64,000 nt of DNA from Tannerella serpentiformis. Lineage in GTDB: Bacteria > Bacteroidota > Bacteroidia > Bacteroidales > Tannerellaceae. Positions 1-64,000 of this stretch are shown piece by piece. Position 1 is the stretch's first letter. Each line of letters starts with the position of its first letter. A program made the position numbers and the translations under genes. The stretch is taken from the NCBI RefSeq assembly GCF_003033925.1, contig NZ_CP028365.1, positions 2,108,001 through 2,172,000 on the forward strand. Direction: 5' to 3'. Under the pieces are notes generated by a model. The model did no database searches. It had not been told where the DNA came from and was given only the letters and a program-made list of their open reading frames with translations.

Positions 1-167
1 ATGTTGCCGTACACGGCCCGGAGTGGGTGGACGGCCGTGAGCCGCATCGCCACGTCGGCCGACCCGATGTCGCCCGCATGCCATATCTCATCACACTCGG
101 CGAAATACTCCGCATACTTCTCGTCCCACCAGCCGTGGGTGTCTGATATCAATCCGATCTTTTTCAT
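1..167 (-). CDS. YfcE/MJ0936-type metallophosphoesterase (3' part cut off by window edge)
   Basis: The minus strand from the ATG at 167 reads MKKIGLISDTHGWW and continues open to the window edge (55 codons seen). D9-x-H11 and the HAGD at residues 30-33 are the first two metal-binding blocks of calcineurin-like phosphoesterases, in the short single-domain YfcE/MJ0936 layout (families of about 150-180 residues). Those enzymes hydrolyse phosphodiesters with Mn or Ni. The remaining metal ligands lie outside the window. It is the last visible gene of a minus-strand run that starts with the ECF sigma factor at 1568, 32 bp after the HicB-like gene. Its substrate cannot be told from the sequence. Confidence 0.85.
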   Translation of the reverse strand, partial: MKKIGLISDTHGWWDEKYAEYFAECDEIWHAGDIGSADVAMRLTAVHPLRAVYGN

Positions 168-199
168 GGAGAGAGGCTGTCCGACTTACGCGTGTACGA

Positions 200-430
200 T
201 TAGGTGTAGATCTCGGCCGTGGCGTAATGGAAAGCCAACTCGTAGTCACCTAACAAGGCTGCGGGCGGCGGAGTGTCGAGTGATTCTTTTACCGTGGTGA
301 TGGCGTCGCGGATGCTCTGCTTCACTTCCGCCGCCGTGCGCCCCATGCCATAAATGCCGGGCACGTTTTCAGCATACGCTCCATATGTGCCGTCGTCGGC
401 ACGCTCAATGATGATACTTATTGTTCCCAT
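200..430 (-). CDS. HicB-like domain protein, orphan
   Basis: A 76-residue protein starting MGTISIIIERADDGTYGAYA. The N-terminal beta strands followed by a G-x-Y-A-x-x-V-P-G-x-Y-G-x-G segment and a helix (TAAEVKQSIRDAI) match the partially degraded RNase H fold of HicB antitoxins. I prefer the start at 430 because the open frame to 517 overlaps the upstream gene and does not look like the family. No HicA toxin (about 60 residues, with a catalytic His) is found beside it: the upstream neighbour is a membrane protein 13 bp away and the downstream one a phosphoesterase. It may be a solitary HicB-fold protein that is not part of a toxin pair. Confidence 0.75.
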   Translation of the reverse strand: MGTISIIIERADDGTYGAYAENVPGIYGMGRTAAEVKQSIRDAITTVKESLDTPPPAALLGDYELAFHYATAEIYT

Positions 431-443
431 GTCTTTTACTTTT

Positions 444-1067
444 TCATGGCTGCGAAGGTAGATCACCCTCGGTGAGCTCTTTGATTTGGCGGAGCACTTT
501 GTCGTCCATCCATTCATGCTCTTTGTAAATCAAACGCGAGAGAAAGAGGCTCAGACCAAAGGCTGCCGCGAAAAAGATCCATGTCGGAATAACTCGCAGA
601 CTGCTTACTCCGACGGCGTCATACGTAGCCCATAAAAAGAGCATGACGGAAGGTGGTAATCCCCAGAGAAAGACCTGCCGCCTGATCTTCTTGAGCAGAA
701 TAAGGCCGCGCGATACGCTAATCAGATCTTTCGTGAAGAGCTGCTTTGCTTTGATGTAGAGGATGAACTCAACCACCAGATTGAGAGCCATGAGGCCAAG
801 GGTGCAGCCAATTAATTGCAGGGATAAGGGCTTGTCCGCGCCTGAAACAAACGCGATATAGATGGCTAAGAGCAGATAGAGCGGTAGGGCAACAATCCCC
901 CATTTACTCGTCCGCTTACCCCACGCCTGATGTTTCCCCATCGACTCTCGGATGTGCCGATCGTCAACGAGCGGCTCGTTGCTTAGCTTGCGGTTCAGGA
1001 CGGCCCACTGTGCGCGCATTTCGTCCCATTCGTGCGCGGTGGTGGTTTCGTTATGTTTCGTTTCCAT
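444..1067 (-). CDS. four-helix membrane protein encoded with an ECF sigma factor
   Basis: A 207-residue protein with a charged N-terminal cytoplasmic stretch of about 50 residues, four hydrophobic segments (near residues 57-75, 83-105, 132-150, 160-180) and a charged C-terminal tail. It begins 15 bp after the stop of the sigma-factor gene, so the two are almost surely co-transcribed. Membrane proteins in this position are often found after sigma factors in Bacteroidota and may act as, or with, an anti-sigma factor, but no anti-sigma motif is visible here. Its function is unknown. The length and the sigma-membrane protein pairing are the only support. Confidence 0.85.
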   Translation of the reverse strand: METKHNETTTAHEWDEMRAQWAVLNRKLSNEPLVDDRHIRESMGKHQAWGKRTSKWGIVALPLYLLLAIYIAFVSGADKPLSLQLIGCTLGLMALNLVVEFILYIKAKQLFTKDLISVSRGLILLKKIRRQVFLWGLPPSVMLFLWATYDAVGVSSLRVIPTWIFFAAAFGLSLFLSRLIYKEHEWMDDKVLRQIKELTEGDLPSQP

Positions 1068-1082
1068 AGTTATTCCGGGTGA

Positions 1083-1568
1083 TTATTGATCGTTAGACAT
1101 GCGTTTGAGTTGTTCCTTGATGCGATAGAGTCGCACGGAGACGTTCTTGGTGCTGATACCGACCACTTGCCCGATCTCGTCGTAGCTCATGTTCTCGAGC
1201 CAGAGGAGCACGATGGCACGGTCGAAGGGTTGCAGGCGACTGATGCGGTCATGCAGTTGATTGACCTGGCGCGAGTCCTCGTCGCGATCTTCAAAGAGGT
1301 TGATGTCCATCGACAGCGGCAGGGCCGAGGGTCGCGACTTCTTCTTTCGGTCGTACGAGATACAGACATTGAGGCTCAGGCGATAGATCCATGTGCGCAT
1401 CTGGCTGCGTTCCTCGAACGTCGCCAGCCCTTTCCACATGCGGATCAGCACCTCTTGAAAGAGGTCGGCCACCTCATCCTCGTCCGCCGAGAACATGTAG
1501 CATACGCTGTATATCGTGCGCTTATGCTCATGGACGAGCTTCGTGAATGCTTGTTCGGATACTTTCAT
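1083..1568 (-). CDS. ECF-type RNA polymerase sigma factor
   Basis: A 161-residue sigma-70 family protein with only regions 2 and 4. Region 2 lies near residues 10-75 (DLFQEVLIRMWKGLATFEE, then W-I-Y-R-L-S-L-N-V for promoter melting). Region 4 lies near 105-155 (LENMSYDEIGQVVGIS followed by V-S-V-R-L-Y-R-I-K), the helix-turn-helix that reads the -35 element. It heads a minus-strand operon with the membrane protein at 444-1067. The promoter at 1590-1623 has a CGTCTAA-type element shared with the gene upstream, which suggests autoregulation. Confidence 0.95.
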   Translation of the reverse strand: MKVSEQAFTKLVHEHKRTIYSVCYMFSADEDEVADLFQEVLIRMWKGLATFEERSQMRTWIYRLSLNVCISYDRKKKSRPSALPLSMDINLFEDRDEDSRQVNQLHDRISRLQPFDRAIVLLWLENMSYDEIGQVVGISTKNVSVRLYRIKEQLKRMSNDQ

Positions 1569-1589
1569 TTCTCTCTTGAGGGTTGTTTA

Positions 1590-1623
1590 CCCATTAGACG
1601 CACCCCACGTGGGGAAAACTACA
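1590..1623 (-). promoter_or_regulatory. ECF-type promoter of the sigma-factor operon
   Basis: On the minus strand this reads TGTAG-TTTTCC, about ten variable bases, then GCGTCTAATGGGT, ending 22 bp before the sigma-factor ATG. The same two blocks with nearly the same spacing occur in front of the gene at 1725-2219. A CGTCTA-like -10 box is typical of ECF promoters in general. That this sigma factor reads its own promoter is inferred from the shared motif. Confidence 0.65.
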
Positions 1624-1629
1624 AGGGGC

Positions 1630-1691
1630 GAAGAAAAAAAATGCAGCGCGGGGAGCGCAAGACCTTATAAAGGTTTCTGCGCCCCCCGCTT
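1630..1691 (-). terminator. intrinsic terminator after the 1725-2219 gene
   Basis: Read on the minus strand, a GC-rich stem (GCGGGG...GCGCA pairing with TGCGC...CCCCGC) encloses an inner ACCTTTATAAGGT palindrome and is followed by TGCA and a run of eight T. It separates the upstream gene from the sigma-factor promoter. Confidence 0.75.
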
Positions 1692-1724
1692 CTCATAGGT
1701 GCTCTGGGGATGACTGCCCTGCGA

Positions 1725-2219
1725 TCACTCCTTCTCGGCGTTCGGCTCCGTTTGATCGATGATCGAGCGGCCCTTCGACTTCACGCCGCCCTTGTTGCCC
1801 TGATGACTGGGCGTGGGGGGCGTCACCTGTCCCTCGTTGAAGATGTTTTGCTCCTCGATGACGAATCGGTTCCGCTGGCGAATGTTGTCGTTCGACTCGG
1901 GCAGCGACGGGTGCTGCCTCTCCGTGTGTTCCGACCGGGTGTTGGGGTAATAAGGCTCGGGCAGGTCGTCCTTGCTGCACGACGAGAGCGTGGCGAGCAG
2001 CATCAGCGTTGCGCAAACGGCCGGCACACGCAGCGCCTGCAGTCGCTGCCACCCGTACGCCGCCGCCCCCACGAAGGGCACAGCCAGGATCATCGCCGCC
2101 ATTCCCATCCGATAGCTCGCGCGGCGTCCGCGGGCATGCTTCATCAAATCAATCATCGCTACGGCATCCATTGCCAACATCATCGACCATACGGCCGGGG
2201 TCCAAACTTGTGTTTCCAT
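1725..2219 (-). CDS. membrane-anchored hypothetical protein with internal lipobox-like motif
   Basis: A 164-residue protein from METQVWTPAVW. Two hydrophobic stretches (about residues 8-25 and 38-55) precede a third, VPAVCATLMLLATLSSC, that ends like a lipoprotein signal (LSSC-SKDD). A polar, Pro/Gln/Asn-rich tail of about 80 residues follows and should lie outside the membrane. The lipobox is internal (Cys near residue 82), so either the protein has three membrane segments or a shorter lipoprotein is made from an internal start; no good internal ATG is seen. It shares an ECF-like promoter motif with the sigma factor downstream. I do not recognise the family. Confidence 0.6.
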   Translation of the reverse strand: METQVWTPAVWSMMLAMDAVAMIDLMKHARGRRASYRMGMAAMILAVPFVGAAAYGWQRLQALRVPAVCATLMLLATLSSCSKDDLPEPYYPNTRSEHTERQHPSLPESNDNIRQRNRFVIEEQNIFNEGQVTPPTPSHQGNKGGVKSKGRSIIDQTEPNAEKE

Positions 2220-2280
2220 CTTACTTGTCTTTTTGTTTTTGAATGAATTGTATGTCTTATCTCTTTGTTTTCTGTCGTTA

Positions 2281-2318
2281 CACCCGTTAGACGCAGCCCT
2301 ATCAGGAAAAGCTACACA
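2281..2318 (-). promoter_or_regulatory. second ECF-type promoter, same motif as at 1590-1623
   Basis: Minus-strand blocks TGTAGCTTTTCC and GCGTCTAACGGGT are separated by about nine bases, about 60 bp upstream of the ATG at 2219. The near identity to the sigma-factor promoter marks the two transcription units as likely members of one regulon. Confidence 0.6.
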
Positions 2319-2464
2319 TCCGGGGTGTTTTTTTTGACACCGCAAAGATGAAGTGGCTCCAGAAGCCGCATGGTTAGCCGTCAGTTAGTCTATGTTACGG
2401 GAATGTTAGAAGTGATTTTGGGCCTTTCCGACCCCTCGGGCGGCTCAAAACGGGTGGCGGAGCT

Positions 2465-2622
2465 TTCCGAGGCCTCGGAAGGCGTCAGGGACGCCGGCCA
2501 AGCTTGCCGGGTACCAGGCTAAGTTCCCTGCCCCGGAAGGGGCCGTCAGGGACGTCGGCCAAGTTTGCCGGGTACCAGGAAAACTTCGCAGGCGGCCGCA
2601 GCCGCCCCGAGGCCTCGGAAGG
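2465..2622. repeat. short GC-rich imperfect repeats and palindromes
   Basis: The palindrome TTCCGAGGCCTCGGAA at 2465-2480 recurs almost intact at about 2605-2620. Between them a block of about 30 bp (GTCAGGGACG, then GGCCAAG, then TTGCCGGGTACCAGG) occurs twice, 61 bp apart. There is no convincing gene. The block lies just upstream of the first 42-bp array and may be a worn relative of such an array, but its spacing is not 42 bp. Confidence 0.7.
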
Positions 2623-2656
2623 CGTTCCAACAAGTGGCGGAAGTCTGTATCGACCT

Positions 2657-3134
2657 CAGGGCAACCGCATCAAATCAAAACCACGCGTCTGAGAGATCTC
2701 TGTACCCCTACGGAGATCTCCCGGACTGGTGTTTTTGATCTCCGTACCCCTACGGAGATCTCTCGGACAAGTGTTTTTGATCTCCGTACCCCTACGGAGA
2801 TCTCTCGGACTGGTGTTTTTGATCTCCGTACCCCTACGGAGATCTCTCGGACAAGTGTTTTTGATCTCCGTACCCCTACGGAGATCTCTCGGACAAGTGT
2901 TTTTGATCTCCGTACCCCTACGGAGATCTCTCGGACAAGTGTTTTTGATCTCCGTACCCCTACGGAGATCTCCCGGACTGGTGGTTTTGATCTCCGTACC
3001 CCTACGGAGATCTCTCGGACAAGTGTTTTTGATCTCCGTACCCCTACGGAGATCTATCGGACTGGTGGTTTTGATCACCGTACCCCTACGGAGATCTATC
3101 GGACTGGTGGTTTTGATTTGATGCGGTTGCCCTG
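2657..3134. repeat. 42-bp tandem array A (10 units) bounded by 28-bp inverted repeats
   Basis: Ten units begin at 2695 and every 42 bp after (2737, 2779 ... 3073). Each contains GATCTCCGTA-CCCC-TACGGAGATC, a hairpin with 10-bp arms and a CCCC loop, then a less conserved 18-bp part (tctcggacaagtgttttt or variants). A perfect 28-bp inverted repeat flanks the array: 2657-2684 (starting CAGGGCAACCGCATC) and its reverse complement at 3107-3134. The core CCGTACCCCTACGG and part of the flank recur in the array near 58.9 kb. The array fills the divergent gap between the genes at 1725-2219 and 3215-4573. Confidence 0.97.
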
Positions 3135-3214
3135 GCATCGACCTGTGCCCCGCTGCCGCCGCTGAGGATTTGCCCTATTTTTACCCCCACTTAAAACCAA
3201 CACATAAATACCTT

Positions 3215-4573
3215 ATGAGTACGATCAAAGAGTATATCAAAGAGAACGAGCCACGCTTCGTCGAGGAGTGGTTCAGCCTGTTACGCATCCCGTCCGTCAG
3301 CTCGCAGACGGAGCACAAGGCCGACATGGGCCGCTGCGCCGAACGTTGGCGCGAACTGTTGTTATCGTCCGGAGCCGACCGCGCCGAGGTGATGCCCACC
3401 GGCGGCAATCCGGTGGTCTACGCCGAGCGCATCGTCTCGCCCGACCTGCCCACGGTGCTCGTCTATGGGCATTACGACGTCATGCCCGCCGAGCCGTTAG
3501 AGCTTTGGCAGAGCGAGCCGTTCGAACCCACCATTCGCGACGGACGCGTCTATGCCCGCGGCGCCGACGACGACAAGGGCCAGGCCATGATCCAGGCCAA
3601 GGGCTTCGAGACGGCCCTGCGCGCGGGCGCGGTGCATTGCAACGTGAAGTTCATCCTCGAGGGCGAGGAGGAGGTCGGGTCGGAATCGCTCATCGCCTTC
3701 TGCAAGACGCATGGCGAGCTGCTCCGGGCGGACGTGATCCTCGTCTCGGACACCAGCATGGTGAGCGCCGAGACGCCCTCGCTGACCACGGGCCTGCGCG
3801 GGCTGTCGTACTGGGAGATCGAAGTGACCGGCCCCAACCGCGACCTGCATTCGGGCCACTTCGGCGGCGCCGTGGCCAACCCGATCAATGCGCTCTGCAA
3901 GCTCATCGCCAGCCTGACGGACGCGGACGGACGCATCACCCTGCCGCATTTCTATGACGATGTAGTCGAGCTGACTCCGGACGAAAAGGCGATGATCGCC
4001 CGCGTGCCCTTCGACGAGGCGGCCTACAAGCGGGCCATCGACGTCGACGAGGTGTTCGGCGAGAAGGGCTACTCCACGCTGGAGCGCAACAGCTGTCGGC
4101 CGTCGTTCGACGTCTGCGGCATCTGGGGCGGCTACACGGGCGAGGGCTCGAAGACGGTCCTGCCGTCGAAGGCTTACGCCAAGCTGTCGTGCCGCCTCGT
4201 GCCGCATCAGGATCCGGAGCGCATCACGCGCATGATGATCGATTACCTGCAAGCGGCTGCCCCGACGGGCGTCCGGGTGAAGGTCGACTTCAAGCACAGC
4301 GGCGAGCCGTACGTCTGCCCCATCGATCTGCCGGCTTACAAGGCCGCCGAGGCTGGTTTCACGATCGCCTTCGGCAAGCAGCCCTTGGTCGTGCGCCGTG
4401 GCGGCAGCATCCCCGTCATCCCCGCGTTTGAAAAGATCCTCGGCCTGAAGACGGTCCTCATGGGCTTCGGTCTGGAGCGCAACGCCATCCACTCGCCCAA
4501 CGAGAGCTTTGGCCTCGACATGTTCCGCATCGGCATCGAGGCCGTGGCCGAGTTCTACAACCACTATAAGTAG
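3215..4573 (+). CDS. M20 family metallopeptidase (dipeptidase)
   Basis: A 452-residue M20/ArgE-type di-zinc peptidase, probably a cytosolic dipeptidase cleaving peptides taken up by an amino-acid-fermenting cell. Zinc ligands and catalytic residues are visible: H86 in YGHYDVMP, the D-D-D at 118-120 in RGADDDKGQ, the general base in EGEEEVGSE at 149-157, an Asp in VSDTSM, and the C-terminal His in NAIHSPNE. The dimerisation lid domain lies between them. I chose the start at 3215 (MSTIKEYIKE) because it matches family N-termini; the longer open frame reads out of upstream non-coding DNA. The amidohydrolase gene follows 10 bp later, so they form an operon. Confidence 0.95.
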   Translation: MSTIKEYIKENEPRFVEEWFSLLRIPSVSSQTEHKADMGRCAERWRELLLSSGADRAEVMPTGGNPVVYAERIVSPDLPTVLVYGHYDVMPAEPLELWQSEPFEPTIRDGRVYARGADDDKGQAMIQAKGFETALRAGAVHCNVKFILEGEEEVGSESLIAFCKTHGELLRADVILVSDTSMVSAETPSLTTGLRGLSYWEIEVTGPNRDLHSGHFGGAVANPINALCKLIASLTDADGRITLPHFYDDVVELTPDEKAMIARVPFDEAAYKRAIDVDEVFGEKGYSTLERNSCRPSFDVCGIWGGYTGEGSKTVLPSKAYAKLSCRLVPHQDPERITRMMIDYLQAAAPTGVRVKVDFKHSGEPYVCPIDLPAYKAAEAGFTIAFGKQPLVVRRGGSIPVIPAFEKILGLKTVLMGFGLERNAIHSPNESFGLDMFRIGIEAVAEFYNHYK

Positions 4574-4583
4574 CCCCCGAGGT

Positions 4584-5861
4584 ATGAGCAGCATACTGAT
4601 CCGGTCCGTCGAATGGCAAGGTCGTCCGACGGACCTTTTTATAGAAGGCAACACCATCGCACGCATTGCCGAGACGATCGACGCCCCCGAGGCGGACACC
4701 GTGATCGACGGCCGCGGCAAGGCCCTTATCCCCGGACTCATCAACGCCCACACGCACGCGGCCATGACGCTCTTCCGCGGCTACGGCGACGACATGCCGC
4801 TCATGCAGTGGCTCGAGCAGGCCATCTGGCCCAACGAGGCGAAGCTGACGCACGAGGACGTCTATTGGGGCGCCAAGCTGGCCTGCGTGGAGATGCTCCG
4901 TAGCGGTACGACGACCTTCTTCGACATGTATCACAAGCTCGACGCCACGGCCGAGGCTGTCCAAGAGATGGGGCTCCGTGCCGTGCTCTGCGAGGCCTGT
5001 TTCGATCACTTCCGACCCGAAGAGGCCGAACGCAGCCGCCGCCACATCACGCGTCGCTACGCCACACCTCCGCCCTATGGCCCACGCGTCCGCTACGCCC
5101 TCGGCCCGCATGCCATCTACACCGTCTCCGGCGAACTGCTGCAATGGTCGGCCGACTTTGCCCGGGATCACGACACCCTCATCCACCTCCATCTGGCCGA
5201 GACGACCGTCGAGACCGAGCAATGCCTTGCGCGCTTCGGGCAGACGCCCGTTCGCTACCTGCACCGTTTGGGCATCCTCTCCCCGCGACTTGTCATCGCA
5301 CACGGCCTCTACGTCGACGGGGAGGAGATCCGCATCCTGGCCGACCACGGTGTCAAGGTGGTGCACAACCCGGCGTCGAACATGAAGCTGGCCTCCGGCT
5401 ATCGCTTCCACTTCGACGAGATGCGCGCCGCAGGCATCACCGTCGGGTTAGGCACGGATGGCTGTGCCTCGTCGAACAACCTCGATATGGTCGAGGCCAT
5501 GAAGCTGGCGTCACTGCTCGGCAAGTCGTGGCGTGGCGATCCCGAGGCCGTCACGTGCGACGCCATCTTTCACGCCGCCACGGCTGCCGGTGCCGACATC
5601 CTTGGCCTCCGCGCCGGTCGCATTGCCGAGGGCTACTTGGCCGACCTCTGCCTCATCGATCTCCGCCAGCCCGCCTTCGCCCCGAACCACAACTTCATCT
5701 CGAACCTCGTCTACGCCGCCAACGGCAGCTGCGTGGATACGGTCATCTGCGACGGTCGCGTGCTGATGCGCGACAAGCATGTGCCGGGCGAGGAGGAGAT
5801 CATGGAGCGCGCCTCACGTGCGGCCTACGATCTGGTGCGCCGAGGTGGGAAGCAGGCGTAA
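4584..5861 (+). CDS. mtaD: amidohydrolase, MtaD/SsnA-type (methylthioadenosine/S-adenosylhomocysteine deaminase-like)
   Basis: A 425-residue TIM-barrel deaminase. N-A-H56-T-H58 is the HxH metal site; further ligands are the His in HLHLAET, the His in AHGLY, and the Asp of GLGTDGCASSNNLDM. The family deaminates 5'-methylthioadenosine, S-adenosylhomocysteine or related purines; the exact substrate is inferred from overall resemblance. The start at 4584 gives MSSILIRSVEW, a beta-sandwich strand typical of amidohydrolases. It follows the M20 gene by 10 bp and is followed by a strong bidirectional terminator. Confidence 0.88.
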   Translation: MSSILIRSVEWQGRPTDLFIEGNTIARIAETIDAPEADTVIDGRGKALIPGLINAHTHAAMTLFRGYGDDMPLMQWLEQAIWPNEAKLTHEDVYWGAKLACVEMLRSGTTTFFDMYHKLDATAEAVQEMGLRAVLCEACFDHFRPEEAERSRRHITRRYATPPPYGPRVRYALGPHAIYTVSGELLQWSADFARDHDTLIHLHLAETTVETEQCLARFGQTPVRYLHRLGILSPRLVIAHGLYVDGEEIRILADHGVKVVHNPASNMKLASGYRFHFDEMRAAGITVGLGTDGCASSNNLDMVEAMKLASLLGKSWRGDPEAVTCDAIFHAATAAGADILGLRAGRIAEGYLADLCLIDLRQPAFAPNHNFISNLVYAANGSCVDTVICDGRVLMRDKHVPGEEEIMERASRAAYDLVRRGGKQA

Positions 5862-5877
5862 CCTGCCCCTATTCCCC

Positions 5878-5937
5878 CAAAAAAGAAGGACCGGAAGCGC
5901 GGCGATTGTTTGCGCTTCCGGTCCTGTTGTTTTCCGG
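5878..5937. terminator. bidirectional terminator between mtaD and secG
   Basis: The 13-bp perfect stem GGACCGGAAGCGC (5888-5900) pairs with 5912-5924. An A-run on the left and T-rich sequence on the right let it serve both converging genes. Confidence 0.88.
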
Positions 5938-5957
5938 TCTGTGGCCTCTCGGGCGAG

Positions 5958-6365
5958 TTACTTAGCCGGGGCCTCTTGTTGCTGTTGAGCAGGCTGTTGC
6001 TCGGCGGGCTGCTGTTCGGCCGACTGTTGTGGTTGCTGCTGCGAGCCAAAGTCGGGGCCTGTGGCGTTCGGATCTACGGGCACAGCGTCGTTCACCTGCT
6101 GCTGGATCTCGGACTCCTGTTCGTTCTTCTGCTGGGCATCGCCTTTGGGGATAAACGAAGCGATGAGGATGCTCAGCACGACTACACTGCCGGCCAGCCC
6201 CCAAGTAGCCTTCTCGAGGAAGTCGGTCGTCTTGCGGACGCCCATGATCTGGTTCGACGAGGAGAATCCGGAGGCTAATCCTCCGCCTTTCGAGTTTTGC
6301 ACCAGCACGATCAGAATAAGGAAGATCGATGCCAGGAAAATCAAGATGGATAAAAATACGTACAT
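5958..6365 (-). CDS. secG: preprotein translocase subunit SecG
   Basis: A 135-residue protein. The first 75 residues are a standard SecG: a transmembrane helix from MYVFLSILIFLASIFLILIV, the cytoplasmic loop LVQNSKGGGLASGFSSSNQIMG with the family's G-G-G-L-x-x-x-F pattern, and a second helix. It is an accessory inner-membrane subunit of SecYEG that aids SecA-driven export. The C-terminal 50-60 residues are almost only Gln, Pro, Glu and Ala, a low-complexity tail longer than in most SecG proteins. It is the last gene of the cluster sigma-54 activator, lptE, TPR protein, secG. Confidence 0.95.
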   Translation of the reverse strand: MYVFLSILIFLASIFLILIVLVQNSKGGGLASGFSSSNQIMGVRKTTDFLEKATWGLAGSVVVLSILIASFIPKGDAQQKNEQESEIQQQVNDAVPVDPNATGPDFGSQQQPQQSAEQQPAEQQPAQQQQEAPAK

Positions 6366-6463
6366 GCGATTCTATTGTTTTGAAATGAATAATCGGTGAG
6401 GGTCTCTTTTTCGGGCGGCAAAATAAATGTAAGAAAGCGGGGCAGGCAACAGTCGTCCATGTC

Positions 6464-7159
6464 TCAGCCCTGTTTGCTGTGCTCGACCAGCTTCTCTAAG
6501 AAGCGGATCTGATCCTCGAAGTAGATGTTCTTCTCCGGGTGCTTCTCGCTGAGGCTGCGGATGATCTCCAGCGCCTTGGCGTAACGCTTCTGGCGGATGT
6601 AGACGTGCGCCAGCGTCTCGGTGAAGAAGGAGCTGTCCGCCGCTTGCTCGGTCGGCTTGGGGGCGGGAGCGGGCGACGTCGGCTCGCTGACGGCGCGTTG
6701 CAGGCGACGCTTGTCGAGGCGTTCGCTGCCGTGCGCAATGAAGGAGTCGATGAGGTCTTGGTGGCGCATCTTAGGCTCGGCGACAGGTTCGGCGGGCGGC
6801 TCCGTGTCGGTGTCGACGGTGAGCCAACGCAGATAGTCGGTCGAGGCGGAGGAGTCGAAGGCGCCGTGGGCCTCGTCCGTTGTGGGACGGCGTGCGGGGG
6901 CGGCGTCGGCCGTGTCCTTGAGACGGGCCTCGTCCTGGAGCAGCAGGAAGAGGCGTGCGCGGTCGGGCACACCGACGGCCAAGCGCTCCAGCTCGCCCTT
7001 GAGTCGGAGGTCACCCGTGAGGGCGAGGTTCTTGAGGTAAAGCATCCGCGCTGCATGGAAGCAGGGGAAAGCCTCCACGATCCGTGCCAGCTCGGGCAGT
7101 GTGGCAGCCGTGAGCCGTGCGGGGCGGTCGATGTAGCGATAGAATTCTTCGCGGGTCAT
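6464..7159 (-). CDS. TPR-like protein of the lptE-secG cluster
   Basis: A 231-residue cytoplasmic protein without a signal peptide. The N-terminal half is helical (MTREEFYRYIDRPARLT, then an R-L-F-L-L-L-Q-D-E pattern). An Ala/Pro-rich linker follows, and the C-terminal 50 residues (TETLAHVYIRQKRYAKALEIIRSLS) form a clear tetratricopeptide unit. It sits between lptE (11 bp upstream) and secG. This order is conserved in Bacteroidales to my knowledge, but the protein's role is not established; a link to envelope assembly is guesswork from position. Confidence 0.85.
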   Translation of the reverse strand: MTREEFYRYIDRPARLTAATLPELARIVEAFPCFHAARMLYLKNLALTGDLRLKGELERLAVGVPDRARLFLLLQDEARLKDTADAAPARRPTTDEAHGAFDSSASTDYLRWLTVDTDTEPPAEPVAEPKMRHQDLIDSFIAHGSERLDKRRLQRAVSEPTSPAPAPKPTEQAADSSFFTETLAHVYIRQKRYAKALEIIRSLSEKHPEKNIYFEDQIRFLEKLVEHSKQG

Positions 7160-7170
7160 GGGGGGGAGGG

Positions 7171-7710
7171 TTACCAGTCGGCTACGGTGGCGTTGTAGAT
7201 CTGATTGACGAGGTCGTCGATGATCTCGCGACAGAGCTGCTCCTGCACCTGATCGATGGTGCGTGAGTTCTCAAACTCCTTGTACGACGAGAAGGTCTGC
7301 TCGAAATCCTTATCGGGATTCACGCGGTTCGTGTAGCGCACGCGGACGGTGACGGTCAGGCGGGTCAGGGCGGCCAAGGCCTTGTTGCCATCGTCACGCA
7401 CGGCCTGCGGCGTCAGCTCGTAGCCCGTGATCTCACCCTCGAGATCTAGCGTACCGTTCTCGCGCAGCATTTGCAGCTTGGTCTGTCGGACGAACTTGTC
7501 CTTGAGCTCGTCCGTGAAGCGTTGTGCCAGCGGACCGTAGACGAGGGGCGCCATGTTGGGGAAGTCCTTGATGGAGATGGAGCGCACCTGCGTATAGTCA
7601 ATCGACGTGCCACTAAACTGATACGAGATGGAGCAGCCGCCCAGCAGGATCACCCCCACGACGGCCGCCAGTATCTTATATATACGGCGAAGCTTAGTCC
7701 AGTAGTCCAT
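7171..7710 (-). CDS. lptE: LptE-family LPS-assembly lipoprotein
   Basis: A 179-residue lipoprotein whose signal peptide ends in the lipobox L-L-G-G-C (Cys near residue 26), followed by SISYQFSGTSIDYTQVRSISI, typical of Bacteroidota LptE. It would sit in the outer membrane as a plug and partner of LptD, inserting LPS at the cell surface. The start at 7710 (MDYWTKLRR) puts a proper signal sequence first. It overlaps the 3' end of the sigma-54 activator by 17 bp, so the two are translationally linked. The longer open frame upstream is the activator gene read in another frame. Confidence 0.88.
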   Translation of the reverse strand: MDYWTKLRRIYKILAAVVGVILLGGCSISYQFSGTSIDYTQVRSISIKDFPNMAPLVYGPLAQRFTDELKDKFVRQTKLQMLRENGTLDLEGEITGYELTPQAVRDDGNKALAALTRLTVTVRVRYTNRVNPDKDFEQTFSSYKEFENSRTIDQVQEQLCREIIDDLVNQIYNATVADW

Positions 7711-8893
7711 ATTCCTTAATCTTACGATAGAGCGTCCGCTCCGAGATGCCCAGATCAGCCGCCGCAGCCTTCCGACGGCCGCCATGTCGCTCCAGTGCGC
7801 GGCGGATCATCTGTCGCTCCAGATCGCCGAGCGCCATCGGCTCCTCCACCGCCTCGGCCTCCTCGACCGTCTCCGCCTCATGCACCGGATGCGGCTTGGG
7901 GGCGACGTACGGCACGGGCTGCGGCTCCACGGGCACGGCCGCGGTCGGCATGCTGCCGCTCATGATGTCGTGCACCAGCTTCTTAAGTTCGGTGACGTCT
8001 TTCTTCATATCGAAGAGCACCTGATAGAGGATCTCGCGCTCGCTCGAGAAGAGCTTGCCGTCCTCCTGCGGCCGACCGACAGGCACAGGCAGATGCGTGG
8101 CCTCGATGTTGGGCAGATAGGGGCGCAGCCGATCGGCGTTGATGGTGCGTTCAGGCTCAAGGATGGAGAGGCGCTCGGTGACGTTCTTCAGTTCGCGCAC
8201 GTTGCCGGGCCAGCGGTAGGTGAGGAGCAGCTGGCGGGCGTCGTCCTCCAGCCGGATGGGTGGCACGCGATACTTCTCGGCCGCATCGCTGGCGAACTTG
8301 CGGAAGAGGAGCAGGATGTCGTCGCCACGGTCGCGTAGTGGCGGGATGACGATGGGCACCGTGTTGAGGCGGTAATACAGATCCTCGCGAAAGCGGTTGT
8401 GGGCCACGGCGTCGACCAGGTTCACGTTCGTGGCGGCCACGATGCGGACGTTTGTCTTGAGCACCTTCGACGAGCCGACCTTGATGAACTCGCCGCTCTC
8501 CAGCACACGCAGCAGGCGTGCTTGGGTCGGGATGGGCAGCTCGCCCACTTCGTCGAGGAAGATGGTGCCGCCGTCGGCCACTTCGAAGTACCCCTTGCGG
8601 TCGGCCAGGGCGCCGGTGAACGATCCCTTCTCGTGCCCGAACAGCTCCGAATCGATCGTGCCCTCGGGGATGGCGCCACAGTTGACGGCGATGTATGTAC
8701 CGTGTTTGCGGTGGCTGTTTTGGTGGATGATCTGCGGAAAGTTTTCCTTGCCCACGCCGCTCTCACCCGTGATCAGCACGGAGAGGTCGGTGGGAGCCAC
8801 CTGCATGGCCACGTCGATGGCACGGTTGAGCGTCGCGTCGTTACCGATGATCCCGAAGCGCTGCTTGACTTGTTGTATGGATTCTTCTTTCAT
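7694..8893 (-). CDS. sigma-54-dependent transcriptional activator without receiver domain
   Basis: A 399-residue AAA+ enhancer-binding protein. Walker A is GESGVGKE (43-50), the sigma-54 contact loop is GSFTGA (90-95, where GAFTGA is usual), Walker B is TIFLDEVGEL (about 110-119), and an arginine-finger region and a C-terminal Fis-type HTH (ERHGGRRKAAAADLGISERTL) follow. There is no N-terminal receiver or PAS domain, only about 20 residues before the AAA+ core, so its activity is not set by phosphorylation of an attached domain. The start at 8893 is chosen because upstream codons run into the array at 8955-9630, whose 42-bp units merely keep the frame open. It heads the lptE-secG operon. Confidence 0.92.
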   Translation of the reverse strand: MKEESIQQVKQRFGIIGNDATLNRAIDVAMQVAPTDLSVLITGESGVGKENFPQIIHQNSHRKHGTYIAVNCGAIPEGTIDSELFGHEKGSFTGALADRKGYFEVADGGTIFLDEVGELPIPTQARLLRVLESGEFIKVGSSKVLKTNVRIVAATNVNLVDAVAHNRFREDLYYRLNTVPIVIPPLRDRGDDILLLFRKFASDAAEKYRVPPIRLEDDARQLLLTYRWPGNVRELKNVTERLSILEPERTINADRLRPYLPNIEATHLPVPVGRPQEDGKLFSSEREILYQVLFDMKKDVTELKKLVHDIMSGSMPTAAVPVEPQPVPYVAPKPHPVHEAETVEEAEAVEEPMALGDLERQMIRRALERHGGRRKAAAADLGISERTLYRKIKEYGLLD

Positions 8894-8954
8894 ATCTGGT
8901 GTGTATATTCTGTCAGTTTTGCCTGACAAAATTACAACGATACCCTCAAACCGA

Positions 8955-9630
8955 TCGCGTTCACCCCTTCGCCGCGCCGATAGGCTCCGAAATGCGCCTC
9001 GTTTGGCTCGTTGGCAGTCCTGCAAGCTCCAAAAAGTGCCGCGTTTGGCCCGTCGCCTCCCTTGCAAGCCCCGAAATGAGCCTCGTTTGGCCCTCCCCAA
9101 CTCTTTAGGGGGCTGAATGGAGATATTTATTTGAGGCTTTTATATGGATAGGCTATAACTTGCATCGTATATTCAATGCTTTTATACTGATAGACTAAAG
9201 CCTGCATCGTATATTCAATGCTTTTATGCTGATAGGATATATCCTTCATCGATGGTATAGTTCTTTTATGATGAAAGCATGATACTTTCGGTGCAAGTTG
9301 TTTACTTTCACTATAAAAGCACACTATATAGAATATAGGCGATAAGCTTTTATATAGAAAGACCCAAACTTGCAGTGAAATAAATCAGCTTTTATATTGA
9401 GAGCAATTTACATGCATCGAAGTTTATAGTCTCTTATATTAAAAGCATTTTACTTTCGGTGCAAGTGGTAGGCTTTCATCGTGGGAGCTTCTAATAAATA
9501 TTTCCATTGGGCGCCCTGATGGGAGGTGAAGGGCCTAATGAGCCTCTTTTCAGAGCTTGCAGGACTGTCGACGGGCCAAACGAGGTGCTTTTTGGGGCCG
9601 CGGCGAGTGATGGAAGGCAAACGAGGTGCG
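8955..9630. repeat. 42-bp array B: AT-rich core with mirrored GC-rich arms
   Basis: The AT-rich core has CTTTTATA-like motifs at 9137, 9179, 9221, 9263, 9305, 9347, 9389, 9431 and 9473, exactly 42 bp apart. On the left, CTCGTTTGG-like motifs stand at 8998, 9040 and 9082; on the right the reverse complement (CCAAACGAG) stands at 9534, 9576 and 9617. Within the core the orientation also flips, with AACTTGCATCG on the left and GGTGCAAGT on the right. The whole block is thus an inverted, 42-bp-phased structure between two divergent genes. No gene lies in it. Confidence 0.93.
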
Positions 9631-9644
9631 CCGCGCGGGCTGCT

Positions 9645-9652
9645 TATCTTTG
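9645..9652 (+). promoter_or_regulatory. Bacteroidota -7 element TATCTTTG for the CDF exporter
   Basis: It matches TAnnTTTG, 36 bp before the ATG at 9688. No clear -33 TTTG is seen at the expected distance. Confidence 0.55.
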
Positions 9653-9687
9653 TCCACGCGAATCCACATTAAAAACAGATCCACATT

Positions 9688-10650
9688 ATGCATACACATC
9701 CTCACCACGAACACGATCACGACTGTGATCACGCGCACGGCCACGGTCATGCGCACCATCACCACCACGGGGCCGACATGAAGGGGCGCAAACTGCTCTG
9801 GGCAACGGCGCTGAACTTCTCGATCACGCTCGTGCAGATCGTCGGCGGACTCGTCTCGAACAGCCTCTCGCTACTCTCCGATGCGGTCCACAATCTGGGC
9901 GACTCGTCGGCCATCTTCATCGCCTTCCTGGCCGGCCGACACGCCGAGAAGTGCCCCGACCTGCGCAAGACATTCGGCTACAAACGCTCCGAGATCTTGG
10001 CCGCACTCTTCAACGCCGTGGCGCTGATCGTGATCTGCGTCTTCCTCTTTGTCGAGGCCTATGAGCGCTTCCGGAACCCCGAGCCAATCCGCGGCGCGGT
10101 GATGCTCATCGTGGCCACCTTTGGGCTACTGGCCAATCTGATCGCGGTCGTCATGCTGCATCGTGACCGGGAGCACAACCTGAACATCCGCGCGGCTTAC
10201 CTGCATTTGCTTGGTGACACGCTCTCGTCCGTGGCTGTCATCCTGGGCGGCATCGCCATCTGGATTTGGAAGCTGTATTGGCTCGATCCGCTGATCACGG
10301 TGGCCGTGGGCGTGTATATCATCTGGCACACGTGGGGCATCGTCCGCCAGACGGTCGACATCCTCATGCAGGCCGCGCCCGAGGGCGTCGATCTGCACGC
10401 CGTGCAGCGTCACACGGAGGACATAGCCGAGGTTAAGGACATGCACCATCTGCACATCTGGAAGATGGACGACGAGCATATCCACCTCGAGGCGCACATC
10501 AACCTCTGCGAAAATCTGCCGCTCTCGGACGCGCAAGCCATCGGCCGACGCATCGAGGAAATGCTGCGTACGGAGTTCGGCATCAGCCACATTACCCTGC
10601 AATTGGAATACGAGGGCTGCCACCTCCAGTGCGGCCTGATCCAGGCGTAG
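9688..10650 (+). CDS. czcD: cation diffusion facilitator (zinc/cadmium/cobalt exporter)
   Basis: A 320-residue CDF protein with a His/Asp-rich N-terminus (16 His within the first 28 residues), likely a metal sensor or buffer. Six transmembrane helices follow with the CDF signature (LSLLSDAVHNLGDSSAIFIA), in which H-x-x-x-D residues of TM2 and TM5 (HLLGDTLSS) bind zinc. A C-terminal cytoplasmic domain of about 80 residues (VKDMHHLHIWKMDDEHIHLE) binds further metal. It acts in the inner membrane as a proton-driven exporter. Metal specificity is inferred from the H-D/H-D tetrad usual for zinc. It is followed by a terminator shared with the converging gene. Confidence 0.95.
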   Translation: MHTHPHHEHDHDCDHAHGHGHAHHHHHGADMKGRKLLWATALNFSITLVQIVGGLVSNSLSLLSDAVHNLGDSSAIFIAFLAGRHAEKCPDLRKTFGYKRSEILAALFNAVALIVICVFLFVEAYERFRNPEPIRGAVMLIVATFGLLANLIAVVMLHRDREHNLNIRAAYLHLLGDTLSSVAVILGGIAIWIWKLYWLDPLITVAVGVYIIWHTWGIVRQTVDILMQAAPEGVDLHAVQRHTEDIAEVKDMHHLHIWKMDDEHIHLEAHINLCENLPLSDAQAIGRRIEEMLRTEFGISHITLQLEYEGCHLQCGLIQA

Positions 10651-10682
10651 TGAGGCGGCCCAAATTGCCGGCTACACATAAG

Positions 10683-10731
10683 AACGGGTGAGGACTCAGA
10701 TGGATCCATCTCAGCCTCACCCGCTCGTTTT
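10683..10731. terminator. bidirectional terminator
   Basis: CGGGTGAGG (10685-10693) pairs with CCTCACCCG (10715-10723), with further pairing around AGATGGATCCATCT inside, then CTCGTTTTC. It lies between the converging CDF gene and the beta-barrel gene. Confidence 0.85.
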
Positions 10732-10739
10732 CTGTATCG

Positions 10740-11384
10740 TTACCAGCGGTAGCCCATGCCCAGCGTCAGGTAGCCCTTTACGCCATAGCCCAGCTCCCAG
10801 TTGGCAAACAGCGCACGCCCCACGGAGACACCGAAGAAGGTCACCTGCCCAGTGGGAAAGACGCTATACCGCACGTCTGGGTTGAAAAACTCCCGTTCCC
10901 ATTTCATGCCCACGCCCAGCCCAAGGCCTGAATAGAGGCGGACCATCGACCGGTTGAGGTACGTGAAGCGTACGGCGGGATAGATGGCCAGGCGATGCGT
11001 GTAAAGGTGATCCACCGACATGCCGTCGAGGCGTTGGCTCTGGTAGATGCCCGAGTAGGACGTCTGTACGCCCAGTGCCAGCCAACGGCTCAGCTCCTGG
11101 GTATAGCCCACCGACAGCGCCTGCGTATAGATACGGTCACCGTAGCTGTATCGGCTGCGGTCGTAGCGCTCCCACGGTGTGTTCCCCTCGAACCGTCCCT
11201 CCGGCCAACCGGGTGTATCGTCGTGATACATCTCGAACGGGTTCTCGACTAATCCCCAGCTGATCGACAGCTCATTTTTCAGTTTATAGGCCGGTTTGAT
11301 CCCCAGCCAACGCCAACATGACTGCGCGTCGGAACTAAACGCCAAGGCAGTCATGCAAATGATAAGCAGCATCTTTTTTGTCAT
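10740..11384 (-). CDS. predicted outer-membrane beta-barrel protein
   Basis: A 214-residue protein with a signal peptide (MTKKMLLIICMTALAFSSDA, then Q-S-C). The rest is made of alternating hydrophobic/polar strands rich in Tyr, Gly and Trp (for example LSVGYTQELSRWLALGVQTS, VRLYSGLGLGVGMKWE) and ends in the aromatic residues Y-R-W, the C-terminal pattern recognised by the BAM complex. About eight strands fit the length. I do not recognise a specific family or ligand. It is transcribed alone, with a CAAATGTA (TACATTTG on the minus strand) -7-like element about 30 bp before the ATG. Confidence 0.75.
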   Translation of the reverse strand: MTKKMLLIICMTALAFSSDAQSCWRWLGIKPAYKLKNELSISWGLVENPFEMYHDDTPGWPEGRFEGNTPWERYDRSRYSYGDRIYTQALSVGYTQELSRWLALGVQTSYSGIYQSQRLDGMSVDHLYTHRLAIYPAVRFTYLNRSMVRLYSGLGLGVGMKWEREFFNPDVRYSVFPTGQVTFFGVSVGRALFANWELGYGVKGYLTLGMGYRW

Positions 11385-11504
11385 ATCCGTAATTGTAGAT
11401 TTGTGAGGGGGCAAATGTAAAGCAGCCCTTCTTGCCGCCGCAGATAGCCATGTGGCGATAGATGGGGGGTGCTTCCCGGTACGCTTCGAAAAGAGTCGGG
11501 CGAT

Positions 11505-11534
11505 TTTGCATTTATCGGATCGTTTTTACCTTTG
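11505..11534 (+). promoter_or_regulatory. consensus Bacteroidota promoter of tRNA-fMet
   Basis: TTTG at 11505-11508 and TACCTTTG at 11527-11534 are separated by 18 bp, close to the TTTG-N19-TAnnTTTG consensus. The tRNA begins 19 bp further on. It is the best-formed promoter in the window. Confidence 0.88.
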
Positions 11535-11553
11535 CGGCCGTTAACAACGAGAT

Positions 11554-11625
<72 letters not shown>

Positions 11626-11632
11626 CAGTGAT

Positions 11633-11669
11633 AAGCCTCGTCGGTAGTTTCATGCCGGCGGGGCTTTTT
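11633..11669 (+). terminator. terminator after tRNA-fMet
   Basis: AAGCCTCGTCGG pairs with CCGGCGGGGCTT through two G-T wobbles and is followed by TTTTT. Confidence 0.8.
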
Positions 11670-11760
11670 CGTGTCTATTCCTTGGCTGATGGCTTCCATG
11701 TCGAGAGGCAATCGTTACGGGGTGACAGAGATGGGCGCTGCAAGGGTGGAGCGTCTATCG

Positions 11761-11810
11761 GGTGCGTGTGAATGGCGCATACTTCGAGGGTACTCACACG
11801 TTTGCGCACC
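11761..11810. repeat. inverted repeat in the tRNA-glycosyltransferase gap
   Basis: GGTGCG (11761-11766) and CGTGTGA (11765-11771) pair with TCACACG (11794-11800) and CGCACC (11805-11810). It lies in a gap of 333 bp between the tRNA and the gene at 11959 that holds no gene. It has no U-run and could be an operator or a structured leader. Confidence 0.5.
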
Positions 11811-11885
11811 GCTTGACATGCGATACTTAGGACTACTTGTAAAGCCACACGAGCCTTCGCACCTGCTTCGGATAAGGCTTTCTTC

Positions 11886-11893
11886 TACTTTTG
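11886..11893 (+). promoter_or_regulatory. -7 element TACTTTTG for the 11959 gene cluster
   Basis: It matches TAnnTTTG, 66 bp before the ATG at 11959. It probably drives the methyltransferase/glycosyltransferase cluster. Confidence 0.55.
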
Positions 11894-11958
11894 CGCGCGC
11901 AATCAGAAAAAGGCGCGGACTGTCCTCACACGAGGCGGCCGATGCGTCTTCCCCCCGA

Positions 11959-13365
11959 ATGAACAAGCAATCCATCATAGATTATTACAACCGGACGGCG
12001 CCCGAACGGCAGCGCCACAAACATATGCGCCGTTATTACCACCGTTCGCTGGAGCGCTACTTCTCGTTTATCATCCCGCCCGGCAGCCGTGTGTTAGAGA
12101 TCGGATGCGGGACGGGCGAACTCTTAGCGGCCATGCGGCCAGCCTATGGCGTGGGTATCGACTTCTCAGAACGGATGATCGAAATAGCCCGACGAACCTT
12201 CCCGGAGCTGCGCTTCGAGGTGGACGACATCGAGGAGCTACGTCTCAGCGAGACGTTTGACTATATCATAATGTCCGACCTGACGATGTCGCTCTGGGAT
12301 GTGCAGCGCGCCTTTGAGCATCTGCCGCAAGTATGCCACGAGCGTACGCGCATCGTTATTTCCAACTATAACTTCCTCTGGGAGCCTATCCTCAAGCTGG
12401 CCGAGCGGCTCGGCCTAAAGCTCCAGCAACCGAACCAGAACTGGCTCTCGGTGCAGGATATCGACAATCTGCTCCGTCTGACAGGCTTCGAGCGGGTGAA
12501 GCGTGAAAACAAGATCCTGCTGCCCATCAACATCCCGCTGCTGACCCCCTTCTGCAACCGTTTCTTGGCGAACCTGCCGCCCTTTCACCGCTTGGATTTG
12601 GTGAACCTGATCGTAGCCCGACCTGAGCCTCGACGGGAGGCACCCGAGCGGACGGTGTCCATCATCGTCCCGGCACGCAATGAGCGAGGGAATATCGAGA
12701 ATGCTGTCTGCCGACTGCCCGCTTTCGGTGCCTCGCAGGAGTTTGTCTTCGTCGAAGGACACTCACAGGATGGAACGTACGAGGAGATGATCCGTGTGCG
12801 CGACGCCTATCCAGATAAGCAGATCAAGGTGCTCATCCAGTCGGGGCGCGGCAAGGGCAACGCTGTGCGTGAGGGCTTCGAGGTAGCTACGGGCGAGATG
12901 CTCTTCATCCTCGACGCCGACCTGACGACACCGCCCGAGGATATGCCGAAGTTTTACGAGGCGCTCCGCCAAGGTAAGGGTGAGTTTATCAATGGTTGCA
13001 GGCTCGTTTACCCGATGGAAAAGCAGGCGATGCGGCTCCTGAACCTGATTGCCAACAAGAGTTTCGGAGTACTCTTCTCCTACCTGCTGGGACAGGGGCT
13101 GAAGGACACGCTCTGCGGCACGAAGGTGCTCTACAAGTCAGACTACGACACACTCAAGTTAGGTCGCGCCTATTTCGGCGACTTCGATCCCTTCGGTGAT
13201 TTTGACCTGCTCTTTGGCGCTGCCAAGCTGAACCTGAAGATGACGGAGATCATCATCCGATATAAGGACCGCGAGTATGGCTCCACGCAGATCAGTCGTT
13301 TCCGACACGGTTGGCTGCTGATAAAGATGTGCGCCTTCGCCGCACGGAAGATTAAGTTCATTTGA
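11959..13365 (+). CDS. fused SAM methyltransferase and GT2 glycosyltransferase
   Basis: A 468-residue two-domain protein. Residues about 1-220 are a class I methyltransferase with motif I VLEIGCGTGELL and acidic VGIDFSERM. Residues about 230-468 are a GT-A fold family 2 glycosyltransferase of the DPM1/GtrB kind: SIIVPARNERGNIENAV, the metal-binding D-A-D in FILDADLTTPPED, and acceptor-site residues around LKDTLCGTKVLY. GT2 enzymes of this kind load a sugar on polyprenyl phosphate. The fusion suggests that the methylated and glycosylated product are the same lipid-linked or cell-surface sugar. The start at 11959 (MNKQSIIDYYNRTAPE) matches methyltransferase N-termini. The next gene starts right after its stop. 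Confidence 0.88.
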   Translation: MNKQSIIDYYNRTAPERQRHKHMRRYYHRSLERYFSFIIPPGSRVLEIGCGTGELLAAMRPAYGVGIDFSERMIEIARRTFPELRFEVDDIEELRLSETFDYIIMSDLTMSLWDVQRAFEHLPQVCHERTRIVISNYNFLWEPILKLAERLGLKLQQPNQNWLSVQDIDNLLRLTGFERVKRENKILLPINIPLLTPFCNRFLANLPPFHRLDLVNLIVARPEPRREAPERTVSIIVPARNERGNIENAVCRLPAFGASQEFVFVEGHSQDGTYEEMIRVRDAYPDKQIKVLIQSGRGKGNAVREGFEVATGEMLFILDADLTTPPEDMPKFYEALRQGKGEFINGCRLVYPMEKQAMRLLNLIANKSFGVLFSYLLGQGLKDTLCGTKVLYKSDYDTLKLGRAYFGDFDPFGDFDLLFGAAKLNLKMTEIIIRYKDREYGSTQISRFRHGWLLIKMCAFAARKIKFI

Positions 13366-14118
13366 ATGAGAAGTATGGAAGACTTCAATCGCCATAACAA
13401 AGAGATTAACGAGAACCTGACCTATTGGCAGAATAAGCCGATACTACAAACCATCTACAATGATTTTTACGCACTGATTGGTGCGCAGGTGGATCGTTCG
13501 CAAGAGGGGCTGATCGTAGAGTTAGGCTCGGGGATTGGCAACCTCAAGCAGCATATCCCGGAGTGCATCTGCACGGATGTGTTCCCCAATCCGTGGATCG
13601 ACCAAGTGGAGAACGCCTACCGGATGAGCTTTGCGGACGAGAGCGTCTCTAACCTGATTCTCTTCGATGTGTTTCACCATTTGGAATACCCCAAGGCGGC
13701 ACTTAACGAGTTTCGTCGTGTGCTCAAACCCCACGGACGTGTTATCCTCTTCGAACCCTGTATCAGCGCATTGGGATGGATCGTTTACGGTGCTTTTCAC
13801 AAGGAGCCTGTAGCATGGTTCGACAAGATCAACCCCGACGGTGGCCCCATATCGGACGATCGCCTCGGCTATTATGCCGCCCAAGGCAACGCCTGCCGCA
13901 TCTTCCGACACAGCCGAAAGTATCGCGACTTGATCGGTGACTTTTCCATTACGAAAGTTCGGCGCTATGCCGCATTGGCATATGTCATGTCCGGCGGATA
14001 CAGCGGTCGACAGCTCTACCCAGATCGTCTCTATCCCTTTATCAAAAGCTGCGAAAAGGTTTTGAACCATCTGCCCAGCCTCTTCGCCACCCGTCTGCTT
14101 GTAGTTCTAACGAAATAA
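13366..14118 (+). CDS. SAM-dependent methyltransferase (methyltransf_11-like)
   Basis: A 250-residue class I methyltransferase: motif I LIVELGSGIGNLK, the acidic post-motif CTDVFPNPW, motif III LILFDVFHHLEYPKAAL and post-motif VLKPHGRVILFEP. Its ATG directly follows the TGA of the preceding fused enzyme (a second ATG lies 9 bp in), so translation is coupled. Together with the flanking glycosyltransferase genes it probably decorates a surface glycan or lipid carrier. The methyl acceptor is unknown. Confidence 0.85.
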   Translation: MRSMEDFNRHNKEINENLTYWQNKPILQTIYNDFYALIGAQVDRSQEGLIVELGSGIGNLKQHIPECICTDVFPNPWIDQVENAYRMSFADESVSNLILFDVFHHLEYPKAALNEFRRVLKPHGRVILFEPCISALGWIVYGAFHKEPVAWFDKINPDGGPISDDRLGYYAAQGNACRIFRHSRKYRDLIGDFSITKVRRYAALAYVMSGGYSGRQLYPDRLYPFIKSCEKVLNHLPSLFATRLLVVLTK

Positions 14119-14128
14119 TCAGCAAACA

Positions 14129-16051
14129 ATGAAAGCCTCTCACACTACCTCTTTCACCCAACGGTTCGACGCCTTTTTCGATCGACATCGGCGGGCTTTT
14201 TTCATGCTCACGATGGCTCTGGCCACGCTGATGAGCATCGTTATGTTTGACGCCAAAGTCAGCCTCAGCGGCGACGATTGCGACTATATCCTTGCCGCCG
14301 ACGCCTTCTGGCACCACTTTGCCTTCCCTGGCCATCACGGCTCGCTTTACCCCATCGTCCTCTCACCCTTTGTCGGACTGTTCGGTTATCGGCTCGTCCT
14401 GCTTAAGTTCCTCTCCGTCCTCTTCACCGTTGGCGCCTTTGGGTTCCTTTACAAGGCCTTCGAGAGACGGATCCCGTCGGCCGTGCTGATCCCATCCATG
14501 CTGCTGGCTGCCATCTGCTCCTACATCTTCTTTTATGCCGGCTACACCTACAGCGAACCGCTCTTCATGCTCCTTCAGTCGATCTACTTCTACTTCTTCT
14601 CCCGCTATTTCTGGGTGGAGGGTGGCACACCGAGCTACACGCTCAGAAAGGACTGGAAGAAGTATCTCAATCTCGGTGCCCTGACACTGGCGATGGGACT
14701 GACGCGCGAGATTGGCTTCTGTGTCATCGGCGTCGTTATCCTCTATTTTGCGATCAAGGGCCGGTGGAAGGATTTGCTCTATACCGTCGGTGCGGCGCTG
14801 CTGATACTCGCTGCCTTCTACTTGGTCAAGGCTATCCTCTGGCCGAACGTTGCGGCAGGACACAGCTTCACCAACCTCATGGCGAAGGATTACTACAACC
14901 CCAACGCGGGTATGGAGGATACCGCCGGACTCCTCTCTCGCTTCTGGGACAACTCTCGGGTCTACCTCTCCGCCTTCCTCTGCCAAATGATGGGCGTGAT
15001 GCCTGAGACACCCAGCAACCGGTTCGACATGAGCGCCACACGGACGCTCATCATCTACGGGCTCTACTTCGCTGCACTGGTGGTTATCTTGGTGCGTCGT
15101 GACGCCCCGCTGCTTTTCGCGGGACTCTATGCTGGGGTGCTCAACTTCGCTAGCTTCGTTGTCCTGCAAATCATTTGGGCGCAGGATCGATTGATTACGA
15201 TCTATTATCCACTCATCCTTCTCTTCCTGCTCGGTGCGCTCTATTACGCCTTCAGCTCGGCGCGCTTGCGGCGTTTCTTCATCGTCTACCCCGTGGTGCT
15301 ACTCATCCTGCTGGGCGGTACGTTGAACATCACCCGCAATCGGGTGGGTCGCACGCTGCCCGTCCTTCAGCAGAATCTTCTGCTGGGCGATCCGCTCTAC
15401 GGCTTCACGCCCGACTGGCAAAACTTCATCAAGGCCAGCCAATGGGTCGCGACGAACACAGAGAAAGACGCCGTCATCGTCAGCCGTAAGCCGTCTATGT
15501 CGAAGGTCTACACCGGACGCGACTTTGTTGGGTTGCCCGCCTCGCTGACCGTCCCCGCCGATACGTTGAACTATCTCAAGGGCGACACTTCGCTCGTGGT
15601 TGTCGTGGCCGACGGATCGAAGGGTGTTATGTCGGGCGAGGTGCTCCGCTATATCATCACGCCCCTAAGCAAGTTTATGATCGGCGATAAGCCGTCACCG
15701 GCAGCTTGCGTCTACACCTTCCCACGCGCAAACTTAGCGGAGGCTCTCCACGAGATGGAGCAGATGGGTGTGCCCTACACGCTCGACTTGGATCAAGCCA
15801 TCGCCCAGTGCCAAACTGCGGACGTTCGTATCTACGACCCAGACATGATGCTGCGCCTGCTCAAGGAGCAACATGTCACCTACCTGCTGCTGGCTCAGCT
15901 GCGTATCGACCCCACACGCAACACGGGGCAGTACATCAACAATATTCACCGCTACGCCTGGTTTATATCTACCAAATACCCGGACAGCTTCGAAATCATC
16001 AAGACCTTCGGCACCTCCGAACCGTGCGAGATCCTGAGGCTGATTCGGTAA
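14129..16051 (+). CDS. multi-membrane-spanning GT-C-like glycosyltransferase
   Basis: A 640-residue protein with about 10-12 hydrophobic helices in the first 420 residues and a soluble C-terminal part of about 220 residues. After the first helix the loop SLSGDDCDYI carries a D-D-x-D pattern, the place of the catalytic Asp in GT-C enzymes (GT39/GT83/ArnT-like), which take sugars from polyprenyl phosphate. The preceding GT2 domain could make such a donor. It follows the methyltransferase by 10 bp. Family membership is inferred from topology and the acidic loop; the acceptor is unknown. Confidence 0.75.
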   Translation: MKASHTTSFTQRFDAFFDRHRRAFFMLTMALATLMSIVMFDAKVSLSGDDCDYILAADAFWHHFAFPGHHGSLYPIVLSPFVGLFGYRLVLLKFLSVLFTVGAFGFLYKAFERRIPSAVLIPSMLLAAICSYIFFYAGYTYSEPLFMLLQSIYFYFFSRYFWVEGGTPSYTLRKDWKKYLNLGALTLAMGLTREIGFCVIGVVILYFAIKGRWKDLLYTVGAALLILAAFYLVKAILWPNVAAGHSFTNLMAKDYYNPNAGMEDTAGLLSRFWDNSRVYLSAFLCQMMGVMPETPSNRFDMSATRTLIIYGLYFAALVVILVRRDAPLLFAGLYAGVLNFASFVVLQIIWAQDRLITIYYPLILLFLLGALYYAFSSARLRRFFIVYPVVLLILLGGTLNITRNRVGRTLPVLQQNLLLGDPLYGFTPDWQNFIKASQWVATNTEKDAVIVSRKPSMSKVYTGRDFVGLPASLTVPADTLNYLKGDTSLVVVVADGSKGVMSGEVLRYIITPLSKFMIGDKPSPAACVYTFPRANLAEALHEMEQMGVPYTLDLDQAIAQCQTADVRIYDPDMMLRLLKEQHVTYLLLAQLRIDPTRNTGQYINNIHRYAWFISTKYPDSFEIIKTFGTSEPCEILRLIR

Positions 16052-16159
16052 CAGTCTTGCGGGCGTATTCCGTTTAACGACTGAGCGCCCGCAAGCCCTC
16101 TACAACCCTCTATACAACCCGCGGCTCAGTCGCATAACTCCACATCACGACTTGTAATC

Positions 16160-16996
16160 ATGTTTCGAATCGGTTGTCACCTCTCTGCCTCCAAAGGCTT
16201 CCTTGCCATGGGCAAAGCCGCCGTATCCGTCGGCGCCAACACCTTCCAGTTCTTCACCCGTAACCCACGCGGTGGCAGTGCCAAAGCCATCGATGAGGAC
16301 GACGTCGCGGCCTTCCTGCAATTCGCAGCTGAACACGACATCGCCCAGATTGTCGCCCATGCGCCCTACACGCTCAACGCTTGCGCTGCTGATCCGAATA
16401 TCCGTCGTTTCGCCACCGAAACGATGGCCGACGATCTGCGGCGCATGGAGTATGTGCCCGGCAATTACTACAACTTCCACCCCGGCAGCCACGTCAAGCA
16501 GGGCGTCGAGGTGGGTACGGACCTCATCGTCGAGATGCTCAACCGGATTCTTCGCCCCGAACAACGCACCACAGTGCTGCTTGAGACGATGGCCGGAAAG
16601 GGCAGCGAAGTGGGACGCACCTTCGAGGAGCTACGCGCCATCATCGACCGGGTGGAGCTAAGCGATCATCTTGGCGTCTGCCTCGACACGTGCCACATCT
16701 TCGACGGCGGCTACGACATTGTCCATCACCTCGACGAGGTCCTCGCCGACTTCGATCGTGTGATCGGACTCGACCGGCTCCGCGCCATCCACCTCAACGA
16801 TAGCCTCAACACGCTCGGCAGCCACAAGGATCGCCACGCCAAGATCGGCGAGGGGAACATCGGCCTTGGGGCCCTTACGCGTGTCATCAACCATCCGGCC
16901 CTGCGCAGCCTGCCCTTCAACCTCGAGACGCCCAACGAGCTGGACGGCTATGCGGCCGAAATCAAACTTCTGAAGTCTCTGCGTACGGATGATTAA
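16160..16996 (+). CDS. nfo: endonuclease IV (apurinic/apyrimidinic site repair)
   Basis: A 278-residue Nfo protein, the usual length. The three-zinc active site motifs are present in order: [50 protein letters not shown] and NLETPN. It cuts DNA 5' to abasic sites in base-excision repair and can act on oxidised bases. The last 8 bp overlap the start of mltG. Confidence 0.97.
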
Positions 16997-18011
16997 GAAA
17001 GTTGTCATCACCCTCCTGCTGCTCCTCCTCGTCATCGGCGGTGGAGGCGGCGCCTACCTGCTCCTGGCCCCCAACTTCGCCCCAGCGCGTGGCACGGCCT
17101 ACGTCTACATCCGCCCCGACGACACCTTCGACGACCTCTGCCGACAGCTCACCGACTCGGCCGGATGCCGCCAGGAGGAGACGTTCCGACTCGCCGCACG
17201 TGCGCTGCGCTACGCCGATCGCCGCATGCCCACGGGCCGCTACGCTGTCCGCCCGGGCATGAACAACCTCGACCTGCTGCTTGATCTGCGCCGCGGCAAC
17301 CAGTCGCCCGTCCGCATCACCTTCCAGAACGTCCGCCTCAAGCACGACCTCTCCGAGCGGCTTGCCGATCAGCTCATGGTCGACGCCCCCGCCATCGAGT
17401 CGCTTCTGGACGATAGCACCTACTGCGCCAACCTGGGCTTCACGCCAGAGACCATCAAGGCGATGTTCATCCCCAACACCTACGAGGTCTATTGGAACAT
17501 CCCGGCCGACAAGCTGCTGCGCCGCATGAAGCGCGAATACGACGCCTTCTGGACCGAGGCACGCCGCAACCGCGCCGAGCAGATCCGCCTCACGCCCGTG
17601 GAAGTCTCCATCCTGGCTTCGATCGTCGAAGAGGAATCGGCCGTCCCGGACGAGTATCCGACCATCGCCGGCCTCTACCTCAACCGCCTCTACCGCGGCA
17701 TGCTCCTCCAGGCCGACCCCACGGTGAAGTACGCCGTCGGCGACTTCGCCCTCCAGCGCATCCTCGATCGCCACAAGGAGGTCGATTCGCCCTACAACAC
17801 CTACCTCTACCCCGGCCTGCCCCCCGGCCCCCTGCGCGTGCCGTCGATCACGGCCATCGACGCCGTCCTCCACCATGCCCAGCACGACTATATCTATATG
17901 TGTGCCCGCGAGGATTTCTCGGGCCGTCACAACTTCGCCTCCACCCTGGCCGAGCACAACCAGAACGCCCTCCGCTACCGTCAGGAGTTGAACCGTCGGG
18001 GGATCTACTGA
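16989..18011 (+). CDS. mltG: endolytic murein transglycosylase MltG
   Basis: A 340-residue YceG-like protein with an N-terminal transmembrane helix ([23 protein letters not shown]), a LysM-like segment ([18 protein letters not shown]), and the catalytic domain with [14 protein letters not shown], whose Glu is the predicted catalytic acid, followed by [12 protein letters not shown]. It cleaves nascent glycan strands in the inner membrane and is thought to set their length. The ATG lies within the end of nfo (8-bp overlap). About 260 bp of sequence without any gene follow before array C. Confidence 0.95.
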
Positions 18012-18271
18012 CGGCCGCGGCCGGCCTCCGTCGGGTCGAGGAGGTCGTTCCTAACAACCGACTGGGAAGAATCCGCAGAATATCCTCCGAAACAAGTCCC
18101 CAACGACCTCTTATTTCGAGGATGATCCAGAGCGAGGCATCCAGCCCCACCGTTTTGCCCCCATATACGGCAACCTTCGAAATCAACCGAATCTGATACG
18201 CCCCGGATCGCACGTCATCCATCCACAAACTTATCCGCTTGATCCCGTATGGCATAGACTTTTATGTCACT

Positions 18272-18577
18272 CCATTTTGTATTCGCCTGAATGGTATTCC
18301 ATACGTATGGATGCAGATTTGATTCTCTCCGAATCGCGTGCAATCTAATCTGAGTCAATTTTGTATTACATCGGATTACGCGCAATATAATACGAATTAA
18401 TTTTGTATGGCATTGAATTGCATGCAATCTAATCTGAATTAATTTTATATTACATCGGATTTCGTGCAATCTGATTCGAATCAATTTTATATCGTGTTGG
18501 ATTGCATGCAATCTGGCCCAAATCAATTTTGTATGAGGTCGGATTGCACGCCATCTGGAGTGAATCTACTTTGCAAA
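18272..18577. repeat. 42-bp array C, AT-rich, with GATTGCATGCAATC palindrome
   Basis: CAATTTTGTAT-like motifs occur at 18314, 18356, 18398, 18440, 18482, 18524 and 18566 (42 bp apart), with another at 18273. Between them is a dyad of the form GATTKCRTGCAATC, best preserved as ATTGCATGCAAT. The units are diverged from each other yet keep their register. The array lies between converging mltG and the glycosyltransferase gene and is far more AT-rich than its surroundings. The rest of the 18012-18675 gap shows nothing recognisable. Confidence 0.9.
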
Positions 18578-18675
18578 TTACGCGAGTTTAGTGTACGACG
18601 GCTGAAGGGAATCGGCCGCCGCAAACTTTTTCGGTCGATTTCCTCAAGCAATCGTAAGCGATAGGATGACCTACG

Positions 18676-19806
18676 TCAAACGCACGTTTGCTCCGTGGTT
18701 TTCTCTCGTTGAACGGTTTGGAGGTAGACGGCGTAGGTCTGTTGGGCGATGTGATCCCAATCGTAGCGCGTCAGGTCGTAGGTGTGGGCGACGCCGCGAT
18801 TCACTTTCTCTCCGAGGGCTTGGGTTAGGGCGGCGACGCAGCCCGCTTCGTCGTAATGAAAATAGCAGTCAGCGGGTAGACCCACGGCACGGTTGGCTGG
18901 AATGTCGCTGACTAAGACGGGGATCTGGTGGCTCATGGCTTCCAGCAGTGTGATGGGTAGCCCTTCGTGCGACGAGGGGAGGATGAACAGCCCCGCATGT
19001 GCATATAACTCCTGCAAGGGTTGCCCCTTGATCATCCCGGTCAGGATGACGCCGTGCTTCGCAGCTTGCGCCTTGAGCGACTTGGAATAGGGGCTCTCAT
19101 GGTCGGCGTCGCCGGCTATCACTAACCGGAAATCCGTCGGCAGGCTCGCCCGGGAGAAGGCCGTCACGAGCTTGTCGAAGTTCTTTTCCTCCACGAAACG
19201 CCCCACGGCCAGGATGTATCGCTTGGGCGTCAAACCCCACGCGCGGATTTGGTCGGTTGACGTGATACGTGGCGGTCGCGTGACTCCGTTATAGATCAGA
19301 TGGACGTTGGTGCGGCCGTATTTCTTTTCGAGGATGTCTTGGATCACGGTGGAGATGACGATCACCTCATCCGCCCATCGGGCCGCAAAGCATTCGCCAG
19401 CACGCAGGATGAACCGAGCCAGTCGTCCCCATTTCCTCCGGTCGTAGTCCGGGCCGTGGTGAGTGGCCACGACCTTCAGTCCGAGCAGCTTGGCCAGCGG
19501 GACGGCAATGCAGGGGCCGATGGCCTGAATATGGACCAAGTCGGCTTGGGTGCGATAGGCATACCAGACGCTGCGGAGGGTATGCACGGCAGCCTCAAAG
19601 CCGCTCCTTCGGGGGGCATTGAGGTCTTTGAACTTGACGCCTTGATAGGAGGTGTAGGGGGGAGACTCCTTGATGAAAGGTTTGCGACGCGTTACGGTGA
19701 TGTCGCCCCCTAAGGCCGCCATGCGGGGGCATAATTCTTCGCAATGGGTTTCTACGCCGCCTTGTATGCCGGGAAATCCTCTAAGGCCGGTAACAACGAT
19801 TCTCAT
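18676..19806 (-). CDS. GT4-family glycosyltransferase
   Basis: A 376-residue GT-B retaining glycosyltransferase. The N-terminal domain begins MRIVVTGLRGFPGIQGGVETH, the form seen in rhamnosyl/galactosyltransferases of capsule and O-antigen loci (DUF1972-type N-terminus). The C-terminal domain has ILAVGRFVEEKNFDKLV and FILPSSHEGLPITLLEAM, the E-x7-E nucleotide-sugar motif. It is cytosolic and would transfer a sugar in surface polysaccharide assembly. It stands alone between array C and the phosphorylase gene; donor and acceptor are unknown. Confidence 0.9.
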   Translation of the reverse strand: MRIVVTGLRGFPGIQGGVETHCEELCPRMAALGGDITVTRRKPFIKESPPYTSYQGVKFKDLNAPRRSGFEAAVHTLRSVWYAYRTQADLVHIQAIGPCIAVPLAKLLGLKVVATHHGPDYDRRKWGRLARFILRAGECFAARWADEVIVISTVIQDILEKKYGRTNVHLIYNGVTRPPRITSTDQIRAWGLTPKRYILAVGRFVEEKNFDKLVTAFSRASLPTDFRLVIAGDADHESPYSKSLKAQAAKHGVILTGMIKGQPLQELYAHAGLFILPSSHEGLPITLLEAMSHQIPVLVSDIPANRAVGLPADCYFHYDEAGCVAALTQALGEKVNRGVAHTYDLTRYDWDHIAQQTYAVYLQTVQREKTTEQTCV

Positions 19807-19911
19807 GTGATTGTATATGCAGTAAAAAGTAGTAGGGAGGGAATGTTTAGGAGTGATATGTGCGTGAGGATGAGAGCAGGCGACTTGAATGCCCCAGACA
19901 TAGAAACAGCA

Positions 19912-19947
19912 AACAGGTGTTGAGGAGGAATGCCCCCAACACCTGTT
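19912..19947 (-). terminator. terminator after the nucleoside phosphorylase
   Basis: The 11-bp perfect stem AACAGGTGTTG (19912-19922) pairs with CAACACCTGTT (19937-19947). The minus-strand continuation is moderately T-rich (TGCTGTTTCT). Confidence 0.65.
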
Positions 19948-19979
19948 GCGTCTTATCTATTATCCAATAAAGCGCACGC

Positions 19980-20861
19980 TTAGATCCGCTCCAGCACTTT
20001 CTCGATCAGGCCGACGATGCTGGCCTTGTAGTCCACGTTCATGTTCTTGGCTACGCGTCCGGCGATGACACAGCAGACAGTTAGTGCACGGTGGCCCAAC
20101 AGGGCGGCCAGTGCGGCGAGCGAGGCGCTCTCCATCTCGAAGTTGCCGATCTGTCGGCCATCGAACTCGAAGGCCTCTACCTTGGCGTTCAGATCCGGAT
20201 CGGCCAGCGGGAGGCGGAGCGAACGACCTTGCGCACCGTAGAAGCTGCAGGTGGCGATGGTGATGCCGCGCACGATGTCGTCTTGGGTGATGCGGTCGGT
20301 CAGCTTCGGGTCGGCGGGGATGGCGTAGGGGCGGAGGCCGTCGATGCGCCAGCTGAGTTGCGAGCGGAGGGCTGCCTCGAGCGGGAGGTCGCGGACGCGC
20401 TCGGTGTCGGCATAGAAGTAGGGTACGCCATCAAATCCTACGGCACGCTCGGCGGCCACGTAGGTACCGATCGGAGACCAGGGTTGCAGACCGCCGCAGG
20501 TGCCAATGCGCACCAAGGTCAGCACGCGGGGAGTCTCACGCGGCAGACGGGTGGAGAAGTCGATGTTGGCCAGGGCGTCGAGTTCGTTGACGACGATGTC
20601 GATGTTGTCGCCGCCGATGCCGTGCGAGAGGATGGTGAGGCGTTTGCCGGCGTAGCGGCCGGTAATGCTGTGGAACTCACGGTTGCAGACGTCGCACTCG
20701 ATGTCGCTGAGGTACTTCCCGATCATGGTCACACGGTCGGGATCGCCCACCAGCACGATGCGGTCGGCCAGTTGTTCCGGTTTCAGGTGCAGGTGGAAGA
20801 TGCTGCCGTCGCTGTTGATGATCAGTTCCGACGGCGGGATGGGGTTCGTTTTCGTATCCAT
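19980..20861 (-). CDS. udp: nucleoside phosphorylase (uridine phosphorylase-like)
   Basis: A 293-residue PNP/UDP family protein. LVGDPDRVTMIGKYL carries the phosphate-binding G-D-P-x-R, RIGTCGGLQP the conserved R-x-G-(S/T)-x-G-G, and FEMESASLAALAAL the ribose-binding M-E. It phosphorolyses uridine, or another nucleoside, to base and ribose 1-phosphate in the cytosol. The start at 20861 (MDTKTNPIPPSELI) fits the family; the longer frame enters the upstream gene. It begins 10 bp after that gene's stop, so they form an operon. Confidence 0.88.
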   Translation of the reverse strand: MDTKTNPIPPSELIINSDGSIFHLHLKPEQLADRIVLVGDPDRVTMIGKYLSDIECDVCNREFHSITGRYAGKRLTILSHGIGGDNIDIVVNELDALANIDFSTRLPRETPRVLTLVRIGTCGGLQPWSPIGTYVAAERAVGFDGVPYFYADTERVRDLPLEAALRSQLSWRIDGLRPYAIPADPKLTDRITQDDIVRGITIATCSFYGAQGRSLRLPLADPDLNAKVEAFEFDGRQIGNFEMESASLAALAALLGHRALTVCCVIAGRVAKNMNVDYKASIVGLIEKVLERI

Positions 20862-20871
20862 AAGAGAGTCT

Positions 20872-22314
20872 TCATTTGATGATTGTGCGGTTCTCGGCAT
20901 TGCGAGCACGCTTTTCCCAGGTCTTGATTTGGGTGCGGAGGTCGTCGAGTGTGCGCTCATCGGTGCGGATGGCGGCGCGGAGCTGTGCACGGTCGGCCTT
21001 GCTGCTTTTCTCGTAAGTGGCATAGGCGTCACGCAGACGCTCCTCGATGACCTCGGCCTGCTTGCGCAGCGTGGCGGCTTTCTCGAAGGCTTCGGCGGCG
21101 TCGGCACTGCGGAAGTCGCGCTCGGAATAGTAGACGGTGTTGTCGTTGACGATAAACTCCACCCCCTGCGCTTGCTTTTTGCTGGAGGCGTCTGCGTTGG
21201 TGCGGGCGGCAGAGATGAGAGGCTCGTAGTCCGAACCTTCAGGCCAAGTGGCGCGGAGGGAGGTGAGGGCGGAGAGGGTGCGGAGGCGGTCGGGGTCGAT
21301 GTCTTCGCTGACGCGTGGGCGGGCCTCGTTGGGGACGAAGAGGTAGAGGCAGACGCGCCCCGCGGGTTGATTGCGGTCGGTGGCGAACCAGCCTACGCCT
21401 TTGGCCTCGTCGATGACCATGAGGTAATCGTTCGCGGGCGAGTTGAAGGGCATGCCGAGCTGCTCGGGAGCGAGGTAGGCGTTGGTGGCGATGTTGTAGC
21501 GGGTGACGAAGAGGTCATAGCCGCCGATGGAGCCGTGTCCGCGGGAGGCGAAGTAGAGCGTGACGCCGTCGCCAGCCACGAAGGGATAGTTGTTATCGGC
21601 CGAGTCGTTGGGGAAGAGCGGCTGCTCGTCGGCCCATTCGTTTTGCAGTTTCGACTGGGTGAAGAGGGCGCTGTGGCCGTCCTGGATGCGGGCGTAGGTG
21701 GCGCGGTCGCCACGCGGGCTGACGTAGACGGGCGAGGCGCCGAGGGCGTTGGCGGCGTTGGGGAAGAGCGTGGCGTAGGGCACGAGGCGGCCGTTGTCGT
21801 CGCTCAGGAAGTAGGTGGAGAGCAGGCGATCCTTGTCAACCACCATGCTGTCGATCACGCGCACCAGCTCCGTCTTCTCCTGCATTCGCTGCATCTTCTC
21901 CAGCGCCTGAAGCTGATTTTCGATGGGCGTTGTGTCGGCGCCGCGTTTCTTTTTCAGCTGCGCCATTTGGCTGCGGAGCATCGTGGAGGCCTCGTCGAAG
22001 CGGTAGGTGCGCGTGTAGAGGTCGGCCAAGTAGCGGTAGGAGTCGGGCGACTTGCGTCGGTAGGCGGCCGTGAGGTATCGCTCGGCCGTGTCGAGGGCGC
22101 CGGTCTCGTAGCAGCAGACGCCGTACCAGAGGTTGTAGGAGGCATTGGCGGGCGATTGGGTGACGAGCTGTTCGAAGAGCGGTTTGGCCTCCGCATATCG
22201 GCCTTCGTTGTACAACTGCTTAGCCTGCTCCAGGCTTTGCGCCTGTGTTCCGCCGGCGATGCCCGCCCAGAGGAGGAGGGTCGGCGCGATGATTCTTAGG
22301 ATGGATCGTTGCAT
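20872..22314 (-). CDS. periplasmic TPR and PD40 (WD40-like) protein
   Basis: A 480-residue protein with a signal peptide (MQRSILRIIAPTLLLWAGIAGGTQAQ), TPR repeats (LEQAKQLYNEGRYAEAKPLFEQL and two more up to about residue 130), then beta-propeller PD40 repeats (VYVSPRGDRATYAR, LYFASRGHGSIGGYDLFVTR) and a C-terminal coiled coil (about residues 400-475). This resembles the OmpA/TolB-type envelope proteins of Bacteroidota, without the OmpA domain. It is probably an envelope scaffold; its exact role is unknown. A CAAAAATA element at 22362-22369 may be its promoter. Confidence 0.8.
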   Translation of the reverse strand: MQRSILRIIAPTLLLWAGIAGGTQAQSLEQAKQLYNEGRYAEAKPLFEQLVTQSPANASYNLWYGVCCYETGALDTAERYLTAAYRRKSPDSYRYLADLYTRTYRFDEASTMLRSQMAQLKKKRGADTTPIENQLQALEKMQRMQEKTELVRVIDSMVVDKDRLLSTYFLSDDNGRLVPYATLFPNAANALGASPVYVSPRGDRATYARIQDGHSALFTQSKLQNEWADEQPLFPNDSADNNYPFVAGDGVTLYFASRGHGSIGGYDLFVTRYNIATNAYLAPEQLGMPFNSPANDYLMVIDEAKGVGWFATDRNQPAGRVCLYLFVPNEARPRVSEDIDPDRLRTLSALTSLRATWPEGSDYEPLISAARTNADASSKKQAQGVEFIVNDNTVYYSERDFRSADAAEAFEKAATLRKQAEVIEERLRDAYATYEKSSKADRAQLRAAIRTDERTLDDLRTQIKTWEKRARNAENRTIIK

Positions 22315-22401
22315 ACTGGGTGTGGGGGTTATTTTGTTGAGATAGCTGCTATTCGCGCGGACAAAAATAGAGATCGATTGGGGATAGCGCAGGTAGCGGG
22401 T

Positions 22402-22737
22402 GGCCTCTGGCAGAAACTTCCACGGTATCCTCACCGGCTGTTGGGCCTCTGGCAGAAACTTCCACGGTATCCTCACCGGCTGTTGGGCCTCTGGCAGAAA
22501 CTTCCACGGTATCCCCACCGGCTGTTTGGCCTCTGGCAGAAACTTCCACGGTATTGCACACGACTGTTAGTCCCCTGGCAGAAACTTCCACGGTGTTGCA
22601 CACGGCTGTTGATGCTCTGGCAGAAACTTCCACGGCATTGCACACGGCTGTTGATGCTCTGGCAGAAACTTCCACGGTGTTGCACACGGCTGTTGAGCCT
22701 CTGGCAGAAACTTCCACGGGGCGGCCCGACGCTCGGC
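22402..22737. repeat. 42-bp tandem array D (8 units)
   Basis: Eight units start at 22402, 22444, 22486, 22528, 22570, 22612, 22654 and 22696. The conserved half is TCTGGCAGAAACTTCCACGG (a short dyad, TGG-AG/CT-CCA). The other half occurs as two main versions (tatcctcaccggctgttggg-like and ttgcacacggctgttgatg-like), so the array is a patchwork of variants. It lies between two divergent genes and ends about 15 bp before the promoter of the lipoprotein gene at 22797. Confidence 0.95.
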
Positions 22738-22752
22738 GGGGACTTTGCCCTC

Positions 22753-22760
22753 TATCTTTG
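22753..22760 (+). promoter_or_regulatory. -7 element TATCTTTG
   Basis: It matches TAnnTTTG, 36 bp before the ATG at 22797, at the right edge of array D. Confidence 0.5.
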
Positions 22761-22796
22761 CCGCGCAAATAGATTCACCCTATATAAATGTATCGC

Positions 22797-23738
22797 ATGA
22801 AGAAGAACCTCCTCCTCCTTTCCCTCTTGGCCCTGGCGCTGACCGCCTGCCGTGAGGACGACCCGGAGCCTCGCATCACCGCGCTCCAGATCACAGCCCC
22901 CGACACGACACTCTATCGCGGCGACTCACTTCGCCTTCGCCTCACCCCCACACCGCCCGATGCCGACATCCGTGGCGCGGTCTGGACCTCCGGGGATTCG
23001 CTCGTGGCCGTCGTTACGTCGGACGGACTCGTGCGCTGCGTCGGCCCCGGCCGCACTGTCATCACGGCCCGGCTGGAAGGCATGTCGCTCTCGGCCACGT
23101 ACGACCTAACCGTTGCTGCACGCGCCACGCAGAGCATCGCTTTCAGTGAGCCCACGCTTAGCCTGCTCATCGGCGAAGAGCAACCCACGGCCCTCGTCTT
23201 TACCCCCGCCAACGCCGACGATCGACGGGTGGTCTACACCTCGTCAGACACGGCCGTGGCCACCGTCAGCAGTCAGGGCGTCATCACAGCGCGCGGCTGC
23301 GGTAAGGCCATCGTTCGGGCCCGGACGGTAGGCGGCGGACAGACGGCCGAGTGCCAAGTCAGCGTGCAGCACTTCACCGAACGCATCAGCGTCTGGCTCT
23401 CCGGCACCTGGATCTACGAGAGCGACAACCTGGTCAGCGCCTGCGCCCGCATGACCCTCCGCAATGACAGCAACCGTGACCTCTTCGTGGAGCGCTTCAT
23501 CGTCGAAAGCGACGGCCGCGAGATCCACCGCGAAGAGATAGGTCGCACGCTCTCGAGCGGCAGCAAGTTGGCCTGCGACGTCACCTTCAAGAACGCCCAC
23601 GATCCGCAGTTCAAGTACCAGTTCACCGTCGGCAGCGAGCAGTACGAGGCCCACTATCGCCCGCACATGATCGGCGCCAAAACGTTCCCCGCCGACGACC
23701 CGCGGACGCTGCCGATCGTCGTCTCTCGGAGGCGGTGA
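22797..23738 (+). CDS. Ig-like (BIG2) domain surface lipoprotein
   Basis: A 313-residue lipoprotein with signal peptide MKKNLLLLSLLALALTAC (Cys18). Two bacterial Ig-like group 2 domains follow, roughly residues 27-110 and 112-195, each with the V-x-W-x-S-x-D/V-A-x-V-x-x-x-G-x-V pattern (GAVWTSGDSLVAVVTSDGLV and VVYTSSDTAVATVSSQGVIT). A C-terminal beta domain of about 115 residues is unassigned. Such proteins are surface-exposed adhesion or binding modules in Bacteroidota. An in-frame ATG at 22788 is possible, but the later start gives a cleaner signal peptide. Confidence 0.88.
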   Translation: MKKNLLLLSLLALALTACREDDPEPRITALQITAPDTTLYRGDSLRLRLTPTPPDADIRGAVWTSGDSLVAVVTSDGLVRCVGPGRTVITARLEGMSLSATYDLTVAARATQSIAFSEPTLSLLIGEEQPTALVFTPANADDRRVVYTSSDTAVATVSSQGVITARGCGKAIVRARTVGGGQTAECQVSVQHFTERISVWLSGTWIYESDNLVSACARMTLRNDSNRDLFVERFIVESDGREIHREEIGRTLSSGSKLACDVTFKNAHDPQFKYQFTVGSEQYEAHYRPHMIGAKTFPADDPRTLPIVVSRRR

Positions 23739-23795
23739 TAGACGAGCCATCTCCCGAATGCGCCGTATCGCTGAGCTGCGACGGCGTGCCCTACG

Positions 23796-23840
23796 CTCCC
23801 CGACATGGATATCCGTTCCGTGCCGGGGAGTGATTTTTTT
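23796..23840 (+). terminator. terminator after the BIG2 lipoprotein gene
   Basis: CTCCCCG (23796-23802) pairs with CGGGGAG (23824-23830), extended by CATGG/CCGTG, then TGATTTTTTT. Confidence 0.85.
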
Positions 23841-24019
23841 GTGCTTCTGACGATGCTCAACGAATGGCAGATTCACCCCGTACGAAGACGCTGATTATGG
23901 TCCTCCCGCCGACTCCATCCGCCGGTGTGCGTGCCGCGGAGCTGGCCGAAAACGGCTACTTTCGAACCGCGAAAGCAATCCGACGTTACAGCACTCACTT
24001 TTTTAATACATACAGCATC

Positions 24020-26416
24020 ATGAGAAGAAGCATTCTACACTTAGCTATCATGGCGATCGCGGGGCTTAGCTTCGCCTCCGCCCAAGCGCAGGACGGCTCG
24101 AACGCGCCGATCCTACGCGACAACCGAGTCGACACGGCCATCCTCAGTCGCCCGATCGACCCGAAGATGGACCTCTCCCGCTTACCGCTTTACCTGCTCC
24201 GCATCTACCGGCAGATCCCCGCTGCGCAGCAGGGCTACTGGATCATGCAGCAAGACCTGAACGCGCTCTTCAGCCAGACGGACTGGTACTACAACCGCGC
24301 CGAAGAGGCTGCTTCGCACGGAGACGGCGAGCCTTTCCGGGCCATCCTGAAGCCCGACGAGCAGGCCTTTGTCGACCGAGTGCAAGCCCGCGAGCGCGAG
24401 CTGCTGAAGCAGAACTTCACCGTCCCCAAAGGCTACCGCGTGAACCTGCGCAACCTCGCCAACCCTTACCAATTCGAGGCCCTTCCCGCGGGTATGCAGG
24501 AGGCATTGGCCCGCAACGGATTCGTGATCGTGCCCCAGAACGACATCCAGCTCTTTCACGTCTACGAGAACAATGACTACCACAACTTCCCCAGCTTCGT
24601 CACCACCGATCTCCACCTCCAGCTCTTTCACATGTACTTCGATTTTGTCCTTCGGCAACTGGAGCAGGAGAAGCTCATCCCCATGCTCAGCACCTTCGCG
24701 GGGAGCATGTACAACCACATGAAACGTCAGGCCGAGACCGCCCCCGACGCCGCCACACGCGCGGCTGCGGAGTACAATCAGACCTACTACGCCGTGGGAT
24801 GTGCCCTCCTCACCGGACGGCCCCTCCAGCCCGTCCCTGCGGCTTACCGCGCGATGGCCGAGCTGGAAATGAAGCACGTGGCAGCCGCCAGAGACGAGCT
24901 CTCGGAGTTCTTCGGGTACACCGAAGTGAAGTATCCCTACAGCCTTTACCGACCCCGGGGACACTACACGCGCAATAAGTCGCTGGAGCGCTACTTCCGC
25001 GCCATGATGTGGTTCCAAACCGCCCCCGCGTGCCTGGACAACGACCGGCAATTCCGCGCTGTCGTCATGCAGGCTGCGGTCCTCAGCGACCATCCCGAGG
25101 ACATGAAGCGCTACGACGACTTGATGGAGCCGATAGCCTTCCTTGTCGGTGAGCCGGACAATGTGGCCGTCCGACAAGTAGCCGATCTGCTTCGCCGCGG
25201 CCGATACGTCCTGAAGGCACTCATGACCGACGATGCGACGTTGGAAAAGTTCCGCCGGGAGGTGAAGGTGATCGCCGAGGCGCAAAATAGGATCCGGCCG
25301 GACGAGCGATTTGAGCTTTCATGCCGGGATAAGATCAACCTCATGCCGCAACGGTATTTGGCAGATAGCGAGGTGATGCTGGGCATGGTGGACAACGATA
25401 GCCCGACGACTCGCCGCGGCTGCCCGCGCGGGTTAGACGTCTTCGCGGCTTTTGGCAACGAGACGGCCGAGCGCATCCTGCTCGACGAATTAAAAGAAGC
25501 CACCCGGTGGGACCAGTTCACCGCCCGCCTTGCTCGAGCTAAGGAGCGCATGGCCGGCCTGGATCGCAGCCGGACGGTCTACAACCGATGGATGGAGGCG
25601 CTGTTGGAGATGTCGCGGGCGGACACCCGCCACCCCTATTTCATGCAGACGCCGTTATGGGCCAAAAAGAACCTCAACACCTCTCTTGCCTCCTGGGCCG
25701 AGCTCAGGCACGACGTGATCCTCTACGGCGAACAGCCGGTGGTGGCCGAATGTGGCGCCGGGGGACTGCCCGACCCCTACACCGTGGGCTACGTGGAGCC
25801 CAACACGCGCTATTGGCGCCGCGCCATTGAGCTGATTGACCTCACGGCATCCGTGCTCCGCAAGCACGGGCTGACCTCGGAGCGCATTGAAGCCGTCAGC
25901 CAGTCGCTCCGTGAGCAAACCGAGTTCCTGCTGCGGGTCAGCGAAAAAGAACTTAGCGGACAGGCGCTCACCGAAGAGGAATACAACCAGATCGAGACCG
26001 TGGGTAGCAACGTGGAATGGATTACGCTCGAGTTCCTTCGCGAGGGGGACGAGCCGCTAAGCGGATGGGACGACGTCCATGGCGCCGACAAGTCCGTGGC
26101 AGTCGTGGCCGACGTCTTCACCGCCAACGGGGGGAACAACCCAGAGAAATGCGTCCTCTACGAGGCCACGGGGTACGTCGACCACCTCTACGTCGTCGTC
26201 GAGATCGAGGGATACCTCTACCTCACCCGCGGCGCCGTCTTCTCTTATCATGAATTCAGCCGCGCCGTAAGCGATCCGCGCATGACCGACGAGGAATGGC
26301 AGAAGACGCTCGAGAAAAAGCCCCGCCACGGTGTGCCGGACTGGATGCGTGAGCTGATCCTCCCCGGGGCCATCCCGGTGGACAACGAGAAGGTGTTTTA
26401 CAGCGGCGGCTGCTGA
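24020..26416 (+). CDS. secreted DUF3160-domain protein
   Basis: A 798-residue protein with a signal peptide (MRRSILHLAIMAIAGLSFASAQAQ). The body (for example HNFPSFVTTDLHLQLFHMYFDFVLRQLE, and later YEATGYVDHLYVVVEIEGYLYLTRGAVFSYHEF near the C-terminus) matches DUF3160 proteins, large mostly helical exported proteins of unknown activity found in Bacteroidota and some archaea. The start at 24020 is chosen because it gives the signal peptide; the longer frame is upstream leader. CapA-like protein is encoded 51 bp downstream. Confidence 0.85.
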   Translation: MRRSILHLAIMAIAGLSFASAQAQDGSNAPILRDNRVDTAILSRPIDPKMDLSRLPLYLLRIYRQIPAAQQGYWIMQQDLNALFSQTDWYYNRAEEAASHGDGEPFRAILKPDEQAFVDRVQARERELLKQNFTVPKGYRVNLRNLANPYQFEALPAGMQEALARNGFVIVPQNDIQLFHVYENNDYHNFPSFVTTDLHLQLFHMYFDFVLRQLEQEKLIPMLSTFAGSMYNHMKRQAETAPDAATRAAAEYNQTYYAVGCALLTGRPLQPVPAAYRAMAELEMKHVAAARDELSEFFGYTEVKYPYSLYRPRGHYTRNKSLERYFRAMMWFQTAPACLDNDRQFRAVVMQAAVLSDHPEDMKRYDDLMEPIAFLVGEPDNVAVRQVADLLRRGRYVLKALMTDDATLEKFRREVKVIAEAQNRIRPDERFELSCRDKINLMPQRYLADSEVMLGMVDNDSPTTRRGCPRGLDVFAAFGNETAERILLDELKEATRWDQFTARLARAKERMAGLDRSRTVYNRWMEALLEMSRADTRHPYFMQTPLWAKKNLNTSLASWAELRHDVILYGEQPVVAECGAGGLPDPYTVGYVEPNTRYWRRAIELIDLTASVLRKHGLTSERIEAVSQSLREQTEFLLRVSEKELSGQALTEEEYNQIETVGSNVEWITLEFLREGDEPLSGWDDVHGADKSVAVVADVFTANGGNNPEKCVLYEATGYVDHLYVVVEIEGYLYLTRGAVFSYHEFSRAVSDPRMTDEEWQKTLEKKPRHGVPDWMRELILPGAIPVDNEKVFYSGGC

Positions 26417-26467
26417 GCCTCCCCGCTTCATCGACCGCGCACACTGCGTCCGCTCACCGTCTGCCCT

Positions 26468-27394
26468 ATGAGACACCTTTCTGCATGGCTCCCGCTTCTC
26501 GTGGCGGGGGCCATTTCTTTGGGTCACAGCCCGGCCGCGACGCCTCCGGACACGCTCCGGGTGGCCTTCGTCGGCGACGTCATGCTCGACCGGGGCGTCC
26601 GGCAGTCCATCGAACGCCACGGCGTGGACGCCCTCTTTGCCCCGGAAATCGACTCCCTCTTCCGCCGTTGCGGACGCGTGGTGGCCAACCTCGAATGCCC
26701 CGCCACGGGCATCCGACGGCCTGTCCATAAGCGCTTTATCTTCCGCGCCGAACCCGAATGGCTTGCCGGCCTCCGTCGCCACGGCGTCACCCACCTCAAC
26801 TTAGCCAACAACCACACCATGGATCAGGGGCGCGAGGGCCTCCGGGACACCCGCCAGCAGGTTGTCCGCCACGGCATGACGCCCTTCGGCATGGACTCCA
26901 CCGCCGACGCCGCCTGCCGCCCCCTGCTCCTGGCCGAGTCGCCTCGCCGCGTCTGGATCTTCACCTCGCTGCGTGTCCCGTCAGAGAACTGGGCCTACCT
27001 GCCCGACCGACCCAGCGTCTGCGAATGCACCATCGACACCCTCGCCGTGCGCATCGCCCGCCTCCGTCGTCGCGAGCCGCAGGCCGTCATCGTGGCCATG
27101 CTCCACTGGGGTCTGGAGCACGACACCCTGCCCACCCGTCGCCAGCGCATAGCCGCCCGCCGCCTCGTCGCCGCCGGAGCCGACTGCCTCGTGGGTCACC
27201 ATACGCACACCGCGCAGCCGTCGGAGTGGGTCCAAGGTCGGCCCGTCTTCTACGGCCTCGGCAACTTCATCTTCGACCCCGTGCGCCCCCTCAACGCCGC
27301 CGCGTGGCTCCTTCGCATGGACGTCACCCGCGACACCATCCACTACCGCCTCCACCCCATCCGCATCATCGATTGCACCCCTCGGCTACAGTAA
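26468..27394 (+). CDS. CapA-family (PgsA-like) metallophosphoesterase-fold protein
   Basis: A 308-residue protein with a signal peptide (MRHLSAWLPLLVAGAISLG, SPAA). CapA motifs are present in order: FVGDVMLDRG, VVANLECPATG, LNLANNHTMDQG, MLHWGLEH and LVGHHTHTAQPSEW, then YGLGNFIFD. Family members take part in poly-gamma-glutamate capsule synthesis or related cell-surface work, but many have unknown substrates, and no PgsB/PgsC partner is nearby. It lies 51 bp after the DUF3160 gene and just before the large array E. Confidence 0.88.
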   Translation: MRHLSAWLPLLVAGAISLGHSPAATPPDTLRVAFVGDVMLDRGVRQSIERHGVDALFAPEIDSLFRRCGRVVANLECPATGIRRPVHKRFIFRAEPEWLAGLRRHGVTHLNLANNHTMDQGREGLRDTRQQVVRHGMTPFGMDSTADAACRPLLLAESPRRVWIFTSLRVPSENWAYLPDRPSVCECTIDTLAVRIARLRRREPQAVIVAMLHWGLEHDTLPTRRQRIAARRLVAAGADCLVGHHTHTAQPSEWVQGRPVFYGLGNFIFDPVRPLNAAAWLLRMDVTRDTIHYRLHPIRIIDCTPRLQ

Positions 27395-27449
27395 CCCCCA
27401 CCGCGCCCCATCGCCTCTATATGTAGCTGATAAATACGTATTTAATCCC

Positions 27450-29515
27450 TTATTGTCTCAGACAACGGGAGATTCCTATGCCATTCATCTATCAAATACG
27501 CCCCTACCTGAAAACATCTATACCATCCATCTATCAAATACGCGTACCCGTGTAGGGGCGTATTGCATACGCCCTACAACCATCCCGCGAGGGATGATTG
27601 GATAAATAAGGAATCTCCGAATGATTGTCCGTTTTTGTTGGGTATGATAGAGGAGCGTATGCAATACGCCCCTACCTAAAAACACCCTTACCACCCATCT
27701 ATCAAATGCGCGTACCGTGGTAGGGGCGTATTGCATACGCCTCACAAACATCCCGCAAGGGATGAACAAATGGCCCATGAATCCCAAAATGATTGTCCAT
27801 TTTTGTTAGATATGATCGAGGGGCGTATGCAATACGCCCCTACGTGGGCGCATCTATACTATCCATCTATCCAATACGTGTACCCGTGTAGGGGCGTATT
27901 GCATACGGCCTACAATCATCCCGCAAGGGATGAACGGATAGACCATAAATCCCCAAATGATTATACGGCCTCTGCGTGGTTGATCGAGGGGCGTATGCAA
28001 TACGCCCCTACGCAGGCGCATCTATACCACCCATCTATCCAATACGCGTACCCGTGTAGGGGCGTATTGCATACGCCCCACAAACATCCCACAAGGGATG
28101 AACGCATAGACCATGAATCCTCTAATGATTGTCCGTTTTTGTTGGATATGATCGATGGGCGTATGCAATACGCCCCTACCTAAAAACACCCTTACCACCC
28201 ATCTATCAAATACGTGTACCCGTGTAGGTCGCAAAAGCATACGCCCCACAACCATCCCGCAAGGGATGAATGGATAAATAAGGAATCCCCAAATGATTGT
28301 CCGTTTTTGTTGGGAATGATAGAGAGGCATATGCAATACGCCCCTACGTGGGCGCACATGTATGCCCAATCTCCCATTGCCCCAGACAATGACGCGCACC
28401 TGTGCCATAAATTTATCGCTGTCTCAGACAATAATAAATACCTATTTCAAGGATTGAATATTGTCTCGATCGATGGTAGATATATCGCACAATTATTCAT
28501 CATCGACTCGATCAATAATAAATAGGATTGCATGCGTTTATTATTGTCTGAGACATTGATGAATGCCTTGATCAGGTATTTAGTATTGTCTGAGACAATG
28601 GTTCTTGTCTACACCAGAAATCGCCAATTGTTTTGGACAATAAGGGGTTCCTACATCTTTCGTCTTTTGATGTTGGCGTATAACATGGATTTCTCTATCT
28701 TTTCTGAAGGAAACGGATGGACATTTTCAGATTCCGGGTCTATACATTCATCCCTTGCGGGATGATTGTGGGGCGTATGCTTTTGCGACCTACACGGGTA
28801 CGTGTATTTGATAGATGGGTGGTATAGATGCGCCTGCGTAGGGGCGTATTGCATACGCCCCACAATCGTTTCCAGCGGAAACGGATGGCCGTTTTCAGAT
28901 TTCAGGTCTATCCATTCATCCCTTACGGAATGATTGTGGGGCGTATGCAATACGCCCCTACACGGGTACGCGTATTGGATAGATGGGTGGTATAGATATG
29001 TCTGCGTAGGGGCGTATTGCATACGCCCCTCGATAGTTTCCAACGGAAACGGATGGATATTTTTAGATTCCTGATCTATCCATTCATCCCTTGCGGGATG
29101 TTTGTGGGGCGTATGCAATACGCCCCTACACGGGTACACGTATTGGATAGATAGGTGGTGTAGATGCGCCTACGTGTATGCGTTTTTCATACGCCCCTCT
29201 ATTGTCTCCTGCAGAAACGGATGAACATTTTCGGATTCCGGGTCTATCCATTCATCCCTTGCGGGATATTTGTGGGGCGTATGCAATACGCCCCTATACG
29301 GGTACGCGTATTTGATAGATAGGTGGTATAGATGCGCCTACGTAGGGGCGTATTGCATACGCCCCCCTATCGTTTCCAACGGAAACGGATGGACGTTTTC
29401 AGATTACGGGTCTATACATTCATCCCTTACGGGATGTTTGTGGGGCGTATGCTTTTGCGCCCTACACGGGTACACGTATTTGATAGATGGGTGGTAAGGG
29501 TGTTTTTAGGTAGGG
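27450..29515. repeat. array E: 2-kb mirrored array of 168-bp (4 x 42) units around a 42-bp palindrome array
   Basis: The left arm has GTAGGGGCGTATTGC motifs at 27552, 27720, 27888, 28056 and 28224, exactly 168 bp apart. The right arm has the reverse complement, with GCGTATGC at 28773, 28941, 29109, 29277 and 29445, again 168 bp apart. Each 168-bp unit holds two oppositely oriented GGGGCGTAT-tgc-ATACGCCCC hairpins and a CATCCCGC-GAGGGATG dyad. The centre (28376-28641) is a separate 42-bp array. The region separates the converging CapA-like and GH95 genes. The innermost unit on both sides carries the same private variant (gtaggtcgcaaaagcat). Confidence 0.96.
28376..28641. repeat. central part of array E: ATTGTCTSAGACAAT palindromes every 42 bp
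   Basis: Palindrome centres are at 28383, 28425, 28467, 28509 (degenerate), 28550, 28592 and 28634, spaced 42, 42, 42, 41, 42, 42 bp, with unrelated AT-rich spacers of about 27 bp. One more copy stands outside the left arm, centred at 27459; its distance to 28383 is 924 bp = 22 x 42, so register is kept across the left arm of 168-bp units. Confidence 0.9.
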
Positions 29516-29542
29516 GCGTTTTTTATAGATAGGGGATAAAGG

Positions 29543-29590
29543 AAGAAGCCAGATACGCGGCGGTTTGCGCGTATCTGGCTTCTTTTTTCG
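29543..29590. terminator. bidirectional terminator at the end of the GH95 gene
   Basis: The 17-bp perfect stem AAGAAGCCAGATACGCG (29543-29559) pairs with 29568-29584 and is followed on the plus strand by T6. Confidence 0.88.
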
Positions 29591-29608
29591 GTGTCCGTTT
29601 TTCGATGT

Positions 29609-32140
29609 TTACTTTTCTCGCCAAGAGACCTCTAACTCGTCTCCGGGTGAGAGGGGAAAGACGATGGCACCAGCGATAACGGGGCACGATACGGAGTGTC
29701 CGCCCAGACGAACGCTCAGATCGGCGGCCGTGGCGGGCAGTTTGATGCGGAACACGCCTGCTCGCACGGCGCGTAGGCCGGCGTGTACCTCCCGACCGCG
29801 CCACCGGGCCCACACTTCGCCCCCGCCCCGGACACGCAGTCCGCGAAATTCGCCGTCAGACCAAGCTGCGGGGCGCGCGGGGAGAAAACGGATACCGTCG
29901 TCGTCGCTTTGGACAAGCATCTCCGCAATGCCGGCCGTGGCGCCTAAGTTTCCAGCCAGGAGGAAGGTGGGCGCGGCGAAGAAGAGGTTCGGGTAGGTGC
30001 CCCCGGACTGCGTATCGTCCGCCGCAACGGGTCGCAGGAGGTCGCGGAGGAGGCGATAGGCGTGGTCGCCGTCGCCTAAGTGGGCCCAGAGGCTGATGCG
30101 CGCGGCCAGTGGCAAACCTGTCGCCCCCTCGTCCCGCGCCTCGAGGGTGCGGCGGGCGGCTTCGGCCAACTCGGGCGTGCGACTGAGCGAGATTTCGGTG
30201 GACGGGAAGAGGCCGTAGAGCTGCGGCACGAAGACGGTGCGCGATTCGGCCTCACGGAGCGGCTCGGGCCACTCGGCAATGCGCCCATCGCGGGTCAGGG
30301 GTATGGGCGCGAGGCGAGCTATGTAAGCCGAGAGCAGGCCGCTCAGCTCGATGTCTGTGCGGAGGATGGAGGCAGCGTGGAGGGTGTTCATAAAGAGCTC
30401 GCGGACAAGGGACTGATCCACCGTCGATCCGACGCCGAACGTGTCGCGCCGACCATTGGGCGAAAGGTAAACGTTCTCGGGCGAGAGGCTGGGTGCTATC
30501 ACGAGGCGGCGGCTGCGCGGATCCTCGCTGAGGCGGTCGGAGAGGCAGAGCGCGGCGTCGCGCAGCAGCGGGTAGACGCTCCGGAGGTAGGCGGTGTCAC
30601 GCGTGAAGCGGAAATGCTCGTAGAGCGAGGCGCAGAGTCGGGCTGCGGCGGTCGGTGAGGCGCTCCAGACGGGCTGCCGGTCTGGCGCAGTGAAATCCCA
30701 AACGTTCGCCCAGGTGTGGGCCGTCCACCCGCGTGCGCCGTAGTAGGCCGCGGCCGTGTTTCTGCCATTCGCTGAGAGGCGGCGCGTCCACTCCACCAAG
30801 GGGGCGATCGCCTCGGGCAGGTTGCCCGTTTCGGCCGCCCAGTAACTCATCTGGAGCGGGCCGTCGAGGCGGTAAGCGCCGTTGTCCGGCGTATGCGTGG
30901 TGGCACACCAGAGTCCCTGCGAGGCGGGCGGCAGGGCGCCGGGGCGGGTGGAAGAGATCAGGAGGTAGCGTCCGAACTGGTAGTAAAGGGCCACGAGCGA
31001 CGGGTCGCGCCGTCCGCGAGAGAAGGCGTCGAGGCGGCGGTTGATGGGCCAGGAGTCGCGCAGGCCGGGCCGACCGAGGCGGAGGTGGACGCGCTCATAG
31101 CGCTCGCGGTAAGCAGCGACGTGTTCGCGGCGGAGCGTCTCGTACGGTCGGGACGCGGCGGCCTCGAGTTGCTTACGCACGGCGGCGTCGGGCGACTGTC
31201 CGAAGAAATCGGTGGCCATAGCTACCAACAGGATGATCTCTGGCGCGCCCTCGACGGACAGGGTCGAATCGTTCGCCGCACGCAGCTGCCCCCCGCGGGG
31301 GAGGACGACGCGCACCCGAGCAGCGTAGCGCACCCCGCCCCCCTCCAAGCGCGCGGCATGGGTGACGGAGTCTTCCACCACCACGCCCGTGTCATTCGGC
31401 GTGCGTGTGGGCGGTGCCAGCTGCCCGTCTCCGACGTAGAGTCGGCCATGCATCTCTAACTCGTGACCGTCGGTCGAGATGGCGTAGCGTTCCGGGCGGT
31501 CGAGGCCAATGCGCAGCCCGAGCGTGCGCTCGCGGTCGGCTGTGAGTCGGACGACCGCCACGTCGGAGGCGAAGGAGGTGAAGGCCTCGCGGGTGTAGGT
31601 GGCCTTGCCGCGGCGGAAGGTGACTGTCGCCACGGCGTCGTCCAGGCTGAGCTCGCGGCGGTAGCCTGTGGCGGAGGTGCGTTCGTTGCCGTCGTAGACG
31701 TAGCCGAGGGTTAGGCGGCCGAGCAACTGATAGCTTCCGAAGGGCTTGTCTGCCGCATCCCCGCGGTTGGTGCCGACGCCGCGGCAGACGAATGCCTCGT
31801 TCATCAGCGCCTCAGCTTCAGCAGCGCGACCCTCTAAGATCAGTTCGCGGGCGCGACCGAAGGCGTGCGCGGCGTCTGGGTTGTCGGCCTCTTGCCGGCT
31901 GCCAGACCACATGGAGGACTCGTTTAGGATGATGGTTTCGCGGTCAATGCCGCCGTCAGGTGTCAGGCCAATGCGTCCGTTACCGAGCGGCAGGCATTCC
32001 GGCCACTCGGTGGCAGGCGCGTCAAAATGGTAAGCCATGTGAGGCTGCCGGCTGAAGTCCGGCAGCTGGTCGCACGCCGCGAGCAGCAGTGCGCAGATCA
32101 GGGAGAGAATGGAGAAGGGTTTCACTTGTTTGGGGGTCAT
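29609..32140 (-). CDS. GH95-family glycoside hydrolase (alpha-L-fucosidase-like), active site altered
   Basis: An 843-residue exported lipoprotein (lipobox LLAAC, Cys23). GH95 landmarks are present: PLGNGRIG (51-58), NESSMWSG (73-80), QGLW (408-411), SPEN (553-556) with the presumed general acid Glu, and LGDGDHAY. GH95 enzymes remove alpha-1,2-fucose (or galactose) from host or plant glycans. The usual N-x-N of the loop before Q-M-N-Y-W, known to position the nucleophilic water, reads D426-G-P428 here, and the N of QMNYW is S432. It may therefore have another substrate or be inactive. No SusCD pair lies beside it, and it is followed by a strong terminator. Confidence 0.87.
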   Translation of the reverse strand: MTPKQVKPFSILSLICALLLAACDQLPDFSRQPHMAYHFDAPATEWPECLPLGNGRIGLTPDGGIDRETIILNESSMWSGSRQEADNPDAAHAFGRARELILEGRAAEAEALMNEAFVCRGVGTNRGDAADKPFGSYQLLGRLTLGYVYDGNERTSATGYRRELSLDDAVATVTFRRGKATYTREAFTSFASDVAVVRLTADRERTLGLRIGLDRPERYAISTDGHELEMHGRLYVGDGQLAPPTRTPNDTGVVVEDSVTHAARLEGGGVRYAARVRVVLPRGGQLRAANDSTLSVEGAPEIILLVAMATDFFGQSPDAAVRKQLEAAASRPYETLRREHVAAYRERYERVHLRLGRPGLRDSWPINRRLDAFSRGRRDPSLVALYYQFGRYLLISSTRPGALPPASQGLWCATTHTPDNGAYRLDGPLQMSYWAAETGNLPEAIAPLVEWTRRLSANGRNTAAAYYGARGWTAHTWANVWDFTAPDRQPVWSASPTAAARLCASLYEHFRFTRDTAYLRSVYPLLRDAALCLSDRLSEDPRSRRLVIAPSLSPENVYLSPNGRRDTFGVGSTVDQSLVRELFMNTLHAASILRTDIELSGLLSAYIARLAPIPLTRDGRIAEWPEPLREAESRTVFVPQLYGLFPSTEISLSRTPELAEAARRTLEARDEGATGLPLAARISLWAHLGDGDHAYRLLRDLLRPVAADDTQSGGTYPNLFFAAPTFLLAGNLGATAGIAEMLVQSDDDGIRFLPARPAAWSDGEFRGLRVRGGGEVWARWRGREVHAGLRAVRAGVFRIKLPATAADLSVRLGGHSVSCPVIAGAIVFPLSPGDELEVSWREK

Positions 32141-32203
32141 TATGCGAAAAAAGACGCGGTGATAGGGGCGGTCGCAGATGGGCCGTCCGTTGGTGGGAAG
32201 CGG

Positions 32204-34054
32204 TTAGAAAGTTTGCATGTCGCAGAGGCGCTTGTAGTATCCGTCGAGGGCGAGCAGCTCCTCGTGGCGTCCGCGCTCGACGATCTCGCCCTCGTGCATG
32301 ACGCAGATCTCATCGGCGCGGCGGATCGTGGAGAGGCGGTGGGCGATGACGATGGTCGTACGGTTACGCATGAGCCGCTCTAACGCCTCCTGCACCAGCC
32401 GCTCGGACTCGGTGTCGAGGGCTGACGTGGCCTCGTCCAAGATCAACAGCGGGGGATTTTTGAGTATGGCGCGGGCGATGCTGATGCGTTGGCGTTGGCC
32501 GCCGGAGAGCTTGCCGCCCCGGTCGCCGATGTTCGTGTCATAACCCTGTTCGGTGGCCATGATAAAGTCGTGGGCGTTGGCGATACGCGCTGCCTCCTCC
32601 ACCTCTTGGCGCGTGGCCTGCTCGACGCCGAAGGCGATGTTGTTGAAGAAGGTGTCGTTAAAGAGGATCGCCTCCTGATTCACGTTGCCCATCAGCCCGC
32701 GTAGATCGGTGAGAGACGTCTGGCGGATGTCCACGCCGTCGACGGTGATGGCGCCCCGCTCCACGTCGTAGAATCGCGGCAGGAGGTCGACGAGCGTACT
32801 CTTCCCCGAGCCGGACTGCCCGACGAGCGCCACCGTCCGACCCTTCTCGATCGTCAAGTTGATGCCCCGCAGCACCCACTCCTCTCGGTAGCGGAACCAC
32901 ACGTCACGGTACGTGATGGCCTGCGCTAACCGCACCGGTTGCGGCGCGTCGGGCTCCACAATGTCTGATTCGGCGCGGAGGATCTTGTCCACGCGCTCCA
33001 CAGAGGCGAGGCCCTTCTGGATGGCATAGACGGATTTGCTGAGATCCTTAGCTGGATTGATGATGCTGTAGAAAATGACGAGGTAATAGATGAATGTCGG
33101 GGCGTCGATGGGGCTGTTGTTGCCGAGGATGAGCGTTCCGCCGTACCAGAGGATAATGACGATCGTGGCGGTGCCGAGGAACTCGCTCATGGGGTGGGCC
33201 AGCTGCTGACGGCGGTAGATGCGATTCGTGGTGCGGCGGAAGGTCTCATTCTGTGCCTCGAAGCGTTGCTGGATCTTCCGCTCGGCGTTGAACGCCTTGA
33301 TGATGCGCAGCCCGCTGAGCGTCTCCTCGATCTGACTCATCAGCGCCCCCCACTGCGTCTGCCCCACGAGCGACTTGCGCTTGAGTTGCTTGCCCACCTG
33401 ACCCATCGCATAGCCAGCTACGGGCAGGAGGATGAAGACGAAAGCCGTCAATTGCCAACTGATTAAGAGCATGGCCGCGAGGTAAATCAGAATGAGGATG
33501 GGATTCTTGAAGAGCATGTCAAGCGAGCTCATGATTGAGGTCTCGATTTCGTTCACGTCGCCCGAGACGCGCGCTAGGATGTCGCCTTTGCGCTCCTCGG
33601 AGAAGAAGCTGAGGGGCAGCTCGGTGATCTTGCGGTTGATCTGGTTGCGCACGTCGCGCACCACGCCGGTGCGGATGGGGATCATGGTGTAGAAAGCCAT
33701 GTACATGGCCAGCACCTTGAGGAGCGTCATCACGATCAGCGCCACGCCGAGCAGGATGAGCGCTGTGGAGCTGCCTTGGGTCTCGATGAGGTGGTTGACG
33801 TACCAGTAGAAGTTGTTTTGCAGCACACCGGGGAGCGCACGCCATGCCTCCCAGTCGGTGACCGAGCGAAACGTCCACGCGGCATAGGTGTAGACGCGGT
33901 CGTCCATCTTAAAGAGGATGCGCAGGATGGGAATGATGAGCGCGAAGGAGAAGACGTTGAGGATGGCGGAGAGGATGTTGAAGGCGATGTTCAGCGCCAT
34001 GAAGCGTTTGTAGGGCGGGACGAACCGTCGCAGGACGCGGAAGAAGTCTTTCAT
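32204..34054 (-). CDS. MsbA-like ABC exporter (fused membrane and ATPase domains)
   Basis: A 616-residue half-transporter. Six transmembrane helices lie in residues about 1-340, with a longer than usual loop after TM1. The ATPase domain has Walker A VGQSGSGKST, Q-loop VNQEAILFN, signature LSGGQRQR, Walker B LLILDEATSALD and H-loop IAHRLST. It would work as an inner-membrane homodimer. The position next to lpxB supports lipid A flipping, but other lipid or peptide substrates are possible. It follows lpxB after 83 bp. Confidence 0.93.
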   Translation of the reverse strand: MKDFFRVLRRFVPPYKRFMALNIAFNILSAILNVFSFALIIPILRILFKMDDRVYTYAAWTFRSVTDWEAWRALPGVLQNNFYWYVNHLIETQGSSTALILLGVALIVMTLLKVLAMYMAFYTMIPIRTGVVRDVRNQINRKITELPLSFFSEERKGDILARVSGDVNEIETSIMSSLDMLFKNPILILIYLAAMLLISWQLTAFVFILLPVAGYAMGQVGKQLKRKSLVGQTQWGALMSQIEETLSGLRIIKAFNAERKIQQRFEAQNETFRRTTNRIYRRQQLAHPMSEFLGTATIVIILWYGGTLILGNNSPIDAPTFIYYLVIFYSIINPAKDLSKSVYAIQKGLASVERVDKILRAESDIVEPDAPQPVRLAQAITYRDVWFRYREEWVLRGINLTIEKGRTVALVGQSGSGKSTLVDLLPRFYDVERGAITVDGVDIRQTSLTDLRGLMGNVNQEAILFNDTFFNNIAFGVEQATRQEVEEAARIANAHDFIMATEQGYDTNIGDRGGKLSGGQRQRISIARAILKNPPLLILDEATSALDTESERLVQEALERLMRNRTTIVIAHRLSTIRRADEICVMHEGEIVERGRHEELLALDGYYKRLCDMQTF

Positions 34055-34137
34055 ATTCTATCTATACGTGGGATGAACCTTGCGTGGGGATGAACCTTCT
34101 TCTCTTCCTTGGATGGAAGAAAAGAGGCCAAAGAAGA

Positions 34138-35301
34138 TCAGGCCTCCACCGAGGGAGGGAATTTTGGCCGGGTACCGGAGTGGGTGAGGGTGACGATCAC
34201 CCGCGCTGCGCGCTGCGAGGCGCCGGCGGGGCCGAGGCGCTGGATCATGCGGTCGTAACCGTCGAGCATCTGGCGACGCTCGGGGGTGTCGTCCGTGAGG
34301 CGCGAGAGGGCGTCGGTGATACGCTGGCGAGTGAAACGTCCGCCGAAGAGCTCGGGGACGACGGGCTCGCCGACGATGAGGTTGACGAGCGAGATGTAGG
34401 GCACGCGGAAGAAATGGTCGAAGACGTAGTTGGCCAACCGTCCGCCGCCCACGGCGTAGCAGACGACTTGCGGCACACGGAAGAGCGCGGCCTCGAGCGT
34501 AGCTGTGCCCGAGGTGACGAGTGCGACGTGGGCGTGGGCGAGCAGCTCGTAGGTGCGATCGAAGACGATCTCCGGCAACGCGTCCCGACGGCCGAGGCTA
34601 CGTCGGTAGTCGTCCATCGTCAACCCGGGTGCACCGGCCACTACCGGGCGAAGCGTGGGGAAACGGCGCGCCACGTCGAGCATGGTCGGCAGATTCTCCG
34701 CGATCTCGTTCCGTCGGCTGCCAGCCAGGATGGCCAGCAACGGCCGACCGTCGTCCGCCACGGGCGAAACGCCGGCCACGGCGCTGCGTCGGAAGTGCTC
34801 CACGGCGTCTACCGACGGGTTGCCGACGTAATCGACGGCATAGTCTAACGAGCGATAGAAGTCCGTCTCGAAGGGCAGGATGCACAGCATACGGTCGACG
34901 CAGCGGCGGATGGTGTGTATGCGGCCACGTTTCCAAGCCCAGATCTTGGGCGAGATGTAGTAGCAGACGGGTCGCCGGAGCGTGTCGTGCACGTAGCGGG
35001 CGATGCGGAGGTTGAAGCCGGGATAGTCGACGGGGATGACTACATCGGGGCGCCAGGCACGGATGTCGTCACGGCAGAGGCGCATGTTGCGGGCGATGGT
35101 ACGCGCGTGGAGCACGACGGGAATGATGCCCATGTAGGCCATCTCGCGGTAGTGCATGACGCACGTCCCCCCGACAGCGCGCATGAGATCACCGCCGAAG
35201 AAGCGGAACTCCGCCTGCGGGTCTTCGTCACGCAGCGCCGCCATCAGGTTCGAGGCGTGCAAGTCGCCGGAGGCTTCGCCGGCAATGAGGTAGTATTTCA
35301 T
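34138..35301 (-). CDS. lpxB: lipid-A-disaccharide synthase
   Basis: A 387-residue GT19 enzyme. It begins MKYYLIAGEASGDLHASNLM, the family signature, with FFGGDLM, YPGFNLRIA, YYISPKIWAWKRGR and a C-terminal VTSGTATLEAALF, in which the Glu is conserved. It joins lipid X and UDP-2,3-diacylglucosamine to the lipid A disaccharide at the inner membrane. The surE gene lies upstream with a repeat-filled 186-bp gap; surE-lpxB pairing is common in Bacteroidales. Confidence 0.97.
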   Translation of the reverse strand: MKYYLIAGEASGDLHASNLMAALRDEDPQAEFRFFGGDLMRAVGGTCVMHYREMAYMGIIPVVLHARTIARNMRLCRDDIRAWRPDVVIPVDYPGFNLRIARYVHDTLRRPVCYYISPKIWAWKRGRIHTIRRCVDRMLCILPFETDFYRSLDYAVDYVGNPSVDAVEHFRRSAVAGVSPVADDGRPLLAILAGSRRNEIAENLPTMLDVARRFPTLRPVVAGAPGLTMDDYRRSLGRRDALPEIVFDRTYELLAHAHVALVTSGTATLEAALFRVPQVVCYAVGGGRLANYVFDHFFRVPYISLVNLIVGEPVVPELFGGRFTRQRITDALSRLTDDTPERRQMLDGYDRMIQRLGPAGASQRAARVIVTLTHSGTRPKFPPSVEA

Positions 35302-35355
35302 CTCTTATAGGGTAGTTACGCGCCGTTGGCGCGGGAGGAGGTGATTGCACGTACG

Positions 35356-35466
35356 CGCTTGTGGGGCGTATTGCATACGCCCCACAAGCGGGCCAACAGC
35401 CCGAATACATGTATCCGGCATTTGCCCCGTGCCGGGGCATTTGTAGGCGTATGCAATACGCCCCTA
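35356..35466. repeat. isolated copies of the array E hairpin between surE and lpxB
   Basis: A perfect hairpin with 16-bp arms (CGCTTGTGGGGCGTAT, loop TGC, 35356-35390) carries the same GGGGCGTAT-tgc-ATACGCCCC core as array E. A second core (GTAGGCGTATGCAATACGCC) follows, centred at 35454, with a TGCCCCG-tgc-CGGGGCA hairpin between them (35423-35439). A single dispersed unit of this kind shows that the element is not confined to the array. Confidence 0.9.
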
Positions 35467-35487
35467 CCGCAGTACGTGCAACCTTTA

Positions 35488-36282
35488 CTATCGCGCAGCC
35501 GCATCGTCCAGACCACGGCTCTTCAACTCATTCATAAACGCGTGGTGCGTCACGTCGAGCAGGCAGGGCACGATCGAGGCCCAACCTTCGGAGAGGCGCT
35601 GCGTGTCGTTGTCGGGCTGGATGGGAGGATAGTTCAGGTACTCGCCCGACATGCGGAAGGCCGGCGAGCCGTCGGGCGTGGAGACGCGGTCGAACTCCCG
35701 GATCCACCGTCCGTCGGCCTGACGGCAGATGGTGAGGCCCTTGACGTGGGGCGTGTTGGGGACGTTGAGGTTGAGGTATGTGCCATGTGGCAGGCCGTTC
35801 CGGAGCAGGTCTTTGGCCACGCGTTGGGCGAGTCGGACGGCCTCGGAGAAGTCGGCCTCGCTGCGATAGTGCACCAAGGAGACACCGAGCGAGGGGATGT
35901 CGAGCACGCAGCCTTCGATGGCGGCGCCGATGGTTCCGGAGTAGTGTACGCTGAGGGCCTCGTTGCCGCCGTGGTTGACGCCCGAGACGAGCAGGTCGGG
36001 CTTGCGGTCGAGCACTTCGCTGACGGCCAACTTCACGCAGTCGGTCGGTGTGCCCGAGCAACTGCAGATGGTCATGCCCTCCGCTTCGGAGAGTACCCGG
36101 TAGGTGATGGGCTGTGTGGTGGTGATGGCGGACGACATGCCCGAACGGGGGCCATCGGGGGCCATGACGAAGACGTCGCCCAGCAGGCGCATGCCTTCGG
36201 CCAGCGCATGGATGCCGCGCGCATCGACGCCGTCGTCGTTAGATACCAATATCAAGGGTCGCTGATTCATTTGTTCTGTCAT
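35488..36282 (-). CDS. surE: 5'/3'-nucleotidase SurE
   Basis: A 264-residue SurE protein from MTEQMNQRPLILVSNDDG (an alternative start four codons later at 36270 is equally possible). Metal-binding D-D in SNDDGV, the Ser of RSGMSSAIT, and Asn in SGVNHGGNEA are conserved. It dephosphorylates nucleoside monophosphates, favouring 3'-AMP-like substrates, in the cytosol. C-terminal residues (SIVPCLLDVTHHAFMNELKS) match family ends. The lpxB gene lies downstream. Confidence 0.96.
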   Translation of the reverse strand: MTEQMNQRPLILVSNDDGVDARGIHALAEGMRLLGDVFVMAPDGPRSGMSSAITTTQPITYRVLSEAEGMTICSCSGTPTDCVKLAVSEVLDRKPDLLVSGVNHGGNEALSVHYSGTIGAAIEGCVLDIPSLGVSLVHYRSEADFSEAVRLAQRVAKDLLRNGLPHGTYLNLNVPNTPHVKGLTICRQADGRWIREFDRVSTPDGSPAFRMSGEYLNYPPIQPDNDTQRLSEGWASIVPCLLDVTHHAFMNELKSRGLDDAAAR

Positions 36283-36375
36283 TCTTTCAATTAACGGGGC
36301 GCAAAAGTGGGGCATTAATCTCAAGATAGCTGTCTGGCGGAGTGTCTGTGGGGGATAACGTTCCAAAATGTGAGG

Positions 36376-36766
36376 GGATGAGGACTCTTTTTGCGATTAC
36401 ACCCTCATCCCCTGAGGGGACGGGGGCGTCATCCTGAAATTACGCCCTATCCCCTGAGGGGACGGCAGTGTCATTCTGGAATTACGGTCTATCCCCTTGA
36501 GGGGACGGGGCTTTTTTTGCGATTACACCCTCATCCCCTGAGGGGACGGGAGCGTCATCCTGAAATTACGCCCTATCCCCTGAGGGGACGGGGGCGTCAT
36601 TCTGAAATTACGGTCTATCCCCTCAGGGGACGGGGGTGTCATCCTGAAAATAGCTCCTATCCCCTGAGGGGGTGGGGGTGTCATCCTGAAATTACGGTCT
36701 ATCCCCTGAGGGGATGGGGGTGTCATTCTGAAATTACGGTCTATCCCCTTGGGGGGACGGGATCTG
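36376..36766. repeat. 42-bp array F with CCCCTGAGGGG palindrome
   Basis: CCCCTGAGGGG (or CCCCTTGAGGGG, CCCCTTGGGG) is centred at 36414, 36456, 36498, 36540, 36582, 36624, 36666, 36708 and 36749, i.e. 41.5-42.5 bp apart. The other half of the unit is built from a few interchangeable pieces (gtcatcctgaaattacg, gtcattctgaaattacgg, ctttttttgcgattacac). It fills the gap between the start of surE and the end of the upstream minus-strand gene. Confidence 0.95.
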
Positions 36767-36777
36767 GTATCCACCGA

Positions 36778-37674
36778 TCAGCCCTTCCGCCGCCACGAAC
36801 GATAGATGATTACCCCCAGCAGCACAATAAAAGCCACGAGGATGATCAGCATTTCGTTGCGATACTCCAGCGGGTGCACCCAGATCTCGTGCAGGATCTG
36901 CCAACGCATGATCACCTCCACGAAGGTCCAGAAGACGATCACCGTGGGGATGGCATAGCGGATGGCGTAGCCCCAGCTCGAGATGCGGATCAGGCGGCCG
37001 AACATGTAGAACGACGAGGCCAGGGCGCCGAAGGCCACGAGTGTCGTGACGGGGTGACGGTCGCCGAGGAAATGGTCGTCGTAACAGAAGAGCAACACGA
37101 GGTAGCTGGTCCAGAGGATCAGGTTCAGCTCCATGAACGTGATCAGCGCCGTGTGGCGAGCCAGCGGCTTCAGCTCCACGCGCACCGTGCTCTGGCGGAA
37201 GAAGACGCGCTGCAGGTAGTTGAAGAAGTTGCACCCCGTGCGGACGCTAAAGAGATAGAGCAACATGAACATGGCCCAAAAGCCGAACGAGGAGGGCATG
37301 ATGAGGTACTCCGGCTTGGTGACGATCTCGCCGGCTGCGTCTCTGAGTGGCTCCACGCCGAAGCGGTGGGCGTAATAGACGAAGAGGAACTCAATCCAGC
37401 CCGTCCAGAAGAGCAGTCCGCCGAAGAGTCCGAAAAGTGTCTGGCGTGTGTCGCCGCGCACGAAGACGCCAGCCACGGTCACCGCCAGTCCCACGGCGCC
37501 CATCGAAAAGGCAGCGTAGTAGAGCCAAGGCGGCTGTAGGTAATGCTCCATGAGGATCATCAGCGCATGCCCCAGGGGCATGGAGAAGAGTACGACGAGG
37601 AAAGCCATCGTGCCCGTAAACACCGTCTTGCCGGTCACCTTCGGGCGGGGGGAAGTAGAGGTTGTAGAGGTCAT
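36778..37674 (-). CDS. integral membrane protein of unknown function (about 8 helices)
   Basis: A 298-residue protein from MTSTTSTSPRPKVTG. Eight hydrophobic segments fill residues about 20-290 with short loops, including GGLLFWTGWIEFLFVYYAHRFG and IRYAIPTVIVFWTFVEVIMRWQ. A basic end (YRSWRRKG) suggests a cytoplasmic C-terminus. No catalytic motif is evident and I do not recognise the family. It is divergent from the transketolase gene, with a CAAAAGTA (TACTTTTG on the minus strand) -7 element 34 bp before the ATG. Confidence 0.85.
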   Translation of the reverse strand: MTSTTSTSPRPKVTGKTVFTGTMAFLVVLFSMPLGHALMILMEHYLQPPWLYYAAFSMGAVGLAVTVAGVFVRGDTRQTLFGLFGGLLFWTGWIEFLFVYYAHRFGVEPLRDAAGEIVTKPEYLIMPSSFGFWAMFMLLYLFSVRTGCNFFNYLQRVFFRQSTVRVELKPLARHTALITFMELNLILWTSYLVLLFCYDDHFLGDRHPVTTLVAFGALASSFYMFGRLIRISSWGYAIRYAIPTVIVFWTFVEVIMRWQILHEIWVHPLEYRNEMLIILVAFIVLLGVIIYRSWRRKG

Positions 37675-37707
37675 TAGTGTAAAATTTGAAGTGTAGAATG
37701 ATGGCCG

Positions 37708-37715
37708 CAAAAGTA
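37708..37715 (-). promoter_or_regulatory. -7 element TACTTTTG for the membrane-protein gene
   Basis: The plus-strand sequence is CAAAAGTA. It lies back-to-back with the transketolase promoter 40 bp away. Confidence 0.5.
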
Positions 37716-37754
37716 GCCCTGACCTTGGCACCGGATAAATCAGACGGGGCGCTG

Positions 37755-37762
37755 TACCTTTG
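37755..37762 (+). promoter_or_regulatory. -7 element TACCTTTG for transketolase
   Basis: It matches TAnnTTTG, 95 bp before the ATG at 37857, leaving a leader of about 85 nt. Confidence 0.55.
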
Positions 37763-37856
37763 CCCGCACAGAGGGGGCAGCCCGAGTAAGGGCGCCCCCA
37801 CTACTTGTGACTACCGCGCCCTCAGGCGCATGACTACTTCTAACTACTTATTATAT

Positions 37857-39887
37857 ATGAATACCGACAACATGAATCGTGCGGCGGACAACATCCGGAT
37901 CCTGGCCGCATCGATGGTCGAAAAAGCCCGATCCGGACACCCCGGTGGCGCCATGGGCGGCGCCGATTTCGTCAACGTACTCTTTGCCGAGTTTCTGAAC
38001 TACAACCCCGAGCGGCCTGACTATCCCTACCGCGACCGCTTCTTCCTCGATCCCGGACACATGTCGCCCATGCTCTACGGCGTGCTGGCCGCAGCTGGAC
38101 TCATGCCGCTCACGGAGCTGGAGAATTTCCGCCAGTGGGGCAGCCACACCCCCGGCCACCCCGAGCGCGACGTGCAGCACGGCATCGAGAACACCTCCGG
38201 CCCGCTGGGGCAGGGACACGCCATGGCCCTCGGCGCAGCCATCGCCGAACGCTTTATGGTGGCCCGCTTTGGCGAATGGATGGCCCACAAGACGTACGCC
38301 TACATCTCCGACGGCGGCATCGAAGAGGAAGTCTCGCAGGGCGTCGGCCGACTGGCTGGGCACCTCGGGCTGCACAACTTCATCATGTATTACGACGCGA
38401 ACAACATCCAGCTCTCCACCAAGGTCGACGAGGTCAACACCGAGGATGTGGCCGCCAAATACCGCGCTTGGGACTGGCGTGTGATCACCATCAATGGGCA
38501 GTCCGTCGAAGAGATCCGCCACGCCCTCCGTGAGGCCCACGACGAGACGGAGCGCCCCACGCTGATCATCGGCAAGACCATCATGGGCCGTGGCGCCGTG
38601 GATGCTGAAGGGCGTAGCTTCGAGGATCGTGTCTCTACGCACGGCCAGCCCCTCTCCGCCGCGGGTGCCGACATCGATGCCACCATCCGCCATCTCGGCG
38701 GCGACCCCGCGCACCCCTTCACCCTCTTCCCCGAAACGACGGAGATCTACGGCCGTCGGCGTGAGGCGTTGCTCGCTTGGTACGGTGCACGCATGGAAGC
38801 CGAGGAGCGTTTCCGCCGCGAACAGCCCGCGCTGGCCGCTAAGCTCGACCGCTTCCTCAGCGGCGAGATGCCCGAGATAGATTACGCCGCCATAGCGATG
38901 AAGCGCGACACGGCCACCCGCGCCGCCTCAGCCGCCATGCTGGCGCTCTATGCGGAGCAGGTGGAGAACATGGTCGTTTCCTCAGCCGACCTCAGCAACT
39001 CGGACAAGACGGACGGCTTCCTCAAGCACACGCACGCCTTCACCAAGGGCGACTTCACGGGGCAGTTCCTGCAAATGGGCGTCAGCGAGCTGACGATGGC
39101 CTGCGTGATGAATGGCATGGCGCTGCACGGCGGCATCCTGCCCGTCTGCGGCACCTTCTTCGTCTTCTCGGACTACATGAAGCCCGCCGTCCGACTGGCT
39201 GCGCTCATGGAGCTGCACGTGGTCTACGTCTGGACGCACGACTCCTTCCGCGTCGGTGAGGACGGCCCCACGCACCAGCCCATCGAACACGAGGCTCAGA
39301 TCCGCCTCATGGAGCATCTGCGCAACCACAGCGGCCACCGCTCGATGCTCGTCCTCCGCCCCGCCGACGCCGACGAGACGGTCTACGCCTGGAAGATGGC
39401 GCTCGAGAGTTACCGCCCCACGGCATTGCTGCTGTCACGTCAGAACATCACCTCGCTGCCCGCCGCCTCGGGCGACCGTCGCACGGAGGCTCGCCGCATT
39501 GAGCAGGGCGGCTACGTGGTGATGGACACTGAGGGTACGCCGGATATCGTCTTGGTAGCTTCCGGATCGGAGGTCTCTACGCTTGTCGAAGGTGCCGAGC
39601 TGTTGGCCGCCGACGGCATCCGTGCCCGCGTCGTGTCGGTGCCGTCCGAAGGCCTCTTCCGCGATCAGGATGCGGACTATCAGCGGAGCGTGTTGCCCGC
39701 CGGTGTGCGTCGCTTCGGCCTCACATCCGGCCTGCCCGTGGCGTTAGAGGGACTCGTTGGCGAGGGAGGCTTGGTGCACGGCCTGTCGTCGTTCGGTTAT
39801 TCGGCGCCGTACAAGGTGCTCGATCGCAAGTTCGGGTTCACCGGTGAGCGCGTCAGTGAGTTGGTCAAAAAGTTCTTGGGGAAATGA
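37857..39887 (+). CDS. tkt: transketolase
   Basis: A 676-residue thiamine-diphosphate enzyme. MNRAADNIRILAASMVEKARSG and GHPGGAMG open the PP domain; GPLGQGHAMALG, then the ThDP-binding S-D-G-G-I-E-E-E...N-N segment (about 150-185), and the Pyr domain with H-D-S-F-R-V-G-E-D-G-P-T-H-Q-P-I-E-H are all in place. It moves two-carbon units between sugar phosphates in the pentose phosphate pathway; with RpiB it supplies ribose 5-phosphate and erythrose 4-phosphate, the latter feeding the chorismate route (AroC is encoded at 56117). The stop overlaps the rpiB start by 4 bp. The start at 37857 is the first that matches family N-termini. Confidence 0.97.
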   Translation: MNTDNMNRAADNIRILAASMVEKARSGHPGGAMGGADFVNVLFAEFLNYNPERPDYPYRDRFFLDPGHMSPMLYGVLAAAGLMPLTELENFRQWGSHTPGHPERDVQHGIENTSGPLGQGHAMALGAAIAERFMVARFGEWMAHKTYAYISDGGIEEEVSQGVGRLAGHLGLHNFIMYYDANNIQLSTKVDEVNTEDVAAKYRAWDWRVITINGQSVEEIRHALREAHDETERPTLIIGKTIMGRGAVDAEGRSFEDRVSTHGQPLSAAGADIDATIRHLGGDPAHPFTLFPETTEIYGRRREALLAWYGARMEAEERFRREQPALAAKLDRFLSGEMPEIDYAAIAMKRDTATRAASAAMLALYAEQVENMVVSSADLSNSDKTDGFLKHTHAFTKGDFTGQFLQMGVSELTMACVMNGMALHGGILPVCGTFFVFSDYMKPAVRLAALMELHVVYVWTHDSFRVGEDGPTHQPIEHEAQIRLMEHLRNHSGHRSMLVLRPADADETVYAWKMALESYRPTALLLSRQNITSLPAASGDRRTEARRIEQGGYVVMDTEGTPDIVLVASGSEVSTLVEGAELLAADGIRARVVSVPSEGLFRDQDADYQRSVLPAGVRRFGLTSGLPVALEGLVGEGGLVHGLSSFGYSAPYKVLDRKFGFTGERVSELVKKFLGK

Positions 39888-40339
39888 GCGCGATGGACAC
39901 ACAACCTTTACCGATAGGTTTTGCCTGTGATCACGCGGGCTTGGAGATTAAGCGTGCACTCATGAAGCACGTGGCCGAGTTAGGTTACGAGGTGCGTGAC
40001 TTTGGTACGGATACGTCTGACAGTTGCGATTATCCCGACTACGCCCACCCGCTGGCCGAGGCTGTGGAGGCGGGCGCCGTCTATCCCGGCATTGGCCTCT
40101 GTGGTTCGGGTAACGGCATCGGCATGACGCTCAACAAGCACCAAAGCATCCGTGCGGCGCTCTGCTGGAACGACGAGACGGCGCGCCTCTCGCGTGCCCA
40201 CAACGATGCAAACGTGCTCGTTCTGCCCGCACGCTTCGTGACCGTCGAGGAAGCCATGCGCATGGTCGACATCTTCCTCTCGACCACCTTCGACGGCGGC
40301 CGCCATCGCCGCCGCGTGGAGAAGATCCCGGTGGTGTAA
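39884..40339 (+). CDS. rpiB: ribose 5-phosphate isomerase B
   Basis: A 151-residue RpiB/LacAB protein: IGFACDHAGLEIK (phosphate and ring-opening residues), DYPDYAHPLAEAV, and GIGLCGSGNGIGMTLNKH, containing the active-site Cys and the anion-hole G-S-G-N-G. It interconverts ribulose and ribose 5-phosphates. It overlaps tkt by four bases (ATGA), so translation is coupled. An intrinsic terminator follows 20 bp after the stop. Confidence 0.97.
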   Translation: MSAMDTQPLPIGFACDHAGLEIKRALMKHVAELGYEVRDFGTDTSDSCDYPDYAHPLAEAVEAGAVYPGIGLCGSGNGIGMTLNKHQSIRAALCWNDETARLSRAHNDANVLVLPARFVTVEEAMRMVDIFLSTTFDGGRHRRRVEKIPVV

Positions 40340-40358
40340 TCACTGAAAACTAAAAACT

Positions 40359-40406
40359 AAGCCGGGTACACAGTCAGGATGATTCCTCAACTTGTATCCG
40401 GCTTTT
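40359..40406 (+). terminator. terminator after tkt-rpiB
   Basis: AAGCCGGGTAC (40359-40369) pairs with GTATCCGGCTT (40394-40404) through one wobble, then TT. Confidence 0.8.
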
Positions 40407-40429
40407 CCATTTTCCAAAACGATACGAAT

Positions 40430-41536
40430 ATGAAAACATCATGGCTTGCGGGGCTGATCTTCCTGTCGATGCTACCGATCGGCGCCGCGGCTCAAGACAA
40501 AGGCATCAACGACTTCTCGAAGAATGAATCCATCTGTTATTGCATGCCAAACTGGTCGACGCCGAATAATGTTGTGGGGTTTGACAACAACTGGCAACTG
40601 CTGCGCGCGATGCAAGTACCGCGATCGAAGGAGGAATTAGACAGCCTTGGCATTCCATGTACCTACAGCCAGCTGCAATTGCTGCGCGACTGGGGGCTGA
40701 TTGAGCGCAATGAGGATGATCGCTATCAGACGGTCATCCTGTTACTTGACAGCGCCGCAACGACTCGGTTGCGTGCACACTCGCGGCGGTTGAGCGATGA
40801 GTTGGTCGGCGTGATCCGACCCAGCGTGGCGGATTACGTCCGCCTCTTGGAGCGCGACGGCCTTGGCGGGCATGCATACAGTCTGCTCTTTTCGCTCGTG
40901 ACTGACGGGCTGACTTGGAAGCGGCTCGAGGCTGACGGACGTGTCCGCAAGATGGAGCTGACGCTCAAACATCCGATGTGGGACGGTGAGTTCTGGACGC
41001 TCTATCCGAAGCGCGACTTCTACTGTGGGACGAACAAATCGACCCTTGGGGAATTCAGTATCTCTCTCAATTGGTCTGAGAAGGCGTTCCAAAAGATGAT
41101 TCCGCTTTTCAAGAACTCCTATCTGGTTCTGCGCATGTTTGATGATTTGTCGAAATCGGATCGGGTGAGCGACGCGGAAGTGATTGCGGGGCTGTCACCC
41201 TTCGGCTTAGTTGACGGCGAGGGGCACCCGACGGTTCCCGTGATCAGGGAGGACACGACGGATGTGATTTATGCGGCATCATGGAAGATGGCGGGTACGA
41301 TAGCCGACTTCTTAGCGTCGCATATGGACACAGTGGCATTGCGGAAGGAGTTCGGTTTTGTTGACGGCTCGCAGTCGATCGTCATCCTTTATCACGAGAT
41401 GCTGTGGGATGTCCTCGCGCAGCTGGAACAGGCGGGTCTCGTCAAGCGGCCGGCCGTCTTGGCCGATCCGGAGCATGCCCGGCCGGAAGAGTTCGGGAAG
41501 GTGATCTTTCTGACAAGGGGCGAGGCGGAGAAGTGA
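40430..41536 (+). CDS. secreted protein of unknown function
   Basis: A 368-residue protein with a signal peptide (MKTSWLAGLIFLSMLPIGAAAQ). The mature part opens with a Cys pair (ESICYCMPNW) and is otherwise soluble; it contains short segments that read like winged-helix repeats (CTYSQLQLLRDWGLIER near residues 75-92 and a later DVLAQLEQAGLVKRP). I do not recognise the family. It is flanked by two terminators and thus forms its own transcription unit. It has no visible catalytic motif. Confidence 0.8.
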   Translation: MKTSWLAGLIFLSMLPIGAAAQDKGINDFSKNESICYCMPNWSTPNNVVGFDNNWQLLRAMQVPRSKEELDSLGIPCTYSQLQLLRDWGLIERNEDDRYQTVILLLDSAATTRLRAHSRRLSDELVGVIRPSVADYVRLLERDGLGGHAYSLLFSLVTDGLTWKRLEADGRVRKMELTLKHPMWDGEFWTLYPKRDFYCGTNKSTLGEFSISLNWSEKAFQKMIPLFKNSYLVLRMFDDLSKSDRVSDAEVIAGLSPFGLVDGEGHPTVPVIREDTTDVIYAASWKMAGTIADFLASHMDTVALRKEFGFVDGSQSIVILYHEMLWDVLAQLEQAGLVKRPAVLADPEHARPEEFGKVIFLTRGEAEK

Positions 41537-41565
41537 GAAGCTGATCGGACATAAGGCATAGCGAA

Positions 41566-41612
41566 AAATCCCCCGGACGTTGGGCAGTGCGCCTTCGTTC
41601 GGGGGATCTTTA
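41566..41612 (+). terminator. terminator after the secreted protein gene
   Basis: ATCCCCCGgACG pairs with CGTtCGGGGGAT (stem 41568-41579/41596-41607), preceded by A5 and followed by CTTT. Confidence 0.8.
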
Positions 41613-41679
41613 GACAAAGATGAGGAGAGGTATCATGGTCGATCTACCTTTGGGGCGGTCAACAATAATCCCTCATAAG

Positions 41680-42510
41680 ATGAAAAGAGAAATCATATCG
41701 GAGTTATACCAAGGCTTCGAAGCGGCCGCCATCGAAGTGGACGGCGTGGAGTGCTGGAGTGCAAGAGCTTTATGCCCCTTGTTGGGGTATTCGCAGTGGA
41801 GAAACTTTGCTGGTGTCATCGAAAAGGCAAAAGAAGCCTGTCGGAATGCGGAGAATTCGGTGTCCGATCATTTTGCTGACGCCAGCAAAACGATACCAAT
41901 GCCCAAGGGCGCTGAAAAAGTAATTGATGATATGCTCCTTACGCGTTACGCCTGCTACTTGGTGGCACAAAATGGCGATCCGAGAAAGGAACAGATTGCC
42001 TTTGCTCAGACCTATTTCGCCATACAGACACGAAAAGCCGAACTCATTGAGCAGCGTCTGCTGGAGATCGAGCGCGTCAGGGCACGCACCAAATTGCAGG
42101 AAACGGAGAAGCATCTTTCTGGTGTGCTCTATGAACATGGCGTCGATAGCAAGGGGTTTGCTATGATCCGATCGAAAGGCGATCAGGCACTTTTTCATTT
42201 GGATACGTCGCAGATGAAACGAAAGTTGGGTGTGCCGGCGAATCGTCCGGTGGCCGATTTCTTACCCACCATCAGTATCAAGGCGAAAGACTTTGCGGCC
42301 GAAATGACCCATGTGAACGTGCAGCAAAAAGCACTCTACGGGGAATCGGAGATCAGTCGTGAACATGTGGACAACAATGCAGCCGTGCGCCAAATGATGA
42401 TCGAGCGTGGTATTGTCCCGGAAGATCTACCCCCGGCCGAAGACGTGAAGAAGGTGGAGCGTCGATTGGCCGCTGAGAAGAAGAAAGCGCTCAGCAACAA
42501 AACGAAATAA
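41680..42510 (+). CDS. dinD: DNA-damage-inducible protein D (DinD)
   Basis: A 276-residue DinD homologue, the usual length. The N-terminal BRO-like domain is visible ([30 protein letters not shown]), followed by [28 protein letters not shown] and a C-terminal part with [33 protein letters not shown]. coli DinD inhibits RecA filament strand exchange; here the role is inferred by family. The start at 41680 fits. DinD is often on mobile or variable loci; array G lies right after it. No LexA box was recognised upstream. Confidence 0.92.
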
Positions 42511-42514
42511 AAGA

Positions 42515-42549
42515 GCCTCGCCGGACATCCCGTCCAAGGCGAGGCTTTT
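42515..42549 (+). terminator. terminator after dinD
   Basis: GCCTCGCC pairs with GGCGAGGC, then TTTTC. Confidence 0.85.
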
Positions 42550-42658
42550 CTCATAGATGCCCTGCCGTGCGGGACTACTTTGTGATGAGCGTCTGCTTGA
42601 GCTGCTGCACACGTAGGGCCTGCCCTTTGGACCCGAGATAAATTCAGAATCCCCGCCC

Positions 42659-43062
42659 CATCGACAGTGTAGGTCGGGGCTTTTCAAGTCCGGAAAGCCG
42701 GATCGACAGTGTAGGTCGGGGCTTTTCAATTCCGGAAAGTCGGATTGACAGTGTAGGTCGAGGCTTTTCAAGTCCGGAAAGCCGGATCGACAGTGTAGGT
42801 CGAGGCTTTTCAAGTCCGAAAAGTCGGATCGACAGTGTAGGTCGGGGCTTTTCAAGTCCGAAAAGTCGGATCGACAGTGTAGGTCGGGGCTTTTCAAGTC
42901 CGGAAAGCCGGATCGACAGTGTAGGTCGGCATTTTTCAAGTCCAGAAAGCCGGATTGACAGTGTAGGTCGGGGCTTTTCAAGTCCGAAAAGCCGGATCGA
43001 CAGTGTAGGTCGGGGTTTTTCAAGTCCGAAATGCCGGATCGACAGTGTAGGTCGAGGTTAAC
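42659..43062. repeat. 42-bp tandem array G (nine full units and a tenth, partial one)
   Basis: Units start at 42659 and every 42 bp (42701, 42743 ... 43037). The consensus is GATCGACAGTGTAGGTCGGG followed by GCTTTTCAAGTCCGGAAAGCCG. The second half forms a hairpin (GGCTTTTC with GGAAAGCC). Units differ by scattered single changes only, so it is one of the most uniform arrays. It fills the gap between converging dinD and the nitrilase gene. Confidence 0.97.
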
Positions 43063-43168
43063 GGGCCAGGATAGACCCGAAACAGAATGAAGAAAGAGCT
43101 GCCCAAACAGTTTCTGAGACAATGAGCCGACAACGGTTTCTCAGAGGCGATTGTACGTCGAACTCACA

Positions 43169-43199
43169 TTAAAAAAGGGCAGCCACAATGGGCCGCCCC
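43169..43199 (-). terminator. terminator after the nitrilase gene
   Basis: On the minus strand GGGCGGCCC pairs with GGCTGCCC through one mismatch, then TTTTTTAAT. Confidence 0.8.
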
Positions 43200-43228
43200 T
43201 ATAATGTATGGAAAAGTTGCCGGTGTTC

Positions 43229-43990
43229 CTATTGGAGCTCAAACGCATCTCCATCCTCTAAGACGGGGAACTTCCGCCGGAAGGCGGCGAGGCGCTCGAG
43301 GTCAAGCACGGCTTCGGCTGCGCTGACGTGGTGATCCTCGCACGTGGCGACGGTGCGGCCGTAGGGATCGATGACGACCGACGCGCCGCTGTACTCCGCC
43401 ACCGGGTCTCGGCCGACGCGGTTGACGCCGACGACGTAACACTGGTTCTCGATGGCCCGCGCACGCAGCAGCGCGCTCCAAGCCTCGATGCGGCCGACGG
43501 GCCAGCTGGCCACGTAGAGGGCCACGTCGTAATCGCCGCGGTTGCGGCTCCAGACGGGGAAGCGCAGGTCGTAGCAGACTTGTAGCAGGATGCGTACGCC
43601 GCGGAAGGTGACGACCACACGACGTGTGCCGTGCGTGTAGTGACGGTGCTCGCCGCTGTAGGTGAAGAGGTGACGCTTGTCGTACGTCTCCACGCGGCCG
43701 TCGGGGTGGACGAAGCAGAGGCGGTTGTAGTAACGACCGCCATCTTCCACGGCCAGCGATCCGGCCACAGCAGCACGGCACGCCGCCGCCTTACGCACCA
43801 TCCAGCGGAGCGTCTCGCTGTCGGCCTTTTCGGCCACGCCTTCGGGATGCGTCGCGAAACCGGTGGCGAACATCTCCGGCAGCACGTAGAGGTCGGCGCC
43901 CGGCCGACGGTCGATGGCCGCCTCTGCCTGTCGCACGTTCTCCGCCGGATCGGCCCAGGCAATGTCTTGTTGCAGGATGACGACTTGCAT
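43229..43990 (-). CDS. nitrilase-superfamily omega-amidase (YafV-like)
   Basis: A 253-residue C-N hydrolase with the E-K-C triad: Glu in YVLPEMFATGF (about 40), Lys in YDKRHLFTYSGEH (about 107), Cys in LLQVCYDLRFPVW (about 140). The Y-D-L-R-F-P-V-W and LPEMF-x-T-G-F patterns fit omega-amidases that hydrolyse 2-oxoglutaramate or 2-oxosuccinamate. It is cytosolic. The start at 43990 (MQVVILQQDIAW) lies 2 bp after the cysS stop, so they are co-transcribed. The longer frame into cysS is spurious. Confidence 0.92.
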   Translation of the reverse strand: MQVVILQQDIAWADPAENVRQAEAAIDRRPGADLYVLPEMFATGFATHPEGVAEKADSETLRWMVRKAAACRAAVAGSLAVEDGGRYYNRLCFVHPDGRVETYDKRHLFTYSGEHRHYTHGTRRVVVTFRGVRILLQVCYDLRFPVWSRNRGDYDVALYVASWPVGRIEAWSALLRARAIENQCYVVGVNRVGRDPVAEYSGASVVIDPYGRTVATCEDHHVSAAEAVLDLERLAAFRRKFPVLEDGDAFELQ

Positions 43991-43992
43991 AG

Positions 43993-45471
43993 CTACAGGC
44001 TCCATTCGGCGCCGTCCTTCGTGTCCTTGACCACAAACCCGAGGGCGGAGAGCTCGTTGCGGATGCGGTCGCTCGTAGCCCAATCCTTGTTTTGCTTGGC
44101 CTGCTGACGAACGGAGAGCAGCAGATCGACGGCGCGGCGATAGGCCTCGTCTTTCTCGTCAGACGGGGCGGCGCTACGCAGACCGAGGATGTCGTCCATG
44201 AAGAGACGGAAGGCGGATTGCAGCTCCGCGAGATCGTCCGCCGAGAGCGTCGCGCGACCGTCATGCACGGTGTTGATGGCCTTCGCGGCGTCGAAGAGGT
44301 GAGAGATGACGATGGGCGTGTTCATGTCGTCGCACATGGCCTCCTCACAGCGCGTGCGCAGCGTGCTGACGTCGATGGTCGAGGGGCCGTCGGAGGGTGT
44401 GAGCTTGGCGAGCCGTTCGGCGGCTTCGAAGAGTCGATCGAGACCCTTCTCGGAGGCTTGCAGCGCCTCGTTGCTGAAGTCCACCGTGCTGCGATAGTGT
44501 GCCTGAAGGATGAAGAAGCGGATCGTCTCCGGGCGATAAGCCTGCGCCAACAGCGGATGGCTACCGGTGAAGAACTCCTCCAGGGTGATGGCGTTGCCGA
44601 GCGACTTGCCCATCTTCTGCCCGTTGTAAGTGATCATGTTGTTGTGCACCCACCAGCGCACCATCTCCTCGCCCTCGGCGGCTACGGCTTGCGCGATCTC
44701 GCACTCGTGGTGGGGGAAGATGAGGTCCATGCCGCCGCCGTGAATGTCGAAATGGTCGCCGAGGTACTTGCGGCCCATCGCGGTGCATTCGCAGTGCCAG
44801 CCCGGGAAGCCCTCGCCCCACTGCGATGGCCAACGCATGATGTGCTCCGGTGCGGCGCGTTTCCAGAGGGCGAAGTCGACGGGGTTACGCTTCTCCGTCT
44901 GCCCGTCCAGCTCGCGGGTGGTGTTGAGCAGCTCGTCCACGTTGCGGTTGGAGAGGATGCCGTAGCGGTGGTCTTGGTTGTATCGCGCCACGTCGAAGTA
45001 GACCGAGCCTTCGCTCTCGTAGGCGTAGCCGTTGGCCAGGATGCGGTTGACGAGCTCCATCTGTTCGATGATGTGGCCCGAGGCCTGCGGCTCGATGCTG
45101 GGTGGGAGCACGTTCAGCAGCTCCATTGCGCGGTGGTAGCGACGCGTGTAGTGTTGCACGACCTCCATCGGCTCGAGTTGTTCGATGCGTGCACGCTTGG
45201 CGATCTTGTCCTCGCCCTCGTCGGCGTCGTGCTCGAGGTGGCCCACGTCGGTGATGTTGCGGACGTAGCGCACCTTGTAGCCGAGGTGGGTGAGGTAGCG
45301 GAAGAGGATGTCGAAGGTGATGGCCGACCGGGCGTGGCCGAGGTGCGGATCGCCGTAGACGGTGGGTCCGCAGACATACATGCCCACATGTGGCGCGTGG
45401 AGGGGTTCAAACTCCGCCTTCCGGCGCGTGAGGGTGTTATACAAAACGAGTTTCTGTTGTTGCTTATCCAT
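43993..45471 (-). CDS. cysS: cysteinyl-tRNA synthetase
   Basis: A 492-residue class I synthetase: [19 protein letters not shown] (zinc Cys and HIGH-like GHAR), the other zinc ligands in [34 protein letters not shown], and KMGKS in place of KMSKS. It charges tRNA-Cys. Starts at 45471 ([12 protein letters not shown]) and 45483 are both possible; I use the shorter. The TACTTTTG element at 45510-45517 (minus) is its probable promoter. Confidence 0.97.
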
Positions 45472-45509
45472 ATTACTATCCATTATTGATGCATTGTTCG
45501 GTGAGGCCG

Positions 45510-45517
45510 CAAAAGTA
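45510..45517 (-). promoter_or_regulatory. -7 element TACTTTTG for cysS
   Basis: The plus-strand sequence is CAAAAGTA, 39 bp before the ATG at 45471. A minus-strand TTTG about 19 bp upstream (within gtttgcacgg) can serve as the -33 element. Confidence 0.65.
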
Positions 45518-45580
45518 GGGAGGCGCATGCAGCACCGTGCAAACGCCTCCCAATCTCTTTTCGGTTCCCAACGTCGGGCC

Positions 45581-45784
45581 TTACCATTCGTCACTCATCG
45601 CTGGTTCGGCGACCGTCTTAGGCAGCCTCTTCGCTTGGGCGTCGTGCTCCACTTGCGCCAGGTATTCTTCCCACGCCAAGGTCCTATTCCTTTCTCTTTC
45701 GGGCGATCCTTCGCGCCCTAATACTTCGTCAAGCAATGCGTCGACGTCGTACTTATCCTTTTCGATCTCTCTTAGTTGCATCAT
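45581..45784 (-). CDS. HigA-like antitoxin lacking its helix-turn-helix
   Basis: A 67-residue protein: [21 protein letters not shown] followed by [10 protein letters not shown] and a short acidic/basic tail ending MSDEW. The first 45 residues resemble the N-terminus of Bacteroidota HigA antitoxins (x-L-D-E-x-x-G-x-x-G-(T/S)-P-E-R), but the XRE helix-turn-helix of about 50 residues that should follow is missing, and none is found in any frame downstream. It overlaps the 3' end of the toxin gene by 32 bp, as in HigBA operons. It may neutralise toxin without repressing the operon, or be a decayed remnant. Confidence 0.7.
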
Positions 45785-46091
45785 ATTCCTTCCTTAATCT
45801 CAAAGCCTTCTCTATTTCTCGATGAGGGGTTCTTTGAGTTTTCTTCTTGAAACAATTGAACAATACCACGATGGTGTCTCCATCATAAATGAAAAATAGG
45901 CGGAACTCATTGTTCCCATGGCTTACTCGAAATTCATAGAGGCCTTCCCTTACGTATTTGATGTAATGTCTTGGCAGCCGCTCTTCCGTCCTTAATAAAT
46001 CCAGTGCACGCAAGACTTTATCGGCTTCCGGCTTCGATAGTGCTTGCATGAAATCGCTGAAATAATTCTTGTATGCGATGATTTTTCTCAC
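45753..46091 (-). CDS. higB: RelE/HigB-superfamily toxin (Gp49-like)
   Basis: From the GTG at 46091 the protein reads VRKIIAYKNYFSDFMQAL, then LPRHYIKYVREGLYEFRVSHGNNEFRLFFIYDGDTIVVLFNCFKKK (112 residues in total), the fold and wording of Gp49-like HigB toxins, which cleave mRNA on the ribosome. Conserved basic residues and the GLYE-x-R/F-R-x-F-F core are intact. An ATG six codons upstream (46109) is also in frame, but GTG gives the family's M-R-K-I-I-A-Y start. A CATCTTTG element at 46097-46104 (minus) is close enough to imply a nearly leaderless mRNA. Its antitoxin partner is the truncated gene that overlaps its end. Confidence 0.85.
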   Translation of the reverse strand: MRKIIAYKNYFSDFMQALSKPEADKVLRALDLLRTEERLPRHYIKYVREGLYEFRVSHGNNEFRLFFIYDGDTIVVLFNCFKKKTQRTPHREIEKALRLRKEYDATKRDRKG

Positions 46092-46139
46092 GGCGCAAAG
46101 ATGTGGCAAATACGCCGGGGAGCGTCTGCTTTTGTGCCT

Positions 46140-47012
46140 CTACTGCGGTATGTGCATTCGCCCCTGCGTGTTCCCGACTAACTTCCCAGCCTCGGCCGAG
46201 GCCGCAGCCCGCTCTATCTCACTTTTGAGCGACGCCCGCAGCCGGTCGGTCATAAAGGTGAGGAAGGGCGTGCAGTCCACATTTTCCTCCTCTTGCGATT
46301 GTCGTAAGGAGGCGATGTATGCGCCACGATCTTCACGAAGGATCTTCACGGGGAAGAGGTCGTAGTAGAACTGGATGTAGTGCATCAGCAGGCGTGCCGT
46401 ACGACCGTTGCCGTCTACCCACGGGTGGATAGTGGCCAGCTCCAAATGGGCCGTGAAACTCATCTCATACTGCGCGCGGAGGGTGTTGACGCCGGTCATT
46501 TTCATTTGTTCCTGAAGTCGTTCGCAGAGCGCCTCTATCCGTACCGGCACCTTTTGATAGTTCATATACGACCGTCCGCCGACACCCGCCGTGACGCCAC
46601 ACAGGCGGTAGTCACCTCGCGACGAGTCGAACGTGCCCGCAGCGACGTGGTGCACACTCCCGGTGCGCCGCATCAGTATCCCATTCAGCATCCGCAGGAG
46701 CGTCGGCGTGATAGCTGTTCGGCGCACCGCCTCCGTCTGTGCCTGCTCATAGGCCATGCGTAGGTCGTCATTCATCAAATGATCTATGAGTGGCTTACCA
46801 CCAGTCGTCACGCCCTCGTCGAAGAGTATTTGCGCCTCCAGCTCCGTCAGCGTCGACCCCTCAATGGCCGTCGAATGGGCGATCAGGGAATAGAGGTAGT
46901 ACTTCTCATAATCCACCGCCTGAGCGATGCCCATGTCTGCGAATCGATGTAGCAGCGCCTCAATTTCCGGCCAGGCGTCGTGCAGGTTGGGTGTGATCCT
47001 TTCTTGTGTCAT
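46140..47012 (-). CDS. Fic family AMP-transferase-type protein
   Basis: A 290-residue class II Fic protein. The core motif is HPWVDGNGRTAR (H-x-[FW]-x-D-G-N-G-R), intact except Trp for the more usual Phe. The N-terminal inhibitory helix STAIEGST (S-x-x-x-E-G) is present, so activity is autoinhibited until the Glu is displaced. A Fic/DOC N-terminal helix block precedes it (HDAWPEIEALLHRFADMGIA). Such proteins adenylylate GTPases, gyrase or unknown targets. It lies 30 bp beyond the HigBA remnant, and array H lies just upstream of its start. Confidence 0.93.
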   Translation of the reverse strand: MTQERITPNLHDAWPEIEALLHRFADMGIAQAVDYEKYYLYSLIAHSTAIEGSTLTELEAQILFDEGVTTGGKPLIDHLMNDDLRMAYEQAQTEAVRRTAITPTLLRMLNGILMRRTGSVHHVAAGTFDSSRGDYRLCGVTAGVGGRSYMNYQKVPVRIEALCERLQEQMKMTGVNTLRAQYEMSFTAHLELATIHPWVDGNGRTARLLMHYIQFYYDLFPVKILREDRGAYIASLRQSQEEENVDCTPFLTFMTDRLRASLKSEIERAAASAEAGKLVGNTQGRMHIPQ

Positions 47013-47070
47013 CTTGTTTTTGGGGGGATGAATTGCTGATTACGTAGATTGTTTAGGTCGTCCGAGCCTC

Positions 47071-47600
47071 GGAAATGACCTCTCCCGAAGGTTTGCCCCA
47101 TTTCCTCGATGCGGAAATGGCCTCTCCCGAGGGTTTGACCCATTTCCTCGATGCGGAAATGACCTCTCCCGAAGGTTGGGCCCATTTCCTTACTCGGGAA
47201 ATGGCCTCTCCCGAAGGTTGGGCCCATTTCCTGACTCGGGAAATGGCCTCTCCCGAAGGTTTGACCCATTTCCTCGATGCGGAAATGACCTCTCCCGAAG
47301 GTTTGGCCCATTTCCTCGATGCGGAAATGGCCTCTCCCGAAGGTTTGACCCATTTCCTGACTCGGGAAATGACCTCTCCCGAAGGTTTGACCCATTTCCT
47401 CGATGCGGAAATGGCCTCTCCCGAAGGTTTGGCCCATTTCCTGACTCGGGAAATGGCCTCTCCCGAAGGTTGGGCCCATTTCCTGACTCGGGAAATGACC
47501 TCTCCCGAAGGTTGGGCCCATTTCCTGACTCGGGAAATGACCTCTCCCGAAGGTTTGACCCATTTCCTCGATGCGGAAATGGCCTCTCCCGAGGGAGGGA
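47071..47600. repeat. 42-bp array H (12 units and a partial) built from interchangeable modules
   Basis: GGAAATG recurs at 47071, 47113, 47155 ... 47575. Arms CATTTCC and GGAAATG flank one of two 7-bp cores (TCGATGC or TGACTCG), forming a hairpin at each unit boundary; between them lie TCTCCCGAAGG and one of three versions (GTTTGACC, GTTTGGCC, GTTGGGCC). The versions are shuffled along the array independently of each other. It lies between the Fic start and the end of the TolB-like gene. Confidence 0.97.
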
Positions 47601-47601
47601 T

Positions 47602-49146
47602 TCACTTCCCCGCCTTGAGCGGCTGGATGTCCACGCCTTCGAGGGTGCGGGCCTTGCGACTGAGCGTATAGTTGCGGTAGGGCACGGGGGCGGTGAGGAA
47701 CGTGGGGTGGGTGAACGATCGCATCGTGCGCCGATAGCCATTGGCCTCCTTGAGCGGCAGCAGGAAGGGTTTCGAGGGGCGTCCGTCGGCCGAGAGATGG
47801 GCGATGACGGGGTATTCGTAGAGGCCGTCGATGCTGCGCGTGGTATAGACGATCCAGCGCCCGTTGTTGCTCCAGGAGTAGGCGATCTCCGAGTCGTTAT
47901 CGGCGCAGAGCGTATCGACGGGCAGGAAGTTCCGGTGCTTTATGTCGAAGAGGGCCACGTCCGACGTGGGGCGATCGGCGGGATTGGAGCCTACGTCGGC
48001 CACGGTGAAGAGCAGATAGCGTCCGTCGGGCGAGGGCAGGGGACGGGCCGCGCTACCGTCGGGGCGTACCTCGGGGCGTCGGGGGGGCGTCTTGTCCGAC
48101 TTCTTCCGCGGAGGCGGGGGCGGCGCGGGTCGGGAGTGGTAGAGGGTGTCTGCCTTACGGCCGAAGCGGCGTCCGCCGTGGATGTTGAAAGCCAGGGCGC
48201 AGAGGTGATACTTGGCGCTGTCGGCGCGGGTGTAGGCCATGAGTGAGGTGGCGCAGAAGTAGAGCGTTTCGCCGTCGGGCGAGAAGGCGGGGTAGGTGAC
48301 CGAGCTGGAGTCGGAGAAGAGTTGCGGGGAGGTGAAGAGCTCATGCTTGACGACGTCGTAGATGACGATGCGCGAGGCCGTCTCGCGGACATCCTGCCGC
48401 GCGTTGCGGTTGACGGCGAAGGCCATGTAACGCCCCGAAGGGTGCCAGGCGACATGGGTCGGCGTGGGTAGTCCGGGGATGGTGTGCGTGTTCAGTTTCT
48501 CGATCTTGTCGCTGTCAGTCAGCAGGGCGCAGGATAGGGCACCGCTTAGGGGCAGAAAGAAGCGCTGGGCGTCGCCACCGCTGAAGGTGGCCGGGCCGAT
48601 GCGGTCGCCGTGGGTCATGTCGCTCGTGAGCACGGCACGCTCGTGGAAGTCCTCCAAGCAGCGGCTGTAAAGCCCCGTATGGCCCATCACGTTGCGACTC
48701 GGATCCGTGCGGCCGTAGACGATGTACGGGTCGATCGAGTCCGTGGCCACGTAGAGGTTGAAGGGCGCATAGCCGACCCATTCGCCGGCGATGCGGGCCG
48801 TCACTTTCACGCTGATCACCTTGCCTGCGGCATCCTTCATCAGGCGCTTCCATGCGCGCGGCGCGATGGCGATGGACCGTCCGTCGGAGGCCCAGACCGT
48901 GACGCGTTCGGCGCCACACTCGAACGTGGCCGCGGCCTTGTCCACGTCGCACGTGTCGGCCAGCAGGAAGCGCAGCGGCGCAATGTTGGGAGGGATCGTC
49001 ACCTCCGTATAGTCCGGGAAGATGGGGGGCTGATGGTCCACCAGCCGGTTCGTCATCGGCATCTCGTGTTGGCAGGCCACGGCGAGAAGGATCAGCAGCA
49101 GAAGGGTGGATGCGTATCGTAGGGTAGGGGAGAGGATCGTTTTCAT
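47602..49146 (-). CDS. TolB-like beta-propeller lipoprotein
   Basis: A 514-residue lipoprotein (signal to LLLILLAVAC, Cys25). From about residue 230 it has PD40/TolB-type propeller repeats (VAWHPSGRYMAFAVN, YPAFSPDGETLYFCA, LPSPDGRYLLFTVAD, YSWSNNGRWIVYTT). The middle contains a Pro/Lys-rich linker (RPAPPPPPRKKSDKTPPRRP). It is probably anchored in the outer membrane, facing the periplasm or surface. Its ATG lies 6 bp after the stop of the 49153-51015 gene, with which it forms an operon; the two may act together in envelope traffic, but neither has a known function. Confidence 0.85.
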   Translation of the reverse strand: MKTILSPTLRYASTLLLLILLAVACQHEMPMTNRLVDHQPPIFPDYTEVTIPPNIAPLRFLLADTCDVDKAAATFECGAERVTVWASDGRSIAIAPRAWKRLMKDAAGKVISVKVTARIAGEWVGYAPFNLYVATDSIDPYIVYGRTDPSRNVMGHTGLYSRCLEDFHERAVLTSDMTHGDRIGPATFSGGDAQRFFLPLSGALSCALLTDSDKIEKLNTHTIPGLPTPTHVAWHPSGRYMAFAVNRNARQDVRETASRIVIYDVVKHELFTSPQLFSDSSSVTYPAFSPDGETLYFCATSLMAYTRADSAKYHLCALAFNIHGGRRFGRKADTLYHSRPAPPPPPRKKSDKTPPRRPEVRPDGSAARPLPSPDGRYLLFTVADVGSNPADRPTSDVALFDIKHRNFLPVDTLCADNDSEIAYSWSNNGRWIVYTTRSIDGLYEYPVIAHLSADGRPSKPFLLPLKEANGYRRTMRSFTHPTFLTAPVPYRNYTLSRKARTLEGVDIQPLKAGK

Positions 49147-49152
49147 TACGGA

Positions 49153-51015
49153 TTATTTCGTCGCACCGGACGTGAAGGTGAAGTAATACCAGTAGCTGTC
49201 GCCGAAGGCATCGCGCAGCGCCTCGGCCGACTGGCGGTTGCCTCGCGCCGCGTCAGCGCGTCGGCGAAAGTCGGCGTAGCGCCGCGTCATGTCGGCTGGC
49301 AGTCGATAGCGCTTCTGCGCCGTTGTATCGCCGACGAAGGTGTAGAGCAGCGTGGCCTCCGCGAAGGATTTGGGCAGGCGAGGGAGCACCATCCGCCCCG
49401 TGCAACTGTCGGCCAAAGTGCGGAAGCGTCCGAGGTCTTTCTGCAATAAGAGGAGCACGCCCGCATACTCGATCGAGGCGCGGTGCGTCGGGTTTTGTTC
49501 GGCGATGGCGTGCAGAGTGTGCGGTAGATCGCCCGATGCACCCGTCAGGCAGCGACGCTTGCGGCCCAGCAGGGAGTCCACCACCACGGCCGAATCGTTA
49601 TACAGGAACCGCCGCGCATCGTGTGCCCACTGGCCGTAGTAACGCGTATGCTCCAGCACCGAGAGGTACTTCTCGGCCAGCGGATAGGCGCCGCGGATCA
49701 GACTCGTCTCGGCCAGTCGTTTGATCATGCGCGGGCTGCGATCGTCCATGCCCGCATTGGCTTCTATCGCCATACGTTGCGCCATATCGATATCGCCCAT
49801 CGAGAAATAGAGGTCGCTCAGCAGTGCCGCCACTTGGGGATCGCTTCCGTCCCATGTCGGCAGGATGGCCTCCACGCCGCGCGGAGCGTAGGCAAACAGG
49901 CTGTCGGCCAATTGTCCCCGTTCGGCCAGCGCGATGCTCAGCATGCACGCCTCGGTAGGCGTCGGGTTGTGCTTATATGTAAAGGTATAGCGGTCGATCA
50001 CGTCGTCCCACCGTCCTTGTCGGAGGTAGCAGTCCAGCTCTTTGCTGTAGCCCGACGTGTCGTGATCCTTCAGCCTGTCGCGGCCGATCCAAAGCAGTCC
50101 GCCCACTAACACGAGCTGCACCGTTATCTCCGCGATCCGTCGCCCCGCCTCCTTCTTCTCGCGTCCCTGCCCACGCAGGCAATAAGCCACGGCCAACATC
50201 ACCGGCAGGCAGGCCCATACGCCGTAAAGCACCGGATCAGGCGCCACAGTCGGCGCATAGTATCCGTCCGGACCTAACAGGAAGCGATACTCCCCCGCCC
50301 ACGCGTCATACACGCCCCATACGGCCGCTCCCACAGCCACCGCCAGCGGTACCAAGAAGCCGTAAGCCCGCCAAAAGCGCGTCGCCAGTTCCCACAAAAA
50401 GATGCACGTCGCAAAGAGGAACGCCACCGATCCGCCGAGCCAAAACAGCAGTCCCGTGGCCACCGTGGCATAGACTACCTGCCCCACCATCGACGGGATG
50501 AAGAAATAGCCATACATCGCCACGAGCGTCAGCGCATAGGCCACCGTCCCGGCGTACGAATAGTTCATATCGAACGTCATCAGCAGCTGCGCCGCCGTCG
50601 GTAGTAGCCCCAGCAGTCGCAGATTGGCCTGCGGTGCGATCCGTCGCATGAGGCCCACCGACAGCATGGCCACGGCCGTCAGCACCACACTTCCGGTGGC
50701 CGCCCCGAGGTACGGCTTGACGAAGAACTGCGTCGCATAGTCCGTCACCAATTGCGCCCCGCCCCCTGACCGCGTGAAATACGACCCGATGAACGATGCC
50801 TCGCTGAGGAACAGCTTCCGCTGCTCGATGAAGAAAAAGTAGAATCGGCCCTCACGTTCCAGCCAGAAAAACAGGGCCAGACAGACGGCCAGCCAAAAAA
50901 AAGCGGCATGGCCAAATATCGCGGCCAACCGCTGAAACACATTCGGCTTTTCCTCGCGGAAAGCCGCCTCGTAATCCCCTTTTTTCCGGGTGCTGATCTT
51001 CTGAAATTCCCTCAT
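49153..51015 (-). CDS. membrane protein with periplasmic/cytoplasmic TPR-like domain (DUF6057-like)
   Basis: A 620-residue protein. About ten hydrophobic helices fill residues 30-310 (for example AAFFWLAVCLALFFWLE and VVYATVATGLLFWLGGSVAFLF). The C-terminal 300 residues are helical with TPR-like spacing (LDCYLRQGRWDDVIDRYTF, AALLSDLYFSMGDIDMAQRMAIEA, AYPLAEKYLSVLEHT). The layout matches what I recall as DUF6057 proteins of Bacteroidota, often paired with a TolB-like lipoprotein; this name is from memory. The function is unknown. Confidence 0.8.
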   Translation of the reverse strand: MREFQKISTRKKGDYEAAFREEKPNVFQRLAAIFGHAAFFWLAVCLALFFWLEREGRFYFFFIEQRKLFLSEASFIGSYFTRSGGGAQLVTDYATQFFVKPYLGAATGSVVLTAVAMLSVGLMRRIAPQANLRLLGLLPTAAQLLMTFDMNYSYAGTVAYALTLVAMYGYFFIPSMVGQVVYATVATGLLFWLGGSVAFLFATCIFLWELATRFWRAYGFLVPLAVAVGAAVWGVYDAWAGEYRFLLGPDGYYAPTVAPDPVLYGVWACLPVMLAVAYCLRGQGREKKEAGRRIAEITVQLVLVGGLLWIGRDRLKDHDTSGYSKELDCYLRQGRWDDVIDRYTFTYKHNPTPTEACMLSIALAERGQLADSLFAYAPRGVEAILPTWDGSDPQVAALLSDLYFSMGDIDMAQRMAIEANAGMDDRSPRMIKRLAETSLIRGAYPLAEKYLSVLEHTRYYGQWAHDARRFLYNDSAVVVDSLLGRKRRCLTGASGDLPHTLHAIAEQNPTHRASIEYAGVLLLLQKDLGRFRTLADSCTGRMVLPRLPKSFAEATLLYTFVGDTTAQKRYRLPADMTRRYADFRRRADAARGNRQSAEALRDAFGDSYWYYFTFTSGATK

Positions 51016-51085
51016 GAAATGCCGCTTATTTCGGTCTCTGTCAAAAAATGTCGGGCAAACTTAGGTAAAAAGCCAAAGGAAGGTC

Positions 51086-51093
51086 TATTTTTG
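51086..51093 (+). promoter_or_regulatory. -7 element TATTTTTG for tRNA-Gly
   Basis: It matches TAnnTTTG, 23 bp before the tRNA. The -33 element is not clear. Confidence 0.5.
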
Positions 51094-51116
51094 CCCCCGC
51101 AACACCCGAGCAAGAC

Positions 51117-51189
51117 GCGGCAGTAGCTCAGTTGGTAGAGCATCAGCTTCCCAAGCTGAGGGTCGCGGGTTCGAGCCCCGTTTGCCGCT
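51117..51189 (+). tRNA. tRNA-Gly (CCC)
   Basis: The cloverleaf has acceptor GCGGCAG/TTGCCGC (one G-T pair), D arm AGCTCAGTTGGTAGAGC, anticodon loop TTCCCAA on stem TCAGC/GCTGA, T loop GTTCGAG, and discriminator U73, as is usual for glycine. CCA is not encoded. Confidence 0.96.
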
Positions 51190-51221
51190 CGTTTTTTGTA
51201 TTTCATGGCGTTCTTCACGGT

Positions 51222-51258
51222 AAAGGCCCCCTCTGATTCAATTCAGGGCGGGGCCTTT
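51222..51258. terminator. bidirectional terminator between tRNA-Gly and the DUF6261-like gene
   Basis: AAAGGCCCC (51222-51230) pairs with GGGGCCTTT (51250-51258). Confidence 0.8.
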
Positions 51259-51303
51259 CCTCGTTTAGCCCCCCCCGGACAACCTTCCCGAATAGCGTCT
51301 TGG

Positions 51304-52038
51304 TTAGCCCTCCACAGCGGCGTCCTTATTCCGCTTCCGTTTGGCGAACACCACCTGCCGATAACGCTTGATCAGTGCGTTCATGAAGTCGATGAAGTGG
51401 CCCACGCCGGCCTCATCGCCCAGCAAAACCTGCATCGCGTTCACTACCTCCACGAGCCACCGATAGGCTGCGTCCGACTGCCGCCGCGCCATGTCCACCT
51501 CTGCCTCCTTGCGTAGCCGTTGGTTCTGCATCCGCTCGTTGATCAGCCGGTGCACGCGCTCGTTGGCCGCCTTCATCGCCACCACGTACGGCCCGACGCC
51601 GAGCCGCTCCACATGCGACGCGTAGGCCCCCTCGCAGTCCTCCACCAGCTTCCCGATCATCGCCGTCTCCCCGTCCAGCTGCATGCCGCGCTGCAGCCGG
51701 TAGTCCTTGATCCGCTGCGTCAGCTCGCGCGCCGCCTCCGCCTTGGCCTCGTCCGGCATGCGCTGCTGCGCCATCACGGTGCCTTTGAAGCCGGTGAAAA
51801 GGCCGTCACGCTCGGTGTCAGCCGCGTGGATGTCGTCCGTCAGCAGGCTTTTGTTCGAGAGGATCAGGTTCTCCCGCTCCTCGTCGTAGGCCGCCTTGAG
51901 TCGCTCCGCGGCTTTCTTGGCCACCGCGTTAGCCGTCACCTCCGGACTCTCGTCCACCGCGATGCAGACCGAGTGAATGAACTCCACGTGCGCCGCCTTC
52001 GTGGCCCGTGTCAGGTCTATGTTTCCGATCTTTTTCAT
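51304..52038 (-). CDS. DUF6261-like helical protein next to array I
   Basis: A 244-residue protein from MKKIGNIDLTRATKAAHVEF. It is almost entirely helical and rich in Ala, Glu, Lys and Arg (VAKKAAERLKAAYDEERENLILS, AANERVHRLINERMQNQRLRKEAEVDMARR), has no signal peptide or membrane segment, and ends in a basic stretch (FAKRKRNKDAAVEG). It resembles what I recall as DUF6261 proteins, a multi-copy Bacteroidota family of unknown role. It sits directly beside the most CRISPR-like of the 42-bp arrays, and the GC-rich units at 52071-52155 occupy its promoter region. The longer frame upstream runs through these units and is not real. Confidence 0.75.
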   Translation of the reverse strand: MKKIGNIDLTRATKAAHVEFIHSVCIAVDESPEVTANAVAKKAAERLKAAYDEERENLILSNKSLLTDDIHAADTERDGLFTGFKGTVMAQQRMPDEAKAEAARELTQRIKDYRLQRGMQLDGETAMIGKLVEDCEGAYASHVERLGVGPYVVAMKAANERVHRLINERMQNQRLRKEAEVDMARRQSDAAYRWLVEVVNAMQVLLGDEAGVGHFIDFMNALIKRYRQVVFAKRKRNKDAAVEG

Positions 52039-52070
52039 GTCTCCTGTCGTTTTTATGTCCGAATCACTTT

Positions 52071-52800
52071 GCGAACCCCTCGCGGACTTCCGTTTCATGC
52101 CATTTCGGGCATGCGAACTGTCCGCAGCACTCTTCGCGCCCCATGATCGGGCCCGTGAAGGCCTTGCGGACATCCGTTTTATCCTTGAAAGGTGCCGCCA
52201 AAGGTATATCGTTTCACGTTTCTACACATCGGAATCTCCCGAAAACGTATTCCTTTTTATTTCCATCGCTCGGAATTTCCCGAAGTATGTTCTCTATATG
52301 TAACAAGGTCTCGGATTATTCCGAAGCGTATTCATAGTATGTACCTAATTCTCGGGAATCCCCGAACAGTCTAAGCTATATATTTTCAACTCTTCGGAAA
52401 TCCCCGAAAGTATAGAAATGGATTTTTATATCAATCGGATATTCCCGAAAGACTGTATATCTTGTTTATAACTTCTCGGACACTCCCGAATAATGACTAT
52501 TCATATTTTTATCTTATCGGAGTTTCCCGAAGAGATGATACATCAGTTTTCTATTCTTCGGATAATTCCGAGCATTTGTAACCAGATGGAATATATCTTC
52601 GGGAAATTCCGAACGCTTGTAATAGGTAGGTGGAATATTTCGGGAAGTTCCGAACGGGCGAAAAAGGAGCCGATAAGGCCTTATCCGAGAAGAAAGGAGG
52701 GGAAACGGATCTCCGCAAGCGGTGCGCAGAGGCGAGCGGGCCGCAAACGGGAGTCGGCGGGCCGTGAACGGGCTTACACAAGGGGCTAAACGGACGCTGC
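52071..52800. repeat. 41/42-bp array I: 14-bp palindrome with unique spacers, GC-rich arms
   Basis: TCGGRAWTYCCCGA-type palindromes start at 52229, 52270, 52311, 52352, 52394, 52435, 52476, 52517, 52558, 52599 and 52640 (41, 41, 41, 42, then 41 bp apart). The spacers of about 27 bp between them are AT-rich and all different. GC-rich units stand on both sides: GCGAAC/GTGAAG at 52071, 52113, 52155 and AAACGG-type motifs around 52703 and 52745, also 42 bp apart, with two more closely spaced copies up to 52791. It lies between the divergent DUF6261-like and fumC genes. There is no cas gene. Confidence 0.93.
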
Positions 52801-52875
52801 GGGGCCTTCGCGAGGCGTTTCTGAGTCCGCGACGTATGTTTTTGGCATCGCCCCACGGTAATTGCCAAGAACGTC

Positions 52876-52883
52876 TATTTTTG
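52876..52883 (+). promoter_or_regulatory. -7 element TATTTTTG for fumC
   Basis: It matches TAnnTTTG, 50 bp before the ATG at 52934. Confidence 0.5.
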
Positions 52884-52933
52884 CCCGCAGTTGTCACCAA
52901 GAAATTGAATCATCACCAAAAAAATATAGAACA

Positions 52934-54334
52934 ATGGCAGATTTCAGAATCGAAAAAGACACGATGGGCGAGGTGAAAGTCCCCGCCGACAAGATCTGGG
53001 GAGCGCAAACGGAGCGCTCGCGTAACAATTTCAAGATCGGGCCGTCGGCCTCCATGCCGCTGGAGGTGATCTACGGCTTTGCGTACCTGAAAAAGGCCGC
53101 TGCTTACGCCAACCACGAGTTGGGCGTGCTGCCGGTAGAGAAGCGTGACCTGATCGCACGGGTGTGCGACGAGATCCTGGAGGGGAAACTCAATGACCAG
53201 TTCCCGCTCGTGATCTGGCAGACGGGCTCGGGCACGCAGTCGAACATGAATGTGAACGAGGTGATCGCCAACCGCGCCCATCAGCTGGCGGGCAAAAAGA
53301 TCGGCGAGGGCGAGAAGACGCTGCAGCCGAACGACGACGTGAACAAGTCGCAATCGTCGAACGACACCTATCCCACGGGCATGCACATCGCGGCGTACAA
53401 GATGGTCGTGGAGACGACGATCCCCGGCGTAGAGCGCCTGCGCGACGCGCTGAAGAAGAAGTCTGAGGAGTTCAAGGACGTGGTCAAGATCGGCCGTACG
53501 CACCTGATGGACGCTACGCCGCTGACGCTCGGACAGGAGTTCTCGGGCTACGCTGCGCAGCTGGATCACGGCCTCCGCGCACTCCGCAACACCCTCTCGC
53601 ACCTCAGCGAGCTGGCGCTCGGTGGCACGGCCGTGGGCACGGGTATCAACACGCCGAAGGGCTACGACGTGGTCGTGGCGCGTTACATCGCCCAGTTCAC
53701 GGGGCTGCCCTTCGTGACGGCTGAGAATAAGTTCGAGGCGCTGGCCGCACACGACGCCATGGTGGAGGCGCACGGCGCACTGAAGCAGCTGGCCGTGTCG
53801 CTCAACAAGATCGCCAACGACGTCCGCATGATGGCCTCCGGCCCGCGCAGTGGCATCGGCGAGATCATCATCCCGGCCAACGAACCGGGTAGCTCGATCA
53901 TGCCGGGCAAGGTAAACCCGACGCAGTGCGAGGCGGTGACGATGGTGGCTGCCCAGGTGATGGGTAACGACGTGGCTATCTCGGTCGGCGGTACGCAGGG
54001 ACACTACGAGCTGAACGTGTTCAAGCCCGTCATCTGCGCCAACTTCCTGCAGTCGGCCCGCTTGATCGGCGACGCCTGCGTGAGCTTCGAGGAGCACTGC
54101 GTGAGCGGCATCCAGCCGAATTATCCACGGATCAAGGAGCTGGTGAACAACAGCCTCATGCTTGTCACGGCGCTCAACACGAAGATCGGTTACTACAAGG
54201 CGGCAGAGATCGCCAACACGGCGCACCGCAACGGTACGACGCTGCGCGAGGAGGCTGTCCGCCTGGGCTACGTCACCCCGGAGCAGTTCGACGAGTGGGT
54301 GCGGCCAGAAGATATGGTCGGCAGCCTGAAATAA
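52934..54334 (+). CDS. fumC: class II fumarate hydratase
   Basis: A 466-residue tetrameric FumC of normal length. [17 protein letters not shown] (99-115), [14 protein letters not shown] (138-151, catalytic S/N region), [17 protein letters not shown] (186-202, active-site His) and the superfamily signature [11 protein letters not shown] (319-329) are intact. It interconverts fumarate and malate without an iron-sulfur cluster, in a succinate-producing or aspartate-degrading route. The start at 52934 ([14 protein letters not shown]) matches the family. It is transcribed alone, ending in the stem-loop repeats at 54361-54637. Confidence 0.97.
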
Positions 54335-54360
54335 GGCTTGCCGCCGAAAGTGTATCCCGA

Positions 54361-54637
54361 GTTGTGAGGCTCTCAGGGCCAATCAATGAGGGTTATTATT
54401 TTTTCCATAATATAATATTGGTCCCTCCCCTCGCGTGAGCGCCGGGAGGGATTTCCTGAGTTGTGAGGCTTTCAGAGCCAATCAATAATGGTAATTGTTT
54501 TTTATGTTAGTTCCTCTCCTCGCGCGAGCGTCGGGAGGGATTTCCCGAGTTGTGAGGCTCTCAAGGCTAATCAATAAGGACTATAATTTTTTATTAGCAT
54601 TAGTCCCTCCCCTCGCGTGAGCGCTGGGAGGGATTTT
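54361..54637 (+). repeat. three tandem terminator-like modules after fumC
   Basis: GTTGTGAGGCTCTCAGGGCC-like blocks start at 54361, 54460 and 54549 (99 and 89 bp apart). Each is followed by an AT-rich stretch and a hairpin TCCCTCCC-CTCGCGTGAGCGCYG-GGAGGGA. Only the last hairpin is followed by a full T7 run and looks like a working terminator. The gap of 316 bp holds no gene. The period is not 42 bp, so I keep it apart from the arrays. Confidence 0.88.
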
Positions 54638-54650
54638 TTTACCCCACACC

Positions 54651-55358
54651 ATGTCCAATCCCTATTTTCGATTCAAACAATTCACCGTTCGCCACGACCG
54701 TTGCGCGATGAAGGTCGGCACGGACGGCTGCCTCCTCGGAGCGTGGGCCGACGTGTCCGGTGCGCGTCGCATAGCTGATGTCGGTACAGGCAGCGGGCTT
54801 GTCGCTCTGATGCTCGCCCAACGCAACACGGACGCCCACATCGATGCGCTCGACATCGACCGCGACGCCTGCCTACAAGCCGCGGAGAATGTCGGTGAGT
54901 CACTCTTCGCGGCACGTATTCGTGTCCTCCGCACCGACTTCCGCACGTACGCCGCTACGGCTCCCCCGGCTTACGATCGGATCGTCTCCAATCCGCCCTA
55001 TTTCGACGAATCGCTGAAGTGTCCCGACGTTGGGCGACGCATGGCACGGCATAGCGACACGTTGCCGATGGGCGAGCTGCTCAGCGTGGCTGCGGCGCTG
55101 CTTGCGGACGACGGTCGGATGGCGCTTGTGTTGCCTTATGCGCAGCGTGATGGCGTGTTGAGGCTGGCCGAGGCGAGAGCGTTGCACCTCGTCCGCGAGA
55201 CGCACGTCGTGCCCGTGGAGGGTGCGTCGCCCAAGCGATGGCTGGCCGAACTGGCGCGTCGGCCGTCTCCCTGCGTGCCGGATGTGCTGACGCTGGAGAC
55301 GCCAGATCACCGTCGGACGGCGGCCTACGCGGAGCTGATGGGGGCGTTCTATTTGTAG
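54651..55358 (+). CDS. trmN6: tRNA1(Val) (adenine37-N6)-methyltransferase
   Basis: A 235-residue class I methyltransferase of the YfiC/TrmN6 type: FRFKQFTVRHDRCAMKVGTDGCLLGAW, motif I ADVGTGSGLVALML, acidic IDALDIDRDAC and the N-P-P-Y of IVSNPPYFDES, typical of amino (N6-adenine) methylation. It modifies A37 in tRNA-Val. The start directly follows the terminator modules of fumC. Confidence 0.94.
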   Translation: MSNPYFRFKQFTVRHDRCAMKVGTDGCLLGAWADVSGARRIADVGTGSGLVALMLAQRNTDAHIDALDIDRDACLQAAENVGESLFAARIRVLRTDFRTYAATAPPAYDRIVSNPPYFDESLKCPDVGRRMARHSDTLPMGELLSVAAALLADDGRMALVLPYAQRDGVLRLAEARALHLVRETHVVPVEGASPKRWLAELARRPSPCVPDVLTLETPDHRRTAAYAELMGAFYL

Positions 55359-55401
55359 TGCATGCCTCCTCAGCGCCCCGGCGGGCTTATGCATAATCGG
55401 C

Positions 55402-55409
55402 TACTTTTG
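55402..55409 (+). promoter_or_regulatory. -7 element TACTTTTG for slyD
   Basis: It matches TAnnTTTG, 23-29 bp before the two candidate ATGs of slyD. Confidence 0.6.
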
Positions 55410-55431
55410 CGCCCCTATCTAAAAATCAAGA

Positions 55432-55989
55432 ATGTATATGAGAGTATCAAAGAACAAATTCGTGACGGTTACCTATGACCTGCACGTGGGCGATGCGGAC
55501 GACCGCACACTGATGGAGTCGGCTACCCCAGAACAACCCCTGAAGTTTATCTATGGCATTGGCGCCATGTTAGAGGCCTTCGAAAAGAATCTGAGCGGCC
55601 TAGAGCCGGGCGACCGCTTCGAGTTTTCCCTTACGCCTGAGCAGGCATACGGCCAGCGTATAGAGGAGAATGTGGTCGATCTGCCGAAGAGTGTCTTCAT
55701 GGTGGACGGCGTGTTCGATAGCGAGCGCGTGAAGGAAGGCGCCACGCTGCCCATGATGAGCGCCGAGGGGCAGCACATGAACGGCTCCGTGCTGGAGGTG
55801 AAGGACGACGTCGTAGTGATGGACTTCAATCACCCGTTGGCGGGCGAGACGCTGCACTTTGCCGGACAGGTGGCCGACGTGCACGAGCCGACGGCTGAGG
55901 AACTGGCCGAGATGGAGCAGATGATGCACGGCGGCTGTGGCGGACATGACCACGACGGTTGTGGCGGTTGCGACGGCTGCTGCCACTGA
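55432..55989 (+). CDS. slyD: SlyD-type FKBP peptidyl-prolyl isomerase and metallochaperone
   Basis: A 185-residue SlyD: an FKBP domain (VTVTYDLHVGD; FIYGIGAMLEAFEKNLSGLEPGD) interrupted by the IF chaperone insert (about residues 75-125), then VMDFNHPLAGETLHFAGQV, which closes the FKBP fold. The last 20 residues are a Gly/Cys/His/Asp-rich tail (repeats of C-G-G, H-D-H-D, C-D-G-C-C-H) that should bind nickel or zinc. It folds proline-limited proteins and delivers metal. Starts at 55432 and 55438 (MRVSKNK) are both possible. Confidence 0.95.
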   Translation: MYMRVSKNKFVTVTYDLHVGDADDRTLMESATPEQPLKFIYGIGAMLEAFEKNLSGLEPGDRFEFSLTPEQAYGQRIEENVVDLPKSVFMVDGVFDSERVKEGATLPMMSAEGQHMNGSVLEVKDDVVVMDFNHPLAGETLHFAGQVADVHEPTAEELAEMEQMMHGGCGGHDHDGCGGCDGCCH

Positions 55990-56116
55990 TCTATAATCTT
56001 CTAATTCCCCTTTTTGAAGTAGCTCTTCATTCCTAACCCCCGGTGGGTCTCGGATGAAGGGCTTCTTTTTACCCCCTCTTCTAATAACTACTTCACCCTA
56101 CTCCCCACGATACGAT

Positions 56117-57184
56117 ATGAATACGTTCGGAAACAACTACCGCCTGACCACCTTCGGCGAATCGCATGGCACGGCTATCGGCGGCATCATCGACGGTTGC
56201 CCCGCCGGCATTGAGGCGGATACGGCCTTCATTCAAAGCGAACTCAACCGCCGTCGGCCGGGACAGTCCGCACTGACTACCTCACGCAACGAACCCGACA
56301 CGGTCGAGTTCCTTTCCGGGCTTTACGAGGGCCGAACGACCGGTACACCCATCGCCTTCCTCGTCCGCAACCGCGATCAGCATTCGAAAGACTACGACGC
56401 CATGCGCAACCTCTATCGCCCGTCGCACGCTGACTATACCTACCAGATGAAGTACGGCATCCGCGATCCGCGCGGCGGTGGACGCAGCTCGGCACGCACC
56501 ACCATAGCGCAATGCGTCGGCGGTGCCGTGGCTAAGCTCGCCCTGCAACCCGAGGGCATCACCGTCCGCGCCTATACCTCGCAGGTGGGGCGTATCCGCC
56601 TCGACGGCACGTATCGCGATTATGACCTCACGCTCACCGAGACGAACGCCGTGCGGTGTCCCGACGCACGCAAGGCGGCCGAGATGGAGGCACTGATCCG
56701 TCGCGTCAAGGAGCAGGGCGACACGGTGGGCGGCGTCATCACGGGCGTCATCACGGGCGTGCCCGTTGGACTCGGCGAGCCTGTCTTTGGCAAGTTGCAC
56801 GCCGCGCTCGGGGCCGCTATGCTCGGCATCAACGCCGTGAAGGGCTTCGACTACGGCGACGGCTTCGACGCCCCCCTCTACCTCGGTTCGGAACACAACG
56901 ACACCTTCTGCAACGACCACGGCCGTATCGCCACCCGTACGAATTACTCGGGCGGCATACAGGGCGGCATCTCCAACGGCGAAGACATCTATTTCCGTGT
57001 TGCCTTCAAGGCTGTGGCCACCCTGCTGCGCGAGCAACAGACGGTCGATCGTGACGGACGCGAGACCATTATAAACGCGAAAGGACGCCACGATCCGTGC
57101 GTCCTTCCCCGTGCCGTGCCGCTCGTCGAGGCGATGGCGGCAATGACTATGCTGGATTATTTATTGCTCATGAAGAGCCGTTGA
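56117..57184 (+). CDS. aroC: chorismate synthase
   Basis: A 355-residue Aro[22 protein letters not shown] with the active-site His, [32 protein letters not shown], and [16 protein letters not shown] are the family's FMN and EPSP-binding segments. It makes chorismate from EPSP, the last step of the shikimate path. The start at 56117 ([10 protein letters not shown]) is certain by homology. Its last 28 bp overlap the converging S41 protease gene. Confidence 0.97.
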
Positions 57185-58602
57185 CCGGCCGGCGGCGTAT
57201 CGATAGCCTTACCGTTCAGCGGGCGGTTCGGGTTATCGATGGGCAGCTCGCGGAGTGCAGGCTGTATGCGGTGTGAGCGCGCTTTAGCCACCTGCTTGCC
57301 CGTGATCAGCTCCAGCGCCTTACCCAGCAGCGGGTCACGCTCGTCGCCGAAGGGATAGAGCTCCAGCAGGTATTCCTTCACGACATACTTCGGTGCGAAG
57401 CCGCGCGGAAACTCGTCATTACGCTTGTTGGAGAACTTGTAGATCATCACGTACATGCCCCAGTTCTTGATCTCTTGGTAATACGAGGCGTCCTTGTCCC
57501 ACCAGAGATGTTTCGGCATGAGTACGATGCCGCCGCAGAATTTGCCATGCGTCGTGTCGCCGATCTGCACCACATCCATGTAAGGCGTGAGCCCCGTGAG
57601 GGTCAGCTCCGAAGCCGAGGCTGTGCCCTTGCCCGTAAGGATATAGAGCCGGTTGAGGTTCATGTTGATGCCCAAGGTGTCGACGAACGTCTCATACAGC
57701 TCGTCGTTCCGACCCTTGCTTTTCCAGTAGCTCATATAGTTTTCGTTCCAGAGCTTGAACAGGAAGCGCTCTTTCTTTTTCATGGCCGCCTCAGGCGCAA
57801 GGATGCTACAGAGCGCGCGCGCCGTGCTGACGTAGCCGCCGCCATTGTAGCGCAGATCGAGCACGACGTCGGTCACGCCGGCCGTCTTAAACCGCGTAAA
57901 GACCTTGATCAGCTCCGCGGTGGAGCGCTCCGTGTAATCCGAGTAACAGAGGTAGCCCACGCGGTGGCCATCCTTATTGATCACGGTGTCCTTGAGGATG
58001 GGATCTTGGTACATCTCCACGGCCGTCATAGCCACGCCGACCGGTTCGGCCGTGAGGGTTTTGTCCTTGAGAATACCCTTGTTGACTACGATGGTGGGTT
58101 TGTCGTAGAAGTCGGCATAGTTCTTCACCGTGATGGGTCCGCCGTTCAGCTTGAGCAAGAGGTCGCCCCGTCGGATGCCCGCACGGTCGGCCGGTGTGCC
58201 GGGATAGACATAACGGACGATGGCCACGAGCTCTTCCGTCTGTCCGATGTAGCTAAAGCGGAGGTCGAAACCGTAGGTGGTCGATATGCCGGCGAAGCCT
58301 TGGTTCCAAGCCTCGGCATTGTCGGTGAGGCTCGTCCAGCGATCGTCTTTATAGATCAACCGTTTGAAGAAGGCGTGCGAATCCTTCTCCTTCTTGAAAT
58401 CGATAGCGTTCCAATTGATCGTATTCTCCCACAGATATTCACTCCGTAGCCCCTCGTAGATGAACTCGTTCACCTTCAGGGTGACTTTGTTCTCAGGATC
58501 TGGTTTGGGTGTCGGTTTAATCCATTCCTCATCGCATGCGGTAAGGAACCCCAAGAGGCACAGGCCGCAGATCGCCAGCCTGGCATTCATTGTCTTTTTC
58601 AT
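57157..58602 (-). CDS. S41-family C-terminal processing peptidase-like lipoprotein
   Basis: A 481-residue lipoprotein (signal to [10 protein letters not shown], Cys about 23) with an N-terminal helical cap, a PDZ domain ([22 protein letters not shown], about 135-160) and the S41 core. The nucleophile Ser is in [15 protein letters not shown]; the carrying strand [20 protein letters not shown] precedes it. The usual Lys base four residues after the Ser region is not obvious, so activity is uncertain. It acts in the periplasm or at the surface. It converges on aroC with a 28-bp overlap of coding sequence. Confidence 0.9.
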
Positions 58603-58676
58603 ACACTGTCTTGATTACGTTGTTGTGTTATACATAAAGAGGCGTCGGGAGGGAGGTGTTGGCCTCCCGACAGGGG

Positions 58677-58684
58677 CAAAAGTA
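58677..58684 (-). promoter_or_regulatory. -7 element TACTTTTG for the S41 protease gene
   Basis: The plus-strand sequence is CAAAAGTA, 74 bp before the ATG at 58602. Confidence 0.55.
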
Positions 58685-58726
58685 GTTCTGAAACACTCAA
58701 TCAATCTTCGGAGAGGCGTAGGCTGA

Positions 58727-59034
58727 CAGGGCAACCGCACCCGAATAGCTGCAAACTTGGGGCACTTCTTTGCTCTACATAGCCCTACGGAAAGGAGAAC
58801 TACGTGTGGTTTTAATCTCCGTACCCCTACGGAAAGGAGAACCACGTGTGGTTTTGATCTCCGTACCCCTACGGAAAGGAGAACCACGTGTGGTTTTAAT
58901 CTCCGTACCCCTACGGAAAGGAGAACCACGTGTGGTTTTGATCTCCGTACCCCTACGGAAAGGAGAACCACGCGTGGTTTTGATCTCCGTAGATGAGCAG
59001 ACGGTTGGGACGTAGTGGTGAAGTCTTGATGTGG
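58727..59034. repeat. 42-bp array J (about 5 units), relative of array A
   Basis: Units start at 58814, 58856, 58898, 58940 and 58982, with a part-unit from 58781. Each has CCGTA-CCCC-TACGG (as in array A) and CCACGTGTGG, a second palindrome not present in A. To the left, CAGGGCAACCGCA at 58727-58739 is identical to the boundary of array A; to the right, TTGATGTGGTTACGCTG near 59022-59038 resembles its inverted copy at 14 of 17 positions. It lies between the divergent S41 protease and SPT genes. Confidence 0.93.
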
Positions 59035-59084
59035 TTACGCTGTAGACATGCGGCAAGTCACCAAGGGCCGCGGCCATTTTTTTC

Positions 59085-59092
59085 TACTTTTG
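59085..59092 (+). promoter_or_regulatory. -7 element TACTTTTG for spt
   Basis: It matches TAnnTTTG, 46 bp before the ATG at 59139. Confidence 0.6.
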
Positions 59093-59138
59093 CCGCCGAC
59101 ATTTTTCACAAAAAGACAAGGTTAAAACCTCCACAAAC

Positions 59139-60326
59139 ATGAACTTATTGAGAGAGAAGCTGGCGAAATACGACGCCCCACAGCGAGCTAAGGCCGCCGG
59201 CATTTACCCCTACTTCCGCGAGATCCAAAGCGATCAGGATACGGAAGTCGTCATCGACGGAAAAAAGGTGCTGATGTTCGGCTCGAACGCCTACTTAGGC
59301 CTCACCAACCACCCGAAAGTGAAAGAAGCCGCCATCGAAGCCATACGTAAATACGGCACGGGATGCGCCGGTTCACGCTTTCTGAACGGTACGCTGGATA
59401 TTCATGTGGCCCTTGAGAAACGCCTGGCCGCCTTCGTCGGTAAAGAGGACGCCATCTCCTTCTCCACAGGTTTTCAGGTGAACGAAGGAGTGATCTCCTG
59501 CATCACAGGCCGCGAGGATTACATCATTTGGGACGAGCTTAACCATGCCTCCATCATCGAAGGCATCCGCCTTTCCTATTCCCGCAAACTGAAATACAAG
59601 CATAATGATATGGCCTCCCTCGAACGCCAGCTCCAGAAATGCGAGCCGGACAAGGTGAAGCTCATCGTTATGGACGGCGTCTTCAGCATGGAGGGCGACA
59701 TCGCCAACCTGCCCGAGATCATCCGTCTGGCCAAGCAATACAACGCCAATGTGATGGTCGATGAGGCCCACGGTATCGGCGTTTTGGGCCAGTGTGGACG
59801 CGGCACATGCGACCATTTCGGCGTGACGTCCGACGTGGATCTGATCATGGGCACCTTCAGCAAATCACTCGCCTCCCTCGGCGGATTCATCGCTTCCGAT
59901 CGCGACACGATCAACTACCTGCGCCATCATGCGCGTACCTATATATTCAGTGCCAGCTGTACCCCCGCCTCCGTCGCTGCTGCAAACGCCGCCCTCGACA
60001 TCATGCTCACCGAGCCCGAACACATGGAGCGCCTCTGGGAGTTGACACATTACGCCCTCGACGGATTCCGTCAAATGGGCTGCGAGATCGGACACACCTC
60101 CACACCGATCATCCCCCTTTTCATCCGCGACAACGACCTCACCTTCCTCATCGTTAAGGAGCTCTTCGAAGCCGGCGTCTTCGTTAACCCCGTCGTATCG
60201 CCAGCCGTAGCGTCGCAAGACACCCTGATTCGCTTCTCCCTTATGGCCACCCACACCCGGGCGCAGTTAGACTATGCCTTGGAGGCCATTCGGAAAATAT
60301 TCAAGCAGCACGCACTGATCCCCTAA
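59139..60326 (+). CDS. spt: serine palmitoyltransferase (alpha-oxoamine synthase)
   Basis: A 395-residue PLP enzyme of the KBL/BioF/SPT family. The catalytic Lys is K242 in GTFSKSLASLGGF; MVDEAHGIGVLG (206-217) holds the cofactor Asp and ring-stacking His region. The N-terminus (MNLLREKLAKYDAPQRAKAAGIYPYF) and overall sequence fit Bacteroidales SPT more than KBL or BioF. It condenses L-serine with an acyl-CoA to start sphingolipid synthesis, a hallmark of this phylum. It is transcribed with the RicT and GldH genes (26-bp gap). Confidence 0.92.
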   Translation: MNLLREKLAKYDAPQRAKAAGIYPYFREIQSDQDTEVVIDGKKVLMFGSNAYLGLTNHPKVKEAAIEAIRKYGTGCAGSRFLNGTLDIHVALEKRLAAFVGKEDAISFSTGFQVNEGVISCITGREDYIIWDELNHASIIEGIRLSYSRKLKYKHNDMASLERQLQKCEPDKVKLIVMDGVFSMEGDIANLPEIIRLAKQYNANVMVDEAHGIGVLGQCGRGTCDHFGVTSDVDLIMGTFSKSLASLGGFIASDRDTINYLRHHARTYIFSASCTPASVAAANAALDIMLTEPEHMERLWELTHYALDGFRQMGCEIGHTSTPIIPLFIRDNDLTFLIVKELFEAGVFVNPVVSPAVASQDTLIRFSLMATHTRAQLDYALEAIRKIFKQHALIP

Positions 60327-60352
60327 TCTCCCTGCCCCCCCCTTTCCGAAGA

Positions 60353-61624
60353 ATGAATTTCGTACAGAACACAGAAAGAGGCTGTCTGGAATGTAAAGGA
60401 TGCTGTGAAACGTCAGGAAGCAAACTCTCCGTCCACGACTGGCTGTGTGACATCCCCGAGGAGGAGTATGCCACGGCCTATGTGGAGGTGCAATTCAAGA
60501 ATACGCGCAAGGAATACTTCCTAAACGAAGACCATATCCCACTCGAAAAAGGCGACATAGTGGCCGTCGAGGCCAGTCCGGGGCACGACATTGGCATGGT
60601 TACATTGACCGGCCGACTTGTCCTCTTTCAATTATGGAAACACAGCACCCGGCACAGCACAATCAACAAAAAGATCTATCGCATCGCCCGCCCCTACGAT
60701 TTAGAGCGCTGGGAAGAAGCCAAGGCGCGAGAACATGAGACCATGATCCGCTCCCGACAGATCGCCGCCGAACTGGGGCTGGATATGAAGATCGGCGATG
60801 TGGAGTTTCAGGGCGACGGCAACAAGGCCATCTTCTACTACATCGCAGAGGGACGTGTCGATTTTCGCCAACTGATTCGTGTCTTGGCCGATAACTTTCA
60901 TGTGCGTATTGAAATGAAGCAGATCGGTGTCCGACAAGAAGCCGGACGCATCGGCGGTATCGGCCCCTGCGGACGCGAACTCTGCTGCGCGTCGTGGATG
61001 TCGCACTTCACCTCCGTCTCCACCGAGGCCGCACGCCTACAGGATATTTCGATGAACCCTCAGAAGTTGGCCGGGCAGTGTGGGAAACTCAAATGCTGCA
61101 TCAATTACGAGGCCGACATGTACGTCGACGCCCGCAAGGGTATGCCCTCGCGTAAGATCGTGCTGGAGACGAAGGACAACGCCTACTATTACTTCAAAAC
61201 GGACCTCTTCAAGCGCGAAATCACCTACTCGACGGATAAGACGATCGCCAAAGACCTCGTGACCCTCACCGCCAGACAAGCCTTCGACGTCATTAACATG
61301 AATCAAAAAGGCATTAAGCCCGACACCCTACTGCCCGAATCGAAAGAGACGCAGACGAAGAAGTCGGACTCGCACGACATTCTGGATGACAATGTAAGCC
61401 GCTTCGATAGCACCCGTAAGAAGAGGAAGAAGAAACGCACCGCGGCTCCAGCTGACGGACGCCCAAAGGCCGCTGCGGAAGGACGGCCCAAACGCTCCCC
61501 AAAACCGTCAGCAGACGGCGCTCCACAAGCCGCCACTAAAGCGTCCGCCCCCAAGTCCCCGCGCCGTGAGCGAAAAGGCAACAACCCCCAACCGACTCCC
61601 ACCGATGGTCCGTCGCCGCAGTAA
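60353..61624 (+). CDS. ricT: PSP1/RicT-family protein
   Basis: A 423-residue protein. The PSP1 C-terminal domain core (KIGDVEFQGDGNKAIFYYIAEGRVDFRQLIRVLA) and the Cys-rich RIGGIGPCGRELCC...GQCGKLKCC motif, which can bind an iron-sulfur cluster, are clear. An N-terminal C-x2-C-x2-CC stretch (CLECKGCCETSG) adds more Cys. The last 90 residues are basic and low-complexity (Lys/Arg/Pro/Ala). Bacillus RicT works with RicA/RicF in RNase Y control; in Bacteroidota the role is unclear. Next to gldH, as in other Bacteroidota. Confidence 0.9.
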   Translation: MNFVQNTERGCLECKGCCETSGSKLSVHDWLCDIPEEEYATAYVEVQFKNTRKEYFLNEDHIPLEKGDIVAVEASPGHDIGMVTLTGRLVLFQLWKHSTRHSTINKKIYRIARPYDLERWEEAKAREHETMIRSRQIAAELGLDMKIGDVEFQGDGNKAIFYYIAEGRVDFRQLIRVLADNFHVRIEMKQIGVRQEAGRIGGIGPCGRELCCASWMSHFTSVSTEAARLQDISMNPQKLAGQCGKLKCCINYEADMYVDARKGMPSRKIVLETKDNAYYYFKTDLFKREITYSTDKTIAKDLVTLTARQAFDVINMNQKGIKPDTLLPESKETQTKKSDSHDILDDNVSRFDSTRKKRKKKRTAAPADGRPKAAAEGRPKRSPKPSADGAPQAATKASAPKSPRRERKGNNPQPTPTDGPSPQ

Positions 61625-62096
61625 CCGATTGCACAGCGTGGTTCGCGCCCTCCTTCCCACGGCCCTGGTGCTGCTGCTCCTTGCTGCCTGCACCGACACG
61701 GCCCGCTACGACCACTATCAGTCCGTCGAGAAGCCCTGGACGAAGGATCACATCTACTACTTCACGTACGATATCGACGACAACACCGTGCCCTACGACC
61801 TCGCCCTCGAGATCCGTAACAACGACCTCTATCCCTACCAAAACCTCTGGCTCCTTTGCAGCGAAGAGCCCCCCGTCGGCCCCATGACGCACGACACCAT
61901 TGAGTGTATGCTGGCCGACGACTATGGTGCTTGGCACGGCGCTGGAATCGCCATCCATCACCTCAGTGTCCCCCTCCGCTCGCGTTACCGCTTCCCTCAC
62001 AAGGGGCAGTACACCTTAGGGATCCGTCAGGGTATGCGCGACGAACAGCTGAATGGTATCGAGGCCATCGGCCTGCGTATCGAAGCCTCGCGCTGA
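61605..62096 (+). CDS. gldH: gliding-motility-associated lipoprotein GldH
   Basis: A 163-residue lipoprotein with signal VVRALLPTALVLLLLAAC (Cys about 29). The body (HYQSVEKPWTKDHIYYFTYDI, LALEIRNNDLYPYQNLWLL, then the C-terminal QYTLGIRQGMRDEQLNGIEAIGLRIE) matches GldH. GldH is needed for gliding in Flavobacterium but is retained in non-gliding Bacteroidales, so its job here is likely in the type IX secretion or envelope setting. I start at 61605, overlapping ricT by 20 bp; an ATG at 61566 gives a poorer signal sequence. Confidence 0.9.
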   Translation: MVRRRSNRLHSVVRALLPTALVLLLLAACTDTARYDHYQSVEKPWTKDHIYYFTYDIDDNTVPYDLALEIRNNDLYPYQNLWLLCSEEPPVGPMTHDTIECMLADDYGAWHGAGIAIHHLSVPLRSRYRFPHKGQYTLGIRQGMRDEQLNGIEAIGLRIEASR

Positions 62097-62140
62097 CCCT
62101 CGTAACACGAGTTCGATGTAAGAATAAAGCCGGCAGAGAG

Positions 62141-62331
62141 TCTCTACGGAAGCTACGCGAGGGCCAAAACGTTTTTGGAAATGCTTTGGCCGTTACAGCG
62201 CGCTATCAAAGACATTCTCCAAGGAGAAAGACCCTCATCTTTCGTCGGATTCACGCGTTAAACGACCGAGCCCCCAACTGCTGACGGTTGGGCTTACCAT
62301 CAGGCGACGGCCGTCCCTCAAGGTGTAGAGA
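62141..62331 (+). other. possible structured RNA or leader upstream of purH
   Basis: In the 391-bp gap between gldH and purH, TCTCTAC (62141-62147) can pair with GTAGAGA (62325-62331), closing a domain that holds GGCCAAA/TTTGGCC (62162/62185), TTCTCC-AA-GGAGAA (about 62215-62228) and CCCAAC/GTTGGG (62273/62287). It ends about 100 bp before the likely purH start site, so it would be a separate RNA, not a leader. I do not recognise a known RNA family. The remaining gap shows only the promoter-like element at 62435. Confidence 0.35.
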
Positions 62332-62434
62332 AGGAAGTCCATAGTCGCTTTATCCTTATGGGACAATAACATATATTATATCCGGGGCCACGAACATTCT
62401 CTCTTATAGCACTTTTCAGAATGGAATTAAACCA

Positions 62435-62442
62435 TACTTTTG
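62435..62442 (+). promoter_or_regulatory. -7 element TACTTTTG for purH
   Basis: It matches TAnnTTTG, with ACTTTTC about 18 bp upstream as a weak -33 element, 45 bp before the ATG at 62488. Confidence 0.6.
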
Positions 62443-62487
62443 TGCGACTTTTTCGAGAAATAGAAAGTGGACAATGAATTCAAACGC

Positions 62488-64000
62488 ATGATGACGGATG
62501 AAAAGAAGCGGATAAGCCGAGCCCTAATCTCAGTTTATCACAAAGACGGACTATTAGAAGACATAATAAAGACGCTCCACAACGAAGGCGTGCAGCTCGT
62601 CTCGACAGGAGGCACACAAACCTTCATCGAATCGTTAGGCATACCGTGCGAAACGGCCGAGAGCCTGACCGGTTATCCCTCCATCTTAGGAGGGCGAGTG
62701 AAAACTTTACATCCCAAAATATTTGGCGGCATCCTGGCCCGCCGTGAATACGACACAGACCTCCGGCAGCTGTCGGAATATGATATACCGGCGATCGACT
62801 TGGTGATCGTCGACCTATATCCTTTTGAAGAGACCGTGGCCTCAGGTGCAGGCGAGGCCGATGTGATCGAAAAGATCGACATCGGTGGCATATCCCTTAT
62901 TCGTGCCGCGGCAAAAAACTATCGCGACGTAACGATCGTTGCTTCACGAGCGCAATACGCCCCCCTGTTGGAACTGCTCAAGCAGGGCGGCGCACAGACA
63001 ACGCTCGACGATCGTCGCCGATTCGCACGTGCCGCTTTCGCCGTTTCATCCGGCTACGACGCAGCCATCTTTCGCTATTTCGACGCCGACGAACACACCG
63101 CATTTCGCGTTGCATTCGACGACGCCATGCCCATGCGTTACGGAGAGAATCCCCATCAACGGGGCATCTTTTTTGGCTCATTCGATGCACTCTTCGATCG
63201 CCTGCATGGCAAACAAATATCCTACAACAACTTGCTGGATATTGATGCTGCGGTCGCACTTATCGACGAGTTCGACGAGCCGACCTTCGCTATCCTCAAG
63301 CATAACAATGCGTGCGGAGTGGCTTCCCGTCCGACGATGGTCGAAGCGTGGAAAGCGGCCTTGGCTGGCGATCCCGTCTCAGCCTTCGGCGGCGTGTTGA
63401 TAGGCAACCGAGCGATCGATGCCGAGGCTGCCAACGAGATCGATCAGATATTTTTCGAGGTGATCATCGCACCGGATTATACTGAGGACGCGATCCGTAT
63501 TTTGAGTAAAAAGAAAAACCGCATCATCCTGCGCCGCAAGGCCGTTGGGGCGGGACAAGGCCTTGCCTTCCGCTCCCTCCTCAATGGCGTACTCGTGCAG
63601 GATCGCGACCTAAGCACACAAACCGCTGGCGACCTCAAGCCGATGACAACAGCTCTCCCCACCGAGAGAGAAACCGTCGACTTGCTGTTTGCCAACAAGA
63701 TTGTGAAGCATAGCAAGTCCAATGCAATCACGCTGGCGAAAAACAAGCAGCTCTGCGCCAATGGTGTGGGGCAAACATCGCGTGTGGATGCACTCAAACA
63801 GGCCATCGAAAAGACCCGTACGTTCGGCTTCGATCTGAGCGGTGCGGTGATGGCCTCGGATGCGTTCTTCCCCTTCCCCGACTGTGTCGAAGCAGCTGCT
63901 GAGGCGGGAGTTACGGCCGTAATCCAACCCGGAGGATCCGTCAACGACGAACTCTCGGTGGAGTATTGCAATGCGCATCATATAAGTATGGTAAAGACGG
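62488..64000 (+). CDS. purH: bifunctional AICAR transformylase/IMP cyclohydrolase (3' end outside window)
   Basis: From ATG 62488 (or 62491) the frame stays open to the window end, 504 codons, so nearly all of a normal PurH (about 505-530 residues). The N-terminal IMP cyclohydrolase part has RALISVYHKDGLLEDI, LVSTGGTQTFIESLGI, and GGRVKTLHPKIFGGILARR. The transformylase part has RYGENPHQRG, LKHNNACGVA (for the usual K-H-x-N-P-C-G), HSKSNAI and the C-terminal ASDAFFPFPDCVEAAAEAG. It carries out the last two steps of IMP synthesis. Confidence 0.96.
   Translation, partial: MMTDEKKRISRALISVYHKDGLLEDIIKTLHNEGVQLVSTGGTQTFIESLGIPCETAESLTGYPSILGGRVKTLHPKIFGGILARREYDTDLRQLSEYDIPAIDLVIVDLYPFEETVASGAGEADVIEKIDIGGISLIRAAAKNYRDVTIVASRAQYAPLLELLKQGGAQTTLDDRRRFARAAFAVSSGYDAAIFRYFDADEHTAFRVAFDDAMPMRYGENPHQRGIFFGSFDALFDRLHGKQISYNNLLDIDAAVALIDEFDEPTFAILKHNNACGVASRPTMVEAWKAALAGDPVSAFGGVLIGNRAIDAEAANEIDQIFFEVIIAPDYTEDAIRILSKKKNRIILRRKAVGAGQGLAFRSLLNGVLVQDRDLSTQTAGDLKPMTTALPTERETVDLLFANKIVKHSKSNAITLAKNKQLCANGVGQTSRVDALKQAIEKTRTFGFDLSGAVMASDAFFPFPDCVEAAAEAGVTAVIQPGGSVNDELSVEYCNAHHISMVKT

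Follow-up and report, generated by a model that had tools for sequence, protein, structure and literature searches.

Intergenic tandem arrays of many sequences and one period of about 42 bp in Tannerella serpentiformis

What could give neighbouring intergenic repeat arrays, mostly of different sequence, one and the same period? The question was raised by a preliminary description of a 64,000-nt window (the whole stretch of DNA analysed; Tannerella serpentiformis, GCF_003033925.1, contig NZ_CP028365.1, positions 2,108,001-2,172,000, forward strand), which listed ten such arrays and proposed that some machine measures their length. Using TRF, we found a period of 42 (or 84, 126, 168) at nine islands. 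The remaining one, at 52.2-52.7 kb, has diverged too far for TRF, and its period was recovered as lag 41 (z 10.6), with 11 dyads in 41/42-bp steps; thus, the single period of about 42 bp was confirmed in all ten. When each lag of the window (lags 1-299) was compared with its neighbours in the same 3-base class, the autocorrelation had peaks only at 3, 4, 42, 84, 126, 168, 210, 252 and 294. Other TRF arrays of the window have periods of 18, 12 and 89. Of the 12 window gaps that are 400 bp or longer, 10 have an array of the 42-bp kind, and the orientations of the ten gaps, taken from a simple codon-usage gene caller, agree with those described before: five divergent, three convergent and two tandem.

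Ten arrays in a 64-kb window

Several islands resemble their own reverse complement. For example, the island 27487-29530, in a convergent gap, consists of two opposed 168-bp (4 x 42) arrays (TRF rows 27495-28347 and 28693-29496) flanking an AT-rich 42-bp core, and matches its reverse complement at 76% over 2062 nt. The island 8994-9629 (divergent gap) is mirrored, with an AT-rich core of period 42 (TRF row 9136-9251) and inverted arms that are GC-richer than the core and align at 70% identity when the core is masked. The AT-rich island 18312-18575 (convergent gap; period 42/84, TRF row 18331-18557) is self-complementary at 64% over 264 nt. The island 52058-52824 (divergent gap) has a core, 52229-52653, in which the 11 dyads, of the form TCGG-N6-CCGA, follow in 41-bp steps (one of 42) with unconserved spacers, and arms of higher GC content, where lag 42 scores z 3.7 and 4.2; the whole is 61% self-complementary over 788 nt, and the arms alone are unaligned when the core is masked. 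After masking of the centre, 38 gaps still self-align, the 52-kb island not being among them; not all 38 can be taken as truly mirrored, because in most of them the arm also matches the core.

The arrays 22402-22719 (divergent gap; 42 bp, 7.6 copies) and 42660-43054 (convergent gap; 42 bp, 9.4 copies) were searched for a long self-complementary match, and none was found in either. Dyads of the CCCCTGAGGGG type recur at 42/126 bp in the array 36371-36761, in a tandem gap; at 47070-47592, also in a tandem gap, 12.5 copies of 42 bp have the stem TTTCC/GGAAA with varying inner letters. The island 2657-3134, in a divergent gap, includes a 42-bp array (TRF, 2695-3117) with the unit dyad GATCTCCGTA-CCCC-TACGGAGATC; its ends are 15-bp inverted CAGGGCAACCGCATC (2657-2671 and 3120-3134), common to an IS, and its flanks agree at 9/10 bases, like a target duplication. 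This array shares the TCTCCGTACCCCTACGGA motif with the 42-bp array 58769-58991 (divergent gap). A plasmid, phage or virus origin was rejected on searches with two of the islands: the 27.5-kb island had no match in plasmid or phage collections and the 2.7-kb motif had no exact copy in viral contigs.

One length over many families

We surveyed 464 kb (the window and 20 sampled stretches), i.e., 15% of the 3.01-Mb chromosome. Arrays were taken as noncoding TRF rows (outside long ORFs) of period at least 15, leaving out shorter periods and arrays in long ORFs, and period scoring took in gaps of at least 100 bp. The period is 40-42 bp in 54 of the 77 arrays, 84, 123 or 168 in seven, 21-23 or 43-44 in 11, and of some other length in the remaining five. 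The 70 arrays of period 38-46 fall into 46 BLAST families, and none of them lies inside a called gene, in agreement with the intergenic location described for the window. The predicted genome-wide excess at 41-42 bp over many families is present in this sample, and the opposite outcome, a broad spread of periods, was looked for in it and not found. Shuffling of the 464 kb in 2-base blocks gave zero TRF rows, as did 50 kb of E. coli K-12, which is thin as a control outside Bacteroidales. The statement that the sequences are mostly unrelated holds in part: it is supported by the 46 families, whereas a single superfamily accounts for nine of the 70 arrays, 46 of 92 arrays have a flank in common with another array (manual count; the other 46 have no flank match), and the 2.7- and 58.8-kb arrays of the window have a motif in common.

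Bacterial repeats mostly form families that share a sequence. Here, the common property is length together with symmetry, kept over 46 BLAST families in 15% of the chromosome. Palindrome arrays at 41-42 bp, despite their differing sequences, suggest a cell component that reads spacing, not letters. A protein that did so would be an organiser of DNA that measures length, whereas a mutational cause would point to a fixed-step amplification mechanism.

The reading that we prefer, and to which we give an even chance on the sequence evidence, is that the arrays are a DNA-level scaffold between transcription units, cooperatively bound by a putative dimeric, possibly Lrp/AsnC-like, protein. Each repeat contains a dyad, and in many cases a second, weaker symmetry lies half a period from it; a dimer would sit on each dyad, and adjacent dimers would touch or share one oligomer. 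Selection would act on the distance from one dyad centre to the next (41-42 bp, about four turns of the helix) and leave the letters free to drift while each dyad remains symmetric, and unequal recombination would let arrays grow, shrink and homogenise, one array class being also carried within IS-derived elements. The role of such a scaffold may be to insulate or compact inter-operon DNA, or to regulate flanking promoters.

Conservation is higher in dyad columns than in spacers for 31 of the 45 arrays tested (p 0.003), and also among 12 degenerate arrays (p 0.02), a test in which the automatic axis missed the obvious dyad of L021, whose row was kept, and in which L023 was without structure. 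The indel-to-mismatch ratio of the 40-42 arrays in this genome is 0.074, compared to 0.17-0.23 for its other arrays; in other genomes, the ratio of 40-42 arrays is 0.122, nearer to that of other arrays, which counts against the scaffold reading. Exact periods of 40, 41 and 42 are each represented, and because 40 or 41 bp drifts relative to 10.5 bp per turn, the suggestion that all dyads face exactly the same side of the helix is unsupported; arrays of these two lengths would drift round the helix, which likewise counts against a scaffold.

In one superfamily, co-varying arms are 95-97% Watson-Crick, compared to 59% and 48% when shuffled. In a T. forsythia array, arm switching between TCGG/CCGA and TCGC/GCGA was seen by eye, and a pattern search for it matched nothing. 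Co-varying stems, and the capacity of the units to form hairpins, could also be read at the level of RNA, with the arrays acting as transcribed terminators, stabilisers or small RNAs; the report by Klein et al. 2015 (PMC4596501) that BrickBuilt segments have promoter activity in both directions is in line with this reading. We consider it highly improbable. At the two positions that co-vary, hardly any G-T pairs occur (4 and 1 of 155 units), and an Rfam search of the window at gathering scores yielded two tRNAs and no other structured RNA. Moreover, the order tends to be array, promoter motif, gene start, with TAnnTTTG in this intermediate position at 32 of 63 sides (2 for the reversed control), and only two promoter motifs were found inside 19.7 kb of array. 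The co-varying arms and the placement of the promoter motif both count in favour of the scaffold.

TCGG islands and a candidate binder

If the arrays are a protein-bound scaffold, the TCGG islands would be ready bait for finding the binder. There are at least five of them in the genome among the matches listed (up to 3 mismatches), and a weaker sixth is possible. Their cores contain 11, 11, 10, 11 and 12 TCGG-N6-CCGA dyads, the third having 12 with two weak ends. In uninterrupted runs, 46 of 50 steps are 41 bp and four are 42 bp; when a spacing of 22-52 bp was allowed, 35 of 37 dyad pairs were at 41 bp and two at 42 (reversed control, 0), and in T. forsythia G014 the number at 41/42 was 11 of 11. 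The identity of the spacers, 0.356 versus 0.290 shuffled, is nearly random, and that of the dyads is 0.76. Because the steps stay at 41/42 while the spacers are nearly random, the spacing itself is probably under selection in these islands. The proposal of a length-measuring machine is partly supported, by one length over many sequences, by the dyads and by the length kept in these five islands, which something probably constrains; its variant of a copying enzyme is unsupported (see below). In three of the ten island pairs, the best match pairs each unit with its counterpart, at offset 0 (0.415-0.474, compared to 0.34-0.35 overall), which suggests that they may be old copies with the register kept; the other seven are best elsewhere than at same-strand offset 0, which counts against the scaffold, many offsets having been tried without a significance test.

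A common, sequence-specific dyad with free spacers is found only in the TCGG islands, which adjoin particular genes, including a regulator gene, and many other arrays have well-conserved spacers. These differences would be expected if two separate things had come to the same length by chance or descent, the TCGG islands being the operators of one regulator and the rest minisatellites of the P. gingivalis MITE type. This is quite improbable, given that eight of the ten TCGG core arms have lag 42 or 84 at z of at least 3.5, that the spacers of T. forsythia TCGG units are conserved as in other arrays, and that all array classes have one period.

For the scaffold, the most concrete candidate binder would be a DNA-wrapping Lrp/AsnC-type oligomer, because an AsnC-family gene (G000:2586477) adjoins the fifth TCGG island and sites of ~15 bp with 27-29-bp spacers are on record. 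In the excerpted text of PMC10201364, the Lrp/AsnC-type regulator BarR has ~15-bp semipalindromic sites with 27-29-bp spacers, counted as three turns, in intergenic arrays of 4-5 sites at one locus, the DNA being wrapped round an octamer. The TCGG islands are likewise intergenic rows of regular semipalindromic sites, and their 14 + 27 bp geometry fits this type; unlike BarR operators as excerpted, they have 10-12 putative sites at each of five loci. It should be noted that the gene, one of two Lrp/AsnC-type genes found in the genome, adjoins one island of five, and with ten flanking genes in all, the probability that some regulator is one of them by chance is appreciable. Counted against the scaffold are also the second AsnC gene, which has no array nearby, the absence of the TCGG pair from 32 of 41 related genomes, and one T. 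forsythia TCGG array in a gap that is apparently convergent according to the gene caller. A nucleoid factor of the HU type was rejected as the machine, as its genes are not expanded here (3 HU-HIG and 5 HU matches; T. forsythia G014 has 9 and 11, respectively) and no link to the arrays was seen. A CRISPR array was rejected on the repeat pattern only: most arrays have repeated spacers, and in the TCGG cores the 14-bp dyads are degenerate.

A broader and unlikely version would be a chromatin-like system, in which a wrapping or filament-forming protein organises inter-operon DNA chromosome-wide, with one dyad per about four turns and the sequence nearly ignored; the arrays would be positioning DNA, and the five widely spread TCGG islands, each with 10-12 sites at 41-bp steps between arms of 42-bp period, the strongest anchoring or loading sites. 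The five islands are evenly spread, by a post hoc calculation, with a largest gap of 0.249 of the chromosome (P 0.0035) and a smallest of 0.141 (P 0.0075).

Mobile elements, known repeats and related genomes

TIR pairs flank arrays at five places. The target duplication is an exact 10 bp in L184 and 9/10 bases in L001, as in the window island 2657-3134, and none is evident at L183. The combination of IS-matching TIRs and a target duplication, characteristic of a MITE with an internal minisatellite, was found for a subset of arrays only. One leader/tail set is common to 17 of 92 arrays (15 islands, several chosen because of the cap), and capped elements with a common leader or tail carry different arrays. 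Judging from such ends, a subset of arrays is clearly cargo of mobile, IS-derived elements.

These features, together with chimaeric arrays such as L183 and strong differences in arrays between related genomes, would fit selfish or neutral minisatellites without host function, in which palindrome amplification (by slippage, hairpin cleavage and repair, or unequal crossing-over) sets the step and arrays gather between transcription units, where they are least harmful. We regard this as possible, if rather unlikely: the dyads outlast the spacers, in five islands the step is held at exactly 41 bp through 10-12 dyads and nearly random spacers, and we know of no amplification mechanism that yields one length in 46 families. 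In its favour, the PgRS and BrickBuilt minisatellites of P. gingivalis, the nearest described relatives of the present arrays, are MITE-borne. According to the excerpted text of Klein et al. 2015 (PMC4596501), MITE464/PgRS consists of 41-nt tandem repeats and BrickBuilt is a 23-nt minisatellite in a MITE, the families having ~10-20 copies each in one species; the excerpt does not discuss the common length. As described there, they resemble the present arrays in being intergenic, of 41 and 22/23 nt, sequence-unrelated, with predicted stem-loops and IS-type terminal repeats, in the same bacterial order; unlike them, the genome studied here has tens of families that share one length, no IS ends being recognised in most of them, as well as free-spacer TCGG islands. 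Whether a protein or a mutational process is the cause, the 41- and 22/23-nt minisatellites of P. gingivalis join a wider, testable pattern.

REP/BIME are dispersed intergenic palindromes in inverted arrangements, with Y1 (RAYT) transposases. The present genome also has dispersed palindromes, inverted arrangements and a Y1 gene (a single match) flanked by hairpin repeats; it differs in its fixed 41/42-bp tandem step, and identity was rejected because one common REP sequence is required and 46 BLAST unit families, with no REP sequence in common, were found. The centres of the hairpins beside the Y1 gene are 23-36 bp apart (manual count), not 42, and this transposase being the sole candidate examined, the enzyme copying 42-nt segments was left without support and was rejected. 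Plasmid iterons and helically phased operators are cooperative direct repeats spaced ~21-22 bp or a multiple apart, with one sequence per system at few loci, unlike the 46 families in 15% of this chromosome.

The comparison with sister species was mixed: arrays occur in T. forsythia at lower density, are dense in a further Tannerellaceae genome, and are absent from several sampled stretches of relatives. In this survey, the group "other SPT loci" overlaps stretches of G043, G045 and G046, so that its counts and theirs are not independent. Where species were compared, the sites of arrays were not kept, which counts against the scaffold. Beside its orthologues of window 3224-5837, T. forsythia has an array to which two remaining copies in Tannerella sp. 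S17M are related; the corresponding gap in T. serpentiformis has none. The one-length pattern also occurs in related genera, with other sequences, and period-21 arrays in relatives may be coding heptads.

A period of about 42 bp around the chromosome

The T. serpentiformis chromosome is a single contig of 3,013,500 bp, and we sampled it as 20 stretches of 20 kb spaced around it plus the window at 2,108,001–2,172,000 (464 kb, 15% of the genome). The preliminary description placed ten islands of mostly unrelated sequence at a common period near 42 bp in the window, and these were recovered: TRF located nine, and the tenth, at 52.2–52.7 kb, is an 11-dyad array with a 41-bp step. Beyond lags 3 and 4, multiples of 42 alone stand out in the autocorrelation of the window, and an array is present in 10 of its 12 gaps of at least 400 bp. 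The period extends chromosome-wide: among 77 noncoding TRF arrays of period at least 15 in the sample, a count that omits 15 more arrays situated in long ORFs, 54 have periods of 40–42, 7 of 84, 123 or 168, and 11 of 21–23 or 43–44. The remaining five have periods of 25, 57, 60, 78 and 89. A tandem repeat of 89 bp (2.4 copies) at window 54417–54636 is among the few arrays that depart from 41/42 bp.

The class of period 38–46 comprises 70 TRF arrays (33 at 42, 27 at 41, 5 at 40, 3 at 44 and 2 at 43), which cover 4.2% of the sample and fall into 46 families by single-linkage BLAST, the largest with nine members. That the arrays are intergenic also held, as none of the 70 lies inside a gene called by our simple codon-usage caller, which misses genes. 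Gaps of at least 400 bp number 88, and in 55 of them the best lag was 40–42 or a near multiple, with z of at least 6 (divergent, 15/19; convergent, 10/17; tandem, 30/52); none of 101 shorter gaps reached this mark, scoring being applied to gaps of at least 100 bp. The ratio of indels to mismatches is 0.074 in the 40–42-bp arrays of this genome, compared to 0.17–0.23 in its other arrays; it is 0.163 in arrays of period 15–39 and 0.122 in 40–42-bp arrays of other genomes.

A second length class, 22-bp arrays (22/44/66) built from units of the TTCGGAACG or ATTAAATACCCC type, occurs in three sampled stretches (L011:17648–17970, L022:13464–13796 and L025:17993–18229). Arrays of 7 bp, TAGAGGG then CTCTACC, inverted about a short center, are found at L011:18790–18980 and L021:669–763. 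Stretches L011 and L015 contain gaps that agree in size and in statistics (575 and 328 bp) and stand in reversed order, suggesting a long duplicated chromosomal region.

Islands of TCGG-N6-CCGA dyads

We searched 41 genomes for TCGG-N6-CCGA pairs at any start-to-start spacing of 22–52 bp, with spacings taken from the matches listed. The studied chromosome (G000) has 37 pairs, of which 35 are spaced by 41 bp and 2 by 42 bp, and T. forsythia G014 has 11, 3 at 41 and 8 at 42. Pairs at 42 bp with different inner letters occur in G007 (5), G008 (3) and G022 (5), pairs at 42 bp inside 21-bp units in G011 (4) and G021 (7), and single pairs in G002 and G023, at 45 and 44 bp, respectively. The pairs are missing from 32 of the 41 genomes at these spacings, and the reversed control gave zero in all 41.

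The G000 pairs mark five islands, at 24757, 753315, 1502358, 2160229 (window 52.2 kb) and 2585548. With relaxed dyads, the five regions contain 66 consecutive distances, 46 of 41 bp, 4 of 42 bp and 16 others. In each island the 41/42 steps make up a single unbroken run of 9–11 steps, and the 16 others lie outside the runs. The cores contain 11, 11, 10 (12 counting two weak ends), 11 and 12 dyads. The flanking arms show lag 42 or 84 with z of at least 3.5 in 8 of 10 cases, and all have a higher G+C content than their own core. The spacers, each 27 nt long and 70% A+T, differ little from random sequence: pairwise identity is 0.356 vs. 0.290 for shuffled spacers, and 0.412 for neighbors. Mainly because the spacers are near-random at a fixed length, we think that length is under selection.

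In 3 of the 10 island pairs, all including the L016 island, the best unit-by-unit match between spacers falls at offset 0, with identities of 0.474 (window), 0.459 (L227) and 0.415 (L228), compared to 0.34–0.35 overall. For the window and L227 islands, offset 0 ranks second best; no other pair, and no pair with L021, matched best at same-strand offset 0. We take this pattern to suggest that the islands are ancient copies of a single ancestor in which dyads and step persisted as the spacers diverged. The five islands are spaced around the chromosome more evenly than random points (largest gap, P = 0.0035, post hoc).

Dyads in the units and a putative protein scaffold

When each family is represented by a single consensus unit, the best dyad averages 6.57 of 10 inner pairs, vs. 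5.92 in shuffled units, and a weaker second symmetry lies half a period off, most clearly among the 27 families with an odd center. In 31 of the 45 arrays tested, conservation is higher in dyad columns than in spacer columns (0.911 vs. 0.884, p = 0.003), and mean conservation in 12 degenerate arrays is 0.673 vs. 0.590 (p = 0.02). In the TTGC-N9-GCAA superfamily, arm positions 3 and 4 alternate among A-T, G-C and C-G and are Watson-Crick in 95% and 97% of 155 distinct units, which are not independent events, vs. 59% and 48% in shuffled units; the two innermost positions are Watson-Crick in just 72% and 61%.

Self reverse-complement matches longer than 100 nt were found in 25 of 30 array regions examined, the longest of each at 55–76% identity, in part because the units are dyadic; the five regions without such a match include those at 22.4 and 42.7 kb. 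In islands whose mirroring goes further (window 8994–9629, window 27487–29530, L016, L019 and L021), the arms are inverted around an AT-rich core, and L027 has long inverted arms as well. The 52-kb island as a whole matches its own reverse complement at 61%; its arms alone failed to align.

The Bacteroidales promoter motif TAnnTTTG lies between the array and the facing gene start on 32 of 63 sides, vs. 2 in the reversed control, and only two such motifs occur within 19.7 kb of array, both strands counted; the arrays thus seem to be mostly upstream of promoters. Neighbors of the TCGG islands are an aspartase/fumarase-type lyase and DUF6261; MurB and acetyl-CoA hydrolase; an outer-membrane protein, then DNA polymerase III alpha; DUF3298 and gyrase A (gyrA recognized by eye); and an AsnC/Lrp regulator, then a HAD hydrolase. 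The opposite side of this last island has an unmatched gene.

We prefer a putative protein scaffold on the arrays as the mechanism: each dyad would hold one protein dimer, and neighboring dimers would make cooperative contacts. The most concrete candidate for the binder would be an Lrp/AsnC-type oligomer, because of the site geometry and because an AsnC-family gene (L228:1935–2396, G000 about 2586234–2586695), one of two in the genome, is directly downstream of one TCGG island. Passages of a paper on this family describe 15-bp semipalindromic sites, DNA wrapped on an octamer, and spacers of 15–17 bp in some members, with 27–29 bp for E. coli Lrp and one member from archaea (PMC10201364); the TCGG cores have 14 + 27 bp. 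This reading is weakened in that arrays with other dyads need a separate explanation and no array lies near the second AsnC gene, and the probability of a TCGG island adjoining a regulator by chance is not small.

Mobile arrays, relatives and known minisatellites

That the bulk of the arrays are selfish minisatellites is a serious alternative to the scaffold. The 2.7-kb array is bounded by 15-bp inverted ends common to an IS at G000 2504178–2505322, presumably of the ISAs1 family, which has separate open frames matching DDE_Tnp_1_assoc and DDE_Tnp_1. One copy, at L184 (G000:2656435–2656828), is an IS-type element with a 42-bp array and a perfect 10-bp target duplication, nested inside another 41/42-bp array. 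A second class has a TTTTGGAAATGC cap at both ends, and the dyad length from cap to cap equals exactly n x 41 + 17 bp in the four inward-facing pairs. The leader and tail of this class accompany 17 of 92 arrays with differing dyads (15 islands, several of which were sampled for carrying the cap); 46 of the 92 have flanks that match no other array. An element tail with the cap, possibly a remnant, is present at window 62173 with no array in the next 60 bases.

By serine palmitoyltransferase, the nearest named relatives are T. forsythia OH1426_COT-023 and Tannerella sp. S17M_Sa_42, both at 90% protein identity. Noncoding arrays of 41–42 bp, built on other sequences, account for 1 of 9 arrays in T. 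forsythia G041, 5 of 6 from 40 kb of Tannerellaceae Pc512_bin25, and 2 of 3 each in a Parabacteroides MAG and in P. loveana. All of the few arrays in P. bouchesdurhonensis (2/2), P. pasteri (4/4) and P. circumdentaria (4/4) have periods of 21–22 and 44, and the remaining Bacteroidales genomes sampled have no noncoding arrays or other periods.

In P. gingivalis, passages of Klein et al. 2015 (PMC4596501) describe the mutually unrelated PgRS (41 nt) and BrickBuilt (23 nt) repeats and note repeats of 41, 23 and 22 nt in W83. Because 41-nt and 22/23-nt repeats have already been reported, we file the present arrays as a variant of the described P. gingivalis minisatellites. The best matches of a literature search mostly outside subscription journals (on intergenic, tandem or palindromic repeats in Tannerella, the best 10 of 948) contained nothing on these arrays, on a genome-wide period lock with free sequence or on the TCGG islands; passages of PMC13298647, PMC7014623 and PMC5771137 likewise gave nothing on them.

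Elsewhere in the chromosome, a single RAYT-like Y1 transposase gene (G000:1380004–1380351; L194:1992–2450) is flanked on both sides by near-identical hairpin repeats, GTAGGGGCGC and CCAGGGGCGAAACCCCTGG, and the next gene upstream matches HU-HIG.
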